Source: Salipaludibacillus neizhouensis
GTDB lineage: Bacteria; Bacillota; Bacilli; Bacillales; Salisediminibacteriaceae
Length of the DNA: 64,000 nt
Reading direction: 5' to 3'
Assembly: GCF_002886185.1 (NCBI RefSeq)
Contig: NZ_KZ614146.1
Location: 3,073,924-3,137,923, forward strand
Made by a program: the position numbers and the translations under genes. How positions within the stretch are numbered: position 1 is the first letter of the stretch; every line of letters starts with the position of its first letter. Below, piece after piece: positions 1-64,000 of this stretch. The notes under the pieces were generated by a model. The model was given only the letters and a program-made list of their open reading frames with translations, had not been told where the DNA came from and did not search any database.

Positions 1-1160
1 TTTAATAAATTGTATTGTATGTGGTTCTCGCTTAGCATCCTCACGATTCCATTAAATTCCTTTTTACTGTCAGGCCTTTTGGTGTCTGGTGCAACCAGGC
101 AAACCTCAGCCAACGATTGAAAGTTCGTATAATAGTGCTCATGTTCTTTATGAAAACGGTAAATATCTTTCACCAAATCAAAGCAAAGTCTATCGTCCTG
201 ATTGACGAGGGTACCGATCACGTAATAATCGAGCCAGCCACCGTTCACAAGATTTTGTACTAGTCGCAATGCAGTCAAATGAGGGGAAACTGCCGAATGA
301 CGCATGGCAAAATCAACGAAATGAACTGCTGCATTGCTCACAGCCATCCCCTCCCAGGATCCTGTTACCGTTCGTACATTTTCAGTAGCTGAGTAGTTAC
401 ATTCCGGTAAGGGGAAGTACATACACGAACCGGACTCTTTACGGTAGATATCGGCGTTAGTGTGGGTATAATTACTTATAGCGATATTGGGGTTGATGTT
501 CTTAACCAGAGTCACTCGTCGATCAAAAAGTTCTTTTACTGTTTCGATGCAGAACTGTGCATAGTCACGGAATACTGGGTCATTCGGATCTGCCTTTAAT
601 GGCAACCGATCGTGGCCGGCAAACTCCGTAAATCGTCTCAAGCAGTTATCGCATTGGCAAATCCCGTGAAAATTGTAGCTGTAGTCCATAGTTACATAAC
701 CAATCATATTAAAAAATACGCCATCTACAGGGTATTTCTCAACCACTTCCTTCAATATTTTTAATGAATATTCTTGTTGGTAATACCCATTGATGCAGGT
801 ATGAACTTGACCATTGTAATTGACGATATTCCCTTCGGCGCTGCGATACAACCAATCCGGATTGGATAGAGCATGCACCTCGTTTAACCGGCTGAAGTCG
901 AAGCGGGCTATAAACTTCATCCCTTTCTCGTGTGCGCGTTCTATCACCTTACCAGTAAAATCGTCCTTCAAGAATGGATTTACATAATGATATTTAAGTT
1001 CTGATGGGTAATTAGCCGCAATTCCTCCGACGTTAAACAGCAGTGCGTTTGCGGAAAATTTCTCGAGACTCTGCATGTACGTATCGACATCAAGCGTTGC
1101 ATCAATCTCTCTTAAATTTGTCTGAATTAGACGCATCGGTTTCTCTTGCCACCAAACCAT
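1..1160 (-). CDS. GHL6-like uncharacterised glycosidase, N-terminal part (runs off the left edge)
   Basis: An open frame starts at ATG 1160 behind a strong AGAGGAGG site and is still open at base 1, giving about 386 residues. It begins MVWWQEKPMRLIQTNLREID and is clearly homologous to the complete 661-residue protein at 10587-12572. Shared blocks include IQTN-REID near the start, NPDW-YR---G-IVNYNG-VHTC around residues 130-150, DG-F-NM-G, and a C-x-C-x-x-C cluster (CQCDNC). I infer a TIM-barrel glycosidase of the hypothetical glycosyl hydrolase 6 type; the substrate is unknown. There is no signal peptide, so it acts in the cytoplasm. A copy of the recurring 25-nt motif lies about 210 bases upstream. 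The C-terminal half is outside the window. Confidence 0.82.
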   Translation of the reverse strand, partial: MVWWQEKPMRLIQTNLREIDATLDVDTYMQSLEKFSANALLFNVGGIAANYPSELKYHYVNPFLKDDFTGKVIERAHEKGMKFIARFDFSRLNEVHALSNPDWLYRSAEGNIVNYNGQVHTCINGYYQQEYSLKILKEVVEKYPVDGVFFNMIGYVTMDYSYNFHGICQCDNCLRRFTEFAGHDRLPLKADPNDPVFRDYAQFCIETVKELFDRRVTLVKNINPNIAISNYTHTNADIYRKESGSCMYFPLPECNYSATENVRTVTGSWEGMAVSNAAVHFVDFAMRHSAVSPHLTALRLVQNLVNGGWLDYYVIGTLVNQDDRLCFDLVKDIYRFHKEHEHYYTNFQSLAEVCLVAPDTKRPDSKKEFNGIVRMLSENHIQYNLL

Positions 1161-1369
1161 AATTAATTCCTCCTCTAAAATTAACTTTAGACCCGAGCCT
1201 CCACAAATCATTAAAACCGCTTTACTGTTAATCATATCGATTTGTTCAATGAGCGACTAACAGTTTGACGACTTTTTGAATACCGTTTTGGCGATTCATT
1301 ACTTTTTCTTAGGCAACATGCATAAATTCTTTTCAACACTTAATAATTATAACTTTTAAATTCCAATCA

Positions 1370-1394
1370 TTATGGTATTATAGTTCTTTTTTTT
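1370..1394 (-). promoter_or_regulatory. Recurring 25-nt motif, copy 1 (divergent)
   Basis: The plus strand reads TTATGGTATTATAG followed by a run of T. This is the most divergent of five copies of a motif whose consensus is TTATGGTAATTTGGTA plus T-run plus A. It lies about 210 bases upstream of the GHL6-like gene. The rest of 1161-1590 shows only AT-rich leader and a doubtful 50-65-codon frame (1393-1590, possible TTG start behind AGGAGG) that I cannot assign. Confidence 0.4.
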
Positions 1395-1590
1395 GTATAA
1401 ACAATTAAAAAAACATTCTCTAATAGGAGGTGGTTTAAGATTGGGGAATAACTTCATTTTTAAAATATGTTTAATCTCGCAACAGAAATCATTGCGAAAA
1501 GCATTAGAACTGGAGCTAAATTTAGAAGAATCTTATGGAGTTTGCTTATGTAAAAATGGAAAGAAAACGATTGAACAGATGGGGAAATAG

Positions 1591-1704
1591 GAAGTTCCAA
1601 AATCACTAAGTACGAAAAAATCAATCAGAACTACTAATCATTTTTCCAACAAAACTGGTGCCAAGTTTGGTGCCCATTTCAAAAAAATTGTTGATACTGC
1701 GTAA
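1591..1704 (+). pseudogene. Possible C-terminal tail of a tyrosine integrase
   Basis: A 37-residue frame with no start of its own follows an in-frame TAG and ends in TAA at 1702. Its end contains NKTGAKFGAHFKKIVDTA; the polar G-A-K-x-G-A type tail resembles the last residues of many phage and ICE integrases. It ends about 78 bases before the tRNA-Sec 3' half, where an integrase gene next to its attachment site would end. No catalytic motif survives, so the identification rests on position and tail style only. Confidence 0.35.
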
Positions 1705-1781
1705 TATTCTATATCACATAAACCTTATTAAATAGCACGTTACAGAACTTAATGGTACTACAAAATACTTACCACCAAGAA

Positions 1782-1845
1782 CTTCAAAACCGCTTGGGAG
1801 GCGCGTGCCGTCTCCGGTAGGTTCGATTCCTACACAGTCCCGCCA
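1782..1845 (+). tRNA. selC: 3' half of a selenocysteine tRNA (selC), attachment-site scar
   Basis: The segment starts at a 7-nt anticodon loop CTTCAAA with anticodon TCA (1784-1786). Next come a 3' anticodon-stem strand ACCGC and a long variable arm that can form 7 pairs (GGAGGCG with the CGTCTCC side, one G-T pair). The T arm is perfect (GTAGG, loop TTCGATT, CCTAC). It is followed by eight acceptor bases ACAGTCCC, discriminator G and CCA. The 8+5 acceptor/T-stem count, UCA anticodon and long variable arm are those of bacterial tRNA-Sec. Nothing upstream pairs with ACCGC or ACAGTCCC, so the 5' half is absent. This is the usual product of integration into a tRNA 3' end. Confidence 0.8.
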
Positions 1846-2077
1846 AAAATGCCTATATATCAAGTGTTCGCTTGATAACTCATACAAATATCTTAATGGA
1901 TATACCTCCACGGTCTTCTGGGCTAAAAAGAGGAAACCGTTGCAGACCGTTTAGACCGTGAGGAACAATTACTTGTAGTCGCCTATTAAAATTATAGGGG
2001 CTTATTTTTATGCAGAAAAAAACGATAAGGAAACTTTAAAGGAATCAATCGCCGATACAGACAAAGAATGTACTTAG

Positions 2078-3153
2078 TTCACTAACCTTACCCCGACTGT
2101 CCCTGGCTATGTTTCGAAACGGAAAAAGGAGTTAAAAGATTATCAAGAAGGTGCAGTTCTACCACTAGAGTCTTTCCCAGGAACAGCTCAAGTGGACTTT
2201 GGAACAGCATCATTTAAGTACCAATCAAAAATCATTGATTTGCCATATTTGGTTGTGTCCTTCCCTTTTAGTAACACCTTTTATTTTCAAGTATTTCCTT
2301 CGGAAAATACAGAATGTTTACTAGAAAGATTACAACGTATATTTCGTCATATCGGTGGTGTTCCAACAACTATTCGATTCGATAACTTGTCACCTGCGGT
2401 CTCAAAAATCATGGGAAAAGGAGCACGGAAACTGACCGATACCTTCGTAAGGTTTGTCTTACACTACGGTTTCCGATATGAGTTTTGTAATCCAGGGAAG
2501 GAAAATGAAAAAGGGCACGTAGAAGCGATGGTTAAATACGTGCGGAACAATTTTCTTTTGCCTGAATGTACGGTGGCTAACTTAGATCACTTTAATAAAA
2601 CGCTTTGGAATAAGGAAGAGGAAGACCGGTACCGCGTGCATTATTAAGAAGCAAGTACTTCAACCAGAGTTATATAAAGAAGACCAAAGTAAGTGGCTTC
2701 ACCTTCCTGAGAAAGATTTTGAATGTGCTTATTACCATGAAATGAAGGCTGATAAGTATGGCATTGTGAGTTTGGATAATAAGGAATATTCTACCTCTCC
2801 GAGGTTTGCGAAACAAAGAGTAAAAACACGTCTTACCTTTAATACTGTCGTGGTATTAAAGGTAAGACAATGAACCCATTGTCACGCATTCTCGACTATA
2901 TGGTGTGAAGCGAAAATCGATGATATGGCAGCCTTATCTTGAATTATTATCAAAACGTCCGAAAGCTATTAAATATTCAAGCTTATATGATCAATTCCCT
3001 TATGCTTGGTCTCAATACTTAAAAGATTGCACAGAAAAGGAACGGAAAATGGGGTTACGTTTACTAGCGAAACTCTTAAAAAATGATGATTTCACATTAC
3101 TGAACAAAGCGCTCCAATTCGCTTCCTCTCATGATCATCCTAGCGCACAGTGA
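2078..3153 (+). pseudogene. istA: IS21-family istA remnant (element 1)
   Basis: The frame containing VDFGTASFKY, then GGVPTTIRFDNLSPAV, then CNPGKENEKGHVEAMVKYVR, is the DDE catalytic core of an IS21-family IstA transposase (D in VDFG, D in RFDNL, E in KGHVE). An in-frame TAG lies just upstream and the N-terminal DNA-binding half is missing. The reading frame shifts near 2640, continues as LHLPEKDFECAYYHEM, and breaks again near 2870. The C-terminal helix-rich part resumes at 2905-3153. No istB or terminal repeat for this copy remains. The sequence differs clearly from the second IS21 copy downstream, so it is a different member of the family. Confidence 0.85.
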
Positions 3154-3203
3154 CCTATACTGGCGGCAATGCCCCTGAGACTGATCCCCTCATCGTGTGA
3201 ATA

Positions 3204-3287
3204 TTGCGGATGAATAGAGCCACTTGTGCGGAGTTTTGAGCCAGTGATTGCGGAAGATAGAGCCACCGTTTGCGGACGGGAGGCCAA
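3204..3287 (+). repeat. IS21-type multiple terminal repeats (left end)
   Basis: Four imperfect repeats of about 20 nt at a 21-22-nt period share the pattern TTGCGGA-N5/6-GAGCCA: 3204-3223, 3225-3244, 3247-3266 and 3268-3287. Arrays of this kind at the end of the element, just before istA, are typical of IS21-family elements, where IstA binds them. Confidence 0.75.
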
Positions 3288-3367
3288 CAATATAAATTAG
3301 AACGACCTCTTGTATAATAAAAGTTGCATGCAATCAAGCATGACATTATTATACAGGAGGTTTTTTT

Positions 3368-4910
3368 GTGATTAATTGTCGTAAAATTCTAGAGTTGTAT
3401 TTTGAAAAAATCACTCAAAGGACAATTAGTTCTAGTACTGGTCATTCGAGAAATACAGTCTCTGAAGTCGTTCATCGAGCGAAGAAACTTGGTGTGGAAA
3501 GCTGAACGATACCATGACCAATCCATGGCTAGAATCGTTTCTCTTTCCAGAAAAACAGGCTATTGAGAAAGGTTACTTCCCGGTTGATTGGGAAAAAGTG
3601 CATAAGGAGTTACAAAAGAAGAATGTAACTTTGACTTTATTGCATTATGAGTGTGCAACGGAAGCACGTGAGGGTGGAAAGATTCCTTACGCTTATCGAA
3701 CATTTACCGAAAATTATGGAGAATACGCGAAGAAGTACAAATTGACAATGCCTATTCTAAGAAAACCTGGTGAAAGTATGGAAGTAGATTGGGCAGGTTC
3801 TACGTTGGAAATTATTGATCGCTCAACAGGAGAAGCTATACCAGCGTACATTTTTATTGCGACCTTACCCTATAGCCAATTCAGCTACGTGGAAGCTTTC
3901 ATGGATATGAAATCGGCGAATTGGCTTATCGCTCATATTCATGCATTAGAATACTTTGGAGGTGTTCCTGAAACGTTGGTTCCAGATAATTTGAAAACGG
4001 GAGTTATAAAAGCCCTCAGGAGTGAGCCTATTCTCAATGAAGCCTATCGTGAACTAGCAGATTATTATCGTACGGTAATTGTTCCAAGCCGTGTCCGGAA
4101 ACCAAAAGATAAAGCAAGTGTCGAAGGAACAGTTGGATATCTCTCTCGACAGATCATCGCTACATTAAGAAACTATCATTGTTTTCATATCGAAGATTTG
4201 AATCAACGAATCTTTGAAAAGCTAGAAGAAATCAATACGATTGATTTTCAAAAACGACCTGATTCTCGTAAAAAAGTATTTGAGGAAGAAGAGAAATCCT
4301 ACCTTCAACAGCTTCCTCAAACACGTTACAAACTTACGGAATGGAAATCAGCAAAAGTTCAACTCAACTACCACATCCAAGTTGAACGCATGTATTATTC
4401 CGTTCCATATAATTATGTCCGTGAGTAAATCGATGTGCGACTAACCACGGATCTAATTGAAGTTTACTTCAAAGAAGCTCGAATTGCATCCCATAAAAGA
4501 CTAAATGGTGAGATAGGTCAATATTCTACAAACATCGACCATATGCCTGATAATCATCGATTATATCTAGAGCACAATCCTGAAAACAATCGCAAATGGA
4601 CAGAGACGATTGGAACTTCAATGGAGCAATTTGTTTCTTATATCTTAGAAATGAATGTTGAAAAAAAGCATTAAATATTCTTAGTACATTAAGAAATCTA
4701 TCAACAAAGTACCCAAAAGATGAACTCGAAAAAGCAGTACAAATATTACTAGAAATATCAACAAACCCTACGGTTTCTGTATTAAAGGGTGTGCTGGAAA
4801 GAAGTAAGAAGCGAAAACAAAATCAAAAGACAGATACAAATAGAGATCAAATCAACAGCTATAACTACGGATTTGTACGTGGAGCTAAATACTTTTGGGG
4901 GAATAAATAA
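3368..4910 (+). pseudogene. istA: IS21 istA transposase, broken (element 2)
   Basis: The GTG start at 3368 follows AGGAGG with good spacing. About 45 codons of N-terminal helix-turn-helix (TGHSRNTVSEVVHRAKKLG) run into TGA near 3503, where a one-base frameshift moves the protein to the frame of 3514-4428 (MEVDWAGS, DNLKTGV, DKASVEGTV: the DDE core). An in-frame TAA at about 4426 sits where VRE-IDVRLTT should continue. A run of A near 4668 then causes another frameshift, and the last part ends at TAA 4908-4910. At least three lesions make it inactive. The end overlaps the istB start as TAATG, the usual IS21 coupling. Confidence 0.85.
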
Positions 4911-5665
4911 TGATGAACCAAGAAACGTTACGTAAGTTAACTGAAATGAAAATGGGTGCAATGGCAGAAGTATATTAACAACAAGGGCAGAATAAGGAAT
5001 ATCACAGCATGGATTTTGATGATCGTTTCAACCTTTTGGTAGATTATGAGTATGATCGTCGTAAGTCTAATAAACTCGATCGACTAATTAAACAAGCAAC
5101 ATTTAATGAGCCAACTGCAGCTATAGAAGATGTAGAATATCATCCCGATCGGAATCTAGATAAGAAACTAATTCTAGAGTTAGCAACAGGAAACTACATT
5201 CAAAATCACCATAATATTATTTTAATGGGAGCATCCGGGAACGGAAAAACATGGATATCCAATGCATTTGGGGTCCATGCATGTCGGCAACTTTATAAAG
5301 TAAAGTATATCAGTTTACCAGAATTACTTGATGAATTGACTGTAGCGAAGTATGAAGCTGATGGCAGTTTCCGTAAGATCATTCAAAAGTATAAGAAGAT
5401 CAAATTATTGATACTTGATGAATGGTTATTAACCGAGCTTTCAGAGGAGCATGTACTTCATGTGTTGGAAATCATTGAGGCGAGATTAAAAAGAGCCTCG
5501 ACTATTTTCTGTTCACAATTTTCTCCAGAAGGTTGGCACTCAAAGCTAGGACAGGCACAAGTAGCTGATGCGATTCTTGATCGTATTGTTCATGATTCCC
5601 ATAAGATCCTAGTAGATGGAGAAGTTTCAATGAGAGAACGTCATGGGTTGGGAGTAATGAAATGA
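4910..5665 (+). pseudogene. istB: IS21 istB helper ATPase with a nonsense codon
   Basis: The frame starts at ATG 4910 (or 4913), is stopped by TAA at 4976-4978 in the segment MGAMAEVY-stop-QQGQ, and is then open to 5665, about 251 codons in all, the normal IstB length. An AAA+ ATPase core is visible: Walker A GASGNGKT and Walker B LLILDEW. IstB assists IstA in target capture. An internal ATG at 5009 could give a 218-residue product lacking the N-terminus. One nonsense codon separates it from an intact gene. Confidence 0.85.
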
Positions 5666-5826
5666 TTCCTGAAGAAGTTGAAAATCGCATAGCGAAGTAC
5701 TTTTTCCATAATTATTTACCTGATGAAGTGATGATGGAAATAGTAGATAAACTATTACCGCCATGCATATACACCGAGGAAGAGGATTTAGACATTGATG
5801 AACTTATCCTTTGGGCTATTGAATAA
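5662..5826 (+). CDS. Small acidic ORF coupled to istB (54 residues)
   Basis: The ATG overlaps the istB stop (ATGA), and 54 codons follow to TAA at 5824. The product is acidic and starts MIPEEVENRIAKYFFHN; it includes the segment YTEEEDLDIDELILWAIE. I do not recognise it. It may be an accessory IS gene or part of a longer reading frame cut off where the element was joined to the integrase fragment. Confidence 0.35.
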   Translation: MIPEEVENRIAKYFFHNYLPDEVMMEIVDKLLPPCIYTEEEDLDIDELILWAIE

Positions 5827-6262
5827 CAATAAAGTTAAAATCACCTCTCTAAAAAATTCATCGAGTTATCGTCATATTAAATTGGATAAGGATGTTCTCC
5901 GGGTATTAAATAAGTTTAAAGTAGTACAGAATGAAATGATCTTACAACATGAGTCTTTCCAACAGAATAATGACCGGATAATTTTCCAAAATGCTTTTGG
6001 AAGATATCTAACCCCCTCAACTTTGCGGGATTCTATTAAAGATTATTGTGGACAAGCCAAAGTGAGTTATAAAGGCTTGCATGGTTTCCGGCACACGCAC
6101 GCTGTATTATTGATCGAAGCTGGAGCAAGTATTAAGTATGTATCAAAAAGGCTTGGTCATAAATCAATCAAGACTACAGCTGATACTTATCTAGATATAA
6201 CACAAAAAATAGAAGAAGATGAACTCAACAAGTTCGCCTCTTACACCAAAAGAAAATCCTGA
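5795..6262 (+). pseudogene. Tyrosine recombinase (integrase), C-terminal catalytic fragment
   Basis: About 145 residues match the end of a phage/ICE-type tyrosine integrase: HGFRHTHAVLLIEAG carries the H-x-x-R box, RLGHKSIKTTADTYLDIT carries the second H and the nucleophilic Tyr. The N-terminal SAM-like arm and the first catalytic Arg are missing; the break lies where the IS21 element ends, so IS insertion and deletion probably destroyed it. The stop at 6262 is inside a terminator hairpin. Confidence 0.8.
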
Positions 6263-6293
6263 GTCGGCACTAAATCGGCACGGCTCAGGATTT
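6254..6293 (+). terminator. Terminator hairpin of the integrase fragment
   Basis: The arms AAATCCTGAG and CTCAGGATTT form a 10-bp stem around a GC-rich loop and include the integrase stop codon. Confidence 0.55.
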
Positions 6294-6342
6294 ATAATTT
6301 AGAAAACCTCTCAAAATGTTGATACATCAATGTTTAAAGAGT

Positions 6343-7200
6343 TTAACCGATTGAGCCTTCCATTTCGAACTTGATTAAACGGTTCATTTCATTCGTGAAT
6401 GGCTCAATAAAGCCCATTACGATCATTTTAGTTGCTTCGTGCTCTAATGTGATATTGTTATTCAAAGTCTCATTGTATGGAATGGTATCTGATGTAGGTT
6501 TGTTATCCATAATGAGCGTATCACACTCGATATTCGCTTTAGAGCCCTCAGATTTACGGCCAAAGTGACAGATTCCTCTGTAAGTAACTTTTCCACCTTG
6601 TTTAGAAATTGATTTAGACACAATTGTAGATGAACAGTAAGGTGCCAAGTGATGCATTTTAGCTCCTGCATCCTGATGTTGACCTTTTCCTGCAATTGCA
6701 ATGGAAAGAACATTACCACGAGCTCCGCGGCCTTTCATTACAACAGCTGGGTATTTCATTGTAAGCTTCGATCCAATGTTACCGTCAACCCATTCCATCG
6801 TTGCATTTTCATGTGCAACTGCACGTTTGGTGCCCAGTTTTGAATCGTTGTATAACGGCAGTAAGCGTCTTTCTTAACAATGATCTCTACAACCGCACTG
6901 TGCAAGGAGTTTGTAGTACAAACTGGAGCCGTACAACCCTCTACATAGTGAATAGAACTATCTTCATCGGCAATAATGAGCGTACGCTCAAATTGTCCCA
7001 TGTTTTCAGAATAATACGGAAGTAAGCTTGTAAAGGCTGCTCCGTTTTAACTCCTTTAGGCACATAAATGAAAGATCCGCCTGACCATACTGCAGAGTTT
7101 AAAGCTGCGAATTTGTTGTCAGTTGGAGGAATTGTTTTACCAAAGTGTTCACGGATAATATCCAGAGAGACATCCTGTGATAAACCCAGAAGCTTTATCA
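6343..7200 (-). pseudogene. sufB: sufB fossil (Fe-S cluster assembly)
   Basis: Three frames together spell the C-terminal two thirds of SufB. The first has [20 protein letters not shown], the second [20 protein letters not shown], the third [20 protein letters not shown]. At least two frameshifts (near 6960 and 6790) separate them. Two internal deletions are visible: LEHEAT joins directly to KMIVMGF, and EPFT to [13 protein letters not shown], each removing a stretch normally present. The N-terminal third is absent. SufB is the scaffold subunit of SufBCD and is normally essential in Bacillota, so a working copy should exist elsewhere. This is a relic, probably carried along with or stranded by the mobile DNA. 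Confidence 0.88.
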
Positions 7201-7291
7201 GAAGTGGGTACACGTCGTTTTACTGCTGAGAAAGAATAGAAGAGACACAAATACATGCAGTTCAACTAGCAACTAGCCACGAGGAGAGGCT

Positions 7292-7954
7292 TTAATTTTT
7301 TTGCAACGCTATTAATCGACATACATTTTGCGCGGCAAAGGCCAGATTATCTTCTCCATTCTTTAATGCCTCATCTAGTGAAGATACTTCTTTTAGTATA
7401 CCAATAATTGCGGTAAAACCATTATCATATAAATCTTCTACTCCGCTTCCAACCCGTCCTGCAAATGCAACAACAGGGACCGAATGCTTCCTAGCAATGT
7501 TTGCAACTCCATATGGTGTCTTTCCAAATAAAGTTTGCCCATCTATACTTCCTTCTCCAGTGAAAACAAAATCAGCATCTTTTATTAAGTCTTCCAGTCG
7601 CGTGTACTCGATTACAAGCTCTATCCCTTTTTGTAAATTTGCGCTTAAAAAAGCAAGTAATCCTGCCCCGAGACCCCCAGCAGCTCCCGCACCAACTATA
7701 TTCGTAATATCTTTTCCTAATTGCGCTTTAATCACTTTGGAATAGTGCATTAAGTTTTCATCTAAAACCTTTACTATTTCTGGAGTTGCTCCTTTTTGTG
7801 GACCAAAAATTGCTGAAGCTCCGTTTTCACCTGTTAATGGATTCGTCACATCACAGGCCACATCAATTCGAGTAGTTTTTAACCGTTCATCTAAACCATT
7901 CACATCGATCGAATGTAAACGATGCAACCCTCCACCGCCATATAATCTGGGACC
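7292..7954 (-). pseudogene. Glycerate kinase fossil, C-terminal part
   Basis: About 220 residues of a GarK/GlxK-type glycerate kinase are in one frame: GGGGLHRLHSIDVNG, NGASAIFGPQKGAT, AGAAGGLGAGLLAFL and FVFTGEGSIDGQTLFGKTPYGV. An in-frame TAA at 7955-7957 precedes the preserved part, and the first 170 or so residues, which contain the N-terminal catalytic region, are missing. It aligns with the second half of the intact kinase at 49570-50724 but is not a recent copy. It follows garR, which makes glycerate, so it was probably the last gene of that operon. Confidence 0.85.
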
Positions 7955-8206
7955 TTAGCCAACATTGTTATACAAGTTATTCGTATTTTCTAATTTCTTT
8001 TATTCTACTTGATATCTAAAATTAGCTTGGCAGGCAAATTTTCAAACTGCATTTTAATATCAATAATTTTATTGTAAAGTATGTACCATATGCACGACAA
8101 GAATAAACAGCATAGTATTACGGCTAACTAAAAGATAGAGATCCAAGTTTCTTAACAACCTGACCAACACTTTTGTCACTTTTACTGTTATAAATTATTT
8201 ATATTT

Positions 8207-8247
8207 ATAATGAGAAGGGAACTATTAATGCGTTCCCTTCTCATTAT
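8207..8247 (-). terminator. Terminator after garR
   Basis: A 16-bp perfect stem (ATAATGAGAAGGGAAC and its complement) encloses a 9-nt loop 90 bases past the garR stop. The flank is AT-rich without a clear U-run. The remaining sequence of 7955-8336 shows no gene. Confidence 0.7.
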
Positions 8248-8336
8248 AGCTCTTCCTTTACTTTATCTAACTACTATTCAGTTAAAATAAGAAGCAAGAC
8301 AATTCAGTTCTATTTTCCATGAAAATATTCTAGAAA

Positions 8337-9221
8337 CTATCGACCAATTTGGATACCAGTCAGATTCTCATAATACTTAGCAATGGCAGAATGATCTTTA
8401 TCACCATGGCCGTTGTGATGCAAGTTTTGTAAAATCTCTTGGACCCCTGCAGTCATAGGTACAAGTGCACCTACAGTATGAGCGCAATCCAAAGCATTGT
8501 TTAAGTCTTTGATGTGCAGGTCAATTTTAAAACCTGGTTCATCATTACCGGAAATCATCATTGGTGCCTTGGCATTCATCACAGTCGAACCTGCCAATCC
8601 TCCTTTGATAGCCTCAAAAACCAACTGTGGATCGACATCTGCTTTCTGAGCCATTGTCAATGCTTCAGATAAAGCTTGGATATTACATGCCACAATGATC
8701 TGATTTGCTAACTTCGTTGTATTCCCTGCACCAATTTCTCCGCAGCGAACGACAGATGCGCCCATTGTCTCTAACAACGCTTTATAGTTATCAAATACTT
8801 CCTGCTTTCCACCCACCATAAAACTAAGGGAACCATCGATTGCTTTTGGCTCTCCCCCTGAAACAGGAGCATCCAGCATCTCTACGCCTTTTTTAGCCAG
8901 TTCAGCTGCAATCTCTTTGCTTGCCACAGGATTAATTGAACTCATATCAATAAACACCTGTCCAGCTTTCATGTGATTTACAACACCGTCTTCTCCAAGC
9001 ATAACCGACTTCACATGAGGTGAGTTTGGCAACATTGTCATTACAAGATCACAAGTAGAACCAATTTCTGTATTTGTTCCTGCTTGGGCGCCTAATTCTA
9101 CTAGTTCCTCCACTGAAGCTCTATTGAAATCATTAACCACTAAATCATTGTAACCCCCGCTTAGTATATTCTTTGCCATAGGTTTACCCATTATTCCTAA
9201 ACCAATTAATCCTATTTTCAT
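8337..9221 (-). CDS. garR: 2-hydroxy-3-oxopropionate (tartronate semialdehyde) reductase
   Basis: The 294-residue protein starts at ATG 9221 behind GGGAGG; a longer frame to 9248 has no site. The N-terminal GLIGLGIMGKPMAKNI is the Rossmann NAD(P) motif of beta-hydroxyacid dehydrogenases; DAPVSGGEPKAIDGSLSFMVGG around residues 115-135 is the substrate loop, and GAGNTTKLANQ around 165 holds the catalytic Lys. Length and motifs match GarR/GlxR, which reduces tartronate semialdehyde to D-glycerate; 3-hydroxyisobutyrate dehydrogenase is the main alternative. It is last in a minus-strand series GHL6-like, AraC, garR. The kinase that would use its product is a fossil just downstream. Confidence 0.85.
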   Translation of the reverse strand: MKIGLIGLGIMGKPMAKNILSGGYNDLVVNDFNRASVEELVELGAQAGTNTEIGSTCDLVMTMLPNSPHVKSVMLGEDGVVNHMKAGQVFIDMSSINPVASKEIAAELAKKGVEMLDAPVSGGEPKAIDGSLSFMVGGKQEVFDNYKALLETMGASVVRCGEIGAGNTTKLANQIIVACNIQALSEALTMAQKADVDPQLVFEAIKGGLAGSTVMNAKAPMMISGNDEPGFKIDLHIKDLNNALDCAHTVGALVPMTAGVQEILQNLHHNGHGDKDHSAIAKYYENLTGIQIGR

Positions 9222-9270
9222 CTGAAATACCTCCCTAGTAAGTATCATTCTATTTTTGTTTCATTGTAAA

Positions 9271-10494
9271 TTACACGATAACAGTCTTCTTTTTTCTGTA
9301 TTCACTTGGTGTTTCACCAGTACTTATCCTAAAAATGCTAGTGAAGTAGCTTCGTGACCCGAAACCCAAGTCCAAGCTTATTTCTTCAATATTGGTATTA
9401 GTTGTTGTCAACAGATACTTTGCTTTTTCCAGTCGTTCATTTTGTATATAATCGGTAATGGAGCATCCCATTTCTTGATTGAATTTCCTAGATAAATGGT
9501 GTTCACTGTAACCAACTTTCTTCGCCAGAAAACCCAATGCAAGCTTTTCTTCTAAATTAAGGTTGATATATTCACAACATTCTCGAATCTGGCTCGAACA
9601 AGAAGCAACCCTTTTTGACTCCCGAACACGATGTACATAATCCAACAAAATTTCATCACTTAAGGCATTAACCTCACTCATCGATGAACATTTATTCAGA
9701 AGCCGCCTATAGTCGGCGCATAATGAGAAAGCTAACTTTCTTGACATACCGCCTTCCGCAGCTGCACGTGACACTAATGTAAGTAAGATATGGATCTTCT
9801 GTTTATAAAAACCAACACTTTTTTTATCACCGTCAAAAATCCCACTCATAAGGGGGGTGGCCCGGTTTACTACTTTTATAACATCCAAGTCCCCATTGCG
9901 CACTCTGTCTAAAAGCTCATGTTCAATATTCCAGTAGCCACTCTCCCCCTCAAACTGATCAATCATTACTTTGAAAGTACTTTTCTTCTTTTTACTTATA
10001 GAACTTAAAGATGAAACGTGATCAACAGTAATAGTCTTACCCGTTAAGCAGTAATGGAGCATTAGCGCAAATTGCATAATGCTGGATGATGTAAGCATCG
10101 GTAATTTCTTTAGAGAGGCAAGCATAATTTCCTCTGTATCCGCTGTCAGTTCGATCGCATCGATAATATCGCTGTAACTCTTAGGGTCATTATACCCGCT
10201 AAAAAACGGTCCTTTCACGTAAATGGCATTAATACCAACAGAGGAAGGTTCAAAGGCAACAATCCATGAGAGCATTGTCGAACTGGTAAAAACAATCGGC
10301 AGTGTGCTTTTGCTCATGTATTCTTCAATTGCTGCACGCCGCCCATTTGCAAAGAAAAGACTATTGAACAAAGATTCATTCGGGCAATCACTCTCAATAA
10401 CATTGAATCGGAAATCATATTTCCAGTTCCATATTTCATAACAGCTACCAGTAAGTTGTCGAAAGGCATCCAATATCTCATTTTTTCCAAGCAT
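9271..10494 (-). CDS. AraC-family transcriptional regulator
   Basis: A 407-residue protein starts at ATG 10494 behind CTGGAGGAAGG. The last 100 residues are a double helix-turn-helix of AraC type: LGFLAKKVGYSEHHLSRKFN and IEEISLDLGFGSRSYFTSIF, ending GETPSEYRKKK. The N-terminal 280 residues are a sensing region without a recognised sugar cupin. It shares blocks (SRAAAEGG followed by AFSL) with the AraC protein at 39020-40261, so the two are paralogues. It lies between the GHL6-like gene (gap about 90 nt) and garR (gap 49 nt), probably regulating that set. Confidence 0.85.
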   Translation of the reverse strand: MLGKNEILDAFRQLTGSCYEIWNWKYDFRFNVIESDCPNESLFNSLFFANGRRAAIEEYMSKSTLPIVFTSSTMLSWIVAFEPSSVGINAIYVKGPFFSGYNDPKSYSDIIDAIELTADTEEIMLASLKKLPMLTSSSIMQFALMLHYCLTGKTITVDHVSSLSSISKKKKSTFKVMIDQFEGESGYWNIEHELLDRVRNGDLDVIKVVNRATPLMSGIFDGDKKSVGFYKQKIHILLTLVSRAAAEGGMSRKLAFSLCADYRRLLNKCSSMSEVNALSDEILLDYVHRVRESKRVASCSSQIRECCEYINLNLEEKLALGFLAKKVGYSEHHLSRKFNQEMGCSITDYIQNERLEKAKYLLTTTNTNIEEISLDLGFGSRSYFTSIFRISTGETPSEYRKKKTVIV

Positions 10495-10586
10495 ATTACC
10501 TTCCTCCAGTCAATGTCATAAGATGTGTACAAGGCTCCCTTCATTTTTACGTTATTCATGATTATTGCACCTATGTTTTATATGAA

Positions 10587-12572
10587 TTATGAAAGAACTA
10601 GAGCTTCATAGTCTTTCAGCACATCCAAATTAACATTTAAATATCCATTTTCAAATCGATAGTCAACTTTACCGCCCCGTAAAGTTTCAATATGTGCACT
10701 TTCTTTCACGTCTTTCAGACGCAGAGAGATGTTGTGTATCGGAACCGGACTAAAGTTACTATTTCCGAAACATCCAGAGTTGTTAACAAACTGTATGATT
10801 TGTTTTTCATTATTTTTAACCATATTAATTTCTACCATTGGCGTTAGGTCCGGAGCAATCTCCTCTATTCCACATAGTGAGAAAAGAATATCCTGCATGA
10901 TGTTCAGCGTATTTTGGTGGCCTTCCTCACGATAGAAGGTTCCGACTTTCCAAGGAATGTAGACACCACGTCCCTTATGATAATTCGACACGAGAATTCC
11001 CGGATCTTGGGTAACCTCATTATAGTAGCAAATCTCGGGCGGACCGAATGGGTGTTCTGGAATTAACTGTAAATATTTTTTTACGTTTTCTTTGGGTTCA
11101 ACCATTACGAGATTGGTGCCCGGTGCAATCAATGGTGTTTTAATGCATCGTGGGAACAGGTCTTTCTCCGCCTCCGGGATTTCAAATATCGAAGACATCA
11201 GGTCATTCTGAATTTCTTTGACATGTTCAATCCCAAGACAGTTCAGCGCCATACCGTTACGAGCTTCAAATTGATTATCATAGAGTCCTGTTTCTCCTGT
11301 TGCAATGATAGTTCCTCCATTTGCTGCAAAATCATCAAGCAACTTGGCCTGTTGGTCTGATATGAATTTCATATCCCCAAGAACCACAAACTCTTTGCCA
11401 TCAAGCTGGCCTAAGTCATTCAGTTCCGTAAGGCGTATCTCGTCGAAAGGAATATGGCTTTCTGTAAGTGCCCGAATCCATCCAAATACTTCAGCATCAG
11501 CCTGAAACAATGATGCATTCCTTACGACAACACCCTTCGCCATCGAAACAAGATTATTATAAAGTTTTTCGTGTTTTTTGTGGAATTGAAACACTTTTTT
11601 GGTGCCTTCAAAGCCTGAAGTGTCTTTATGATTATCAAGTCTGCCCATGATATACATACTTAGACTGCCAGCATTCGCCAAGTTCTGCCACTGCCGAAGT
11701 TCCATTAAAGCGGGCGATACTGAAACATGACGGTATCGGAAGCCCATGAAATCAACACTGGCATTGTCAGTAGGTCGGGCACGCTCCGGTCCACTAATTA
11801 CCCTGGAATTTGACGAAGAACTGTACTGCCATTTAGCCCTTCCTTTATCAGTATTTGACTCACCTCGTATATAATCCAATCCATTTATAGCAATATCTGG
11901 ATTTATATCTTTCACCAAACGTCTTAGACGCTCCGTATGGTCCTTCTCGCAATCTTTTTTGAAAATCATGTATTTTTTGTACACAGGATTACGGGGATCA
12001 TCCTTTTCTGGAAGTTCCAATCCGTATTGCTCTTTAAATTTGTGCTGGCAGTTCTCACAATGGCAAGGTCCATGATAGGTATAATTGTAATCCACTACAA
12101 GAAATCCACTCATATTGCAAAACAAGCCGTCAAAGGAATGCGTTGTGAGCACTTCCTGGAGAATATCGAACATATATTTCTGCTGATAGTCGCCGTTCGG
12201 ACAAGTATGCACAAAACCGTTATAGTTGACAATTTCTCCATCTTTCGTTCGATAAGCCCAATCTGGATTCTGTTCATAGACTGAATAAAGAATCTTGGAA
12301 AAATCAGTTCTTGCGATTACCCGAATTCCCTGCTCATGACATTCATCTATAATCTTGTCCATGCTATCGCCATGCAGATATTCGCTATTAGGCTGAAATG
12401 GCAGCTTCGAATCGTAGCTGGCGATAATGCCTGCCGCATTAAGTAATACCACAGTTGCGCCAAATTCTTTTAAGTCCTTCGCATATCTAACAGCATCAAT
12501 ATCTTCCGTATCAATTTCTCTAAAATTTGTCTGGATCATCCGCCAAGGATATCCGCTCCACCAATTATCCAT
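10587..12572 (-). CDS. GHL6-like uncharacterised glycosidase, complete
   Basis: The 661-residue protein starts at ATG 12572 (MDNWWSGYPWRMIQTN) behind CAGGAGG. A frame extending to 12728 is the fossil of another gene, not part of this protein. The N-terminal 350 residues look like a TIM barrel (NPDWAYRTKDGEIVNYNG, DGLFCNMSG, CHCENC). The middle has a glutamine-amidotransferase-like fold segment as in GH42 trimerisation domains (LDDFAANGGTIIATGETGLY), and the end is beta-rich. It resembles hypothetical glycosyl hydrolase 6; activity and substrate are unknown. There is no signal peptide. A partial paralogue is at 1-1160 and a fossil at 47588-48384. Twice in this window the gene is preceded by a 2-hydroxyacid dehydrogenase sequence and lies close to glycerate-forming or glycerate-using genes. 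Confidence 0.82.
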   Translation of the reverse strand: MDNWWSGYPWRMIQTNFREIDTEDIDAVRYAKDLKEFGATVVLLNAAGIIASYDSKLPFQPNSEYLHGDSMDKIIDECHEQGIRVIARTDFSKILYSVYEQNPDWAYRTKDGEIVNYNGFVHTCPNGDYQQKYMFDILQEVLTTHSFDGLFCNMSGFLVVDYNYTYHGPCHCENCQHKFKEQYGLELPEKDDPRNPVYKKYMIFKKDCEKDHTERLRRLVKDINPDIAINGLDYIRGESNTDKGRAKWQYSSSSNSRVISGPERARPTDNASVDFMGFRYRHVSVSPALMELRQWQNLANAGSLSMYIMGRLDNHKDTSGFEGTKKVFQFHKKHEKLYNNLVSMAKGVVVRNASLFQADAEVFGWIRALTESHIPFDEIRLTELNDLGQLDGKEFVVLGDMKFISDQQAKLLDDFAANGGTIIATGETGLYDNQFEARNGMALNCLGIEHVKEIQNDLMSSIFEIPEAEKDLFPRCIKTPLIAPGTNLVMVEPKENVKKYLQLIPEHPFGPPEICYYNEVTQDPGILVSNYHKGRGVYIPWKVGTFYREEGHQNTLNIMQDILFSLCGIEEIAPDLTPMVEINMVKNNEKQIIQFVNNSGCFGNSNFSPVPIHNISLRLKDVKESAHIETLRGGKVDYRFENGYLNVNLDVLKDYEALVLS

Positions 12573-12589
12573 CTTTAGTCCTCCTGATT

Positions 12590-12731
12590 CATTTCCTATA
12601 GTCTTGACTCTTCCCTTTATATTAGTCGATTGACGAAACCACTTTATCTGTGAACGGCTTTGATATTCTGATGAATACATTTCAGTTCCGATTTCGTCCC
12701 CGTCTGGCAATCGTGGCATATACTCCACATT
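12590..12731 (-). pseudogene. Fossil of a D-2-hydroxyacid dehydrogenase C-terminus
   Basis: Read on the minus strand, this stretch gives PRLPDGDEIG, then WFRQSTNIKGRVK. That parallels the last 45 residues of the intact dehydrogenase at 48428-49426 (PSLPDREERA to TQSGVYTKGKVKS). The DNA aligns too: GGCTTTGATATTCTGA here against GGCTTCGATATTCTGA there, and GATTGACGAAACC against GGTTGATGAAACC. It sits directly before the GHL6-like start, the same order as at the other locus. Confidence 0.75.
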
Positions 12732-12774
12732 GATAGACTAATATATTCTTGGGATGTACTCTATTATAAAATCA

Positions 12775-12788
12775 TGCATGCGCTTTCA
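12775..12788 (-). promoter_or_regulatory. cre-like site (CcpA) upstream of the GHL6-like gene
   Basis: The minus strand reads TGAAAGCGCATGCA, one mismatch from TGWAARCGYTWNCW. It lies about 200 bases before the GHL6-like start. Otherwise 12732-13080 is AT-rich, without a gene. Confidence 0.5.
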
Positions 12789-13081
12789 CAATAAAAATAA
12801 TGATAACATAGTAAAAATACTGCTAACTTCTTGAATATTAACAATATTTTTATTTTATCGTCATTTTTTTAACAAGATAATTTTTCCCAAACAACTGATT
12901 TATAGGTTGCGACGCTTTTTTTACTTCATTCCCAAACATATTGTCTCAACCTTAGGTGATGTATTTGTGTTTATTTGTATAAAAAAGCCGAATAAAGTGG
13001 ATATCACTCTTTTTATACCCTGTTATTGGTTAGACTCACTTTTTATAATCGACAATTTTCATAAATGAATTTTAAAAATAG

Positions 13082-13123
13082 GTTGTTCAAAAATGCCATT
13101 ATAGATTGACATTTTTGAACAAC
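13082..13123 (-). terminator. Terminator after the GPH symporter
   Basis: A 14-bp perfect stem (GTTGTTCAAAAATG) with a 14-nt loop is followed on the minus strand by CCTATTTTTAAA, 30 bases past the symporter stop. Confidence 0.75.
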
Positions 13124-13152
13124 GATAAAAATTATAATATGAAATTCAACTA

Positions 13153-14676
13153 TTATTTTGTAAGTGCAGTTGGCTCGTCGTCAATTATATCAGCTTGTCT
13201 CCGTCTTTCAAGTTCCTCTTGAATTTCTTCCATACGATCTTTATCTAAGTCATAAAATTTCATTGCAATTAACGATGCAATATACGCTACTACCATTACT
13301 CCAATACTGAGAAGCATCGTCATCCAAAAAATCTTGTCTGAATATGGAGTATCTATATCTGGAAACGCACTTTTAAAACCAATAAATGCAAGCAACAACC
13401 CTACAAAAGTTTGTTGTAATGATGAAACCACTTTGTCTATAAGACCATAGAGAGCAGATATTACACCTGCACCATAAGTATTCGTTTGATACGTATTGTA
13501 ATCGATAACATCTGTTAACATCGGACTTACAAGACCAGAAGATACATAGCGAAAACAATTTTTAGCTATGAATAAAATGAAAAAACTGACTGTCATAAAG
13601 TTCATATTATCTATACGAATTTGTGTTGGGTCACCTAACCATAATAGGAAGAACATTAAGACGTAAGTAATTAAAGCTGCCCATGTTGCAAACACATACG
13701 CCCTCTTTGACCCAATTCTCATTGCAAAACTAATCCCTAAGATAAGAACTATAATATTAGGAATCATTGAAACTCCTTGTGTAAGACCCAACGTTGAATA
13801 GTCACCTATAATTATACCAAATAGCATTACAGCTACAATGGAATTACCAGCAATTTGCATACCCAATTTATCCGTAACCATAGCAACGGAAAACGCTTGT
13901 AATGGTCTGTTCCGTTTCAGTATAGGCCACAAGTCTTTGCTCTTAATCTTTACTGTATTCTTCCCAATACCAAAATTCTCAAGACGGTCCTTCGACCAAA
14001 TCCCTATAATTTGTGCTACCATAGCAATCGCACCTACTATTAGAGTGAAGATTAGCATCTCGTGAAATAGCTCTACATCACTATACGTGTATTTTCTTGT
14101 TAAAAAGACCGAAAGATATATGGTACCGGCTGTATAAAAAAGCATCGTATATATCATACCGAGTCCACCAAAAATCGGACGTTGCCGAGGATCATTTGTA
14201 AGAACATTATTACCAATATTACCGGCCACACCATTTATAGTATAACCAATGATAAATACTATATATAATAAAATAAAGTAAATCATTCTAAAGCCCTCAG
14301 GTACTAGATGGGTTGTAAAAAACATAACGGAAGTTGACGTGGCCATGGTTAAGTAACCAATCAACGCAGTTGGCCTAACCTTTCCAAATTTCCCTTTTGT
14401 TTTATCAACAATCAAACCAACAATTGGATCTGTAATACCATCAAAAATCCGAGTACCAGTAATAATAAATGAAGCAATAACAGTACCAAGACCTACGGGA
14501 CCAGCTGCGTAGTATGAAACTATTGCCATCATAAACGAAAATGCGTTATGCCCCATCGAATACATTGGGTAGAGAGCTAATTGCCACCATGTTGCACGTC
14601 TGAACTTTTTGTTTCTTTCCATTTCCGCCATTTTCCGTTGTTCTCTTTTTATTTTTCTTTCTTCTTTCATACTCAT
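13153..14676 (-). CDS. GPH-family (MelB-like) sugar:cation symporter 1
   Basis: The 507-residue membrane protein starts at ATG 14676 behind GAGGGGG; six more upstream codons lack a site. A charged N-terminal tail is followed by about 12 membrane helices. Typical family features are RIFDGITDPIVGLIVDKTKGKFGK near residue 75 (the loop 2-3 motif of MFS/GPH carriers) and a cytoplasmic C-tail ending in a Lys/Glu-rich helix. The family imports oligosaccharides or glycosides with Na+ or H+. The closest paralogue is at 22505-23983, and a fossil of a near-identical start is at 29216-29419. The upstream region carries a duplicated leader with cre sites, so carbon catabolite control is likely. The substrate cannot be read from sequence. 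Confidence 0.85.
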   Translation of the reverse strand: MSMKEERKIKREQRKMAEMERNKKFRRATWWQLALYPMYSMGHNAFSFMMAIVSYYAAGPVGLGTVIASFIITGTRIFDGITDPIVGLIVDKTKGKFGKVRPTALIGYLTMATSTSVMFFTTHLVPEGFRMIYFILLYIVFIIGYTINGVAGNIGNNVLTNDPRQRPIFGGLGMIYTMLFYTAGTIYLSVFLTRKYTYSDVELFHEMLIFTLIVGAIAMVAQIIGIWSKDRLENFGIGKNTVKIKSKDLWPILKRNRPLQAFSVAMVTDKLGMQIAGNSIVAVMLFGIIIGDYSTLGLTQGVSMIPNIIVLILGISFAMRIGSKRAYVFATWAALITYVLMFFLLWLGDPTQIRIDNMNFMTVSFFILFIAKNCFRYVSSGLVSPMLTDVIDYNTYQTNTYGAGVISALYGLIDKVVSSLQQTFVGLLLAFIGFKSAFPDIDTPYSDKIFWMTMLLSIGVMVVAYIASLIAMKFYDLDKDRMEEIQEELERRRQADIIDDEPTALTK

Positions 14677-14982
14677 TATATCTTGCCCCCTCACTTATTA
14701 ACCCATAACATTTCCTAATTCAATGTAATGTTAAAAAGACTTCTTTACTCATTGAACTTTGAAGTGATATTTCGTATAGCTGTTGTTTTCACTATTAAAA
14801 TTAAAATTGAAAGATATAACTACATCCCCCACATATAGTTCCTGTCTTTTTCGAATAAAACCTGTATTTTTTTCCTATTAGTTAAGAAAAATGACTAAAG
14901 ACAGATCAAATCTAAATCAACACCCAAACTATCGAGTTACTATATCCCATATCATCACTAATCATTAGAATAAGTCAAAACG

Positions 14983-14996
14983 TGATAACGTTTACA
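14983..14996 (-). promoter_or_regulatory. cre site, copy A
   Basis: The minus strand reads TGTAAACGTTATCA, a full match to the CcpA operator consensus TGWAARCGYTWNCW. It lies about 305 bases upstream of symporter 1. Confidence 0.65.
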
Positions 14997-15253
14997 AATA
15001 ATCCAATGCTTATTTATCCTTTTTTCATCTTTCTTACTCATAAACATTTTCTAATTCCATGTAAAAGGTTAAGAAATAAGAAACTTCATTTTAAAATTAA
15101 AATAGATATAACTAGATCCCCATCTTTATCGAATAAAAGCTGTATTTTTTATCATAGTAGTTAAGAAAAATGACTAATTCAGACTAAATTCAAATCAACA
15201 CCACAACTATCGAGTACCTTTATCCCATATCATCTCATGAACGTCGCACAAAA

Positions 15254-15267
15254 TGATAACGTTTGCA
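15254..15267 (-). promoter_or_regulatory. cre site, copy B
   Basis: The minus strand reads TGCAAACGTTATCA, one mismatch from the cre consensus, at the matching position of the second leader copy. Confidence 0.55.
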
Positions 15268-15549
15268 AAATACCATTATCTACCTCTACTGTGTTATTAC
15301 TTACTATATTGGTATAGCCACCTCTCTCCGCATAAATTATTGAACCTCCCATCATTACCTTTTAGATTCCATGATATGATACTTATTATACTAGCATTGA
15401 ATATTCAGACAATTAATATCTTGCTTATATAGTTAAAAAAATGTCCACTTCGTAAAACAAAACATTTTTTTTATTATTTTGACAGTTTTTTTACCAACAT
15501 TACTAGAGAAGTCTATCAATAACACCCGGAAATGGATGTTTTATCATTA

Positions 15550-15587
15550 ATAAAGGTCAGCATCCAAAACTAGATACTGACCTTTAT
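15550..15587 (-). terminator. Terminator downstream of mgsA
   Basis: Arms of 15 bases (ATAAAGGTCAGCATC against GATACTGACCTTTAT, one G-T pair) enclose an 8-nt loop. The gap to mgsA (15588-15868) holds a 61-codon frame abutting the mgsA stop, without a ribosome site, which I do not call. Confidence 0.65.
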
Positions 15588-15868
15588 CATAAAGCCAATA
15601 TTATTAAATTTAGTACCCAAGATTGATTAGCCTAAGTACTCTATCCATCATTTTCTTATTAATTCTCCCATGAGTAAAATCTCTATATCTTCATGCCAAT
15701 AATATGGAATCGTTCGACTGTATGCGGGTGTAAAGGTTTTAATTGGCTAATTTGAATGATAATCAATCTGTTACTATTGATATTGCATGATTTATTCCTC
15801 TTCCCGAAAGAGGTTTTAAATCTACCTATTTCGCCGTTTAGCTTAGTTACGTTTTTTATTACATTCAT

Positions 15869-16333
15869 TTATCCATAGAAATGAGACTTGATTGACTCAA
15901 AAAATAAACTTTTTTTCAAATATTCTTTTTCTTTGTCTTCATGGATAATATTACGCCATTCTAAATCTCCTCGTTCCAATGATAGAATTAGAATCTCCGC
16001 TGACCCCATATTTGTAGCTAGTGGAATGTCGTACACGTCACATAATCTCATCAAAGCGGTAATATCCGGTTCATGTGGTTGGGCTGTTAACGGATCTCTG
16101 AAAAATATGACCATATCCATTTCATTATTAGCTACCATGGCTCCTATTTCTTGGTCACCACCAAGAGGACCTGATCGAAAACAATGAATATCTAATCCTG
16201 TCTTTTCATGAATCAATGCTCCCGTTGTACCAGTAGCAAACAGTGTGTGCTTTTCTAAGTACGATAAGTACGATCGTGTAAAATGAAGCAATCGATCTTT
16301 CTTCTTGTCGTGGGCAATTAAAGCAATTTTCAT
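15869..16333 (-). CDS. mgsA: Methylglyoxal synthase
   Basis: The 154-residue cytoplasmic enzyme converts dihydroxyacetone phosphate into methylglyoxal plus phosphate, a bypass used when sugar phosphates build up. ATG 16333 follows GGAAGGGG. Family signatures are clear: [10 protein letters not shown] at the N-terminus, ATGTTG near residue 35, [15 protein letters not shown] with the catalytic Asp near 70, [15 protein letters not shown] with the conserved His near 98, and [10 protein letters not shown] near 120. Length lies between E. coli MgsA (152) and slightly longer Bacillota forms. It is a single gene with its own terminator in a sugar-catabolism island, where rapid sugar influx would make a relief valve useful (inference). 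Confidence 0.93.
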
Positions 16334-16460
16334 AATTAATACCCCTTCCTATATAAAAAATTATTATCTTTCTTACACTTTATCAATAAACTTTAATTAG
16401 TTATGGTATTTTAGTAGTTATTTTAGTAGTTGAGTGTAGTTTATTTTTGGGGATGACAAC

Positions 16461-16487
16461 AAAAAATAACCCAATCTACTGGGTTAT
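16461..16487 (-). terminator. Terminator after the AraC gene
   Basis: A 7-bp stem ATAACCC/GGGTTAT with an 8-nt loop is followed on the minus strand by TTTTTTGTTG. The rest of 16334-16615 has no gene. Confidence 0.75.
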
Positions 16488-16615
16488 CTACACTAATTAT
16501 AAAATATAGAAAATCTAAAATTACTACAACTATGAATCAGTTCGGAGAATATTATCACTTACAAAGTAAAACCTCTGTAGCATGATTATATAAGTTAAAA
16601 TCATTCATGCAGCTG

Positions 16616-17344
16616 TCAGTTTTTCGGGCTCTCCATATACTCATAAGGTGTTTTTTTATAGATTTTTTTAAACACCCTGCTAAAATAAGAATAGCTTGTA
16701 TATCCCAATAAATCAGCAACCTCATTAAATTTATAAAAATTGGTTTCCATTAGTTCAATTGCAAAATCTATTTTCACTTTATGAATATAGTCAGTTATTG
16801 TAGATTCAGTTTCCTCTTTGAATTTCTTTGAAAGGTAACTACGATTGGAATTTATGGCGAGGGCAATATCTTTTGCGAAGATAGAATGAAATTTATTGTT
16901 ATGGATGTTCTCAATCGCCATCTTTACAATTGGTGAATACTTTTTCATGGAGTACTTCTTCATTCCAGTAATCAGTTCTTCCACGACTTTATAATAGTAT
17001 TGCTCTAATTCTACTTTGCTGTCACAATGCGCAATGTTTACGAAGTACTTTCTTTTGGCATTTTCCGCCACATCTTTAGGTAAGCCTTGTTTTATTGCTA
17101 TCTCAACAAATGAAGCAACCGTTGAGGCGATATATAGTCTTTGGACATCTATTTCTTCATTTATAATAACCTTTATGTCTTCTATTTGTTCTGCTTGGTT
17201 TTTTACCTGTTGGAAAAGACCCATATCACCGGTAACAATAGAACTAATTAGTAGCTGTTTTAGGTGTGTACTCTTTTCAGAATAATCTTTTCCATGTTCC
17301 GATTGGATAGAAAGATTTTTATTTAAACGATTTTCTCTACTCAT
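16616..17344 (-). CDS. AraC-family regulator, short form
   Basis: The 242-residue protein starts at ATG 17344 behind GGTGGGG; the frame extends 17 codons upstream without a better site. The C-terminal 100 residues form the AraC double helix-turn-helix (IFAKDIALAINSNRSYLSKKFK, then NEVADLLGYTSYSYFSRVFK, ending KKTPYEYM). The N-terminal 140 residues are helical, with no sugar-binding cupin. It is transcribed divergently from the GH3 gene, with a 151-nt shared promoter region that contains an inverted repeat, so it probably controls that gene. Confidence 0.85.
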   Translation of the reverse strand: MSRENRLNKNLSIQSEHGKDYSEKSTHLKQLLISSIVTGDMGLFQQVKNQAEQIEDIKVIINEEIDVQRLYIASTVASFVEIAIKQGLPKDVAENAKRKYFVNIAHCDSKVELEQYYYKVVEELITGMKKYSMKKYSPIVKMAIENIHNNKFHSIFAKDIALAINSNRSYLSKKFKEETESTITDYIHKVKIDFAIELMETNFYKFNEVADLLGYTSYSYFSRVFKKIYKKTPYEYMESPKN

Positions 17345-17406
17345 TATATCCCCACCATAATATTTCATTTTTATATAATTAACAACACAACACAATTTTA
17401 CAACAA

Positions 17407-17450
17407 AAACAACAATAATGATATTGCCGTTGTTTTATTTGTTCTATAAT
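17407..17450 (+). promoter_or_regulatory. Promoter and candidate operator of the GH3 gene
   Basis: An inverted repeat with outer arms AAACAAC and GTTGTTT spans 17407-17435. A good -10 box TATAAT is at 17445-17450 and a TTGCCG -35-like box lies inside the repeat (spacing 15). A regulator bound to the repeat would cover the -35 box. Which AraC protein binds is inference from the divergent neighbour. Confidence 0.45.
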
Positions 17451-17495
17451 TTTAGTGTAAGTCGTTAGTTTTATTTATAAAAAGGAGGAAATATA

Positions 17496-19955
17496 ATGCT
17501 TTTCAAAGACGCTAATATGAGCACCTCAGAAAGAGTCGAAGATCTGCTACAACGAATGACACTAAAAGAAAAAGTCGCTCAGTTGTATTGTATGGTGAAT
17601 CACGGACAAATGGATCCCATTAAAAACGCTAATGATAATTTTGAACATGGCGTTGGTACACTAGCTTTTTTAAATAGTTCCCAAACCGGGGACACACAAA
17701 AAGATATGGAAACTTTGAATCGTATTCAGCAGTTTTTTGTTGAAGAAACTAGATTAGGAATTCCAGTACTCGCACATAATGAAGGGATTGCCGGTGCTCA
17801 AATACCGGGTGCAACCACCTTCCCACAATCGTTGAATGTTGCTTCTACTTGGGAACCGGAATTAGCAAAAAAAATAGGTGAAGTTGTTAAAAAACAATTA
17901 ATGGCCTTTGGTATTAGAGCAGTACACTCTCCACTATTCGATTTAGGACGTGATCCAAGATGGGGAAGAATTGGGGAAACTTATGGGGAGGACCCTTACT
18001 TAGTTGCACAAATGGGTACATCCTATGTCAAAGGGATTCAAGGAGACAACCAAGTGATGGCAGCTGCCAAACATTTCGTTGGATATGGTAACACAGAAGG
18101 TGGCCGTAATGGAGGAGAGCAACAAATCTCAGATCGAAAGTTGTTTGATACCTATTGCTTCCCATTTGAAGCAGCAATACATGATGGTAAAGTTAGCGGG
18201 ATCATGAATAGCTACGGTATATTAAATGAACAAGCTGTATCTACGTCAAAGTGGTTACTGACTGATGTATTACGTGAGAAACTAGGATTTTCGGGACTTA
18301 CGGTTGCAGATTATGGTAGTGTTAGTCATGCAAATGCACGTTATCGCGTTGCAAAAACACAAAAAGAATCAGCTGTTATGGCACTTAAGGCTGGAATGGA
18401 TGTTGAACAGCCCAATAATACCTGTTACCGATACTTAGAGACAGCAGTAGAAGCTGGCGAATTGGAAATCGAGTATATTGATCGCTCCGTTAAAAGAGTA
18501 TTAGAGACTAAATTTAGACTAGGATTATTTGAGAATCCTTATCAAGAAGGTGATTTCCTAGAAGAAATAAACAAAGTAGAAAATCAAGAACTATCGCAGG
18601 AAATTGCTGAGAAATCAATGGTGTTAGTAAAAAATGATAATGACATTTTGCCACTAAATCAGAAACTAAAAATAGCAGTAATTGGCCCATCTGCTGATAA
18701 TAAAGTAAACTTCTTTGGAGGTTATTCATCCGTTGGAACAGCAGATACAACGACAGCTGATTTTGATCGTTCTGAGAATGATAATTTCATTAAAATGGCT
18801 TATGATGCGGTCATCTCAGAACATAAAGAAATGCTAAAATCAAGAGGTATTGTTTTTGATAAGCAGCCTTCACCGGAACAAAAAGTACAAATCATTGATA
18901 TGCTAAAAAAGAACCGTTCGAAATCAAACAAGGTATATAACACTATCGATGAATTCATTAACACCTATTACCCAAATTGCAGTACGGTTAAAAATAGGTT
19001 AGAAGAAGTATTCGGCAAAGAGAACGTTCTTTATGCCAAAGGCTGCGATATAAAGAAACCAATTGAGGGCGGTTTACAAGAGGTTAAGAAAGCTGTTGAG
19101 CAAGCTGACATTGTCATTGCAATTCTAGGTGGAAAAGAAAGTATGCGAGCACCTGATGCAACAGCTGGAGAAAATAAGGATAACACCAATATCAATCTCG
19201 AGAAACCCCAATTGGATATGATGGCAGAAGTCTTTAATTTAAACAAGCCCGTAATATCCATTATTGTAGATGGAAGACCTTTATCTACTCCAGAAATTCA
19301 TGAAAAAAGTCAAGCAGTACTTTATTCGTGGTTACCAGCACAAACTGGTGCTCAAGCAATTGTGAATACGTTAACCGGTAAGAACAACCCAAGCGGTAAA
19401 CTACCAGTAACAGTCTTAAAGGACAAAGGACAAATTCCGATGTACCATAGCAGATTACCATTCTTTGTGGATACCAACGAATGGGCTGAGTACATTAATC
19501 ATGATAACAATACACCATTATTTCCGTTTGGTTATGGATTAAGTTATACGACTTATGAATATAATAATCTGAGTTTAGATAAAGAAGTATCTATCGACGA
19601 AAAACTACAGGTAACATTTACGATTAAGAATGTTGGTAGCTGTTCAGGTGATGAGGTTGCTCAACTATATGTTAGAGACTGCCATAGTAGTATCGCTCGA
19701 CCTACCAAACAACTGGTTGGATTTAAACGAGTTAGCTTGGATGTAAACGAAGAAAGAACAGTTACGTTCACTGTTGATATGGCTCAGCTGGCTTTTCATA
19801 ATATCGATATGAAACAAGTGGTAGAACCAGGTGAGATGGAACTTTATATAGGAGCTTCATCGGAGGATATACGATTAAACAGTCCCTTTGAGATTATAGG
19901 AGAAGAAAGATTGATAGGTCGAAAAGTATTTTCCTCAAAAGTGACTGTTAATTAA
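17496..19955 (+). CDS. Glycoside hydrolase family 3 (beta-glucosidase/beta-xylosidase type)
   Basis: The 819-residue enzyme starts at ATG 17496 after AAAAGGAGG. The N-terminal barrel (1-350) contains LFDLGRDPRWGRIGETYGEDP and GFSGLTVADYGSVSH, whose Asp near residue 275 is the expected nucleophile. The second domain begins around 375 (EKSMVLVKNDNDILPLNQ) and is interrupted by a charged insert (about 425-495, rich in Lys/Glu). The C-terminus, from FPFGYGLSYTTYEY, is a fibronectin-III-like domain. There is no signal peptide, so it would hydrolyse imported oligosaccharides in the cytoplasm, releasing glucose or xylose from the non-reducing end; the sugar is not certain. It is the only plus-strand glycosidase here and has its own promoter. 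Confidence 0.92.
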   Translation: MLFKDANMSTSERVEDLLQRMTLKEKVAQLYCMVNHGQMDPIKNANDNFEHGVGTLAFLNSSQTGDTQKDMETLNRIQQFFVEETRLGIPVLAHNEGIAGAQIPGATTFPQSLNVASTWEPELAKKIGEVVKKQLMAFGIRAVHSPLFDLGRDPRWGRIGETYGEDPYLVAQMGTSYVKGIQGDNQVMAAAKHFVGYGNTEGGRNGGEQQISDRKLFDTYCFPFEAAIHDGKVSGIMNSYGILNEQAVSTSKWLLTDVLREKLGFSGLTVADYGSVSHANARYRVAKTQKESAVMALKAGMDVEQPNNTCYRYLETAVEAGELEIEYIDRSVKRVLETKFRLGLFENPYQEGDFLEEINKVENQELSQEIAEKSMVLVKNDNDILPLNQKLKIAVIGPSADNKVNFFGGYSSVGTADTTTADFDRSENDNFIKMAYDAVISEHKEMLKSRGIVFDKQPSPEQKVQIIDMLKKNRSKSNKVYNTIDEFINTYYPNCSTVKNRLEEVFGKENVLYAKGCDIKKPIEGGLQEVKKAVEQADIVIAILGGKESMRAPDATAGENKDNTNINLEKPQLDMMAEVFNLNKPVISIIVDGRPLSTPEIHEKSQAVLYSWLPAQTGAQAIVNTLTGKNNPSGKLPVTVLKDKGQIPMYHSRLPFFVDTNEWAEYINHDNNTPLFPFGYGLSYTTYEYNNLSLDKEVSIDEKLQVTFTIKNVGSCSGDEVAQLYVRDCHSSIARPTKQLVGFKRVSLDVNEERTVTFTVDMAQLAFHNIDMKQVVEPGEMELYIGASSEDIRLNSPFEIIGEERLIGRKVFSSKVTVN

Positions 19956-20019
19956 CTTACTATCATTCATAGTTAGACTGCAATTATGCTAAAACTTGAT
20001 TCATAGGTCTACAATTCAT

Positions 20020-20063
20020 TAAGAGACGGTTTCTTTCTAAAATAGAAAGTGAGCCGTCTCTTA
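20020..20063 (+). terminator. Hairpin after the GH3 gene
   Basis: A 10-bp outer stem (TAAGAGACGG/CCGTCTCTTA) continues, after a mismatch, into TTTCTTTCTA paired with TAGAAAG. There is no strong U-run on the plus strand. Confidence 0.6.
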
Positions 20064-20194
20064 AAAAATATATGAACACAATAACCAGATAGCTTTAATA
20101 TAAATCCAAAAAAACATCTTCGTCGCTTTGTCATCGATATAAGTTGGAAACACGAAGAATCCCCCAAGATTAAAGTTGCTAGAAAAGTCAAAAA

Positions 20195-20229
20195 ATCAGG
20201 CTGTCGAGACATTTTCTCGACAGCCTGAT
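20195..20229 (-). terminator. Terminator of the tannase-like gene
   Basis: A 15-bp perfect stem ATCAGGCTGTCGAGA with a 5-nt loop is followed on the minus strand by TTTTTTGAC. It closes the convergent interval between the GH3 and tannase-like genes. Confidence 0.85.
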
Positions 20230-20350
20230 CTCAAACTACGATACCAGCAGCATAATATGATACCTTCTCGCTTTTTTCTTACTCATTAAATTCCCTTAAT
20301 TGCAAATGTTTATTTAAGGTTCTTTTCAAACGGACAAATTGATAAATTGA

Positions 20351-22378
20351 TTACTCTTTGCCCGAAGTAGAATTTACAATTACACGGACACGCCCAATGT
20401 TTTGTATTTGGGTGAAGATATTCTTGGCGTCACCATGACGATTTGACTGTACACGTAACACTGGGAAATATGTGCCCGGACGAGAGAAAGTATGCTCTGC
20501 TTTTGTACTTAAAACTGATCCATCATAAATCATGTTGGTAAACTCACCTTCAATGTAGTCCTCAGATTCTCCCTCGAAATTCCATTCTACCTTTGTTAAT
20601 TGACCGTCATTTGATATTACTTCTATTTCTGCTGTAAAATGGACAGGTTCACCGGCTGCAACAACGATGCTTTTTTCACCGTTAGCCATTAATTCAACTG
20701 TCGGTTGAATTCCTTTCCGCTCATTTGCTTTGGGCGGAATAGAAACTTGGCCATCTTCCACCATATATTTGCTACTTTCAACTGGAGCTACGCCTCGTTC
20801 GACCCAATCACTGAGATCAAGTAGTGCTTGATGAAGAGCTCCAAGGTAACCGACTAGATGCAGATCATCCAATGTTTTTTCATAATCGCCATGCGGTGCA
20901 TGATCGATATACCAAATCCGGAAATGCTCCGACTCCTTCTCCCCTAGATTTTCCCTTACCTTACTACGGTACCAATCTGGCTGCCATGGATAAGCATCAT
21001 GGTCTAAGAGGGTTGCAACCACTATCATTTTTCCATTGAAACGACCGCTCTGTAGAGAACCAGAACCTCCACGTGTAATCATAGGACCAATCAGGAACGG
21101 GCGCTGTGGATACAAAGGTTCGCCATCGCCGTTTCGGAACTGGTCCCATACCTTGTAATCAGAAGATGGAACTTGGTGGCGGTGATAGGTTTGAACTGCT
21201 ATAAAATTGGAGTTATCTAGCATAATCTCATCACCTGGCTTTACCTTTTCAAGGATTTCAATCATATTCTCCTTCTCATAACCAACCCCAACAAACGCTT
21301 TATCCCCTTCTAATTTGTCTAGCGGTAGCTTAAAACCTGCGGCATCACCGCTTAGGATTACAATTTTTGCACCTGTTAAGTATACATCTCCCTCAGGTAC
21401 ACTCTCTAGCTTCATCCATGGTTGGACATTTGAAGTGTCCATTGCTTGCAGTCTTTGCCAAGCATCATCAACACCCGTTTTTTCTTCTCTATTTTTAAAG
21501 TTTACTAAGTGGGTTTCGGTAATAACTGTCTTGTGTTGAATTCGATCTCTTACAGCCGAACCATTAGGGTCTGCACCCAGATAACCAGGCTTCATCCAAA
21601 AGTCTGTAAAATATTCAGGATCAACTTGCTCCATCATTGGAACAAAAATCGGAAATGCTCCTAAACCAATACTTTCCTGTAAAAACCATGACCTCTTCGG
21701 AAACCCCATTTTTGTTGCTTCTTCTAATGCCTCTTTTTCTTCCTGATTGAGACCAGCATAAATATCGTCGCTGCCTCCAGGTTCGATTGCATCTGCAATC
21801 ATCGGGAGCTTGTTTCTGAGAACACGCAATGCATGGGCACGAACAGTAAATACACTCGGTATTGCCATAGGTGACCCAATAACATATGGTACCGCTCCGT
21901 CCCAAGCATTCGTATTTTCAAAACAGCTCATCGTCTTGAAGCCACCCCCGCTTCCCCCATAGATATACCCATAAGGACGATGTTGACCATATAACTTAGC
22001 AGCGATTAAACGCGAATACTCTGCAACAGCTGCACTACTTCGGTAAAGGGTCTCACCTTTGGCTTCAGGTCCTCCCATATTGGATTCAACAAAATAAGCG
22101 CCATTCATAATTGCAAAACCAATTTTATCTACGATTCCTTTAAGTTGTTGCGAAGCATCCTCATTACCTTGAACAGGTGCAACAAAGTGGAAAAAACGCC
22201 TTAGATAGTCTTTTTCATCAGGAAAGTATAAAGAGAATCTAACTTCTGTGCCCTCAAATCCACCATGGATATAATGATACCGTACCGAACCTTCTCTCCA
22301 TTCATCTACATCCACATACGGCTTTTGGAATTCTAGCTCTTGCAAAATGTTTTCGATTATATCTTTTTTTTGTTCCAT
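20351..22378 (-). CDS. Tannase/feruloyl-esterase-like alpha/beta hydrolase with C-terminal Ig-like domain
   Basis: The 675-residue protein starts at ATG 22378 after GGAGGG. GYIYGGSGGGFKTM near residue 140 is a G-x-S-x-G nucleophile elbow. A late His occurs in YIDHAPHGDYEK (about 510), a position that fits an alpha/beta-hydrolase triad with a large lid between. From about 575, PTVELMANGEKSIVVAAGEPVHFTAEI to HTFSRPGTYFPVLRVQS is a PKD/Ig-like beta-sandwich. The layout resembles tannase/feruloyl-esterase relatives that cut ester-linked phenolics or acyl groups from plant sugars. Unlike most of those, it has no signal peptide. It lies 126 nt downstream of symporter 2, so the pair probably imports and de-esterifies a decorated oligosaccharide. 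Substrate unproven. Confidence 0.7.
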   Translation of the reverse strand: MEQKKDIIENILQELEFQKPYVDVDEWREGSVRYHYIHGGFEGTEVRFSLYFPDEKDYLRRFFHFVAPVQGNEDASQQLKGIVDKIGFAIMNGAYFVESNMGGPEAKGETLYRSSAAVAEYSRLIAAKLYGQHRPYGYIYGGSGGGFKTMSCFENTNAWDGAVPYVIGSPMAIPSVFTVRAHALRVLRNKLPMIADAIEPGGSDDIYAGLNQEEKEALEEATKMGFPKRSWFLQESIGLGAFPIFVPMMEQVDPEYFTDFWMKPGYLGADPNGSAVRDRIQHKTVITETHLVNFKNREEKTGVDDAWQRLQAMDTSNVQPWMKLESVPEGDVYLTGAKIVILSGDAAGFKLPLDKLEGDKAFVGVGYEKENMIEILEKVKPGDEIMLDNSNFIAVQTYHRHQVPSSDYKVWDQFRNGDGEPLYPQRPFLIGPMITRGGSGSLQSGRFNGKMIVVATLLDHDAYPWQPDWYRSKVRENLGEKESEHFRIWYIDHAPHGDYEKTLDDLHLVGYLGALHQALLDLSDWVERGVAPVESSKYMVEDGQVSIPPKANERKGIQPTVELMANGEKSIVVAAGEPVHFTAEIEVISNDGQLTKVEWNFEGESEDYIEGEFTNMIYDGSVLSTKAEHTFSRPGTYFPVLRVQSNRHGDAKNIFTQIQNIGRVRVIVNSTSGKE

Positions 22379-22504
22379 TTTTGTTACCCTCCAAAAAATA
22401 CCATAATTTCAAAGACCGACATCTTCTACTCATTCTCCCGTAAGATTAAATAATTACCAACACGAAAGTTAATCGGTAGGCAATTATTTTACTTATTGAA
22501 ATCA

Positions 22505-23983
22505 TTAACCAGCATCCATATTTTCTTGACGGCGCGCCTCTAATACTTCTGCAATTTCATCCATTTTTGCTTTATCTAATTTATAGAACTTCATGGCAAT
22601 TAGTGTTGCAATCCACCCTATAATTAGCACACCAAAAGCTAAGAACATTGTCACCCAGAATAAGGTTTCTGAGTATGGTGTATCAAGGTCTGGAAATGCA
22701 GCCCTAAAACCGATCATGGCTAAAACTAAACCTATAACTGTTTGTGCTAATGAAGATACTAATTTATCAACGAATGTGTAAAGGGAAGTGACTATTCCTG
22801 GTGTAAAACGTTTTGATCTGTAAGCCTCGTAATCAATAATTTCTGGTATCATAGGTACAACATATGCAGTTGCTAAAGATCTAGCTGCACCGGCTATTAA
22901 GAATAAAACTAAGAAAGCAATTGTCATAAAACCCCAATCATTAAAAGCGATTTGGGTCGGATCACCTAACCACAGAACTACGACCAATAGAGTTGTAGCA
23001 AAGATAGCTAGCCAAGTTGTAGCTACTAGTCCCTTTTTCAAACCAACTTTACTCGCATAACGCATTCCAAATACGATTAATAATATATTAGGTATTATTG
23101 CAATCGATGTTACTGTGCCCAATAATGCAAAGTTTCCCATTATAATACCGAATAACATCACATTAATCACTTGATTACCTTGAATTTGCATACTTAGTTT
23201 ATCTGTTGCTGCCGCAACTATAAACATCTGAAGTGGTCGGTTACCCTTTAATATAGGCCACATATCTTTAAATTTAATAATTACTGGATTACCATCTCCG
23301 TAATTCTCTATACGGTCTTTAGGCCAAATAACAAATAGACCAATTGCCATACATGTACCTGCTACTGCAATAACGACAAGAGTAAACTCCTGGAACAATC
23401 CAGGATCACTAAAGCCACCATACTTAGGAGCCAAATAGCTAGATAAATAAATTGCTCCTCCTGCTGCGAAAAAAGACATATAAATGGCTTCGGCTGCTCC
23501 AAAAATAGGGCGTTGTTTTGGATCTTTTGTTAAAATAGCATATCCTGACCTGGCTGCTATTACATACAACGTGTAACCAATAATATATAATGCATACAAC
23601 CCCATAAAGTAAACCGTTCGCATTTCATCAGGTACAAGGTAAGCGGTATAGTAAATTAATGCGGTTGAAATAGACATTACCACGAAACCAAGAAGTAAAA
23701 AGAGTTTCACCTTCCCCAACTTGCCATTTGTTTTATCAACCAAATACCCCATAAATGGATCCAAAAATCCATCTAAAACCCTTGAGCCTGTTATAATAAA
23801 TGAAGCAATGACAGTTCCTAGACCCACAATGCCTGCTGCATAAAAGGAAACTATCATCATCAACAACATAAAGCAATTACCTCCTAACGCAGTTAATGGA
23901 TACAGAATCAATTCCCATTTTTTTGCACTACTTGCATCTTGCCTTTCCGTTAGCATTTCACCTTGTGTGTTTATCGCTGACAT
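22505..23983 (-). CDS. GPH-family sugar:cation symporter 2
   Basis: The 492-residue protein has about 12 membrane helices and starts at ATG 23983 behind GTGGGAG. SRVLDGFLDPFMGYLVDKTNGKLGK is the loop 2-3 motif. The early helix VSFYAAGIVGLGTVIASFIITG is nearly the same as in symporter 1, so the two are paralogues. The C-tail ends in a charged helix (KLDKAKMDEIAEVLEARRQ). It lies upstream of the esterase-like gene on the same strand, probably co-transcribed. A cre-like site 88 bases upstream suggests CcpA control. Solute unknown, probably an oligosaccharide or esterified sugar. Confidence 0.85.
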   Translation of the reverse strand: MSAINTQGEMLTERQDASSAKKWELILYPLTALGGNCFMLLMMIVSFYAAGIVGLGTVIASFIITGSRVLDGFLDPFMGYLVDKTNGKLGKVKLFLLLGFVVMSISTALIYYTAYLVPDEMRTVYFMGLYALYIIGYTLYVIAARSGYAILTKDPKQRPIFGAAEAIYMSFFAAGGAIYLSSYLAPKYGGFSDPGLFQEFTLVVIAVAGTCMAIGLFVIWPKDRIENYGDGNPVIIKFKDMWPILKGNRPLQMFIVAAATDKLSMQIQGNQVINVMLFGIIMGNFALLGTVTSIAIIPNILLIVFGMRYASKVGLKKGLVATTWLAIFATTLLVVVLWLGDPTQIAFNDWGFMTIAFLVLFLIAGAARSLATAYVVPMIPEIIDYEAYRSKRFTPGIVTSLYTFVDKLVSSLAQTVIGLVLAMIGFRAAFPDLDTPYSETLFWVTMFLAFGVLIIGWIATLIAMKFYKLDKAKMDEIAEVLEARRQENMDAG

Positions 23984-24070
23984 TTCTCTTCACTCCCACT
24001 TTCATATTTTCAAATATAACCATAAGTTAGAACACCATTCCGCCCAAACTGTTTTACTAAATCGATTGTT

Positions 24071-24084
24071 AGTAATCGCTTTCA
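24071..24084 (-). promoter_or_regulatory. cre-like site upstream of symporter 2
   Basis: The minus strand reads TGAAAGCGATTACT, one mismatch from the cre consensus, 88 bases from the start codon. A weaker one (minus TGTAAGCGCTCTCG, two mismatches) is at 24339-24352. The 760-nt interval 23984-24742 otherwise holds only AT-rich sequence and a run of nine C at 24369-24377; I see no gene. Confidence 0.5.
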
Positions 24085-24742
24085 TAATTTAGTTTGTTTA
24101 TTAAACAAATAATAAAGACATATAACAGCCTCGATTTCAGGGTACTACTTATCCCCTTATCTCTATGTTCTAAATAATGCGCTTACACACAATATAATGT
24201 TTTTAAATCGCTTAGTATTGTATGTTAGTTTCTTTTTTGGTGGAATAGTTATATTTTTTAATTTATTCCTTTGTTGTTAGATGATCTCTAATTGGTCATA
24301 CCTTTCCAATACTTCATCCTTTCTTTGCTCTCATATTACGAGAGCGCTTACAAAAGCATACGACTAATCCCCCCCCCAGGTATTGTAGACTAGTACTATT
24401 TTTTGTGTGTTAGTTAGCTTTTGATTATTAATTATACTTTAAATGAATTAGTTTTATAAATAGAGAGCTAAGATAAAGTCGAAAAGATGCCTTCTTTAAC
24501 ATAAGTTATAGTCTTGAGACATTTCATTGTAGGAAATATCCATCGCTTTACTCTCATCTTGTTTAATAAATTTCTAAGTTTGATTTATGATACTATTAAT
24601 TTCATTACAGTCTACTATCTATAGATATTTTTTATCATATTTATAGTTAGGTAATCAAAAAGATATACATAAAGTAATCTTTATGCATATCTTTGGATTA
24701 TAAAAAGCATTTAACATTAAATAAGCAGCTTAATCTTTTAAT

Positions 24743-26140
24743 TTATGAAATAGTAAACGATAGAATGTCAAGTGACCCTTCCCCTTCAAATAGAAAGTAA
24801 ATAGGATAAATATCATCGCTAATAGAAAGCGTATTTTGACAAATAATCCATTCATTTGAGTTACAATTTACTGTAATCTCTGTGATTGAATCACCTTCAT
24901 CTTCTATGAGCACTTTCATTTTACCCTTAGCATTCCCACGAATTTTTATTGCAATTTTGTTGACATCTTTGATTTGAAAGTATTTAAAACCGGCGAGACA
25001 ACCATGTTTAATATCACTAACATATTGTATAGGAAGCTCCATATCTATTACTTCTTCTTGAGTTATATAAGGCCCTGTTAGTGGATTGCGCACTCCATCT
25101 ATCTTTTCATTCATAAGATTGCAGGCAATATATGCAGAATATTCCCCTTTTCCTATTAGTGTTCCCCCATTAAGCCCACAACTAGTGCTCTCTACTTGGT
25201 TAATACTACCATTTGGTTGTATTATTATTGGCTCTGCTACTGTTTGTCTGGAATATAGATTGCGATTTGTATTACGGTGATTAAATACGTAGTACTCGCC
25301 ATTTACACATTCTATGCTTCCATGATTATTACCAATCTCATTGGCTGCATTCTTTGTTGTTCGACCATTTAATCCTAGGTCTGCAGATGAATGCACGCGT
25401 CCACGATATACAAAATCACGGTCAGGATATTTGCTCGTACAATAATTTAACCTAGAAATATCAGTAGCAAAGTAAAAAAAGTAATACAAATCATTAATCT
25501 TTCGGACAGATGAACCCTCAAAAAAGTTTGGCTTTGTTCTATCTTCATCTGCATGCATAATAATTTTGGATTCAGTTATAACTGTACGCATATCCGTATC
25601 CAGCTTGCGAACGAAGGAACCTACAACTGGATTTCCAACTTTTTCATTACTTTTTTGACCGGAACCAGAGTACAGATAAATTAGTCCATCAGTATCTACT
25701 AACACCGCTGGGTCAAATTCGAAATAATCAGATTTAACACTACCAGTAATATGGCCATTCTTATCCCGCACGTCCCCGTAATACTTATATTGACCGGCAG
25801 GAGTATCACATACTGCCACTGAAATAATGGAAGAGTCAGCTACAGAATAATATAAATAGTAACGACCATCTGGACCTTTTGCTACATCTGGTGCATATAA
25901 GTTACCTGTTCCAATTTCATATGGATGTTGATCTTTTCTATAAATTACTCCATCATATTTTCAGTCAGACAGGTCATTTACTGGAGCAGACCAGCATACA
26001 TAGTCTCCCAGGCAATAGTCATCTCCCCCAAAGATGTCATGACTTCCAAAAATATGAAGCCTGTCATCAAATACATGTGCCTCTGGATCTGGAACATATT
26101 CATTGCTCGGTAGAAATGGATTAAATACTTGTTTTCTCAT
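24743..26140 (-). pseudogene. Glycoside hydrolase family 43 gene with one in-frame TGA
   Basis: From ATG 26140 (after AAGGGAG) to 24743 a single frame of 465 codons is interrupted only by TGA at 25961-25963 (codon 60). Before it the frame reads FNPFLPSNEYVPDPEAHVFD (catalytic Asp region) and ends NDLSD; after it, KYDGVIYRKDQ and NLYAPDVAKG continue, then NFFEGSSVRK, where Glu is the likely acid. A Trp is expected in the motif L-S-D-W, so TGG to TGA is the likely change. The C-terminal 130 residues look like a carbohydrate-binding beta-sandwich. Such GH43 proteins are arabinan- or xylan-active in the cytoplasm. An internal start could give a 358-residue fragment lacking the first catalytic Asp. 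Confidence 0.88.
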
Positions 26141-26179
26141 ATATAACTCCCTTTTACTTAGCTTATTTATTTTATTTAC

Positions 26180-26395
26180 TTAAATTGTTAGCAATCTCTT
26201 AAAATGAGCTTGCATTATTCCACATTTTTGAGTTAAATCTATTTCGGTAGTTTTACCACTTAGTGTAAACAGAAAATGCACACCATTACTGAATGGACGA
26301 ATGATTTATTCCAGTTGAGCTGGCTCTGCTAGAAGCTTATATTGATCTATTGGATTGGTCCGCAAGAATTACTACCTACCAAGACCTCCCTATAT
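26180..26395 (-). other. Coding-like remnant between GH2 and GH43
   Basis: On the minus strand one frame reads NPIDQYKLLAEPAQLE, stop, IIRPFSNGVHFLFTLSGK, then TTEIDLTQKCGIMQAHFKRL. The composition is protein-like but there is no start and one internal stop. I do not recognise the family. It may be what remains of a gene formerly between the two glycosidases. Confidence 0.35.
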
Positions 26396-26409
26396 AGATG
26401 CATGTTAAT

Positions 26410-28854
26410 TCACTTCAATTTTATAGGAATAGAATCGCTCTCAAGTCCTTCAATGCCAATCTTTAATTCAGATGTACCGGACTCGTAGCCAGCACGAACT
26501 ATTGCGAGAAGTTTCCCTTTATAGGTAGTAAACTTACCAGTCGTATAGTTTTCGGTCGTTTGTCGTTTACCAGTTCCAAATGCCTCTAAGGTTGCTGCAC
26601 CGTCTACTTTAGCTGTTGCCTTTAAGTTAGATGTAGGAACTAATCTCCCTTCTTTATCAACTACTTCTACAACAGCATGGACTAGTGATTGTCCATCAGA
26701 AGAAACCTCTTCCTTGTCAGGAACAATTCGAATTCCTACTGGCTCACCAGCTGTTGATAATATGTCAGAAGAAACCTTATGACCTTTTATATAACTAATA
26801 GCTTCCAAAGTTCCCGGTTCAAAAGTTAGGTTGAACTTTGCAGTTAAGTGATTGGCTTTACCTGAAGGCTTTTTCCCAAGACTCTTTCCGTTTAAGATTA
26901 ATTCCACTTCCTCAGCCGCCGAGTAAACATCCACGCGAATAGGCTTCCCTTCATATCCTGACCAGCTCCAATGATTCTCACAATCCGGCCATGCCCAACG
27001 TCCTAAAACCTCCGTCTTTCCATGGTTTTTAGGATTATGTGTAGCTATAAAAGTCTCCTCTCCCCCCCATAATACTCTGCGATAAGCAAGCTGCGGACGC
27101 TCAAATCCACACAAATCAATGTCGGCTCCTCCCGCAAGACGCCAAGGATACTCTGCGATATGATTTTTTTTATTAGACTTAGCAGCTTCCTCTGGATCAT
27201 CATAGTAATCTTGTCTACCAAGACCCGCTTCACCAATGTAATCAAAACTCGTCCAAGTGAAATCACCAATTAAATTGGGTAAACGCTCAACTTCACTCCA
27301 GTATTCAAACATCTCCATCGGTTTGCTTTCCGTTGAACATATCACTCGGTTAGGATAAGACTTTATTGTTGCCTCGTATTGATGACTCAGATAATTATAG
27401 CCGACTACATCTAATGGAGCTGCATAAGCTTCTGTGTAATCACCCCATATTTTCTGTCCGAACTCACCATCTAAGTTGATAATCCCTCCACCTTGCTTTT
27501 TGGAATTCTCCATGAGATCCTGAAAAAACTTCGATTGATCTTCATCTTCAAGTCCATTAAAGAAAGAAGGTATAGAATTAGTAATTGGACGAGTCGTATC
27601 TAACTTACGAACAAAATCAGCAATCTTTGCTGCCCAATTATTACCGTTAGACAAACCACCGCGCTCAGGAACTTCATTACCTGTTGACCACATAATTACG
27701 CAAGGATGGTTACGATCTCTTAAAATGAATGATTCCATATCCTTCTGCCAGTCGCTCTCGAAGTATTGACTATAATCATGAGTATTTTTCTCCATCGTCC
27801 AAACATCAAAAGCTTCATTGATGACGAGTAACCCCAAGCGGTCACATGCATCTAACATATCCCTCGACATTGGATTATGGGAAAATCGAATGGCATTAAA
27901 CCCGTTATCTTTATGAATTTTCATTCTACGATATTCACTATCCTTAAAGGATTTAGCACCAAGAATGCCATTATCATGATGTACACAACCACCTTTAAGG
28001 TTTAGCGTTCTCCCATTTAGCATAAAACCATTTTTGGTATCAACGGAAATCGTTCTAATTCCAAACGTAGTAATCTCGCTGTCAATCACAGATTTTTTAC
28101 TGCATAATTTAGCAGTAATCTTATAAAGATTCGGGGAATCAATGTCCCAAAGTTCAGCATTTTCAACAGCGATTTTCACTTGTCCAACAGCCTTTTCTCC
28201 AGCTGGCACGTGCACTTTCACTCTACCAGTGCCAGCAAGAGAGTTATCAATATCTTTTGCTATCTGAATATCTAGCCATATATTATTATCTTCGCCAGTA
28301 TGATTCTCTAAGGTTGTCTCAACCACTACAAATGCAGTACCATTGACAACATGTGAAGCACGAGCGTAGATTCCCCATGGGGCTATATGTGTCTTTGGAG
28401 CTGTAATTAAATCAACATGGCGGTAAATACCTGATCCAGAATACCAGCGCGAATTAGGTTGAGCATCATTATTTACTATAACTGCCAGACGATTCTTCTT
28501 TCCTGTCTTGATATAAGGAGTAAGGTCCGCGTGAAACGGAGAATAGCCGTAATGGTGTCTTGCTACCACATGACCGTTTAAAATGACTGTTGGGTTCATG
28601 TAGACACCGTCAAACTCCACTAATACTCTTTTACCTTCATATTCCTCGGGAATTTCTAGTATCTTTGTGTAGGTTCCTACTCCTCCTCCGTAATAACCAG
28701 TTAACTGACCTCCTGGTGCCTCTGGATTCGTGTCCGTTTCAATGGTGAAATCATGCGGTAAATGGACTGTTTTCCCCGGTTGGCCATAGCCTGGTACCAT
28801 AAACGGCTTACCGTTAATAAATTCCCAATTTTGGTCAATATTTTTTCTTAACAT
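26410..28854 (-). CDS. Glycoside hydrolase family 2 (beta-galactosidase type) 1
   Basis: The 814-residue enzyme starts at ATG 28854 behind AGAGAGGAG. Order of domains: sugar-binding jelly roll (1-170, with NSRWYSGSGIYRHV), Ig-like domain, TIM barrel from about 275 (GGCVHHDNGILGAKSF), and C-terminal Ig-like domains (bacterial DUF4982 type, then GEPVGIRIVPDKEEVSSDGQ). The acid/base Glu is in VIMWSTGNEVPE (about 390) and the nucleophile Glu in VICSTESKPMEMFEYW (about 500). It removes beta-linked galactose or a related sugar from non-reducing ends. No signal peptide. The recurring 25-nt motif lies about 100 bases upstream. Part of a second copy of this gene survives as a fossil at 33103-33232. 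Confidence 0.92.
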   Translation of the reverse strand: MLRKNIDQNWEFINGKPFMVPGYGQPGKTVHLPHDFTIETDTNPEAPGGQLTGYYGGGVGTYTKILEIPEEYEGKRVLVEFDGVYMNPTVILNGHVVARHHYGYSPFHADLTPYIKTGKKNRLAVIVNNDAQPNSRWYSGSGIYRHVDLITAPKTHIAPWGIYARASHVVNGTAFVVVETTLENHTGEDNNIWLDIQIAKDIDNSLAGTGRVKVHVPAGEKAVGQVKIAVENAELWDIDSPNLYKITAKLCSKKSVIDSEITTFGIRTISVDTKNGFMLNGRTLNLKGGCVHHDNGILGAKSFKDSEYRRMKIHKDNGFNAIRFSHNPMSRDMLDACDRLGLLVINEAFDVWTMEKNTHDYSQYFESDWQKDMESFILRDRNHPCVIMWSTGNEVPERGGLSNGNNWAAKIADFVRKLDTTRPITNSIPSFFNGLEDEDQSKFFQDLMENSKKQGGGIINLDGEFGQKIWGDYTEAYAAPLDVVGYNYLSHQYEATIKSYPNRVICSTESKPMEMFEYWSEVERLPNLIGDFTWTSFDYIGEAGLGRQDYYDDPEEAAKSNKKNHIAEYPWRLAGGADIDLCGFERPQLAYRRVLWGGEETFIATHNPKNHGKTEVLGRWAWPDCENHWSWSGYEGKPIRVDVYSAAEEVELILNGKSLGKKPSGKANHLTAKFNLTFEPGTLEAISYIKGHKVSSDILSTAGEPVGIRIVPDKEEVSSDGQSLVHAVVEVVDKEGRLVPTSNLKATAKVDGAATLEAFGTGKRQTTENYTTGKFTTYKGKLLAIVRAGYESGTSELKIGIEGLESDSIPIKLK

Positions 28855-28955
28855 AAATTCTCCTCTCTAATTACACTAATAAGTTATTATCATAGCTAGT
28901 CTCGAGGAAATAATTCTTGTTTCTTATATTTATTATAAAGTCTCCCTCCACATCT

Positions 28956-28980
28956 TTATGATAACTTGGTGCTTTTTTTA
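28956..28980 (-). promoter_or_regulatory. Recurring 25-nt motif, copy 2 (GH2-1)
   Basis: The plus strand reads TTATGATAACTTGGTGC, then a T-run and A, 102-126 bases upstream of the GH2-1 start. Confidence 0.6.
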
Positions 28981-29003
28981 TAAATAACCGAACTACTAAA
29001 CCT

Positions 29004-29201
29004 CTACTTTTTTTTCACGAAAGAACTTTTTATGTTCACATCAATTAAATCTACATATGGTAATTGTGTTTTCGAGTATCTTGAAGCTGAAAAAGTGCCA
29101 ATAGCCTTCATGCTAGCTGCTATAGCAGCATCTATTCCATCCTCTTGTTAACAAGGTGCTGATCACGTTCATCCACTCCATCAGCTGGTGGTGATTTGGA
29201 T
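29004..29201 (-). pseudogene. Decayed C-terminal gene fragment, possibly Gfo/Idh/MocA oxidoreductase
   Basis: The minus strand gives EDGIDAAIAASMKAIGTFSA, then SRYSKTQLPYVDLIDVN and a stop at 29004. A preceding piece, SPPADGVDERDQHLVNK, is in another frame. The pattern of a helix with DG-x-A-A-x-x-A-S followed by P-Y-x-D resembles the last helix of Gfo/Idh/MocA sugar dehydrogenases. That assignment is tentative; the fragment is certainly broken. Confidence 0.4.
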
Positions 29202-29215
29202 TAATTCTCTTTTAT

Positions 29216-29419
29216 CTAGTTCAATAAAATTAAAAAAATGAGGCTATCCTTTGTTTTATCAACAAGCAAATCGATAATTGGATCTGTAATACCATCTAAA
29301 ATCCGAGTACCAGTATTAATAAATGAAGCAACAACAGTTCCAAGACCTACAGGACCAGCTGCAAAGTATGCTACTATTGCCACCATAAACGAAAATGCGT
29401 TATGAGCAACTCCATACAT
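29216..29419 (-). pseudogene. GPH symporter fossil, N-terminal piece
   Basis: About 60 residues (MYGVAHNAFSFMVAIVAYFA, then AGPVGLGTVVASFINTGTRI and LDGITDPIIDLLVDKTK) match residues 38-98 of symporter 1 almost one to one. The rest of the transporter is missing and there is no ribosome site. Confidence 0.88.
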
Positions 29420-29522
29420 TGTTTTTATACACTTTTAAGACTCTTTTGTAGGATATGAGTAATTTAAAACCTACAAGATGGACTATAAACGAGTGTATCT
29501 ATCCATTGGAAGTATTCATCAT

Positions 29523-31346
29523 TCAACTTATGTTCGCTGATTCAAATTGACTATTATACATATCAGCATAGAAACCATTTTGCACTAATAATTCCTGATG
29601 GGTTCCTTGCTCAATAATATCACCGTGGTTCATTACTAAGATTAGATCGGCATCTTTAATAGTTGATAATCGATGAGCGATAATAAAGCTTGTGCGATCT
29701 TCCATAAGTCGGTTCATTGCTTTTTGAATTCTTAATTCTGTTCGTGTATCCACACTACTAGTCGCTTCATCTAATATAAGAATTTTTGGATCTGATATAA
29801 TCGCTCTTGCTATTGTTAAAAGTTGTTTTTGTCCATGGGATATATTTGATGCATCTTGGCTTAACATTGTATCGTATCCTTCAGGAAGTTTTCGGATAAA
29901 GTCATCTGCGTTGGCTGCTTTCGCTGCGTCTAGGATTTCTTCTTCTGTGGCTCCTTTTTTCCCATAGCCAATATTCTCACGAATCGTCCCACTAAATAAC
30001 CATGTGTCTTGTAGAACCATGGCAAACAAACTTCTTGCTTGTTCCCGAGACAAGTCTTTAAGATCAATACCATCTACAAAGATGCGTCCACTATTAAGAC
30101 GGTAAAACCGCATGAGCAGATTAATTAATGTTGTTTTCCCGGCCCCAGTCGGACCAACAATCGCCACGCTTTGACCTTCATGGATATCAACATTGATATC
30201 TTTCATTATAAGGGAATCTTTTTCATAGCCAAAACCAAGGTGATCAAATGTGACTTGGCCTTTCATGGATTCCAAATCAATTGCAGCATCTGTTTCTCTC
30301 TTCTCTTCTTCTTCATCTAATAAATTAAAAACACGTTCGGCAGAAGCTAATGCATTTTGAATCATGTTAGCAATACCTGCGACTTGCATCATCGGTTGTG
30401 TAATCTGTTTGGAGTACTGAAGAAATGCTTGCAAATTCCCAATTACCATACTGCCGTTTAAAACAAAGATTCCACCTAAAATACTGACAAACACAAAGCC
30501 TAGATTTCCAATAAAGTTCATCATTGGATTCATAATTCCCGAGATGAATATTGCTTTTTGACTAACGGTATATAACTCGTCATTCATTTCATCAAAGCGT
30601 TCAATTGATTTTTGCTCATAGCCATACGCCTTCACCACTTGATGGCCCGAGTACATTTCTTCCACATGACCATTCACCTTACCCAGATTATCTTGTTGTT
30701 GTTTAAAATACTTTTGAGACTTTGAGAAGATGAACCTAATGACAAGGAAACTTAAGGGAACGGTGATCGCAATAACAAGGGTTAGTAATGGACTAATCAC
30801 AAGCATCATTACAATAATACCTATGACAGTCACAACCGATGTAATAATTTGGCCGATGGCTTGTTGAAATGAATTATTAATATTATCTATATCATTCACA
30901 GCTCTACTCAACAAATCACCATGAGAATGCTGGTCAAAATATTTTATTGGTAATTCCGAAAATTTTTCATTGACTGCTTTTCGTAGTGTCGCTACCGCTC
31001 GTTGTGAAACACCGGCCATTAAATATGCCTGTAAAAATGAAAATAGCGAAGATAGTACATAAAGAACGGCCAAAAAGACAACTAACTGACCTAGATAACC
31101 AAAATCTACCGGGCTATTAGATGTTACACTATCAAAAATAGAAGTTGTAGCATCTCCTAAAACTTTAGGAGAATAGACATTAAATAAAGTTGCTATAATA
31201 GTAGAAACAGCAATAAATATTATAATTTTACAATCTGGCTTAAGATAACCAGTTAAACGGATTAACGTTCCTTTAACATCTCTCGGTTTCGCCATTCCTT
31301 TTGGCTGGTGAGAGGAAGCAGTTGTTTTTTCTTTTTTATTACTCAT
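29523..31346 (-). CDS. ABC exporter subunit (permease-ATPase), canonical ATP site
   Basis: The 607-residue half-transporter has a six-helix type IV exporter domain (residues about 40-340) followed by a nucleotide-binding domain: Walker A GPTGAGKTT (about 395), Q-loop MVLQDTW, signature NISHGQKQ, Walker B ILILDEATSS with catalytic Glu, and switch HRLSTIKD. The signature has SHGQ in place of SGGQ, as in one half of heterodimeric multidrug-type exporters. Its start overlaps the stop of the upstream partner as ATGA, so the two are made together. It belongs with BmrC/BmrD or YheH/YheI-like exporters; cargo unknown. Confidence 0.92.
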   Translation of the reverse strand: MSNKKEKTTASSHQPKGMAKPRDVKGTLIRLTGYLKPDCKIIIFIAVSTIIATLFNVYSPKVLGDATTSIFDSVTSNSPVDFGYLGQLVVFLAVLYVLSSLFSFLQAYLMAGVSQRAVATLRKAVNEKFSELPIKYFDQHSHGDLLSRAVNDIDNINNSFQQAIGQIITSVVTVIGIIVMMLVISPLLTLVIAITVPLSFLVIRFIFSKSQKYFKQQQDNLGKVNGHVEEMYSGHQVVKAYGYEQKSIERFDEMNDELYTVSQKAIFISGIMNPMMNFIGNLGFVFVSILGGIFVLNGSMVIGNLQAFLQYSKQITQPMMQVAGIANMIQNALASAERVFNLLDEEEEKRETDAAIDLESMKGQVTFDHLGFGYEKDSLIMKDINVDIHEGQSVAIVGPTGAGKTTLINLLMRFYRLNSGRIFVDGIDLKDLSREQARSLFAMVLQDTWLFSGTIRENIGYGKKGATEEEILDAAKAANADDFIRKLPEGYDTMLSQDASNISHGQKQLLTIARAIISDPKILILDEATSSVDTRTELRIQKAMNRLMEDRTSFIIAHRLSTIKDADLILVMNHGDIIEQGTHQELLVQNGFYADMYNSQFESANIS

Positions 31347-33067
31347 GAAACTTCCCCTCCCATATGTTGTGAAGAAACAATTTCTTGATAAACAATATTC
31401 GTCTTTAAAAGGTACTCGTGTGTGCCCTTACCAACCATTTTCCCTTCGTCTAACACTATGATTTGATCAGCATTCATAATTGAACTGACCCTCTGGCCAA
31501 CAATAATCATGGTTACATTTAATCTTTCTTTCAGCGTTCGTCTTAACTTAGCATCTGTCTTATAATCTAATGCAGAAAAACTATCATCGAAAATATAAAT
31601 TTCTGGTTTTCGGAGAAGTGCTCGTGCAATAGAAAGGCGTTGCTTTTGTCCACCTGATAAATTAGATCCAGATTGATTCAGTAGGCTATAGATACCTTGT
31701 TCTTTTTCCTTTACAAAATCAATTGCCTGGGCTATCGTCAGTGCTTCCATTATTTCCTCTGTTGTTGCATCCTCTTTACCGACACGAAGATTTTCTACTA
31801 TCGTCCCACTAAATAACGATGCTTTCTGTGGGACATAACCTATTTTTTCTCTTAATCTTTTTTGTATCATTTCACGTGTATCTATTCCGTTCACTATTAC
31901 CTTGCCCTCTTCAGGGTCATAGAAACGAGGAATAAGCTTAATTAGTGTTGACTTTCCTGAACCAGTACTACCAATAATGGCGGTCGTCTGCCCTTGTTTT
32001 ACTTCAAAGGAAATGTTTTCAATCGCTGCTTTTTCAGCTCCGGCATATCGATAAGTAACATTTTCAAATTTTATTAGCCCTTTTTCACTTTCATTTTCAC
32101 TTGATTTTTTCGGATCCTTAACCGTTGGATCTACGCTAAACACTTCACTTATCCGGTTTGCAGATGCCTGAGCACGTGGAATCATAATAAAGGCAAACGA
32201 TAACATAACAAATGCCATAAAGATCATTAATGCATATTGCAAGAATGCCATCATGTTTCCTACTTGCATCGTACCTTGGCTAATGCGAATCGCACCAAAC
32301 CACACAATAGCTATATTTGTAAAGTTCATGATTATTTGCAGAAAGGGAAATAATAATGCTATTGTTTGATTTACCTTTGTCCCCGTTTCACGAAAGTCTT
32401 CATTCGCTACATTAAAACGCTTTTTTTCATAAGTAACCTGATTAAAAGCTCGGATTACACGTGTTCCAGTGAGACTTTCTCTAATTACTAAATTCAATCG
32501 ATCTGTCTTTTTCTGCAACATAACGAATAGAGGAGTTGCTTTTTTAAAAATCACAAAAATAATCAATACTAATAGAGGAAGAGCAACAATAAATATTAAA
32601 CTTAATTTAGAATCTCTACTAAACGCTAGGAGGGTACCACCTATAAGCATTAGTGGTGCTCTAGTAGCCATACCTAAAACCATATTTAACACATCTTGTA
32701 CTTGTTTAATATCATTGGTTGTTCTAGTGATCAGAGATGCAGGACCAAACTTCTCATAGGTTTCGACTGAAAAACTTTCCACGTTGACAAACAAGTGTCG
32801 ACGTATATCCCTACCAAATCCAACAGAAACTTTGGAGGACAAATAATTACTAGATATCGTGACAAGGATTGCCATCACGCTAAGTACCAACATCCATGCG
32901 CCAGTTTGAATAATATAAGGCATATCTGAATTTACGATCCCGATATCAATTATATTAGCCATCAGAGTTGGGACATACAGCTCGAATAAGGTGCCAGCTA
33001 ATGTGAGCGCTATAATGGACACAACTAACCATTTGTACGGTTTTATATATTTTATAATTGTAAACAT
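31343..33067 (-). CDS. ABC exporter subunit (permease-ATPase), degenerate ATP site
   Basis: The 574-residue partner half-transporter is taken from MFTIIKYIKPYKW (ATG 33067, behind GGTGAT); ATG 33085, six codons earlier, is possible but has no better site. Six membrane helices precede the ATPase: Walker A GSTGSGKST, Q-loop YVPQKAS, signature NLSGGQKQR, Walker B IYIFDDSFSALD with Asp where the catalytic Glu is expected, and Gln in place of the switch His (IVGQRVSS). With the other subunit it forms one active and one degenerate ATP site. It lies between fossils of sugar-utilisation genes, so its link to sugar use is doubtful. Confidence 0.9.
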   Translation of the reverse strand: MFTIIKYIKPYKWLVVSIIALTLAGTLFELYVPTLMANIIDIGIVNSDMPYIIQTGAWMLVLSVMAILVTISSNYLSSKVSVGFGRDIRRHLFVNVESFSVETYEKFGPASLITRTTNDIKQVQDVLNMVLGMATRAPLMLIGGTLLAFSRDSKLSLIFIVALPLLVLIIFVIFKKATPLFVMLQKKTDRLNLVIRESLTGTRVIRAFNQVTYEKKRFNVANEDFRETGTKVNQTIALLFPFLQIIMNFTNIAIVWFGAIRISQGTMQVGNMMAFLQYALMIFMAFVMLSFAFIMIPRAQASANRISEVFSVDPTVKDPKKSSENESEKGLIKFENVTYRYAGAEKAAIENISFEVKQGQTTAIIGSTGSGKSTLIKLIPRFYDPEEGKVIVNGIDTREMIQKRLREKIGYVPQKASLFSGTIVENLRVGKEDATTEEIMEALTIAQAIDFVKEKEQGIYSLLNQSGSNLSGGQKQRLSIARALLRKPEIYIFDDSFSALDYKTDAKLRRTLKERLNVTMIIVGQRVSSIMNADQIIVLDEGKMVGKGTHEYLLKTNIVYQEIVSSQHMGGEVS

Positions 33068-33102
33068 AGATGAATCACCACTCATTTCTTTAATCTACTA
33101 AA

Positions 33103-33232
33103 ACCACATAATTACACAAGGATGATTACGGTCTTTTAAGATTAATAATTCCGTGTCCTTCTGTCAGTCGCTCTAAGTATTGTCTATAGTATTTTTCTCA
33201 ATCGTCCAAACATTAAAAGTTTCATTATGATA
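33103..33232 (-). pseudogene. GH2 fossil (internal piece)
   Basis: The minus strand gives NETFNVWTIEKNT, then ELLILKDRNHPCVIMW, against NEAFDVWTMEKNT and ESFILRDRNHPCVIMW in the intact GH2 at 26410-28854. Stops and a frameshift lie between. It covers only the region before the catalytic acid. The promoter-like DNA at 33260-33335 also matches the GH2-1 promoter. Confidence 0.88.
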
Positions 33233-33305
33233 AAAATCCAACAATTTACCCTTTAACTTCCTTCATGATTTCTTATATTTATTATAAATTAATCCTTTCA
33301 CTTCC

Positions 33306-33330
33306 TTATGGTAATTTGGTATTTTTTTTA
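33306..33330 (-). promoter_or_regulatory. Recurring 25-nt motif, copy 3 (orphan, GH2 fossil)
   Basis: The plus strand reads TTATGGTAATTTGGTA followed by a T-run and A. The surrounding 70 bases (TTTCTTATATTTATTATAAA onwards) match the GH2-1 upstream region, so this is the promoter of the lost GH2 copy. Confidence 0.6.
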
Positions 33331-33428
33331 TAAATAAACCATCCTACTTCACCTAAATTTTTATCAAGAATAAATTTTATTTATGTTTTATTTGGTATTT
33401 TCGGTTAATTCCTTAAATTTGTAAAAAA

Positions 33429-33463
33429 AAATGAGGATACCCTTACATGGGAAAACCTCATTT
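33429..33463 (-). terminator. Terminator after the SDR gene
   Basis: The arms AAATGAGG and CCTCATTT, with an inner CCC/GGG pairing, are followed on the minus strand by a run of nine T. Confidence 0.85.
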
Positions 33464-33476
33464 AAAATATAGATTT

Positions 33477-34271
33477 TTATTTCATCTTTTTAGCAATCAT
33501 GTCCGAAGCACGTCTAGGACTTAATCGATACAGTTTATCCATAATTTTTGAGTCTTTCCCAGCCAATACTCTGTTTTGATCATTTTCCATTCCTAAAACA
33601 ATAATTTCTGCTGCTTCTTTCGGTGTTAATAGTTTCGACATATCTTTCTCACTTGCATCTGTACCTCTAGAACGCTCTACTCCGGAATTTTTCATAATAT
33701 CAGTACCAACACCACCAGGAAACACAACGGTAGCTTTTACGTTGGTATCTTTTAGCTCCGCTTGTAACCCTTCAGTCATAAGCTTAACAGCAGCCTTAGA
33801 TGCACCATAGATGGATTGACCTGGTACAGGAAGAAATCCGCCCATACTCGATATGTTTGTAATGTGTCCAACAGGTCTTTCCAATAAATAAGGAAGGAAT
33901 GTTTTTGTCATATAAAGTGTACCGTAAAAATTGATATCCATTACTAATTTAATTTTGTCATAATCCAAATCATTTACATGTACAAAAGGCTGAATAATCC
34001 CAGCATTATTAATGATTCCATCAACTGATCCGTGATGAGCGATCACTTTCTCTGGAAGAGCCTCAACAGCTTCTAATTCAGTTAAATTAACGATGTGTGT
34101 CGATATCTTGTCTGATTTGTCTCCTGCTTGATTAACTGTTTCCTCCAGTGCATCTTTATTAATATCTACCGCCGCTACACTCGCACCTTTGGATAAAAGG
34201 TTAAGGACTATTTCACGTCCTATTCCCCCTCCAGCACCTGTTACTACAACAACCTTGTTTAAAACCTTCAT
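33477..34271 (-). CDS. Short-chain dehydrogenase/reductase
   Basis: The 264-residue protein starts at ATG 34271 (MKVLNKVVVVTGAGGGIG) behind TGGAGG; five extra upstream codons are not used. TGAGGGIG is the NAD(P) site, NNAG near residue 90 and YGASK near 155 complete the classical SDR active site (Ser about 141, Tyr, Lys). The C-terminus (KLYRLSPRRASDMIAKKMK) is of the kind seen in SDRs acting on lipid or steroid-like substrates, but substrate cannot be told. It is 64 nt downstream of the GH1 gene and may be co-transcribed. Confidence 0.85.
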   Translation of the reverse strand: MKVLNKVVVVTGAGGGIGREIVLNLLSKGASVAAVDINKDALEETVNQAGDKSDKISTHIVNLTELEAVEALPEKVIAHHGSVDGIINNAGIIQPFVHVNDLDYDKIKLVMDINFYGTLYMTKTFLPYLLERPVGHITNISSMGGFLPVPGQSIYGASKAAVKLMTEGLQAELKDTNVKATVVFPGGVGTDIMKNSGVERSRGTDASEKDMSKLLTPKEAAEIIVLGMENDQNRVLAGKDSKIMDKLYRLSPRRASDMIAKKMK

Positions 34272-34334
34272 AATATATACCTCCATTTTTTTAATCTATA
34301 TATTTCAAATAGACTCCCATTCTAGCATTAAAGA

Positions 34335-35624
34335 TTAAATCATATTTATATTACCTAAAAAAGATAAGCTTTGTTTTGGATACCTCTTTTGAGTAGAACG
34401 ATCAACAGCAATCAATCCAAACGTTTGAGCATAACCCAATTGCCATTCAAAATTGTCAAGCAATGACCAGTACGTGTAACCAATAATAGGAATTCCATTC
34501 TCTATACACCGATGTACACCCGTAAGTGCTCGTTCGATGAACTCCACTCTTTCTTCATCATTATCCGTAGATACACCATTTTCCGTTACAATAATCGGTT
34601 TATGCCAATGCTTAGAAACAAATTCCAGAACATTTCCAAGTGCTTCAGGATAATATTCATAACCCATTTTCGTTAACCTGCTTGTTTCGACCGGTTTGAC
34701 TACTCCATCTGGCCCGTGAATTTTTCGCGAGTAATTTTGTACACCTATAAAGTCATCCTCTTTAATATAAGGAAGATAGCAAAGAAAATCCTCGTATTGC
34801 TCTTTTTTAATTGATTCTTCTCCTCCTGGCAATGCTTGATGATCATATAGCGAGAATGTTATTCCCACCTTAATTGTTGGGTTTAATTCATTAATGACCC
34901 TCCTAGCTTGTTCATGACATTTCATAATGATTTTTTCACCATTTTCTGTCCTAGGAGCAAGAAAAGTGTGGATATATCTTGGATCCATTCCAAAAGCCTC
35001 TCCCAAAGCTCGGTAATATTTCTCCATTTTTGTTTTCATATTAACATTAAGGCCCACCTGCACATCAGCATTGTCCGGTTTCTTAGCTTGATCGCTTTCA
35101 TTTACGCTTGTCATTCTCTTCATAATTTTTGCTATTTGTTTACCCATATTCGCTTCATTAATTGTACAAATATAAGGAATTAAGTCTCCCAATTCTGAAA
35201 CTACAAAATGACAATAGTTAATGAAGTATTCAATTGTTGATTCACTTTCCCATCCACCTTCAGATATCAACCATTTCGGTGATGAAAAATGATGAAGCGT
35301 TACAATCGGTGTCACGTTATGATGATGACAAAATTCAAGTACCTCTCTGTAATGTTCAATCTCGTTTTTATCAAACTTGCCTTTGATTGGCTCTATTCTT
35401 GCCCATTCAATCGAAAATCGATATGTGTTACAACCTGCATCTACTAATAATTGAATATCTTCTTTGTACTTACGGTAATGATCAGCAGCATCTAGCGAAG
35501 GTTCTTTGTACATCGAACCTGGAACATTTTCCATAACCCAAAAATCACTGTTTACATTGTTACCTTCCACCTGATGGGCTGCAGTAGCAGCTCCAATCAT
35601 AAAATCATTTGAGAACTTTTTCAT
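34335..35624 (-). CDS. Glycoside hydrolase family 1 (beta-glucosidase type)
   Basis: The 429-residue enzyme starts at ATG 35624 after GAGGAAGGAAG. It has the GH1 landmarks: GAATAAHQVEG at 11-21, YRFSIEWARIEP near 70, acid/base Glu157 in CTINEAN and nucleophile Glu in IIVTENGVS near 350; the end has YTYWSLLDNFEWQLGYAQTFGLI, the usual sugar-binding Trp region. It is slightly shorter than most (440-480). TINEAN replaces the common T(F/L)NEP. It cleaves beta-glucosides or similar in the cytoplasm. It does not have the phosphate-binding features of 6-phospho-beta-glucosidases and is next to a symporter, which suits unphosphorylated substrates. Confidence 0.9.
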   Translation of the reverse strand: MKKFSNDFMIGAATAAHQVEGNNVNSDFWVMENVPGSMYKEPSLDAADHYRKYKEDIQLLVDAGCNTYRFSIEWARIEPIKGKFDKNEIEHYREVLEFCHHHNVTPIVTLHHFSSPKWLISEGGWESESTIEYFINYCHFVVSELGDLIPYICTINEANMGKQIAKIMKRMTSVNESDQAKKPDNADVQVGLNVNMKTKMEKYYRALGEAFGMDPRYIHTFLAPRTENGEKIIMKCHEQARRVINELNPTIKVGITFSLYDHQALPGGEESIKKEQYEDFLCYLPYIKEDDFIGVQNYSRKIHGPDGVVKPVETSRLTKMGYEYYPEALGNVLEFVSKHWHKPIIVTENGVSTDNDEERVEFIERALTGVHRCIENGIPIIGYTYWSLLDNFEWQLGYAQTFGLIAVDRSTQKRYPKQSLSFLGNINMI

Positions 35625-35666
35625 ACAATAATTCTTCCTTCCTCATCAATTGTTCGTCCAACACAT

Positions 35667-35759
35667 TTACTTATCAATTCTTTTTTGAAGATATTGATAG
35701 TAAAGTTCATCATCTATTGGAAAGTCTACCCAATCATCGGTCCAAGTAGATAACTGCAT
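35667..35759 (-). CDS. Possible 30-residue small protein
   Basis: The ATG at 35759 is preceded at 6 nt by a run of eight G, a strong ribosome site. It encodes MQLSTWTDDWVDFPIDD, then ELYYQYLQKRIDK, and stops at TAA 35667. It is acidic and aromatic-rich, lies between symporter 3 (stop 35787) and GH1 (start 35624) on the same strand, and has no recognised family. It may be a real microprotein or the end of a lost gene. Confidence 0.4.
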   Translation of the reverse strand: MQLSTWTDDWVDFPIDDELYYQYLQKRIDK

Positions 35760-35786
35760 TGCATTCCCCCCCAAAAAACATTTTCG

Positions 35787-37193
35787 TTATTCAGAAATAC
35801 TTTGCTTCTTTTTTCTTCGCACAGCCAACTCTTTCGCTATTTGATTTTGCTTCTCCTCTGTAATGTCAAACCATGCAACAGATGCTGTAAATAAGAAGAT
35901 AACTGCTGGGAGAAATCCCATAAGTACCTTTAAACCAAAGATTGTCTCGCTGCTTTGTTCAGCACCAGGTACATAACCAATGAATGAGAGAGAAACTGCT
36001 GCCACTGAACCCGAAATAGCAACTGCAAGCGACTGCATAACCCCTTGGAAAGAACCCATAAACCCATTTATGTTAATTCCAGTTTTCCATTCTGTGTAAT
36101 CCATCGCGGCTGGTAGCATCGTAGCCTGAGCTGGATTGGCAAAGCCCATAAATAAGTTAGCAATTGCTAAAGCAGCAAAAAATGTAACTACACCGCCAGA
36201 AGTAGCAGGAATGAACATAATAGCTGCAGTACAGGTTACATTCACAGCCGTGCAGGTAAGAATAACCCTTTTAATACCAAAACGTTTAATTAATTTTCCG
36301 CTTATCATGACACCAAGGATCGTCGGTATTAAGCTCATAACACCAAATATAACTACTAAACTTTCATTAAGAAAAAAGTATTTGAAATAGTGAATCATAA
36401 CCGCTGACCGTATTCCACTTGCTAAAGTAATTGCTAATATATAAATGTAAACCACCACTGCATTTTTATTAGTGAAAACAGCTTTAAACATTTCCTTAAT
36501 AGGTGTTCTTTTGTCTCCTTTTTTAGGTTTTACAACATACCTTTCCTTTAAGGTAACGACCTGAAAAATGGATGCAATTATACAAAATAGTCCAATCAAG
36601 CCCATTAGAATGGAAAATCCCCTAGCATCACTGCCACCACCTAAAGCCTTATAAGCAGGTTGTGCTATAGTGGTTACAATTGCTGCCATCATCACAGCAA
36701 AATATGTGTATTGACCTAAAGATACACGATCATCTACTCGTTTTGTAATTGCAGGACCAACAGCATGAAATGGTGCGGCTCTAATAGAAACTAATATGCT
36801 ATAGATCAAATAAGTAACTGTAGCATAAACTAACGTTCCTGTAGGACCAAAATTAAAATCTGTAAAGGTTAACCAACCCAATATAGCAATTGGTACTCCT
36901 AAGATTACATACCAAGGGACGTACTTGCCCCATGGAGTTGTCACCTTATCAACAACAATACCAAATGCAGGAATCAATGAAGCTCCAATAATTCGGCAAA
37001 TTAGTAGTAAACCAGCTACATAAGCAGGATTTATTTCCATTACGTCTGTATAAAAGAAAAGGATAAACATAGAAATCATTTGCGTATGAATTGTCCCGGT
37101 CATTCCACCAAGAGCAGCGGCAATTTTTTCACGTCTTGTAAGCTCTCTATCTTGCTCGAAGGATTGATAGTCAATATCTGATGTACCCTGCAT
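35787..37193 (-). CDS. GPH-family sugar:cation symporter 3
   Basis: The 468-residue membrane protein starts at ATG 37193 after GAGGGGGG. About 12 helices; the start LTRREKIAAALGGMTGTIHT and loop RIIGASLIPAFGIVVDKVTTPWGKYVPW differ clearly from symporters 1 and 2, so it belongs to another GPH subgroup. The C-tail ends EEKQNQIAKELAVRRKKK. It follows the GH43 xylosidase (gap 68 nt) and precedes the small ORF and GH1, so the order GH43, symporter, GH1, SDR looks like one transcription unit for import and hydrolysis of xylo- or gluco-oligosaccharides. Confidence 0.85.
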   Translation of the reverse strand: MQGTSDIDYQSFEQDRELTRREKIAAALGGMTGTIHTQMISMFILFFYTDVMEINPAYVAGLLLICRIIGASLIPAFGIVVDKVTTPWGKYVPWYVILGVPIAILGWLTFTDFNFGPTGTLVYATVTYLIYSILVSIRAAPFHAVGPAITKRVDDRVSLGQYTYFAVMMAAIVTTIAQPAYKALGGGSDARGFSILMGLIGLFCIIASIFQVVTLKERYVVKPKKGDKRTPIKEMFKAVFTNKNAVVVYIYILAITLASGIRSAVMIHYFKYFFLNESLVVIFGVMSLIPTILGVMISGKLIKRFGIKRVILTCTAVNVTCTAAIMFIPATSGGVVTFFAALAIANLFMGFANPAQATMLPAAMDYTEWKTGININGFMGSFQGVMQSLAVAISGSVAAVSLSFIGYVPGAEQSSETIFGLKVLMGFLPAVIFLFTASVAWFDITEEKQNQIAKELAVRRKKKQSISE

Positions 37194-37261
37194 TCCTATC
37201 CCCCCTCACTAAACTAACAAAGATTATTATTACTAGGATTAATTGTTTTCTATCCTTACTT

Positions 37262-38797
37262 TTATTCTTGGCCAGGCACATATTGGAAGTAATCAAAATG
37301 AGCAGGTGCAGTTGAACATTTGCCATTTCCTGTTGCATACAAGCCGAAGTATAACCCGGTAAATCCACCCGCGATCTGAGTAGAAAGTAAAGATGTCTCT
37401 CCAGATCCAATAACTTTCTCTTCACCTGTTGGTGTAGCATAACTGAAAGTAAAGCTAGTGTCTGTTGCTTTTATTTTTAAAACTACACTTGGTTCATCAT
37501 ACAGAATTTCCTTTACTACCTTCCATAGACTTCCAACACGACAGCGAAATAAGATAATAGTTTGGCCTTTTTGTATCATTTTTGCTATATCATAATGATA
37601 ATTTTCATTCATAAATACAGTTAGTCCAGCTTCCTCTCCCTCTTCGGTCGGAGAAAACTCCATTAGCGTTGAAACTTCACAGTTAAAGTGTTGCTGCCTG
37701 CGACCAACAAAGGTTGGTGATTCTAAATCATTTAACGTACAAGACTGGCCATAAAGTGTTAAAAACCCTTGTTGTTCTGTCAGTGACCAGGAACTTTCTA
37801 GTGGATTACGGTAGAAGTTCCATACCGTTGCCAATGATTCACAATTGAAATCATCCCTCTCTAGCCATGGTGTGGGTTCGTTAACTAAAAGTAATTTTGC
37901 ATCGTGTTCCACTTTAGCCCTACCATTTTCACCAATAACCGGCCACCCTTCCTCTGACCACTCAACCGCTGCAAGGTTTGTCTCTCGACCTAGATGGTGA
38001 ACCTTTGTACTTTTCACTGGTCGGAAACCTAAAAAGACAGCCCACCATGTACCATCGGATGCTTGTATTAGATCAGCATGTCCTGTTGCTTGAATTGGTA
38101 GCTTCGTGCTGCGATTAGAAAGAATTGGGTTATGAGGATTACTTTCAAATGGACCGTAGGGTTTCCTGCTTCTAGCGATAGTTACCATATGTCCATACTC
38201 TGTTCCACCTTCAGCAACTAATAAGTAATACCAATCATTGATTTTATATAAGTGGGGACCTTCTGGTGAACTACCACCTGTCCCTTCCCAAACAAACTGA
38301 CTTTCACTTATCATTTTCCCCGAATCAATATCCAACTCTGCTTGAAATATCCCTTCAGGTCCAGCACCTGGAAAGCTTGCACCAGTAATATATACTTTGT
38401 CATTGTCATCAAAGAATAAAGATGGATCATAGCCTCTAAATCCATCAATAAAGATTGGATCAGACCACGGACCCTCTGGATGTTCTGCCCACACATAAAA
38501 AGTCTTTCTAATCGTAATATTCGTTGTAATAACATAAAATCGACCTTTATGATAACGAATAGTTGGAGCAAAGATACCTTGTGATGGAATAAATGAATGC
38601 TCACGTTTTAGAGGTAACTGGGCTTCACGCGTTAACACATGGCCAATCTGTTCCCAATTCACTAAATTTTTACTTTGGAAGATTGGAATTCCCGGAAAAT
38701 ATTCAAAAGAACTAGTTACTAAAAAAAAATTTTCACCTACTTTACAAATACTTGGATCTGGGTGAAACCCACTTATAACTGGATTCTTATATTTCAT
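37262..38797 (-). CDS. xynB: Glycoside hydrolase family 43 beta-xylosidase
   Basis: The 511-residue enzyme starts at ATG 38797 after GGAAGGAG. NPVISGFHPDPSICKVGENF holds the catalytic-base Asp (about 14), GFRGYDPSLFFDDNDKVY the pKa-modulating Asp (about 128), and GTGGSSPEGPHLYKIN the acid Glu (about 186). The C-terminal half is the beta-sandwich typical of XynB-like subfamily 11 (FNCEVSTLMEFSPTEEGEEA to GGFTGLYFGLYATGN). It releases xylose (some also arabinose) from the non-reducing end of xylo-oligosaccharides; no signal peptide, so it acts in the cytoplasm. First gene of a probable operon, divergent from an AraC regulator, with the 25-nt motif between them. Confidence 0.93.
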   Translation of the reverse strand: MKYKNPVISGFHPDPSICKVGENFFLVTSSFEYFPGIPIFQSKNLVNWEQIGHVLTREAQLPLKREHSFIPSQGIFAPTIRYHKGRFYVITTNITIRKTFYVWAEHPEGPWSDPIFIDGFRGYDPSLFFDDNDKVYITGASFPGAGPEGIFQAELDIDSGKMISESQFVWEGTGGSSPEGPHLYKINDWYYLLVAEGGTEYGHMVTIARSRKPYGPFESNPHNPILSNRSTKLPIQATGHADLIQASDGTWWAVFLGFRPVKSTKVHHLGRETNLAAVEWSEEGWPVIGENGRAKVEHDAKLLLVNEPTPWLERDDFNCESLATVWNFYRNPLESSWSLTEQQGFLTLYGQSCTLNDLESPTFVGRRQQHFNCEVSTLMEFSPTEEGEEAGLTVFMNENYHYDIAKMIQKGQTIILFRCRVGSLWKVVKEILYDEPSVVLKIKATDTSFTFSYATPTGEEKVIGSGETSLLSTQIAGGFTGLYFGLYATGNGKCSTAPAHFDYFQYVPGQE

Positions 38798-38943
38798 CCA
38801 TTACAACTCCTTCCTATTGTTAAACTTTCATATTTTATTAGTTAGCATCATTGTTAGATTAAACGGTTACAGGAATATTCATATCACCTTTTTACTAATG
38901 TATAATCATTGTTAACTGTATCGTAACACTAGGTTAGAATTCA

Positions 38944-38968
38944 TTATGGTAATTTGGTATTTTTTTTA
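38944..38968 (-). promoter_or_regulatory. Recurring 25-nt motif, copy 4 (between GH43 and AraC)
   Basis: The plus strand reads TTATGGTAATTTGGTA followed by a T-run and A. It is 147 bases from the GH43 start and 52 from the AraC start. In the minus direction it contains a direct repeat TACCA-AAT-TACCA. Confidence 0.65.
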
Positions 38969-39019
38969 GTATGATTTATAAAGAAGTAATAATACCGACA
39001 CTTAAGGAGATGAATAATA

Positions 39020-40261
39020 TTGGATGACGATATAGAAACGATAAAGAATAAATGTAATCTGGTTGCTAATACAATCCTTTTACCAGTTTTTTTCATCGCG
39101 CCTAATGGGAAGGTTATTTATGAGAATCTACAGAATCACACGTTGAATCCTCTTTATGAGAATCAAAAAGAGAAGTTTTTCAACCCATTGAACTTCCAAT
39201 CGGATATAGAATTTGATTTTCCAGTCATTAAAAAATCAGCATTTTCTGAGAAATATATCATAATTAGTGTTAATCCAAAAAATGTATTTGAAGGAACGGT
39301 AATTATTGGCCCGACTCTATCTTTCCAATTAACGGAAGAAAGAATAAGTGGAATTATAAATGATTCAAAAGCATTTTTTTATAGAGAAAAAGTATATAAC
39401 TATTATAAATCTTTACGAATTATTCAATCCGAACATTTAAAAAACATTTGTGTTATCCTTTTCCATTTGTTCAATCTACAGCTCATTTCTCCAAATTCAG
39501 TAATTCGCGAGAATGCTGATTTAACAAATGAAAAAATTGAAAAAGTAAACTTAGCTGTTTCTGAAAATTTACAAACTCAAGTATTTCATCACGACAGATT
39601 ATTTGAAAAGAAAATTTTATATATTGTTAAAGAAGGTAAAGTAGATGAATTAAAAAAGCTTACCGTTTTAAAAGAAGAAGAGGCTGCTAGTATTTTATCT
39701 AAATCCAGTTATCTTCGATCCATAAAGAATCATATTATTACTCTTGTCACCTTGGTTTCTCGAGCATCCATTGAAGGAGGAGTACACGATGAGGTCGCTT
39801 TCAGCTTGCATGATAGCTTTATTCAACAACTGGAAGAATTGGATCGATTGGATGAAGTAAGAAGCATGGCAAAAGATGTTCTTTACACGTTTGCGGAAAA
39901 GGTAAAAGAGGTAAAAGATGAACGTTATTCTAAGACAATTACGCTTTGTAAAAATTATATTTATAAGCACATTTATGAAGAAATCAGCCATGATGATATA
40001 GCAAATAAGGTTCAATTAAGCCCGAAATATTTGTCTGTTCTGTTTAAAAAAGAAGTTGCCATGACTGTAAGTGATTATATTCAACAAACAAAAATGGACG
40101 AGGCAAAGAAGTTACTTGCGTACAGTAAAACACCAATATCTGAAATTGGTTCTCTACTAAATTATAATGACCAAAGTTATTTCACAAAGGTGTTCAAAAA
40201 AGTTGTTGGTACAACTCCAAAACAATATAGAGAACGACACCACTTGTTAAAGCAAAAATAG
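39020..40261 (+). CDS. AraC-family regulator divergent from the xylosidase operon
   Basis: The 413-residue protein uses TTG 39020, 10 nt after AAGGAG; ATG 39024 is out of frame. The N-terminal 130 residues (NTILLPVFFIAPNGKVIYEN, FEGTVIIGPTLSFQL) look like a small sensory domain, followed by a helical linker with SRASIEGGVHDEVAFSLHDS that is shared with the AraC protein at 9271-10494. The C-terminal double helix-turn-helix is ISHDDIANKVQLSPKYLSVL and ISEIGSLLNYNDQSYFTKVF, ending GTTPKQYRERH. It is the best candidate to bind the recurring 25-nt motif, one copy of which lies in its own promoter. Confidence 0.87.
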   Translation: MDDDIETIKNKCNLVANTILLPVFFIAPNGKVIYENLQNHTLNPLYENQKEKFFNPLNFQSDIEFDFPVIKKSAFSEKYIIISVNPKNVFEGTVIIGPTLSFQLTEERISGIINDSKAFFYREKVYNYYKSLRIIQSEHLKNICVILFHLFNLQLISPNSVIRENADLTNEKIEKVNLAVSENLQTQVFHHDRLFEKKILYIVKEGKVDELKKLTVLKEEEAASILSKSSYLRSIKNHIITLVTLVSRASIEGGVHDEVAFSLHDSFIQQLEELDRLDEVRSMAKDVLYTFAEKVKEVKDERYSKTITLCKNYIYKHIYEEISHDDIANKVQLSPKYLSVLFKKEVAMTVSDYIQQTKMDEAKKLLAYSKTPISEIGSLLNYNDQSYFTKVFKKVVGTTPKQYRERHHLLKQK

Positions 40262-40331
40262 TCCTACAACTCGTACTTTAGGATAAATCCCCGAACTAAT
40301 GAATATTTCTACCTACCTTAATAACACCAAG

Positions 40332-40358
40332 AAGGCATAGAATAAATCTCTATGCCTT
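40332..40358 (+). terminator. Terminator after the AraC gene
   Basis: The 9-bp stem AAGGCATAG/CTATGCCTT is followed by TTTTT on the plus strand; it may also serve the convergent GH2-2 gene. Confidence 0.8.
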
Positions 40359-40405
40359 TTTATTTACTTGATTATAATTCTCAATTTTTTTGTTGCAAAC
40401 CCAAA

Positions 40406-42628
40406 CTAGTCATTTACTTTCTTGATTTTATTTAAAGCCTTGTTAATTTCTACTGTCATTGACTTAGGTATAGATCCCCCTGCTTGTTTAATCAGAGCTT
40501 CAGCAGTCATGGCATTCATTACTTTAGCCATGGATTTGGATTGTTTAACATTTTTTGCAACATCTCCACGCTTAGATTTTACATAAGTCATCATATCATC
40601 TAAGATTTTGTTTCCTTCAGGGTCTTTTCGTATATCCGCCATGACATCCTGAATAGAATAATATCCCTCGGGATTGTTCATTTCTGGGTCATCAAACCAA
40701 TTTATAACTTCTCGTCCTTCTAATTGATAATCCTTATTCGGTTCTGATACTTTACATATAGTGATTTCATCTGAATAAGTACCAGCTTTTACTTCAATTC
40801 TATGCTCGCCCTTAAGTTTCAGTTTGAATGTAAATACTTTATTACCACTTTGCTTTTCTACTAGTTCGCCGTTACTATATAATTCAACAGAATCTTCATT
40901 TGAATAGATCTTAACTTCTGTTTCTTCTTCGTGACGCTCTACATATTTTCTTCCACATAAATGTACAAAAGGTTCATTACTCCAATATGCCTTATAAAGA
41001 TAGAACGCATCCTTTTTATATTTTCTATCGAAAGTAACTAGTCCCTTCTGATTTATACCGTTCTCTCCACCTTCATCGCGACCATCTGCAGCGAAGTCAA
41101 ACATATTCCATACATGTGTTGCCCAAAGGTAAGGACGTTCTCTAAACATATTCAACATATGCTCATGATAGACACTCTGGTATTGTTCTGTATAATCACC
41201 TCGCTCAGGAGTTTCAGTTTGTAATCTAGGATTAGCATCCGCACCATATTCAGCTAAACCAATTACTTTATCCGGGTATTTTTTATGGAAGTCATCAAAG
41301 AAAGTATCATTATCAGTTAATTCTCCTAAATACCAACCATAGTAGAGGTTATAGGACATAATATCAGGCAAAAATACTAAAGGTTCATCAATTTCAAGCA
41401 TGAAAGCGTGAGCCATAGTTGTTGGTCTAGTATTGTCCAAGCTATGAGCCAAATCATTTAATGTCTTATGATTCTCCATTAAATCATCAGTTACACCAGT
41501 AACACTTATTTCATTCGATAATCCCCAACAAAAGATCGATGGATGATTAATATTCTGTACTATTAATTCTGTCAACTGAGTAATTGTATTCTCTCTTCCA
41601 TTGGGCATATGTTCCGTGATATAAGGTATTTCAGCCCATACTATCATTCCATATTCATCACACAAATCATAAAAATACTGATCATGCTGATAATGGGCTA
41701 GGCGTATAGTATTTGCCCCTATTTCCTTTATAATTTCCATATCCTCCATCATCATTTCTTTAGTAATAGCGTTTCCGACTCCTATTCTATCTTGGTGGCG
41801 TGAAACACCTCTAAGAGGATAAGGTCTGCCATTTAAAGTAAATCCTTTATCTTTGTCAAAAGAAAAGGTTCTGCAACCAAAACGGCTATCAATCCGGTCA
41901 ACTACATTACCCTCTTTTAGAAGTTCTGCTTTTGCTTCATATAAATATGGGTCTTCCACTCCATCCCATAAATGAACTTCTGAAATTTTTATATTACCAG
42001 AAGCAACTCCGTCTACAACAGGTACTTCTAAATCACCCACACCCTCGATTGAATAACGAACAGCTTTAGCATCTCCAGTAATAAATGATTTTAAATTTAC
42101 TACTGCAGTTCTTTCATTAATTTCAGAAGTAATTTGTAGACCGCTTCCTCCATAATAATCCATATCAAAATGACTATCAGATACAATTACCATGTACACA
42201 TCGCGATATGCCCCACCGTAGAAGGTGAAATCGGCCTTCTGAGGATACACCCTATCATTAGGTCCATTGTCGACCGAAACTACCAACTCATTTTCTTCTT
42301 CCAAGGCATCTGTTATGTTTACTCTAAAAGTTGAATAACCTCCATCATGTGTAGATAGTTTAGTATTATTCATCCATACTTCTGCTGTAGAGTTTGCTCC
42401 TCGAAATTCCAAATATACCTGATCACTAGAATATAATTCCGGTTTTTGAAATGTCTTTCCATACCAGCAGGTTCCTCTGTAATAATCATTGCCTCCATCT
42501 TGTCCATCAATGGCGTTCCATGTATGGGGAATATTAATTTTTTCGCCTTGTGCTACAAATACTTTCTCTGCACCAACATTTTCTTTTACAAATTTCCAAT
42601 CATCATTGATTAATATTGTTTTTCTCAT
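40406..42628 (-). CDS. Glycoside hydrolase family 2 (beta-galactosidase/glucuronidase type) 2
   Basis: The 740-residue enzyme is taken from the second of two adjacent ATGs (42628, six bases after AGGAGG; the first is at 42631). Jelly roll (NIPHTWNAIDGQDGGNDYYR), Ig-like domain, then barrel with RGVSRHQDRIGVGNAI and TIRLAHYQHDQYFYDLCDEY. The acid/base Glu is in IFCWGLSNEISVTG (about 375), the nucleophile Glu in KVIGLAEYGADAN (about 460), followed by TATHVWNMFDF-like sequence. The C-terminal 120 residues (DPEMNNPEGYYSIQDVMADI, then a Lys-rich helical end) are an extra domain not seen in GH2-1. It is monocistronic and carries the 25-nt motif upstream. Confidence 0.9.
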   Translation of the reverse strand: MRKTILINDDWKFVKENVGAEKVFVAQGEKINIPHTWNAIDGQDGGNDYYRGTCWYGKTFQKPELYSSDQVYLEFRGANSTAEVWMNNTKLSTHDGGYSTFRVNITDALEEENELVVSVDNGPNDRVYPQKADFTFYGGAYRDVYMVIVSDSHFDMDYYGGSGLQITSEINERTAVVNLKSFITGDAKAVRYSIEGVGDLEVPVVDGVASGNIKISEVHLWDGVEDPYLYEAKAELLKEGNVVDRIDSRFGCRTFSFDKDKGFTLNGRPYPLRGVSRHQDRIGVGNAITKEMMMEDMEIIKEIGANTIRLAHYQHDQYFYDLCDEYGMIVWAEIPYITEHMPNGRENTITQLTELIVQNINHPSIFCWGLSNEISVTGVTDDLMENHKTLNDLAHSLDNTRPTTMAHAFMLEIDEPLVFLPDIMSYNLYYGWYLGELTDNDTFFDDFHKKYPDKVIGLAEYGADANPRLQTETPERGDYTEQYQSVYHEHMLNMFRERPYLWATHVWNMFDFAADGRDEGGENGINQKGLVTFDRKYKKDAFYLYKAYWSNEPFVHLCGRKYVERHEEETEVKIYSNEDSVELYSNGELVEKQSGNKVFTFKLKLKGEHRIEVKAGTYSDEITICKVSEPNKDYQLEGREVINWFDDPEMNNPEGYYSIQDVMADIRKDPEGNKILDDMMTYVKSKRGDVAKNVKQSKSMAKVMNAMTAEALIKQAGGSIPKSMTVEINKALNKIKKVND

Positions 42629-42900
42629 CATAACCCTCCTACTTCCTATGCATTCTTTTTATATAGTATTTATTTTGAATATGGTGTAATAACTCAATTA
42701 CATCATATCTACTACTAATTGCATCTATAATACATAATTGATCTAGTGCTGTTAATAGTATTCCTCGGTTAAATTCTGTCTTATAACATATTTATTTTCT
42801 CTAGAATCAGCGTATAATCCAGAATTAACTAGTGTTTTCTTTTGTCCTCTATTCTTTATTTATCCGCTTTCATAGTATTGTATCATTCATTTTTCTATCA

Positions 42901-42925
42901 ATATGGTAATTTCGTACTTTTTTTA
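42901..42925 (-). promoter_or_regulatory. Recurring 25-nt motif, copy 5 (GH2-2)
   Basis: The plus strand reads ATATGGTAATTTCGTAC, then a T-run and A, about 273 bases upstream of the GH2-2 start. The interval 42632-43073 otherwise holds no gene. Confidence 0.55.
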
Positions 42926-43073
42926 GTAATATAAAAGTACGATTCTAATCAATTTCAGCACAACTATCTACCATTGCTTACAAACCGTTGCAAATACTAA
43001 AAAGCATACTGTATCCATCTTCGGTTCCCCCGTTTAAAAAGATAGTCTTGTAACTAATAGGCAAGGAGATAGC

Positions 43074-43107
43074 AAAGATCAGTATCTAGTATTAGATACT
43101 GATCTTT
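43074..43107 (-). terminator. Terminator after cidB
   Basis: A 15-bp perfect stem AAAGATCAGTATCTA with a 4-nt loop, 14 bases past the cidB stop. Confidence 0.8.
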
Positions 43108-43120
43108 TATAATAATCACA

Positions 43121-43804
43121 TTAATTAAATATATTATATATAAGTGGAAGAACAATAGATGTAAGGATTGCAGCAGCACCCATTGCAACACTAGACACAG
43201 CTCCTTGTAATTTCCCTTCTACTACTGCTTGACTTGTACCAATACCGTGTGAAACGGTTCCCATCCCTAAGCCACGTGAGATTGGATCGTGAATCTTACA
43301 TAATGTTAAACACAGCGGTCCAAAGGCAGCCCCAAAAATTCCAGCAGTAATGACAAGTACAGCGGCTAATGAAGGGTCTCCGCCAATTAAAGTTACGACC
43401 TCAAGTGCAACTGGGATCGTAACTGCTTTAACAGCAGAAGTTGCCTGTATCATTTCAGAAAGATTGAGTAGCTTTGAGATATATACAGCGGAAGCTATAG
43501 TAGCAATGCTTCCTACCGTTAAACTTCCTAAAACCTGTACTGCGTTTTCCTTGATCACAACTCTGTTTTTGTACATAGGAACTGCAAGCGCAACTGTTCC
43601 TGGACCCAAAAAATAAGTTATCCAATCTTTTGCCGGTGCATATTGCTCATAATTAATATCTGCTATTATTAAAATGATAATGATTACGATTGTTGCTAAC
43701 AAAACTGGCGTAGTAAAAGGGTTAGAGACGTGTTTATATAATAACCTTGCGCCAAAATATATTAGTATCGTTATAATAATATTACTGAGAGTCAGACTGA
43801 ACAT
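43121..43804 (-). CDS. cidB: LrgB/CidB-family membrane protein
   Basis: The 227-residue protein starts at ATG 43804 after AAGGAG and has about 7 membrane helices. Signatures of the LrgB family: NPFTTPVLLATI, YFLGPGTVALAVPMYKN, and the C-terminal HGIGTSQAVVEGKLQGAVSSVAMG. Members act with an LrgA/CidA partner; in Bacillota they are tied to cell-death control and, for some, to pyruvate transport. Its start overlaps the preceding cidA by 23 nt, so the two are co-translated. A LysR regulator is divergent, as in the ywbHG/cidAB arrangement of Bacillus. Confidence 0.88.
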   Translation of the reverse strand: MFSLTLSNIIITILIYFGARLLYKHVSNPFTTPVLLATIVIIIILIIADINYEQYAPAKDWITYFLGPGTVALAVPMYKNRVVIKENAVQVLGSLTVGSIATIASAVYISKLLNLSEMIQATSAVKAVTIPVALEVVTLIGGDPSLAAVLVITAGIFGAAFGPLCLTLCKIHDPISRGLGMGTVSHGIGTSQAVVEGKLQGAVSSVAMGAAAILTSIVLPLIYNIFN

Positions 43805-44177
43805 GTTTTTGTTTCTCCTTAGAAGATAAATATTGTGTCATTCCTGAAGTTATAATTAAGCCAATAATTGTACTTCCAACAATCATAACAAGCAACTTCC
43901 ACCCACTAGTTTTTATTAGATCACCATAAGTCATTATACCTACAGCGTAAGGGATAAAGAATAATGCTAAATGTTTAATTAGATACTCTGCTGCCTTTTC
44001 AATATAGTTTAATTTTACAATCCCCAATGTTAAGCTTACGAATAATAGAATCATTCCAAGGACATTACCAGGTATAAACAGATTTGTGTACTTTACTATG
44101 AAATTAGAAGCAGAAAAAATGGCAATCAGGAAAAGGACTTGTAATAAAAAGATAACTGCATTTCTCAAGTATTTCAC
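43782..44177 (-). CDS. cidA: LrgA/CidA-family holin-like membrane protein
   Basis: The 131-residue protein has four membrane helices. Family marks: FLIAIFSASNFIVKYTNLFIPGNVLGMILLF with the conserved I-P-G-x-V-L-G-M, and LFFIPYAVGIMTYGDLI. It starts at ATG 44177, with AGGAGGGTG a few bases upstream. First gene of the cidAB pair, read away from the LysR gene. Overlap with cidB indicates a single operon. Confidence 0.9.
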   Translation of the reverse strand: MKYLRNAVIFLLQVLFLIAIFSASNFIVKYTNLFIPGNVLGMILLFVSLTLGIVKLNYIEKAAEYLIKHLALFFIPYAVGIMTYGDLIKTSGWKLLVMIVGSTIIGLIITSGMTQYLSSKEKQKHVQSDSQ

Positions 44178-44485
44178 CCTCCTTTTATTGATGATATTAA
44201 TGAAGATTAATAAATCATCATTGATAGATCTCGTTAATAGTGAACTTTTGTGAAATCTTTATAGCTACTCCAGCCTTTGTACTTTAATTCTTACTAATTC
44301 AACAGCTTTTTCGTTAAACACAACAAGTGATGAAAAATTTTTCTTTACTAGATATTTCTTATAAATATATTATATAATATAAACAATAATTCATATAATA
44401 CATATTTCTTATCTTAGTTATTCTTTTTGGTTATATCTATAATCGCAGTCTATCCTTACAACTATGTTATGAAAGGGAGTTTTTT

Positions 44486-45376
44486 ATGGATATCAGACAC
44501 TTAGCTTATTTTTCTGAAGTTGCCAAACATTTGAGTTTCACAAAAGCAGCAACTACTTTACATGTTTCTCAACCTTCTATCAGTAAAGCTATCAAGCAAA
44601 TTGAATCAGAACTTGGTGTCCCCTTGTTTTATCGTTCAAAACAATTGGAGTTAACGGATGCTGGAAAAGCAGTGTTAGTTAATGCTAAGCATGTACTAGA
44701 GGCTTTTCAGAACCTAACGACGGAACTAACGGATATTCTTGAATTAAAAAAGGGAGTGGTTAAGATTGGTATTCCACCAATAGTTGGACCAGCCTTTTTT
44801 TCTAAATTAATAAGTAAATACAAAGAAATGTACCCGTATATTGAAATTATCTTAACAGAAGTTGGATCAAAAAAAATAAAAGAAGGCATTAATGACGGTT
44901 CTTTAGATATAGGACTAATTTGTAATTTACCAGTCAACAATGATAAATTCTCAATAATGAAGGTTATTCATGATCCATTAATGCTTGTTGTTCATAAGCA
45001 AAATCCATTAGCAAATTATAAAGAAGTTGATCTATCCGATCTTAAAAACGAACATTTCATTTTATATCAAAAAGATTTTACCCTTCACGACCACATTATC
45101 GAGGAATGTGCCAGTAAAGGTTATTATCCTAAAATCGTATGTAACAGTTCACAAAAGGACTTTATGGTGGAGATGGTGGCAGCTAAACTAGGTATTGCTC
45201 TTTTACCTAGTAGAATTGCTGTTCCCATCCAGAATAGTAACATTGCTGCAGTTAATTTAATCGACTCAAATATTAGTTTAGAACTCGGTTTAATTTGGCG
45301 AAAAGATAAATACCTACCTTTTGCAGTCCGTGAATTAATTTCCATGTCAGAGGAGCTTTTCGAGGATTCAATTTGA
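44486..45376 (+). CDS. cidR: LysR-family regulator of cidAB (CidR-like)
   Basis: The 296-residue protein starts at ATG 44486 after GAAAGGGAG. The N-terminal winged helix-turn-helix is MDIRHLAYFSEVAKHLSFTK, AATTLHVSQPSISKAIKQIE. The effector domain begins around residue 90 (GVVKIGIPPIVGPAFFSKLI) and contains VAAKLGIALLPSRIAV. CidR-type regulators activate cidAB under overflow metabolism, responding to acetate or pyruvate; the role here is inferred from the divergent layout. The 308-nt shared interval contains ATATTTCTTATAAATAT (44352-44368), a possible LysR-type site. Confidence 0.87.
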   Translation: MDIRHLAYFSEVAKHLSFTKAATTLHVSQPSISKAIKQIESELGVPLFYRSKQLELTDAGKAVLVNAKHVLEAFQNLTTELTDILELKKGVVKIGIPPIVGPAFFSKLISKYKEMYPYIEIILTEVGSKKIKEGINDGSLDIGLICNLPVNNDKFSIMKVIHDPLMLVVHKQNPLANYKEVDLSDLKNEHFILYQKDFTLHDHIIEECASKGYYPKIVCNSSQKDFMVEMVAAKLGIALLPSRIAVPIQNSNIAAVNLIDSNISLELGLIWRKDKYLPFAVRELISMSEELFEDSI

Positions 45377-45464
45377 GGGGGGTATCCCCCAGACCCAATA
45401 TTCGGGTTCGTGTATCGAGGTTCACTAAGTTATCGACGTACCTATCGATCTATTTCTTGAACAT

Positions 45465-45490
45465 AGATTAGGTCTCATGAGACCTAATCT
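45465..45490. repeat. 26-nt perfect palindrome
   Basis: AGATTAGGTCTCA and its exact complement meet with no loop. It lies 90 bases past the cidR stop; an earlier GGGGGGTATCCCCC hairpin touches the cidR stop. It may be a transcription stop or a protein site. The rest of 45377-45924 shows no gene; a cre-like TGAAAGCGATTACA (minus, 45806-45819) has no gene downstream. Confidence 0.5.
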
Positions 45491-45675
45491 CTCGCATCTC
45501 TCCTTGGTTGGTTACGGAACCCTAGAAACCTCCGTTTTGTGGTCTTCCGATTTCGCTTTCTCATTCTTAACCATCAGCTTTAGTTCTTGTCAAGAATTTT
45601 TTAATGACCTTTAAATACCCTTTCCTTGTCGCGGACTTTTCGGCTCTTAGATGTTAAAAATGCTGGACACAAAAA

Positions 45676-45709
45676 GAAAAGTAAGAACAAATTCTTGTTC
45701 TTACTTTTC
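45676..45709. terminator. Bidirectional terminator between cidR and symporter 4
   Basis: A 15-bp perfect stem GAAAAGTAAGAACAA with a 4-nt loop, flanked by A- and T-rich tracts on each side. Confidence 0.8.
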
Positions 45710-45924
45710 ACAATTGAATATTATACTTATTAAACAGTTTTTACAAATCAGACTACTATGATCTTCAATATCTTGTCCATCAACTAAAATCACGATTCAG
45801 TAAAGTGTAATCGCTTTCAAATATCGAATGGGATTTACCGTTACACTGGCTTTCAAATCCTGTTAGTAAAATGAATGTCTTCCAGCAGGAATTCAATTTT
45901 CTTTTTCTGTGAAGAACCTACTGA

Positions 45925-47385
45925 TTAACCACTGATCTTTTTGCTAGCCTTTGCTGCCGCATCAGCAGCTTCTCGATACTTCCAATTGTTTTGCTGAACC
46001 TCAACCATCTTCTCTTTATCTAATGGATAAAACTTCAGCGCTATTAAGGATAAAATATACCCAATAATTGGTAAACCCATCCACAAGAACATCCCTATCC
46101 AAAAGACCCCTAATGTTGATGGATCTCCAGGCTGTGGCTGCACTGCGACATAACCAATTGATGCAATGGAGACGGCAACGATGGTTGCTCCAAAAGATGA
46201 GATCGTTTTATCTAAAAAAGCATAGACTGCAGACACTGTTCCTGGCATATAGGTGCCGGACTTTTCAAGCTCATAGTCTGCAACATCCGGTATCATAGCT
46301 TGTGTACAAGCTGCTGTTGCTATCATGCATGCATGGAACCCGGAAACAAGTATTACAAAAATAACTGTTGGAACAGCTGCTACACTGATTTGTGTCGGAT
46401 CGATGAGGACCATGAAAACAATTACAGCTACAGCGAAGCTCATAGAGATAGTCGTCCATTTAATTAGGGTTTTCTTTGTACCGTTTTTACCAGCCATATG
46501 GGTAGCATAGAACAGAACCAACAGAGTCGGTATTACATCGATCAGTTTGAAGATACCCATAAACTCATAATGTCCAATGATAATACCAAAAATTATAGTC
46601 AGAATTGCAGCCTGCCCTGCAGCTTGTTGTGCAAGTTTGTCACTGGATCCCGCAATGATTAAAACCTGTAACCCCCGGTTATGCCTTATTAAATGCCAGG
46701 CATCTTTATAATTGATACGTTTTCCACTGGCTTTTTTAGGGAAATTTTCTGGTTTATCTTTTTCACTGATTGCAATAAAAGCTAAAATTTCTAAAACAAC
46801 AGATACTACTACAATAGCAATAGTCAGTTCCTGCAAAGCCGCATTAGTAATGCCTCCATGTTTACTAAACAATATATTTGAGAGAAAAAAGCCTGCTGAA
46901 GCACCAAGAATTGTTGTATATGTCATTGCCCATCGATAAATCGTTGGACGTTGTCGGGGATCGTTTGTCAGAACTGTATTACCAGTGTTGGTTGCAATAC
47001 CACTCATCGTAGAACCAATAAAATAAACCATGTACATAATGATAAAAAATAACATCCCTTGACCGACACCCCATACAAATAAAGATATTACGGCTAAAAT
47101 TTGAATGGTAAAACCGGTCACCATAACAATTCGAATTTTCCCGTATTTGGTATCCAGTCGGTCAGTTAGTATGGCTATTATTGGATCAGTAATTCCATCA
47201 AAGATTCTGGAATAGGTCATGATCACACCTGCCATTGCTACTCCGAGTCCGTATCCTCCTACAGCAATGTAGCTAGTAAACATAATTAATACGTACATAA
47301 GATTGTTAATAGTCGTGTTTGCAGGCCAAAGCATAATCTGCCAAGTTTTTGCGCGATTGTATTGCATCGCTGTACTCTCGTTCAT
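45925..47385 (-). CDS. GPH-family sugar:cation symporter 4
   Basis: The 486-residue membrane protein starts at ATG 47385 after AGGGGG. About 12 helices with the loop motif SRIFDGITDPIIAILTDRLDTKYGKIR and the phrase TNDPRQRPTIYRW; NVLTNDPRQRPIFGG at the same place in symporter 1 shows they are distant paralogues. The C-tail ends DKEKMVEVQQNNWKYREAADA. It lies downstream of the GHL6 fossil in the 2-hydroxyacid dehydrogenase locus and may import that module's substrate (inference). Confidence 0.85.
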   Translation of the reverse strand: MNESTAMQYNRAKTWQIMLWPANTTINNLMYVLIMFTSYIAVGGYGLGVAMAGVIMTYSRIFDGITDPIIAILTDRLDTKYGKIRIVMVTGFTIQILAVISLFVWGVGQGMLFFIIMYMVYFIGSTMSGIATNTGNTVLTNDPRQRPTIYRWAMTYTTILGASAGFFLSNILFSKHGGITNAALQELTIAIVVVSVVLEILAFIAISEKDKPENFPKKASGKRINYKDAWHLIRHNRGLQVLIIAGSSDKLAQQAAGQAAILTIIFGIIIGHYEFMGIFKLIDVIPTLLVLFYATHMAGKNGTKKTLIKWTTISMSFAVAVIVFMVLIDPTQISVAAVPTVIFVILVSGFHACMIATAACTQAMIPDVADYELEKSGTYMPGTVSAVYAFLDKTISSFGATIVAVSIASIGYVAVQPQPGDPSTLGVFWIGMFLWMGLPIIGYILSLIALKFYPLDKEKMVEVQQNNWKYREAADAAAKASKKISG

Positions 47386-47752
47386 AGCAAATACCCCCTA
47401 TCATTTTATCTTTTAACATTTGATTTACTTTATTGTTCAAATGTTATTACTGATAATCCTTACACACGGTCATATCAACAAAGTAATTATTCCTTTAAGG
47501 TTCGGTATTTGGACAAGGGAAAAAGGACCTTCCCTCATAAAGTATTTTTCTATCATTTCATACGTAATTTTTAGATTTGGTACATGATAGAACGAGATCT
47601 TCATAGTCTTGAAGCACATCCAAATTAATATTCAGAAATCCCCTTTCATATTTATAATCAACTTTACGTCCCCTCAAGGTTTCAATATTTTCGCTTTCTG
47701 TCACACCTTCTAGAGAGCCCACCTTTCAATGTTCGTGCGCGTAGGTGCAAAA

Positions 47753-47780
47753 GGGCATAATCTAAAGATAGATTATGCCC
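47753..47780 (-). terminator. Terminator of the lipoprotein gene
   Basis: A 12-bp perfect stem GGGCATAATCTA with a 4-nt loop, followed on the minus strand by TTTT. Confidence 0.85.
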
Positions 47781-47797
47781 CTTGATTCACTCTGTAC

Positions 47798-48268
47798 TTA
47801 ATTTGGATTCGTTGTTAGTGTTATAACCACATCTTTTTTACCATCAAAGGTTTTATATTCAAATGCATAGAATCCGTCATCACCTTTTACCACTTCCCAG
47901 GAAGTGCTATCTCTATCATTTAGGTCAAGACTAATCGTACTCTCGTCCTCACTCATAGACCATGAACCATCAAACACAGTCTCTCTTTTTGCATATAAAA
48001 CCGTCCCAATAACTGTACCATCATCATAAAGGTCAAGCGTTGGTTCCATTAGACCGTACTCAGCTACTCCCTTACCTGTAAAAACTATTTCAGGTTCACC
48101 TTCTGGAACAACAATTTCTTTTTCTTCTGAAGAATTTGAATTTTCATTTGATTCGTTCGCACTTCCATTAGCACTTTCATTAGCACTTTCACCACCACAT
48201 GCTGCGAGTACTAAAACTAAACTTAAAACAACCATTAACACTCCAATACTTCTGCTAAACATTTTCAT
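47798..48268 (-). CDS. Small lipoprotein of unknown function
   Basis: The 156-residue protein starts at ATG 48268 (MKMFSRSIGVLMVVLSLVLV) behind GGGAGG; a frame extending 38 codons upstream is the GHL6 fossil. A lipoprotein signal peptide ends in the lipobox LAAC, followed by a Ser/Asn/Glu linker with ESAN and GSAN repeats (about 25-50). The mature part (EPEIVFTGKGVAEYGLMEPT, LDLYDDGTVIGTVLYAKRE, WSMSEDESTISLDLND) looks like a small beta-barrel or Ig-like domain. It would sit on the outer face of the membrane. It has its own ribosome site and terminator and lies inside a decayed glycosidase gene, so it arrived later. I do not recognise the family. Confidence 0.8.
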   Translation of the reverse strand: MKMFSRSIGVLMVVLSLVLVLAACGGESANESANGSANESNENSNSSEEKEIVVPEGEPEIVFTGKGVAEYGLMEPTLDLYDDGTVIGTVLYAKRETVFDGSWSMSEDESTISLDLNDRDSTSWEVVKGDDGFYAFEYKTFDGKKDVVITLTTNPN

Positions 48269-48427
48269 TGAAATACCTCCCATAAATAATATATTATTAG
48301 TTTTATTTGCAAAACATCCGGTATTATTGACCAACTGAATGATTTGTTTTACCTTTTTTCTACAGATATTAACTTCTACCAATGTTTCATCTTATCTTCT
48401 TTCTTTTCCTAATTTAGCAGTGGGTTA

Positions 48428-49426
48428 TCAGCTCTTGACTTTGCCTTTTGTGTAAACCCCACTTTGTGTAAGGCGGTTGATGAAACCGCTACCTTTTCGA
48501 TAGGCTTCGATATTCTGAAAAACATAATCCAGTGCACGCTCTTCCCTATCCGGCAGACTTGGCGTAATATGTGGTGTAATGAGAACATTCTCCAATTCCC
48601 AAAGCGGGTTTTCCTTAGGGAGCGGTTCTACTTCAAAGGTATCTAAGCCCGCACCAGCAATCTTTCCGTTCTGCAAAGCCTCAATCATCACCGGTTCATC
48701 AATGAGTTCCCCTCGACCCATGTTGACTACAAATGCTGACGGCTTCATCCAGTCAAATTCTTTCTCACCCAACATGTGCCAAGTATGATCGTTTAGTTCC
48801 GCGCACAAAACAACATAATCAGAAGCTTCCAGAAGTGACTGAAGGCTATCCTGACGGTCAGAGGAGTACACGACGTCGACATTCTCAGGTACCTCAGAAG
48901 ACCGCCTCCATCCAAGTACCTTCATGTCAAACGATTTTGCAAACCTTGCCACCTCACACCCTGTCTTTCCCAGACCAAGGATACCGATCGTCTTACCGTA
49001 CATACCGGTTTTTAAGGAGTACTCTCGTGTTGCAGCCCACCGTTTCTCTGCTTTTGCTTTCATAAGCAATGGGATATCATAGGTCAATCCAAGCATGAAC
49101 ATCAGTGCATGTTCTGCAAGAGCAGGGGCAGAACGCCCTGATGAACTTGTAAGTATAATCCCCCGCTCAAAAATTTCAGGTTTGGCGGATTTGTCCAAAC
49201 CTGCCCGACTGCAGTGGATCCAACGCAAATTAGGTCCAGTGAGGATTAACTCATCCACATCACTATTTAGAATTGCAACATCCGCTTTCTGGATGGCCTT
49301 GGCTATAATCTCTGTATCATACGGTGTACAAAACACCACCTCAGCAGGTTCAAGCGCCTTGCGAAGCTTTTCCTGATTTTCTGGTTTTAGAAAAGTAGTT
49401 ACAAGTGCAGAATGGATTTCTGGCAT
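48428..49426 (-). CDS. D-2-hydroxyacid dehydrogenase (glyoxylate/hydroxypyruvate reductase type)
   Basis: The 332-residue protein starts at ATG 49426 after AAGGAGG. NAD site GKTIGILGLGKTGCEVARFA near 145; catalytic Arg in VVNMGRGELIDE (about 235), Glu in DTFEVEPLP (about 265) and His in ITPHITPSLPD (about 290): the full D-isomer set. It may reduce glyoxylate or hydroxypyruvate, or oxidise a related hydroxyacid; substrate not proven. The upstream gene is an intact glycerate kinase; the downstream neighbour is the GHL6 fossil. A fossil of the same dehydrogenase precedes the intact GHL6-like gene at the other locus. Confidence 0.87.
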   Translation of the reverse strand: MPEIHSALVTTFLKPENQEKLRKALEPAEVVFCTPYDTEIIAKAIQKADVAILNSDVDELILTGPNLRWIHCSRAGLDKSAKPEIFERGIILTSSSGRSAPALAEHALMFMLGLTYDIPLLMKAKAEKRWAATREYSLKTGMYGKTIGILGLGKTGCEVARFAKSFDMKVLGWRRSSEVPENVDVVYSSDRQDSLQSLLEASDYVVLCAELNDHTWHMLGEKEFDWMKPSAFVVNMGRGELIDEPVMIEALQNGKIAGAGLDTFEVEPLPKENPLWELENVLITPHITPSLPDREERALDYVFQNIEAYRKGSGFINRLTQSGVYTKGKVKS

Positions 49427-49569
49427 AAAAAATTACCTCCTTATTATTTGACCTTATCATCACGTGAAACTTTTGGGCTTTGAACTGCACAGCAAGCTTA
49501 TTCACTGCAGTAAAACTAGTGGCTGGCAGAGAAAGATCCAAACGGATATTGTCAGCAGTTCTTTCATGT

Positions 49570-50724
49570 CTATAGAACTTTTTGTCGTGCTCGTTCTTCA
49601 CTAATCTCTTTCAGCAAACCAGCAATGTTTCTAGCCTCATTCGCTAAAAGCGTTTCTGCATTCTTCATACATTCTACTAATGTCATTGGACCAACAGTGA
49701 TGGAATGACAGCTCATGAAGTGGCCATACAAATCTTCATAACCTTTCCCAAGACTCCCAGATAGAAGAATGGTCTTGACCTCTGCTTCTTTTGCAAGCTT
49801 TGCTACAAAGGAAGGCACTTTTCCAAACAATGTCTGGTAATCACTTTGTCCTTCACCTGTTATTGCAAAATCAGCATCTTTCATCTTATTTTTTAAATTT
49901 GTCGCATCCGCTATGATTTTGGAACCAGATTCAATCTTTGCATTTAATAATAGAAATGCAAATCCAAGTCCACCAGCTGACCCTGCACCAGGGTTTTTTT
50001 GAAGATTAATGCCTAGATGATCTTCTATCAAACTTGCATATCGATACATTGCCTGGTCATACTCTTCCAAATCCTCTTCCCTCACACCTTTTTGTGGTCC
50101 GAATATATATGTTGCACCATTTTTTCCACATAAAGGACTATCAACATCACTTGCAATGGTAAAACGACAATCATGAATAATTGGATCCAATGTTGTAAAA
50201 TTAACTTTTTCCACATTGTAAATCGATTCACCTAAAGGAGGAACCTCTTTATTATTTCCATCTAAGAATTGAACACCCAGTGCTTGAAGCATGCCTAGAC
50301 CTCCATCATTTGTGGAGCTTCCACCAAGGCAAATAATAAATTCACGGTATCCATCATTGGCTGCTTTAAGAATCACATCCCCCATACCATAAGTAGATGT
50401 ATTTAACGGATTCCGCTTATTAACTGGAACCATTGGCAACCCTGAAATAGCAGCAATTTCAGTAACAACTGTTTTCCCGTCTCCCAAGACACCATATTCC
50501 GTTGTCACATGTTCCATTAGCGGACCTGAAGAAGTAACTTGAAAACGCTTACCTTTTGTAGCATACACTAAAGTCTCAAGCGTCCCCTCACCCCCATCGG
50601 CCATCGGGGTCATTTCGACTTGAACATCTGGAATTTCATTTTTAAGCGCTTCTTGAATAATATTTCCAACCTGTAAAGCGGTCAAACTCCCTTTAAAAGA
50701 GTCAGGCGCAACGACTATTTTCAT
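49570..50724 (-). CDS. glxK: Glycerate kinase (GarK/GlxK family)
   Basis: The 384-residue kinase starts at ATG 50724 behind AGGTGGGAG. MKIVVAPDSFKGSLTALQVG, MADGGEGTLETL, CLGGSSTNDGGLGMLQALG, GAGSAGGLGFAF and FAITGEGQSDYQTLFGKVP are the conserved blocks of the family, complete in length (about 380). It phosphorylates D-glycerate, most likely to 2-phosphoglycerate, feeding lower glycolysis. It is upstream of the 2-hydroxyacid dehydrogenase (gap 143 nt) on the same strand and downstream of the CdaR-type regulator, a common pairing. The gap holds a coding-like frame (ADNIRLDLSLPATSF) without a start that I cannot assign. Confidence 0.92.
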   Translation of the reverse strand: MKIVVAPDSFKGSLTALQVGNIIQEALKNEIPDVQVEMTPMADGGEGTLETLVYATKGKRFQVTSSGPLMEHVTTEYGVLGDGKTVVTEIAAISGLPMVPVNKRNPLNTSTYGMGDVILKAANDGYREFIICLGGSSTNDGGLGMLQALGVQFLDGNNKEVPPLGESIYNVEKVNFTTLDPIIHDCRFTIASDVDSPLCGKNGATYIFGPQKGVREEDLEEYDQAMYRYASLIEDHLGINLQKNPGAGSAGGLGFAFLLLNAKIESGSKIIADATNLKNKMKDADFAITGEGQSDYQTLFGKVPSFVAKLAKEAEVKTILLSGSLGKGYEDLYGHFMSCHSITVGPMTLVECMKNAETLLANEARNIAGLLKEISEERARQKVL

Positions 50725-50874
50725 TCTCCCACCTTTTTCTGAATATTTTTTACTACAGCTTCATTAAACCATAAAAAGGCACCTTGAAACATTGGTAAAT
50801 TAACCGATAAAAATCAGAATATTTTTGTAACAATTGGGCAATTGCACATATCATAATTATTTCTAGCTATCTAG

Positions 50875-52029
50875 CTATTGATCAACTAGCTGTTCAATCG
50901 TTATTAAAAAGTGAAGGATCATTAAATCTTGAAAAATTTTTGGATCTAATCCTGTCTGCTTTGCAATTGTATCCAGTCTATAAATGAGCGTGTTTCGATG
51001 AATATGTAATTTATCAGCTGTTATTTTCATATTTAAATCCGATATTATTAAGTGTTCTAATGTGTGCTTTTGCTCCTTAGTAAGTTTCTCAACGTTCGTT
51101 AAATATTGGGCGTAGAAGATTTTTAATACGTCATATGGGACATGATTAATTAAACTTTTTATTCCCCATTCTGAAATATGAGCAATATTCTCCTTCATTG
51201 GAAACCTATTTAGTAACTGTAAACTATTATTTGCTTCTAGATATGAGTTGCGATACCCCCCAATATTGCTATATCCGTTTCCAACTCCAATATTCATTTT
51301 TGCTTTATTAGAAGGAAATAGATTTCTTATTGATTTTGCGACAGTGAGATAACTATTTTGTTTCATTAAATGAACTGCAACTAGACAACAGCTGCCATCT
51401 ATAAACGCAGAAAAAACGATATTCGTAATAGAATCTTTTATTTTTTTTATTCGCTCTTCTCTTAGATATTGACATCTCATATTGACTTCAAGATCCGTAC
51501 TAACAACATTTAAATCATCAAACTTCACAAGAAAGATGGTTAACTCTTGTTGAAGCTTAATATTTAAGTAATGAATCGCATCCGATTTTAATTTTTCAAT
51601 ATCTACTATTGTTGGATGAACGAGATCCATGACCCAATTGTCTACAATTTTATTTTGATATTGTAACTGGTTATTTAGTTCAATCTGACTAATCATTACT
51701 TCGACTGTCACTTTTAGTATTTGTGCAAATTTCCAAACATCTTCTGGATGACCGGTAATCCCAATGACACCAATGATTTTGTTTCGATACTCCACAGGCA
51801 AATTAACACCAGATTTAGAACCTAGGTATTTATGCTCATCTTCAGGATAAATAACAATCTCCTTCTTTGTCATAATTACCTGTAATGCTCCCTGATGGAT
51901 TTCTAGTATGCGGTTACTATCTCTGCTTGCTACAATTATTCCATCCTCATTCATAATATTAATATTATAATCAACTAACTTTTTTAGCTTATTAATTATC
52001 GGATAGGCTAACTCTGAAGTGATAATCAT
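50875..52029 (-). CDS. CdaR/PucR-type regulator (sugar diacid or glycolate regulator)
   Basis: The 384-residue protein starts at ATG 52029 after AGAGGG. The N-terminal sugar-diacid recognition domain is visible (IINKLKKLVDYNINIMNEDG, GVIGITGHPEDVWKFAQILK), then a GGDEF-like degenerate middle, then a C-terminal PucR helix-turn-helix (NMKITADKLHIHRNTLIYRLDTIAKQTGL). Such proteins activate glycerate, glucarate or glycolate genes; in Bacillus subtilis YsfB of this family is adjacent to glcDF. Its neighbours are glycerate kinase on one side and the glc operon, after an MFS gene, on the other, so it may sense glycolate, glyoxylate or glycerate. Confidence 0.88.
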   Translation of the reverse strand: MIITSELAYPIINKLKKLVDYNINIMNEDGIIVASRDSNRILEIHQGALQVIMTKKEIVIYPEDEHKYLGSKSGVNLPVEYRNKIIGVIGITGHPEDVWKFAQILKVTVEVMISQIELNNQLQYQNKIVDNWVMDLVHPTIVDIEKLKSDAIHYLNIKLQQELTIFLVKFDDLNVVSTDLEVNMRCQYLREERIKKIKDSITNIVFSAFIDGSCCLVAVHLMKQNSYLTVAKSIRNLFPSNKAKMNIGVGNGYSNIGGYRNSYLEANNSLQLLNRFPMKENIAHISEWGIKSLINHVPYDVLKIFYAQYLTNVEKLTKEQKHTLEHLIISDLNMKITADKLHIHRNTLIYRLDTIAKQTGLDPKIFQDLMILHFLITIEQLVDQ

Positions 52030-52270
52030 TTATATATCCCTCTTTTTAAAGTTTTTAGAAGTTGAAGTAGATAGAGAAACCAGTGACTAAAAAGTCTAAC
52101 ACAAGCAACTATTCTATTGGTTTGTTGACATTACAGCCCATGATTAAGTCCTATGTTTCTAAATTATTATAAAGAAATTGGAATTACTGTAAGTAATTCC
52201 AGAAATGGAATAGAAGCAGGAAACCCTATCGCTCTCCTGATTCTATCTCTATTAATTGAATATATCACAA

Positions 52271-53470
52271 TTACGCCTGTTGTTTTTTATCAATGTTCTT
52301 CGGAACAATAGTTTGTTTTGGTCCCAAAATGTGCTGTCTTAACGATAGAATGAAAAAAGTAACTGCTGTAAGCAATATACCTATGGTCAAAAATTGATAC
52401 GTAAATTCAATCGTTATATTACCAAACAAAACACCTATTCCGTCCAATATGATAGGTGATAAAAACTGGCCTACAAATATCATACTCGTGACAATGGCCA
52501 TTGCATGCACAATTTGTGATGGAGCTACTTGACGTGAGACTTGATCCATTATACCAGGCAAAATAATACCAAGTCCGAAACCACATATACCAACTCCTAC
52601 ACCCATTAATAATGGGTCATGTGCTAAGCTAATAATGCCAAATCCAGTTGCTACCCCAAATAATATTGCGGCAACTAAATAGGATTGTAAGAGTCTTTTC
52701 ACTTGTGCTATAACCAACCCTGCGACAAACCCTGCTGCTGTCGAAGTGGCTGCAATCAAACCAGCATACCGTGCATCGCCAATCTCTTTTTCAACCATGT
52801 ATAAAGCTATGTTTGATTGAATCGAGAACATCACCAAAACTACCATTAGTGCTCCTAGTCCATACACATATACGCTTCCCGGTAACCTCAGTCGAACAGC
52901 ATCAGGGGAACGTTTAACTGGATTTACTTTGGGTAAAAATAAATAGACAAGAATTATGGAAACAACCGCAAGTGAATATACACTAAAGACAACTCTCCAG
53001 CTTTGCGATGCCAAAAAGCCAGATGCAGTAAACAGGATGACACCTCCAAGGTTTGTGGACGCCATCACTTGTCCCATGGTCTTTGTTCTCTCCTCACCAT
53101 CAAAAAAATCCGGGACTAGTGAAGTCGATATTGGTAACATACACCCAACACCAATTCCTAATATCGCACGGCAAACTAACATCATTTCAATGCTTGATAC
53201 TAGCCCACCACCGACACCACCAATTATATAGATAACCATTCCAACTAACAGAATATTTTTCTTGGAAAAACGACTCGTTAAATAACTAGCCACAAAAATG
53301 AAAGGTATAATCATAACCGATGGTAAAGTTAACAAGAGTTTAATCGTTGTTTCACTAGCATCCGGAAAGGATTGAGATATTTCTCCTAGAGCAGGAGATA
53401 TTGCAGCACCTGCCATAATGGTTAGAATAGATATTGAAAATATGGCCATTTTTAATAAGTTTTTATTCAT
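52271..53470 (-). CDS. MFS transporter
   Basis: The 399-residue protein has about 12 membrane helices. The loop 2-3 region reads LTSRFSKKNILLVGM, and RAILGIGVGCMLPISTSLVPDFFDGEERTKTMG is the antiporter-like motif C area of drug/solute:H+ antiporters. The start ATG 53470 lies about 7 nt after GGGAGAAG. It stands alone between the CdaR-type regulator and the glc operon. It could carry a small organic acid or act as an efflux pump; I cannot tell. Confidence 0.8.
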   Translation of the reverse strand: MNKNLLKMAIFSISILTIMAGAAISPALGEISQSFPDASETTIKLLLTLPSVMIIPFIFVASYLTSRFSKKNILLVGMVIYIIGGVGGGLVSSIEMMLVCRAILGIGVGCMLPISTSLVPDFFDGEERTKTMGQVMASTNLGGVILFTASGFLASQSWRVVFSVYSLAVVSIILVYLFLPKVNPVKRSPDAVRLRLPGSVYVYGLGALMVVLVMFSIQSNIALYMVEKEIGDARYAGLIAATSTAAGFVAGLVIAQVKRLLQSYLVAAILFGVATGFGIISLAHDPLLMGVGVGICGFGLGIILPGIMDQVSRQVAPSQIVHAMAIVTSMIFVGQFLSPIILDGIGVLFGNITIEFTYQFLTIGILLTAVTFFILSLRQHILGPKQTIVPKNIDKKQQA

Positions 53471-53807
53471 CTTCTCCCTACTCCCTAAGATCTTTCATCT
53501 TTTCCATAATTTTTTTAAGTGAATCTATATTGTTCCACTAGTTACATACGATTCTTCAAACTCAGGTACAAACGTTACTGAAAAAAAACAATCAGACTGT
53601 TCATATCCTGACTGTTTCTATTACCTTCTAATTTTCCTCAGTGAACAACTCCTCATCCAGATCATGTAGGAGGGTTTATTGTCATTCTTTGCTTCATACC
53701 ATAAATAGGATGATCATCATAGTTTCCTAAATACTAATGGGATATTTTCAAAATAAAGACTTTTTCATCACTGGTTTTCGATTCCATCTCTCAACTTACT
53801 ACCCTGC

Positions 53808-53864
53808 CTCAGACCTTAACTCGTCGGTCAATTGGATTCCTTGACGGTCGAGTTAAGGTCTGAG
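53808..53864 (-). terminator. Large hairpin (16-bp stem plus inner stem)
   Basis: The arms CTCAGACCTTAACTCG and CGAGTTAAGGTCTGAG are exact complements. Inside, GTCAA and TTGAC also pair. No U-run follows. The region 53471-54149 otherwise holds nothing I can support. Confidence 0.5.
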
Positions 53865-53986
53865 AATCTCTGTAAAAGATGAGAGGATTGAAAGCCTTTG
53901 ATTCTGTTGAGAGCTATCTCTGCCACAGTAAATAGCGATGAGCTGTATTTTGTTTCTTTAGAGTTTATACGGTTTTTTGAACGCAT
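53828..53986 (-). CDS. Possible 52-residue basic protein
   Basis: The ATG at 53986 follows TATGGAGG with ideal spacing. The product is basic at first (MRSKNRINSKETKYSSSLFT) then helical (VAEIALNRIKGFQSSHLLQR), ending FSDLNSTVKESN at TGA 53828. The last codons lie in one arm and the loop of the large hairpin at 53808-53864. I do not recognise it; it may be the truncated start of a transposase-like gene. Confidence 0.4.
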   Translation of the reverse strand: MRSKNRINSKETKYSSSLFTVAEIALNRIKGFQSSHLLQRFSDLNSTVKESN

Positions 53987-54149
53987 AAGAACCTCCATAT
54001 CTTTTGAAATATCACCTATATTTTACACAACACATACGGTTGCGTCATTCTTCATTTTAACCGTCTAAGTTTAAAAATGGCATAGCTTCTAGTCTAACTT
54101 CTATAATGTCTAAGCATTCCTTTTTGTTCCTAATTTAATCAATAATATC

Positions 54150-54246
54150 AAATGCCCGGTTTAAAGATTTAACCACACTATGTTGTTCTATCATTTCTTC
54201 TCAATTCATTTATATAGTCTACTTACATTTTATAACCGGGCATTTT
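54150..54246 (-). terminator. Inverted repeat at the end of the glc operon
   Basis: The arms AAATGCCCGGTT and AACCGGGCATTT are exact complements separated by about 70 AT-rich bases, just past the FAH gene. Confidence 0.5.
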
Positions 54247-54253
54247 TACTATT

Positions 54254-55033
54254 TTAAGAAGTTGTGACGCTTCCCTTAACATTGACTAATGAATTTTTTA
54301 AAGTTCCAATTTCTTTAATTTCACATTCAATGACATCCCCAGCTCCAATTAGCTCTGCTCCAAGAGGACTACCAGTTAAAATAACATCCCCTGGCATTAA
54401 TGTCATCACATTTGATAAGTAGGAAATCATTTCACGTATAGGTACAATCAATAACTCCGTGCCACTGTTTTGCTTTTCAATATCATTAACTCTTGCCTTT
54501 ACTCTAATCTCGGAAGGATCTAATTTTGTCTCAATAACTGGTCCAAGTGGTGTAAAGGTGTCGAAAGCTTTTCCAATTGTCCATTGCCCTGCTTCATGAA
54601 AATATTGTGGTGCTGTTACATCATTTGCTACCGTATATCCAAATACATAATCAAAAACCTCTGATTCTTTTATTTTCTTAGCTTTTTTTCCAATGACAAC
54701 AGCTAATTCTGATTCAAATTTCACTTGCTCAATCTCACCTGGAATTACAATTTGATCATCAGTCCCAATAACTGATGATGTCGGTTTAAAGAAAAATACC
54801 GGTATGTCTGGAAGAGTAGCTGGGCGTTCTTCAACCTTTGATACATAATTGGCTCCGATCCCAATTATCTGATTTGGCTCTAAAGGAGCAAGAAATTTCA
54901 CTTCTTTAGTCAAATACTCTCCCCCTGTATATTCCCACTCAGCAAAAATGTCACCTCTTACTTCTTTAATAGACTGTTGTTCAATAATCCCCTTACTAAT
55001 TTTAGAATTAACAGAAAATCTAACGAATTTCAT
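54254..55033 (-). CDS. Fumarylacetoacetate hydrolase-family protein
   Basis: The 259-residue protein starts at ATG 55033 (MKFVRFSVNSKISKG) after AGAGGAG; six upstream codons are ignored. FAH signature: GIGANYVSKVEE, FFFKPTSSVIGTDD, then the metal site FESELAVVIGKKAKK (Glu, Glu) and YTVANDVTAPQ (Asp), and TGSPLGAEL near the end. The family hydrolyses or decarboxylates beta-diketo/oxaloacetate-type acids. As the last gene of the glc operon, 14 nt after the malic enzyme, it may act on oxaloacetate or an acylpyruvate; this is inference. Confidence 0.87.
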   Translation of the reverse strand: MKFVRFSVNSKISKGIIEQQSIKEVRGDIFAEWEYTGGEYLTKEVKFLAPLEPNQIIGIGANYVSKVEERPATLPDIPVFFFKPTSSVIGTDDQIVIPGEIEQVKFESELAVVIGKKAKKIKESEVFDYVFGYTVANDVTAPQYFHEAGQWTIGKAFDTFTPLGPVIETKLDPSEIRVKARVNDIEKQNSGTELLIVPIREMISYLSNVMTLMPGDVILTGSPLGAELIGAGDVIECEIKEIGTLKNSLVNVKGSVTTS

Positions 55034-55047
55034 AATAATTTCTCCTC

Positions 55048-56265
55048 TCATCCACTAATAGTGATTTGATCATGCTCTAAATGAATTGTTTTTCTTGCAA
55101 CACCTGTTTCAATCGCCGCATTGGCAACAGCATTTGAAACAGCTTGAACTACGCGTTCGTCAAACGGATTTGGAATAACATAATCATTTCTTAGCAAGCT
55201 TGAATCTACTAGGTTAGCAATCGCATAAACAGCTGCTAGCTTCATTTCTTCATTAATTTCTGAGGCTAATACTTGAAGTGCTCCTTTAAAAACACCAGGG
55301 AAGGCAAGAACATTATTCACTTGGTTTGGTAGATCTGACCGTCCAGTCCCCACAACTGTTGCACCTGCTGCTGTTGCTATGTCAGGCATAATTTCTGGAA
55401 TTGGATTTGCCATAGCGAAAATAATAGCATTCCGATTCATTGAATGAATCATTTCAGGTGTGATAGCTCCTGCAACAGATACCCCTATAAATACATCTGT
55501 TCCTCTAATCACATCTTCCAAGGAGCCAGAAATTCTGTTTTTATTTGTTTGCTCAGCTAAGGTTTCCTTAATAGGATTCATTCCATCTATTCGTTCCTTA
55601 TAAATAGCACCCTTAGAATCACATAAAATAATATCCTGTACCCCAAGATTTAAAAGCAGCTTGGTTACAGCTACTCCTGCAGCACCTGCGCCATTTACAA
55701 CTACTTTTACATCCTCAATATTCTTTTGTACTAATTTTAAAGCATTAATAAGTGCTGCACATGTAACAATGGCTGTTCCGTGCTGATCATCATGGAATAC
55801 TGGAATATTCATTTCTTTCTTTAGTCTTTCTTCAATAATAAAGCAATTTGGAGCTGAAATATCTTCTAGGTTAATACCTCCAAAGGTGGGCTCCAATGCT
55901 TTTACTGTGCTGATAATTAGCTCTGGATCTTGAGTGTTTAAACAGATTGGAAAAGCATCAATACCCGCAAAGCCCTTGAAAAGCGCAGCCTTTCCTTCCA
56001 TGACTGGCATAGAGGCACCACCACCAATATTGCCTAAGCCAAGAACAGCAGACCCATCAGAAACAACAGCTACTGCGTTTCCTTTAATGGTATAATCATA
56101 AATTTTGTCAGGGTTATGAAATATTTCTTCACAAGGTGCCGCTACTCCAGGAGAATAAACTAAGCTTAAATCTTGCATATTTTCAATGGTCATTTTGACG
56201 CCTATTTTTAATTTACCTTTATATCTACTGTGCAATTCTAAAGACTTAGTACTAAGCTCCTCCAT
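55048..56265 (-). CDS. Malic enzyme
   Basis: The 405-residue enzyme starts at ATG 56265 ([20 protein letters not shown]) behind GGGGG; 15 upstream codons lack a site. Catalytic Tyr in [16 protein letters not shown] (about 37), Lys in [19 protein letters not shown], metal ligands in [11 protein letters not shown] and [12 protein letters not shown](P) site [12 protein letters not shown]. It oxidatively decarboxylates malate to pyruvate. Length matches the short bacterial type (YtsJ-like). In the operon it follows malate synthase, completing glycolate to pyruvate. Confidence 0.93.
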
Positions 56266-56344
56266 AACTTTATTCCCCCAGTATAAAAATCTAAATTTGC
56301 TCATTTTCAATCAAATAATTATAAAACCATGAGATTTTTATAAC

Positions 56345-56374
56345 GTGTTCAAGCAATCATGATTGCTTGAACAC
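56345..56374. repeat. 30-nt perfect palindrome between glcB and the malic enzyme gene
   Basis: GTGTTCAAGCAATCA and its exact complement meet without a loop, in the 131-nt gap after glcB. There is no U-run, so it could be an RNA-processing or partial-stop hairpin that lowers expression of the last two genes. Confidence 0.55.
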
Positions 56375-56396
56375 TAACTACTATTGCGTTGGTTGA

Positions 56397-58577
56397 TTAA
56401 GATTGTTTTATTTTACTTTTTGCCTTCGCTTCAATACGACGACGGTGTAAAATCGGCTCTGTGTACCCACTTGGTTGGTCATACCCTTGAAACACTAAGT
56501 CACATGCCGCTTGGAAAGAGATAGAGTTATCATAATCTGGTGCCATTGGAACATATTCTGGATCTCCTGCATTTTGCTCATCTACTACTTTAGCCATACG
56601 CTTTAAAATTTCCATGAGTTGTTCCTCTGTACAAATATCATGATGTAACCAATTCGCCATATGCTGACTAGAAATACGAAGAGTTGCGCGGTCCTCCATT
56701 AATCCGACATTGTTAATGTCAGGAACTTTAGAACAACCTATTCCTAGCTCTATCCAACGAACGACATACCCTAAAATTCCTTGCGCATTATTATCTAACT
56801 CTGCTTGTATCTCTTCTACACTCCAATTTGGATTTTCAGCAACCGGAACTTGTAAAATGTCATCTTTAAAATCAACCTTATTAGATGCAATTTCTTGTTG
56901 GACATTTTTTACATGGATTTGATGATAATGAAGTGCATGTAATGTGGCAGCTGTTGGTGAAGGTACCCAAGCCGTATTTGCTCCAGCATGTAATTGACTT
57001 CCTTTTTGTTGTATCATATCAGCCATTAATTCAGGCATCGCCCACATCCCTTTACCAATCTGGGCTTTCCCTCGTAAACCTACTGATAACCCTACCATTA
57101 CATTTGACTTTTCATAGCCATTTAACCATGTAGAGGATTTCATATCCTTTTTCCGAATCATAGGACCAGACTCCATAGATGTATGCATTTCATCTCCAGT
57201 ACGATCTAAGAAACCAGTATTAATAAACACAATTCTTTCCTTAACTGCATGAATACAATTCTTTAAATTTAATGATGTACGTCGCTCTTCATCCATTACA
57301 CCAATTTTTACCGTGTTTCTTTCAAGCCCAAGAATATCTTCCACACGGTCAAAAAGTTCATTAGCAAAATCCACTTCTTCTGAGCCATGCATTTTCGGCT
57401 TTACGATGTAGATTGAACCTTTTGATGAGTTTTGATAGGTTCCATTTCTTAATAAAGTGTGCTTTCCAATTAAGCTTGTAATCATGCAATCTAAAAATCC
57501 TTCTGGTACTTCATTGCCGTTTTCATCTAAAACGGCATTACTTGTCATCAAATGCCCTACATTTCGAACAAACATCAATGAACGTCCTGATAAAGTAAAT
57601 GCCTTATCACCTGGTGACTTATATTCCCGATCAGGATTTAGTGTGCGTGTAATCGTTTTATTCCCTTTTTTAAAGGATGTCGATAAGTCACCTTTCATTA
57701 AGCCTAACCAGTTTGAATAAACAAGTACCTTATCCTCAGCATCTACTGCTGCTACTGAATCTTCACAGTCCATAATTGTCGTAATGGCAGATTCTACTAA
57801 TATATCCTTTACATGTGCAGAATCTGATTTGCCAATAGGATGAGTGCTGTCAATTTGAATTTCAAAATGTAAATCATGATTTTTTAATAGCAGTGCAGTC
57901 GGTTCACCAGCTGTACCTTTGTACCCAACAAATTTTGTAGCATCGAGTATTCTTGTCGTTTTTCCGTTAGAAAGCTCAACAGACAGTTCTTCGTTTATAA
58001 TCGTGTAATTCACTGCATCCTTATGAGATCCAACCTTTAGTGGTACGGTGTCATCAAGAAAGCTTTTAGCATACTCAATGACTTTTTCTCCTCTAATTGG
58101 GTTATAGGCATTTATTTTTTTTGCTCCATTTTCTTCACTAATCACATCCGTACCATATAGTGCATCATATAAACTTCCCCAACGTGCGTTTGCAGCATTA
58201 ATGGCATAACGTCCATTATTTACTGGAACTACAAGCTGTGGCCCAGCTTGAATGGCAACCTCATCATCGACATTTTCTGTAGTGATTTCAAAATCACTCA
58301 CTTCCGTTTCTAAATAACCAATATCAGTTAAAAATTCCTTATATGCATCAAAACTATAGTCATGATTCTCTTTATTCCATGTATGAATCTTTGTTTGTAT
58401 TTCTTCACGTTTGTTTAATAATGCCTTATTTTTGGGAGCTAAATCTGTTACAAGGCTTCCAAATCCTTCCCAAAACTCCTCACTTGTCACTTGACTATCT
58501 GGAATCACTTTTGAATTAATAAAATCATATAATTCCTCGGCCACTTGTAATTTTTTAATTTTCACATGGTTCGGCAT
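56397..58577 (-). CDS. glcB: Malate synthase G
   Basis: The 726-residue enzyme starts at ATG 58577 ([20 protein letters not shown]) after AAAGGAGGG; the frame extends 20 codons further without use. Length fits GlcB (723 in E. coli), much longer than malate synthase A. Blocks: [70 protein letters not shown] and [20 protein letters not shown], which includes the catalytic base region. It condenses glyoxylate with acetyl-CoA to malate. In this operon it takes glyoxylate directly from GlcDEF. Confidence 0.95.
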
Positions 58578-58640
58578 GTAATTCCCTCCTTTTAATGTTA
58601 GGTGATTTTTAAAATTATTTAACGCTACAGATGACAATTT

Positions 58641-60122
58641 TTAAGAAAATTCTAATAATTTTTCTTCTGATTTAACGGATGTTGCTTTCATTTCTTTCTT
58701 TATTTCTACACATCTGCCCGGGCTTGGAAAAATCTTCCCGGCATTCAAGAGGTTTTTAGGATTAAACACTTCACGAATCGCTGTCTGTGCTTGAATTTCT
58801 TCTTCATTAAACACAAATCTCATTTCTTCCATTTTCTCAATTCCAACACCATGCTCACCAGTAATTGACCCACCTACATCAGCACATGCTTTTAGACAAG
58901 CAGTTCCTGCCTTTAATGCTTTTTCAGTTTCTCCTGGTTTCCTTGAATCAAATAAGACAAGAGGATGAAGGTTACCGTCGCCTGCATGAAATATATTTGC
59001 TATCCGAAGTCCAACTTCCTCGCTTACTTGATTAATTCGTTCTAAAACTTCTGGAAGCTTACTTCGTGGGATCACACCATCTTGTACTAAATAATCGGGA
59101 GATATGGCTCCCATAGCCCCAAAACCTGTTTTGCGATTGGCCCACCATCTTGCTCTTTCTTGTTCATTTTGAGCGACCTTTACCTCTCGCACATTTCTTT
59201 TCTTACATACTTCAAGAATTTCTTTTATTTGTTCATCAATCCCTGCTTCTATCCCATCTACTTCAATCAGTAAAAGTGCTGCAATATCCTTTGGATGACC
59301 TACAGGAAATGATGCTGCTTCAACTCCTTCAATTGCAATCTTATCCATCATTTCAAGAGCGGCTGGAACAATACCCGCTGATATAATATCAGAAACAGCA
59401 TAGCTCCCATCTGAAACTTTATCAAAATAGGCTAATACCGTTTGTTTAGCTTCTGGGTTCTTTAAAATTCGAACTGTAATTTTTGTTACAATGCCTAATG
59501 TTCCTTCAGAGCCTGTTAGTAATCCAAGCAAATCATATCCTGGAGCATCAGGTATGCCATCACTACTAATTTCAATAATCTCGCCGTTTGGAAGGACAAC
59601 TTCGAGTCCTAAAATATGATTTGTGGTCACACCGTACTTTAAACAATGGGCCCCGCCAGCATTTTCAGCAACATTTCCACCGATTGTACAGCAATACTGA
59701 CTTGAAGGATCTGGAGCGTAATAATATCCCTTTTCTGAGATGGAATTGGTCAATTTCAGATTCACAAAACCAGGCTCTACAACTGCACGCCGGTTTTCTA
59801 AGTCAACATGAACAAGTCGTTTCATTCGAACAAGACTAATGATGACCTCCTCGTTGATGGGAATAGCTCCACCACTTAACCCAGTACCCGCTCCTCTAGC
59901 AAGAAATGGGAGATTATGTGAGGCACAATATTTTACAATGGCAGCTACCTCTTCTGTATTTTTAGGAAATACTACGGCTTTAGGCATGTGCCTATGAATG
60001 GTGAAACCATCACAGTCATAGGCAAGTAAATCTTCCTTTAAATAAAGGATTGATTTTGGCCCATTTACAATTTCCGCTAGTTTTTTGATATGCTTATCTT
60101 TGGTTTTTAGTTTTAAAGGCAT
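58641..60122 (-). CDS. glcD: Glycolate oxidase subunit GlcD (FAD-linked)
   Basis: The 493-residue subunit starts at ATG 60122 (MPLKLKTKDKHIKKLAEIVN) behind AAGGAGG. The FAD domain (PCMH type) includes PFLARGAGTGLSGGAIPINE near 85 and CTIGGNVAENAGGAHCLKYG near 140. The C-terminal cap has NIFHAGDGNLHPLVLFD and GGSITGEHGVGIEKM. It oxidises glycolate (or D-lactate) to glyoxylate (pyruvate), with electrons passing to GlcF and quinone. It lies one base past the glcF stop, so is translationally coupled. Confidence 0.93.
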   Translation of the reverse strand: MPLKLKTKDKHIKKLAEIVNGPKSILYLKEDLLAYDCDGFTIHRHMPKAVVFPKNTEEVAAIVKYCASHNLPFLARGAGTGLSGGAIPINEEVIISLVRMKRLVHVDLENRRAVVEPGFVNLKLTNSISEKGYYYAPDPSSQYCCTIGGNVAENAGGAHCLKYGVTTNHILGLEVVLPNGEIIEISSDGIPDAPGYDLLGLLTGSEGTLGIVTKITVRILKNPEAKQTVLAYFDKVSDGSYAVSDIISAGIVPAALEMMDKIAIEGVEAASFPVGHPKDIAALLLIEVDGIEAGIDEQIKEILEVCKKRNVREVKVAQNEQERARWWANRKTGFGAMGAISPDYLVQDGVIPRSKLPEVLERINQVSEEVGLRIANIFHAGDGNLHPLVLFDSRKPGETEKALKAGTACLKACADVGGSITGEHGVGIEKMEEMRFVFNEEEIQAQTAIREVFNPKNLLNAGKIFPSPGRCVEIKKEMKATSVKSEEKLLEFS

Positions 60123-60123
60123 A

Positions 60124-61497
60124 TTATTTCTCACCTCCTTTATTACTCTTCTCTTTTTCCGCATCCTTTTTATAAGCCCAATCTAACAATTGAATGGTAT
60201 GGACTACCTGTTGGCTTCTTCCATACTTTTCAACACCGATTGCCATTTGGAGCATACAACCTGGGTTACCCATCGAAATCATATCGACATCATCAGGTAC
60301 GTTTTCCATTTTTCTTTCCAACACAGCCCCAGCCATTTCCGGATTTGTAATATTATATATACCAGCACTTCCACAACAACGATCTGAATTCGGCATATGA
60401 ACCATTTCCACACCCGGAATATCTAATAGAATTTTACGCGGCTCTTCGCGAATACCTTGACCATGTGCTAAATGACATGCATCGTGATAGGTTAACCGAG
60501 TCTTAATTTCAGACTTTGGCTTTTCGTAACCATTGTCATGCACATATTTCGATACATCCTCAACCTTAGCAGCAAACACTTCTGCCTTTTCTTTCCACTC
60601 AGCATCTTCACGGAATAATTCCGGGTAATCCTTTAACATACATCCGCATCCAGCCGCGTTCACAATGACCTTATCCGCATCTTTGAACGCCTCAATATTT
60701 TGCTTTGCTAGTTTTCTACCCGTTTCTCTGTCTCCGGCATGAACATGTAAGGCGCCACAGCATGTTTGTTTTTTCGGAATGGAGACATTATGTCCATTAT
60801 GAGTGAGGACATTAATGGTAGATTCATTGATATCACTAAACATGACATCCATAATACAGCCTGTTAAAAAAGACACCGTACCTTTTTCGGTTCCTTTTGC
60901 TTTAATGACCTCTTCGTTTTTGAATAACTTTCGAACAGGTACTTTAATTTCTGGCATGACAGCTTCCATCTCTACAAGGTGTGAAGGCATAATATTAATA
61001 AGTCTTGTTTTTCGAACAAGGTTTTGCACGCCACTTTTTTGATAAAATTTTAATAACCCACCAAAGGAATTCATGCGGTTTGGATAAGGGAATAATTCTT
61101 CTAAAAATAACTTACTTACCATCCCTTTCCATCCTTTAAGCGGCATGGCTTGACGAATCTGACCACGTGCTTCTTCGATCAAGCCTCCTACATCAACATC
61201 TGCTGGACATGCAGTTGTACATGCACGACAATCTAAACACTGATTAACAGGATCCATGAATTGTTCATTTACCTCTAATTTTCCTTCCGCTACAGACTGA
61301 ATAAGATGAACACGTCCTCGTGGTGAATGTTGTTCTTGACCTGTTAACTCGTAGGTAGGACAAGCTTCTAAACACATCCCACAATGAACACAATCCGCCC
61401 ATTTATTTTCATCTGGCGCGTCACTCCAGAGGTAATTACTTAAGCTTGTTGTGGTGCATGCAGGTTCATTTTTCACGTCATTTTCCTTTAGAACCAT
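60124..61497 (-). CDS. glcF: Glycolate oxidase iron-sulfur subunit GlcF
   Basis: The 457-residue protein is taken from ATG 61497, eight bases after GGGAGGG; ATG 61503 overlaps the glcE stop as ATGA but is too near the ribosome site. Two 4Fe-4S motifs are near the N-terminus (CVHCGMCLEACP, CLDCRACTTACP), and two CCG domains follow (KKQTCCGALHVHAG, SDRCCGSAGIYN). It carries electrons from GlcD to the quinone pool at the membrane. Position between glcE and glcD is as in many Bacillota. Confidence 0.93.
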   Translation of the reverse strand: MVLKENDVKNEPACTTTSLSNYLWSDAPDENKWADCVHCGMCLEACPTYELTGQEQHSPRGRVHLIQSVAEGKLEVNEQFMDPVNQCLDCRACTTACPADVDVGGLIEEARGQIRQAMPLKGWKGMVSKLFLEELFPYPNRMNSFGGLLKFYQKSGVQNLVRKTRLINIMPSHLVEMEAVMPEIKVPVRKLFKNEEVIKAKGTEKGTVSFLTGCIMDVMFSDINESTINVLTHNGHNVSIPKKQTCCGALHVHAGDRETGRKLAKQNIEAFKDADKVIVNAAGCGCMLKDYPELFREDAEWKEKAEVFAAKVEDVSKYVHDNGYEKPKSEIKTRLTYHDACHLAHGQGIREEPRKILLDIPGVEMVHMPNSDRCCGSAGIYNITNPEMAGAVLERKMENVPDDVDMISMGNPGCMLQMAIGVEKYGRSQQVVHTIQLLDWAYKKDAEKEKSNKGGEK

Positions 61498-61499
61498 AT

Positions 61500-62828
61500 T
61501 CATATCCCTCCCAAAAACCTCTTCTCGTTTAATACATGATTAGGGTCAATTTTAGATTTTATCCCTTCCATTAGAAATAAATATGTTGGTTTATCTCCCC
61601 AAACATTGATTTCCTGGCGTAAAGATAAAGGAGCATGCTTTATAATGACGTAGCCTTTAAGCCGACCCACGATTTGGCATAAATTGGTAATAACTGAAGC
61701 TACATCCTCCCTAGCACCCTTCAAATTTAATTGACATATGCCATGACCTAATCCACCATGAGCAGTGACAACAAGATTATGACTATCTTGCAGCATTTGT
61801 CCATCCCTAATGACATTTAGAACACTTAAATTTTTTACCCCAACCTTTAAACATGCCTCCGTTTCTTTTGTCTCAAGATTACCTTCAACCCCATTCGGAC
61901 TTATAGAATATAGTTGATTCCAAAACGATTGGAGCTCTTCGTTATCTAGCAAGATACTGAGTGTTGTTTGATCAGGTTTCATATCTTGGATCATCTTTAC
62001 TTGGTAATCAACTGAGCTCTCAACATCTTCAAAACTAATAGCTAAAGTAAATTGTTTTTTTCCTATTAATTTCTGTGCTAAAGAAGGGTTTAAAAACTCA
62101 AGAGAGACAGGCTCCATCATTGAATCTAATATTTTAACAGCAAAAGCATGAATATCTTCAAAGCTTCCTTCTGGGAACGAGATTAATACAACACTCTCTT
62201 TTTTAGGTAAGGGACGTAGCTTTAATGTCACTTCAGTGAATACTCCAAGTGTCCCCATAGAACCGATATACATCTTGTTCATATCATAACCTGCTACATT
62301 TTTTACAACCTTCCCACCAGATCGAATGATTGTTCCATCAGGGTAAATAATTCTTAATCCAATGACAGCATCTCTTGCAGAGCCATATCCTAATCTCTTT
62401 GGTCCACTATCGTTAGATGCAATGACTCCACCAATGGATGCATATTTCGGCCAGGAAGGATCTAATGAAACTTGTTGTTTATACTCACTTAAAAACTCCT
62501 GTAATTCTTGAAAGGAGGTTCCCGATTTTACCGTCACTGTCATATCACCAGCACCGTGTTCTACAATTCCTTTATACTTTGACAACGAAAGTAAAATATC
62601 GGCTGTTTCTTTTTCACCCCCAAAACCTTTTTTCGACCCATTTCCTTGTACAACTATTTTTTTCCCATGTTCATTTGCATACTGTAAAATAGTTACAATT
62701 TCATCTTCTGATTTGGGATAAACATGGACATAACCGTTATTCCCTAGGTCACAATTTGTTTGTGCCTGTTCCATTTCAACATCAGGAAAAGCGGTTCTTA
62801 ATTCTGATATAAACTCTTTAACAACCAT
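61500..62828 (-). CDS. glcE: Glycolate oxidase subunit GlcE (FAD-binding)
   Basis: The 442-residue protein starts at ATG 62828 after AAGGGAGG. FAD PCMH domain: KIVVQGNGSKKGFGG near 55, DPSWPKYASIGGVIASNDSG near 120 and SGGKVVKNVAGYDMNKMYIG near 170. It is longer than E. coli GlcE (350), with an extended C-terminal region. First gene of the operon glcE-glcF-glcD-glcB-mae-FAH, read leftward. Confidence 0.9.
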   Translation of the reverse strand: MVVKEFISELRTAFPDVEMEQAQTNCDLGNNGYVHVYPKSEDEIVTILQYANEHGKKIVVQGNGSKKGFGGEKETADILLSLSKYKGIVEHGAGDMTVTVKSGTSFQELQEFLSEYKQQVSLDPSWPKYASIGGVIASNDSGPKRLGYGSARDAVIGLRIIYPDGTIIRSGGKVVKNVAGYDMNKMYIGSMGTLGVFTEVTLKLRPLPKKESVVLISFPEGSFEDIHAFAVKILDSMMEPVSLEFLNPSLAQKLIGKKQFTLAISFEDVESSVDYQVKMIQDMKPDQTTLSILLDNEELQSFWNQLYSISPNGVEGNLETKETEACLKVGVKNLSVLNVIRDGQMLQDSHNLVVTAHGGLGHGICQLNLKGAREDVASVITNLCQIVGRLKGYVIIKHAPLSLRQEINVWGDKPTYLFLMEGIKSKIDPNHVLNEKRFLGGI

Positions 62829-63105
62829 TCAGAACACCTCCCTTTATTTCATCTATCTCCACTTACTTCTTTTTACTTATCCCCTATTATGATCGTATTG
62901 TCATAAAGCAATATTTGTTAGTTCAACTGGAAAAGTCACAAGTTTGGCTCGATTCCCCTTTTTTTCTCTTTCAAACTCATGAATCCATTTAATTACTGAC
63001 ATGTTGTTCATTCCTAGATTCGTCATTAAAGAAGCGATTTCCGAGATAGGTGTTGTCTTAATCTGAATCAATATTGAAAAATAATTAAAAATACAAAATA
63101 GATAC
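62829..63105 (-). other. Interval upstream of the glc operon
   Basis: It holds the glc leader and a coding-like frame without ribosome site (PISEIASLMTNLGMNNMS to KGNRAKLVTFPVEL on the minus strand), which I cannot assign and do not call as a gene. No cre site was found. Confidence 0.3.
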
Positions 63106-64000
63106 TTAGTTTTTAAATGCACTACGGACAAAATCAATATCCTCTAACACCTGCGGTCGGAAGCGTTCCCAAGAAAATGGCGTCTCACCTATGTGCATCA
63201 ATGGCTGCTCCACATAATGAGAGGAAGTCACTTCAATAAGATCATCCCAGTGCTTATTGGCGTGAGGTGATTCTAACCATTGTAATGCTTTTTTGTGTTC
63301 AGATTCATCTCCGGTCTTTACGAACATTTGATAACTAACCCCAGCACGGAGTTTACTTGCAAAATATAATCCCAATAGTGCCCAAGCCTTGATATCTGCC
63401 TTTTCGCAGCAAAGGACAGGTGAGTCAGTATCAGAAATCGATGCAATCAACTCAAGACCGTGCTGTGAATCCTTCTCTAATGTATCAGCTACTTGAATTG
63501 GAGTTACAAATCCTTCAGTTGATTCTTGATTAATTTCACGATCTACATAATCACGAATTGATAGATAAGTTGATTCTATTGGTCTGGTATTTAATAGATC
63601 TTCAAGCGAAATAAATGCTTTGCCCGAGTTATATCCTGAAGTATCTGTTGAAAGAAAACCTTCAGAATATAAAGTGAAATCCCATAAGGTTAAAAAAGAG
63701 GAGGCTAGTGCCAACGGCATTTTACTCACAGACGAATACGCCTCAAGCAGCGGACGACCGTTGGATTGACCGTATCGGCGTCCAAGCGCATTAGCAAACA
63801 CTTCATCAGGTGTCGAAGGATCGAATAATAATCTACCCCATAGCATATAGTATAACCATTGTTTTTCGAACGCATATGACCATTGGAAATGGTCACTTTC
63901 GCGAGAGTGAGAGTAATCATATGCTGGAATAAAACACTCAGATCCGATAAAATATCCTCCTACATAATCATGACCATTTCCCTTAATATGTTCTCTTATG
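63106..64000 (-). CDS. Unrecognised protein, C-terminal part (runs off the right edge)
   Basis: One frame is open from 64000 to the stop at 63106, about 297 residues, with no start inside the window. It begins HIKGNGHDYVGGYFIGSECF, then AYDYSHSRESDHFQWSYAFE, KQWLYYMLWGRLLFDPSTPD, EVFANALGRRYG. The phrase WGRLLFDPSTPDEVF is reminiscent of the barrel end of alpha-glucuronidase/DUF4838 and GH115-like proteins, followed by a helical C-terminal domain. I infer a large carbohydrate-active enzyme, not proven. It is read toward the glc operon, with a 277-nt gap. Confidence 0.6.
   Translation of the reverse strand, partial: IREHIKGNGHDYVGGYFIGSECFIPAYDYSHSRESDHFQWSYAFEKQWLYYMLWGRLLFDPSTPDEVFANALGRRYGQSNGRPLLEAYSSVSKMPLALASSFLTLWDFTLYSEGFLSTDTSGYNSGKAFISLEDLLNTRPIESTYLSIRDYVDREINQESTEGFVTPIQVADTLEKDSQHGLELIASISDTDSPVLCCEKADIKAWALLGLYFASKLRAGVSYQMFVKTGDESEHKKALQWLESPHANKHWDDLIEVTSSHYVEQPLMHIGETPFSWERFRPQVLEDIDFVRSAFKN

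Follow-up and report, generated by a model that had tools for sequence, protein, structure and literature searches.

The closest described relatives of the proteins studied here are the GH151 alpha-L-fucosidases, including ALfuk2/iso2 of Paenibacillus thiaminolyticus (PDB 6TVK) and Mfuc3, with which they share the Pfam GHL6 domain and a similar overall fold. Mfuc3 is reported to be a Pfam GHL6 member tested as an alpha-L-fucosidase (PMC4723247), it now stands in GH151 with ALfuk2/6TVK, and the catalytic nucleophile of ALfuk2 is D154 (PMC10154630). The initial annotation had described GHL6 as an uncharacterised glycosidase family; given the Mfuc3 assay, the GH151 placement and the PDB match to 6TVK, this description is too broad. 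6TVK was the best PDB match to GHL6 both by Foldseek (E 2e-28, 16% identity) and by profile (E 3.7e-12), and GH151-type proteins are only 14–19% identical to GHL6_A, the protein of locus A. The next PDB matches by fold and profile were GH42 beta-galactosidases and a GH164 beta-mannosidase, which differ from GHL6 in having only 11–15% identity to it; GHL6_A also showed weak matches to Pfam GH42 and GH42M. The acid/base motif of GH42 is Asn-Glu, and this motif is absent at the end of strand 4 in the GHL6 proteins here. The known glycerate routes are those from glucarate/galactarate (gar) and glyoxylate (gcl-glxR-glxK). Like the loci described below, they include a 2-hydroxy-3-oxopropionate (tartronate semialdehyde, TSA) reductase, a glycerate kinase and a CdaR-type regulator; here, in contrast, GHL6 adjoins the reductase, and neither GarL nor Gcl was over cut-off in the genomes tested.

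We analysed a window of 64,000 nucleotides from Salipaludibacillus neizhouensis. GHL6_A (10587–12572, minus strand, 661 aa) scored 99.7 bits against PF14871 (Pfam GHL6), above the curated cut-off of 35. By alignment and tree, it belongs to a clade, termed Asn-type, in which Asn (N153) occupies the GH151 nucleophile position; a branch supported at 100/100 splits this clade from the Asp-type (GH151-like) proteins. The nucleophile position, assigned via 6TVK alignments, is Asn in 35/35 Asn-type rows and Asp in 20/20 Asp-type rows. L034 and L021 are one locus, and L034 was excluded from the linkage and residue counts (36 Asn-type rows if included), and the very distant L102 and L103 were excluded from the tree and residue counts. 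R88, D90, D233, R281, D317 and E513 are likewise invariant in all 35 Asn-type rows. At R88 every Asp-type row has Tyr (20/20), and at D90 these rows have Ser (17) or Thr (3); an Arg-x-Asp (R-x-D) motif on the third barrel strand is thus new in the Asn type where GH151 has Y-x-S/T. The loop that in GH151 carries His503 of the neighbouring monomer is also changed, reading GPPE (28) or APPE (6) in 34 of 36 Asn-type rows versus SHQH/SHKH in 18 of 22 Asp-type rows, and the Asn type has a conserved Glu in the area where the GH151 loop His lies. A further Glu (E238, within an ES motif) occurs in 34/35 Asn-type rows and was likened to the acid/base residue E235 of GH151 by eye, with MAFFT placing it elsewhere. 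Three cysteines are common to all 55 rows of both types and presumably bind zinc, as in GH42. The structure model had an overall pLDDT of 77.5, with residues 238–246, 250–285, 302–310 and 510–516 under 50, so that its active-site region is poorly predicted. The Asn-type GHL6 proteins are thus a clade related to the GH151 alpha-L-fucosidases with a rebuilt active site, rather than ordinary GH151 members.

All features of locus A lie on the minus strand. Upstream of GHL6_A are a dehydrogenase relic, treated below, and an MFS_2 (GPH-type) sugar transporter at 13153–14694 (PF13347; syntenic with L021). The gene is followed by an intact AraC-type regulator at 9271–10494, identified by Pfam and by DNA alignment with a second copy of the locus, copy C, and then by garR_A, an intact TSA reductase gene at 8337–9248. 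garR_A exceeded both NCBIfam equivalog cut-offs (PRK11559, 440 bits versus 397; TIGR01505, 384 versus 341) and shares 99% amino acid identity with garR_C. A glycerate kinase fossil follows at 7292–7945, where the C-terminal 217 residues are left (PF02595 profile 167–371 of 372); DNA alignment with copy C showed that 642 bp are deleted here, which removed the N-terminal part.

Locus B, also on the minus strand, is a separate operon that has lost its own GHL6 and shares its gene order with an operon still intact in Bacillus (L022). It comprises a CdaR-type sugar-diacid regulator at 50875–52029 (PF05651, PF13556), the glycerate kinase GK_B at 49570–50724 (TIGR00045, 440.6 bits versus 168), the D-2-hydroxyacid dehydrogenase HADH_B at 48428–49426 (PF02826/PF00389) and an MFS_2 transporter at 45925–47385 (PF13347; syntenic with L022). 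GHL6_A, garR_A, GK_B and HADH_B are complete open reading frames with the expected Pfam matches. Two pieces of a GHL6 fossil were identified between the dehydrogenase and the transporter, at 48304–48382 (about residues 578–603) and 47585–47713 (about residues 619–661), and both match GHL6_A DNA, at 80% over 121 bp (E 1e-26) and 78% over 81 bp (E 4e-13). The 590-bp insert that splits them (47714–48303) carries a small lipoprotein-like ORF at 47798–48280, for which a search gave no Pfam match. Adjoining locus B at 54254–62828 (minus strand) are glycolate/glyoxylate genes for an FAA hydrolase, malic enzyme and malate synthase G, together with glycolate-oxidase-like subunits whose assignment was made by eye rather than by profile scan. 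In L022, relatives of a glcD-like gene, malate synthase, malic enzyme and FAA hydrolase adjoin the intact module.

The relic directly upstream of GHL6_A (about 12580–12720, minus strand) corresponds to the 3' end of a D-2-hydroxyacid dehydrogenase gene. Its DNA scored 39, 40 and 35 against the dehydrogenase 3' ends of locus B, L022 and L021, compared with shuffle maxima of 20–21 (0/300 shuffles as high); the scores were 29 against L019 (0/300) and 26 against L023 (1/300). For control stretches upstream of GHL6 in L021, L019 and L020, between 8 and 300 of the 300 shuffles reached the observed score, which thus lay inside the shuffle range. The relic in copy C is short, with a score of 22 against HADH_B (shuffle maximum 16, 0/300) and 0–1 of 300 shuffles as high against L022, L021 and L019; against L023 it fell within the shuffle range (120/300). 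Intact dehydrogenase–GHL6 pairs with 17–39 bp spacing occur in Bacillus (L022), a Clostridiales MAG (L023) and Lachnospiraceae (L031, L033), and a distant genome (L098, 34% identity) holds the dehydrogenase, GHL6 and a GarR-type gene together. The fossils reported in the initial annotation are therefore real, and the dehydrogenase–GHL6 linkage that it called ancestral was borne out.

Across genomes, the most constant partner of Asn-type GHL6 is a TSA reductase (GarR) or close relative. A GarR-type gene lies within 6 kb of GHL6 in 20/24 Asn-type loci, a set with some dependence in that five come from a single genus, versus 0/22 Asp-type loci, L102 and L103 being within these 22. The other partners are the dehydrogenase (10/24 versus 1/22), a sugar importer, either MFS_2 (12/24 versus 0/22) or ABC, and, in a few bacilli, glycerate kinase (just 2/24). 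Of 28 fetched loci, L087, L100, L101 and L104 had no GHL6 ORF above 400 aa by profile and were uncounted. In five Paenibacillus-like loci, where gene calls rest on similarity to labelled proteins, the genes separating the first GHL6 from the reductase appear to be limited to those of an ABC importer, a second GHL6 and a regulator. The GarR-type gene was absent nearby in L023 (a 3.9-kb contig), L024, L030 and L099. The L030 neighbours include a sulfatase and an esterase, with allantoin-type genes farther along, and those of L024 include TctA/TctB; as substrate hints these two neighbourhoods gave no consistent pattern. The linkage of GHL6 and reductase looks functional. Among ten partner reductases tested outside the window, seven were above the NCBI TSA-reductase cut-off and three (L036, L106, L098) were below it. 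The suggestion that the breakdown yields a C2/C3 hydroxyacid gains on its C3 side from these seven and from garR_A. HADH_B and five relatives fell below every NCBIfam equivalog cut-off for hydroxypyruvate/glyoxylate reductase, and hydroxypyruvate as the dehydrogenase substrate is therefore a guess.

To our knowledge two enzymes form TSA, Gcl and GarL, and neither was over cut-off in any of the 20 Asn-type genomes tested (0/20 each), with models that are strict and several genomes that are MAGs; the searches left out five Asn-type genomes (that of L023, G550, G560, G724 and G1153). Weak GarL-type matches were found in 7/20 genomes, and G1088 has a Gcl-like match of 610 bits with one stop. Neither glyoxylate carboligation nor GarL is thus an evident TSA source in these genomes. 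A literature search by title or abstract start found no paper on a GHL6–GarR module, which is weak evidence, with subscription papers mostly outside its scope.

We tentatively propose, as a reading with a real but less than even chance of being right, that the Asn-type clade acts on an acidic sugar compound taken up from outside and supplies D-glycerate via TSA. An MFS_2 or ABC importer would bring the compound into the cell, where cytoplasmic GHL6 would cleave it, releasing a C3 oxo/hydroxy acid in the form of TSA or the isomeric hydroxypyruvate. Reduction of this product to D-glycerate would fall to GarR and the dehydrogenase, and glycerate kinase would turn the glycerate into phosphoglycerate. 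The stronger form of the proposal, in which GHL6 is a new family whose fucosidase-type barrel, without the nucleophile, itself cleaves the acidic sugar compound to TSA, we consider unlikely as it stands. That cleavage might be a non-hydrolytic, carbon–carbon or eliminative step. If the stronger form is true, GHL6 would be a third biological TSA source besides glyoxylate carboligase and glucarate aldolase, in bacilli and Lachnospiraceae.

Asn-type GHL6 could also be a plain glycosidase, with D90 or E238 as the catalyst, that frees glycerate from glucosyl- or mannosylglycerate-like glycosides, while GarR and the dehydrogenase merely interconvert glycerate isomers. Many invariant carboxylates do remain in the barrel, a glycerate kinase is present in B, C, L021 and L022, and the diacid regulator is present in B and L022. 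However, D-glycerate requires no TSA reductase, yet the GarR-type gene is far more constant than the kinase, and the known glucosylglycerate hydrolases are an enzyme type different from GHL6; we find this account rather doubtful. About equally improbable is a route with no TSA involved, in which the GarR-family enzyme and the dehydrogenase oxidise a uronide or aldonate before GHL6 acts and breaks the product so activated. Both partners are hydroxyacid dehydrogenases, the three partners below cut-off are uncertain TSA reductases, and the nucleophile is lost, all of which would suit such an order; the TSA-reductase scores of the other seven and the kinase of the same four loci argue against it. 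The Asn at the nucleophile position could further mark a catalytically dead GH151 relative acting as a sugar-binding sensor or scaffold, but this is improbable to a greater degree, as the polar barrel residues are invariant down to 22% overall identity and the new residues R88, D90 and E513 are fixed throughout the clade.

The history of the loci differs from that first described. The module had been reported as present twice, with A and B each keeping what the other lost, whereas the same contig holds three full-length GHL6 genes (A, C, D) in addition to the B fossil, and the module occupies no fewer than four loci in this genome. GHL6_C (C1:3059387-3061372) is 95% identical to GHL6_A at the amino acid level, and the full-length GHL6_D (C1:3073056-3075158; 35% amino acid identity) runs over the left edge of the window, with its 5' part inside it at 1–1235 (minus strand). 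Copy C is a near-copy of A (94–96% DNA identity) located 12.5–17.5 kb left of the window; the shared segment covers 7166–12585 (minus strand) of the window and C1:3056412-3061386, in three blocks of 93.6–95.6% DNA identity. The deletions are complementary: A lacks the 642 bp of kinase, and C lacks about 1.1 kb of araC, of which a 30-aa remnant is left, and keeps an intact kinase (GK_C; TIGR00045, 513 bits versus 168). That A and B instead arose by duplication and decayed reciprocally is very improbable, for all that the dehydrogenase–GHL6 junction is common to both and the fossils are real: the kinase fossil of A is 95% identical to GK_C and 38% to GK_B, near-identity between A and C extends over 5.4 kb, and the GHL6 fossil of B is closer in DNA to Shouchella GHL6 (83–86.5%) than to A or C (78–80%), so that the homologues of the two loci are not each other's nearest relatives. 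The reciprocal-loss pair is A and C, whose likeness reflects either a recent duplication or an older one with gene conversion since. A duplication after the dehydrogenase had decayed was considered and set aside: the A/C block ends at the GHL6 5' end and the relics diverge more than the block (local score 25 between them), so the two events may have come in either order. Elsewhere in this genome, another contig holds one more glycerate kinase, and garR_A and garR_C are two of its three NAD_binding_11 genes.

The family name alone is an unsafe label here, as these proteins pass the GHL6 profile, a family in which the members assayed are fucosidases, yet they lack the known catalytic residue. 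Because GHL6 is tightly paired with the reductase, its activity could be followed through NAD(P)H in a coupled assay, which makes the substrate directly searchable. If the proposed route via TSA is right, a glycosidase fold with switched catalytic machinery would be the entry step of an undescribed glycerate pathway in bacilli and Lachnospiraceae.

The genome contained three full-length GHL6 genes, at loci A, C and D. GHL6_C (contig coordinates C1:3059387-3061372, 12.5-14.5 kb left of the window) was 95% identical to GHL6_A (10587..12572, minus strand), and the garR genes (tartronate semialdehyde reductase) of the two loci shared 99% amino acid identity. GHL6_D, which crosses the window's left edge, was 35% identical to GHL6_A. 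At the DNA level, A and C had three common blocks with identities of 95.5% (2095 bp), 93.6% (1431 bp) and 95.6% (779 bp). In the gaps separating these blocks, 642 bp of the glycerate kinase were missing from A and roughly 1.1 kb of araC from C, where a 30-aa piece of the regulator (97% identical) persisted. At the site where araC is deleted in C, a 46-bp stretch of the gene (window 9388-9433) recurred in inverted orientation (C1:3059252-3059297, 98% identity).

Three relics proposed in the initial annotation were confirmed. The glycerate kinase fossil of locus A (7292-7945) matched profile positions 167-371. The D-2-hydroxyacid dehydrogenase (HADH) relic in front of GHL6_A scored 39, 40 and 35 against the HADH 3' ends of locus B and of loci L022 and L021 from other genomes (shuffle maxima 20-21; 0/300 as high), 29 against that of Shouchella tritolerans (L019; 0/300) and 26 against L023 (1/300), while control stretches upstream of GHL6 in L021, L019 and L020, run likewise, gave scores inside the shuffle range (lowest 8/300, L019 vs. 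L023). The GHL6 fossil of locus B was recovered by BLASTN between loci A and B as two pieces, 80% identical over 121 bp (E 1e-26) and 78% over 81 bp (E 4e-13), separated by 590 bp containing a lipoprotein-like ORF for which Pfam gave no match.

The accompanying proposal that A and B are twins with reciprocal decay did not hold. The kinase fossil of A was 95% identical to the intact kinase of C and 38% to that of B; given this identity, the common blocks and the kinase gap in A against the araC gap in C, the complementary losses are, on sequence grounds, those of the pair A and C. Locus B was collinear with an operon that is intact in Bacillus sp. EB106 (L022; CdaR-GK-HADH-GHL6-MFS_2-garR, where GK is glycerate kinase and MFS_2 a sugar transporter), with 82.5% identity over 3.6 kb of CdaR-GK-HADH and 81% over 1.4 kb of MFS_2. 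Its GHL6 fossil was nearest to Shouchella (83-86.5%), followed by A and C (78-80%); against L022, piece 1 was 82% and piece 2 only 73% identical. This collinearity and the affinity to Shouchella indicate that B, instead of being a sister of A, is a separate operon from which GHL6 was lost. A short dehydrogenase relic also preceded GHL6 in copy C, its score of 22 against HADH_B exceeding the shuffle maximum of 16. Since the near-identical A/C block stops at the start of GHL6 and the two dehydrogenase relics are less alike, the dehydrogenase could have been lost before or after the A/C duplication, and gene conversion may keep the block alike.

Mobile-element debris bordered the A/C segment, consisting of a broken SufB-like sequence (window 6343-7213, minus strand; SUFBD_core match over 6343-6798) and, beside it, an IS21-type gene, a Mu-type transposase fragment and an integrase fragment (3514-6262). 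A 57-residue MFS_2 remnant (29249-29419, minus strand) was 79% identical to the MFS_2 of locus A. Locus D carried a 500-aa 2-hydroxyacid dehydrogenase ORF (L008:17099-18601, minus strand), its start fused in frame to a C-terminal piece of GHL6_D, and a 97-aa GarR-type fragment nearby (L008/L009). The Shouchella tritolerans locus (L019:4478-21981) resembled A, B and D joined, with A-type and D-type GHL6 genes, a third GHL6 present as a fragment, and two dehydrogenases.

A scan of genome contigs yielded 15 named loci from Shouchella, Litchfieldia, Bacillus, Clostridium, Lachnospiraceae and unplaced Bacillota, with a GarR-type gene on the same strand as GHL6 in 12 and an HADH gene in nine. Within 6 kb of Asn-type GHL6, the clade of the window, GarR-type genes occurred at 20, HADH at 10, MFS_2 at 12 and GK at two of 24 loci, which are not independent (five come from one genus, f50/g163, for which "Paenibacillus-like" is a guess). 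The corresponding counts for the GH151-like Asp-type were 0, 1, 0 and 0 of 22. The Asn-type loci with no GarR-type gene within 6 kb were L023 (a short contig), L024, L030 and L099. Chance neighbourhood is unlikely, as the genome under study has three NAD_binding_11 genes, two of which are garR_A and garR_C. The L036 locus (8025-18663) combined a single ABC importer and a single GarR-type gene with three divergent GHL6 genes of the Asn-type, two of them adjacent, and in a Lachnospiraceae genome (L030:8966-12019) a sulfatase-family ORF (278 aa) lay immediately ahead of an Asn-type GHL6.

GHL6 had been presented as an uncharacterised family; according to two papers, however, Pfam GHL6 already includes tested enzymes (PMC4723247, PMC10154630). 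The structure model (pLDDT 77.5, pTM 0.60) had the alpha-L-fucosidase ALfuk2 (6tvk) as its best fold match (E 2e-28, 16% identity), as did the sequence profile (E 3.7e-12). Asp-type rows were taken as putative GH151 or close to it because L091, the single row compared with 6tvk, aligned along almost all of its length (998.6 bits). Unlike GH151, Asn-type GHL6 lacked the nucleophile Asp: the D154 position was Asn in 35/35 Asn-type and Asp in 20/20 Asp-type rows. On strand 3, all 35 Asn-type rows had R88 and D90, where the Asp-type has Tyr and Ser/Thr, and all had E513 within a GPPE or APPE loop in place of the His loop of most Asp-type rows. The types fell on opposite sides of a branch with 100/100 support; for the deep rows of this tree, the software flagged long branches. 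The missing nucleophile speaks against a GH151 mechanism in the Asn-type.

The curated tartronate semialdehyde reductase cut-off was exceeded by garR_A and seven of ten partner reductases from other loci; those of L036, L106 and L098 fell below it, and HADH_B and five relatives reached no equivalog cut-off. Tartronate semialdehyde is known to arise by two routes, glyoxylate carboligase (Gcl) and the glucarate-pathway aldolase GarL. Neither exceeded its cut-off in any of 20 of the 25 Asn-type genomes (all but L023's genome, G550, G560, G724 and G1153), absences that are provisional because several genomes are MAGs. Weak GarL matches occurred in seven of the 20, and G1088 had a Gcl-like match with one stop (610 bits, cut-off 711). 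Read most simply, the linkage would mean that GHL6 yields a C3 acid for GarR to reduce. On this basis, the original guess of glycerate, hydroxypyruvate or glyoxylate as product has firmer support than its own evidence gave it. A small acidic sugar compound, which the MFS_2 or ABC importer would bring in, fits these importers and the CdaR or AraC regulators, and GHL6 may hydrolyse a glycoside or perform another cleavage.
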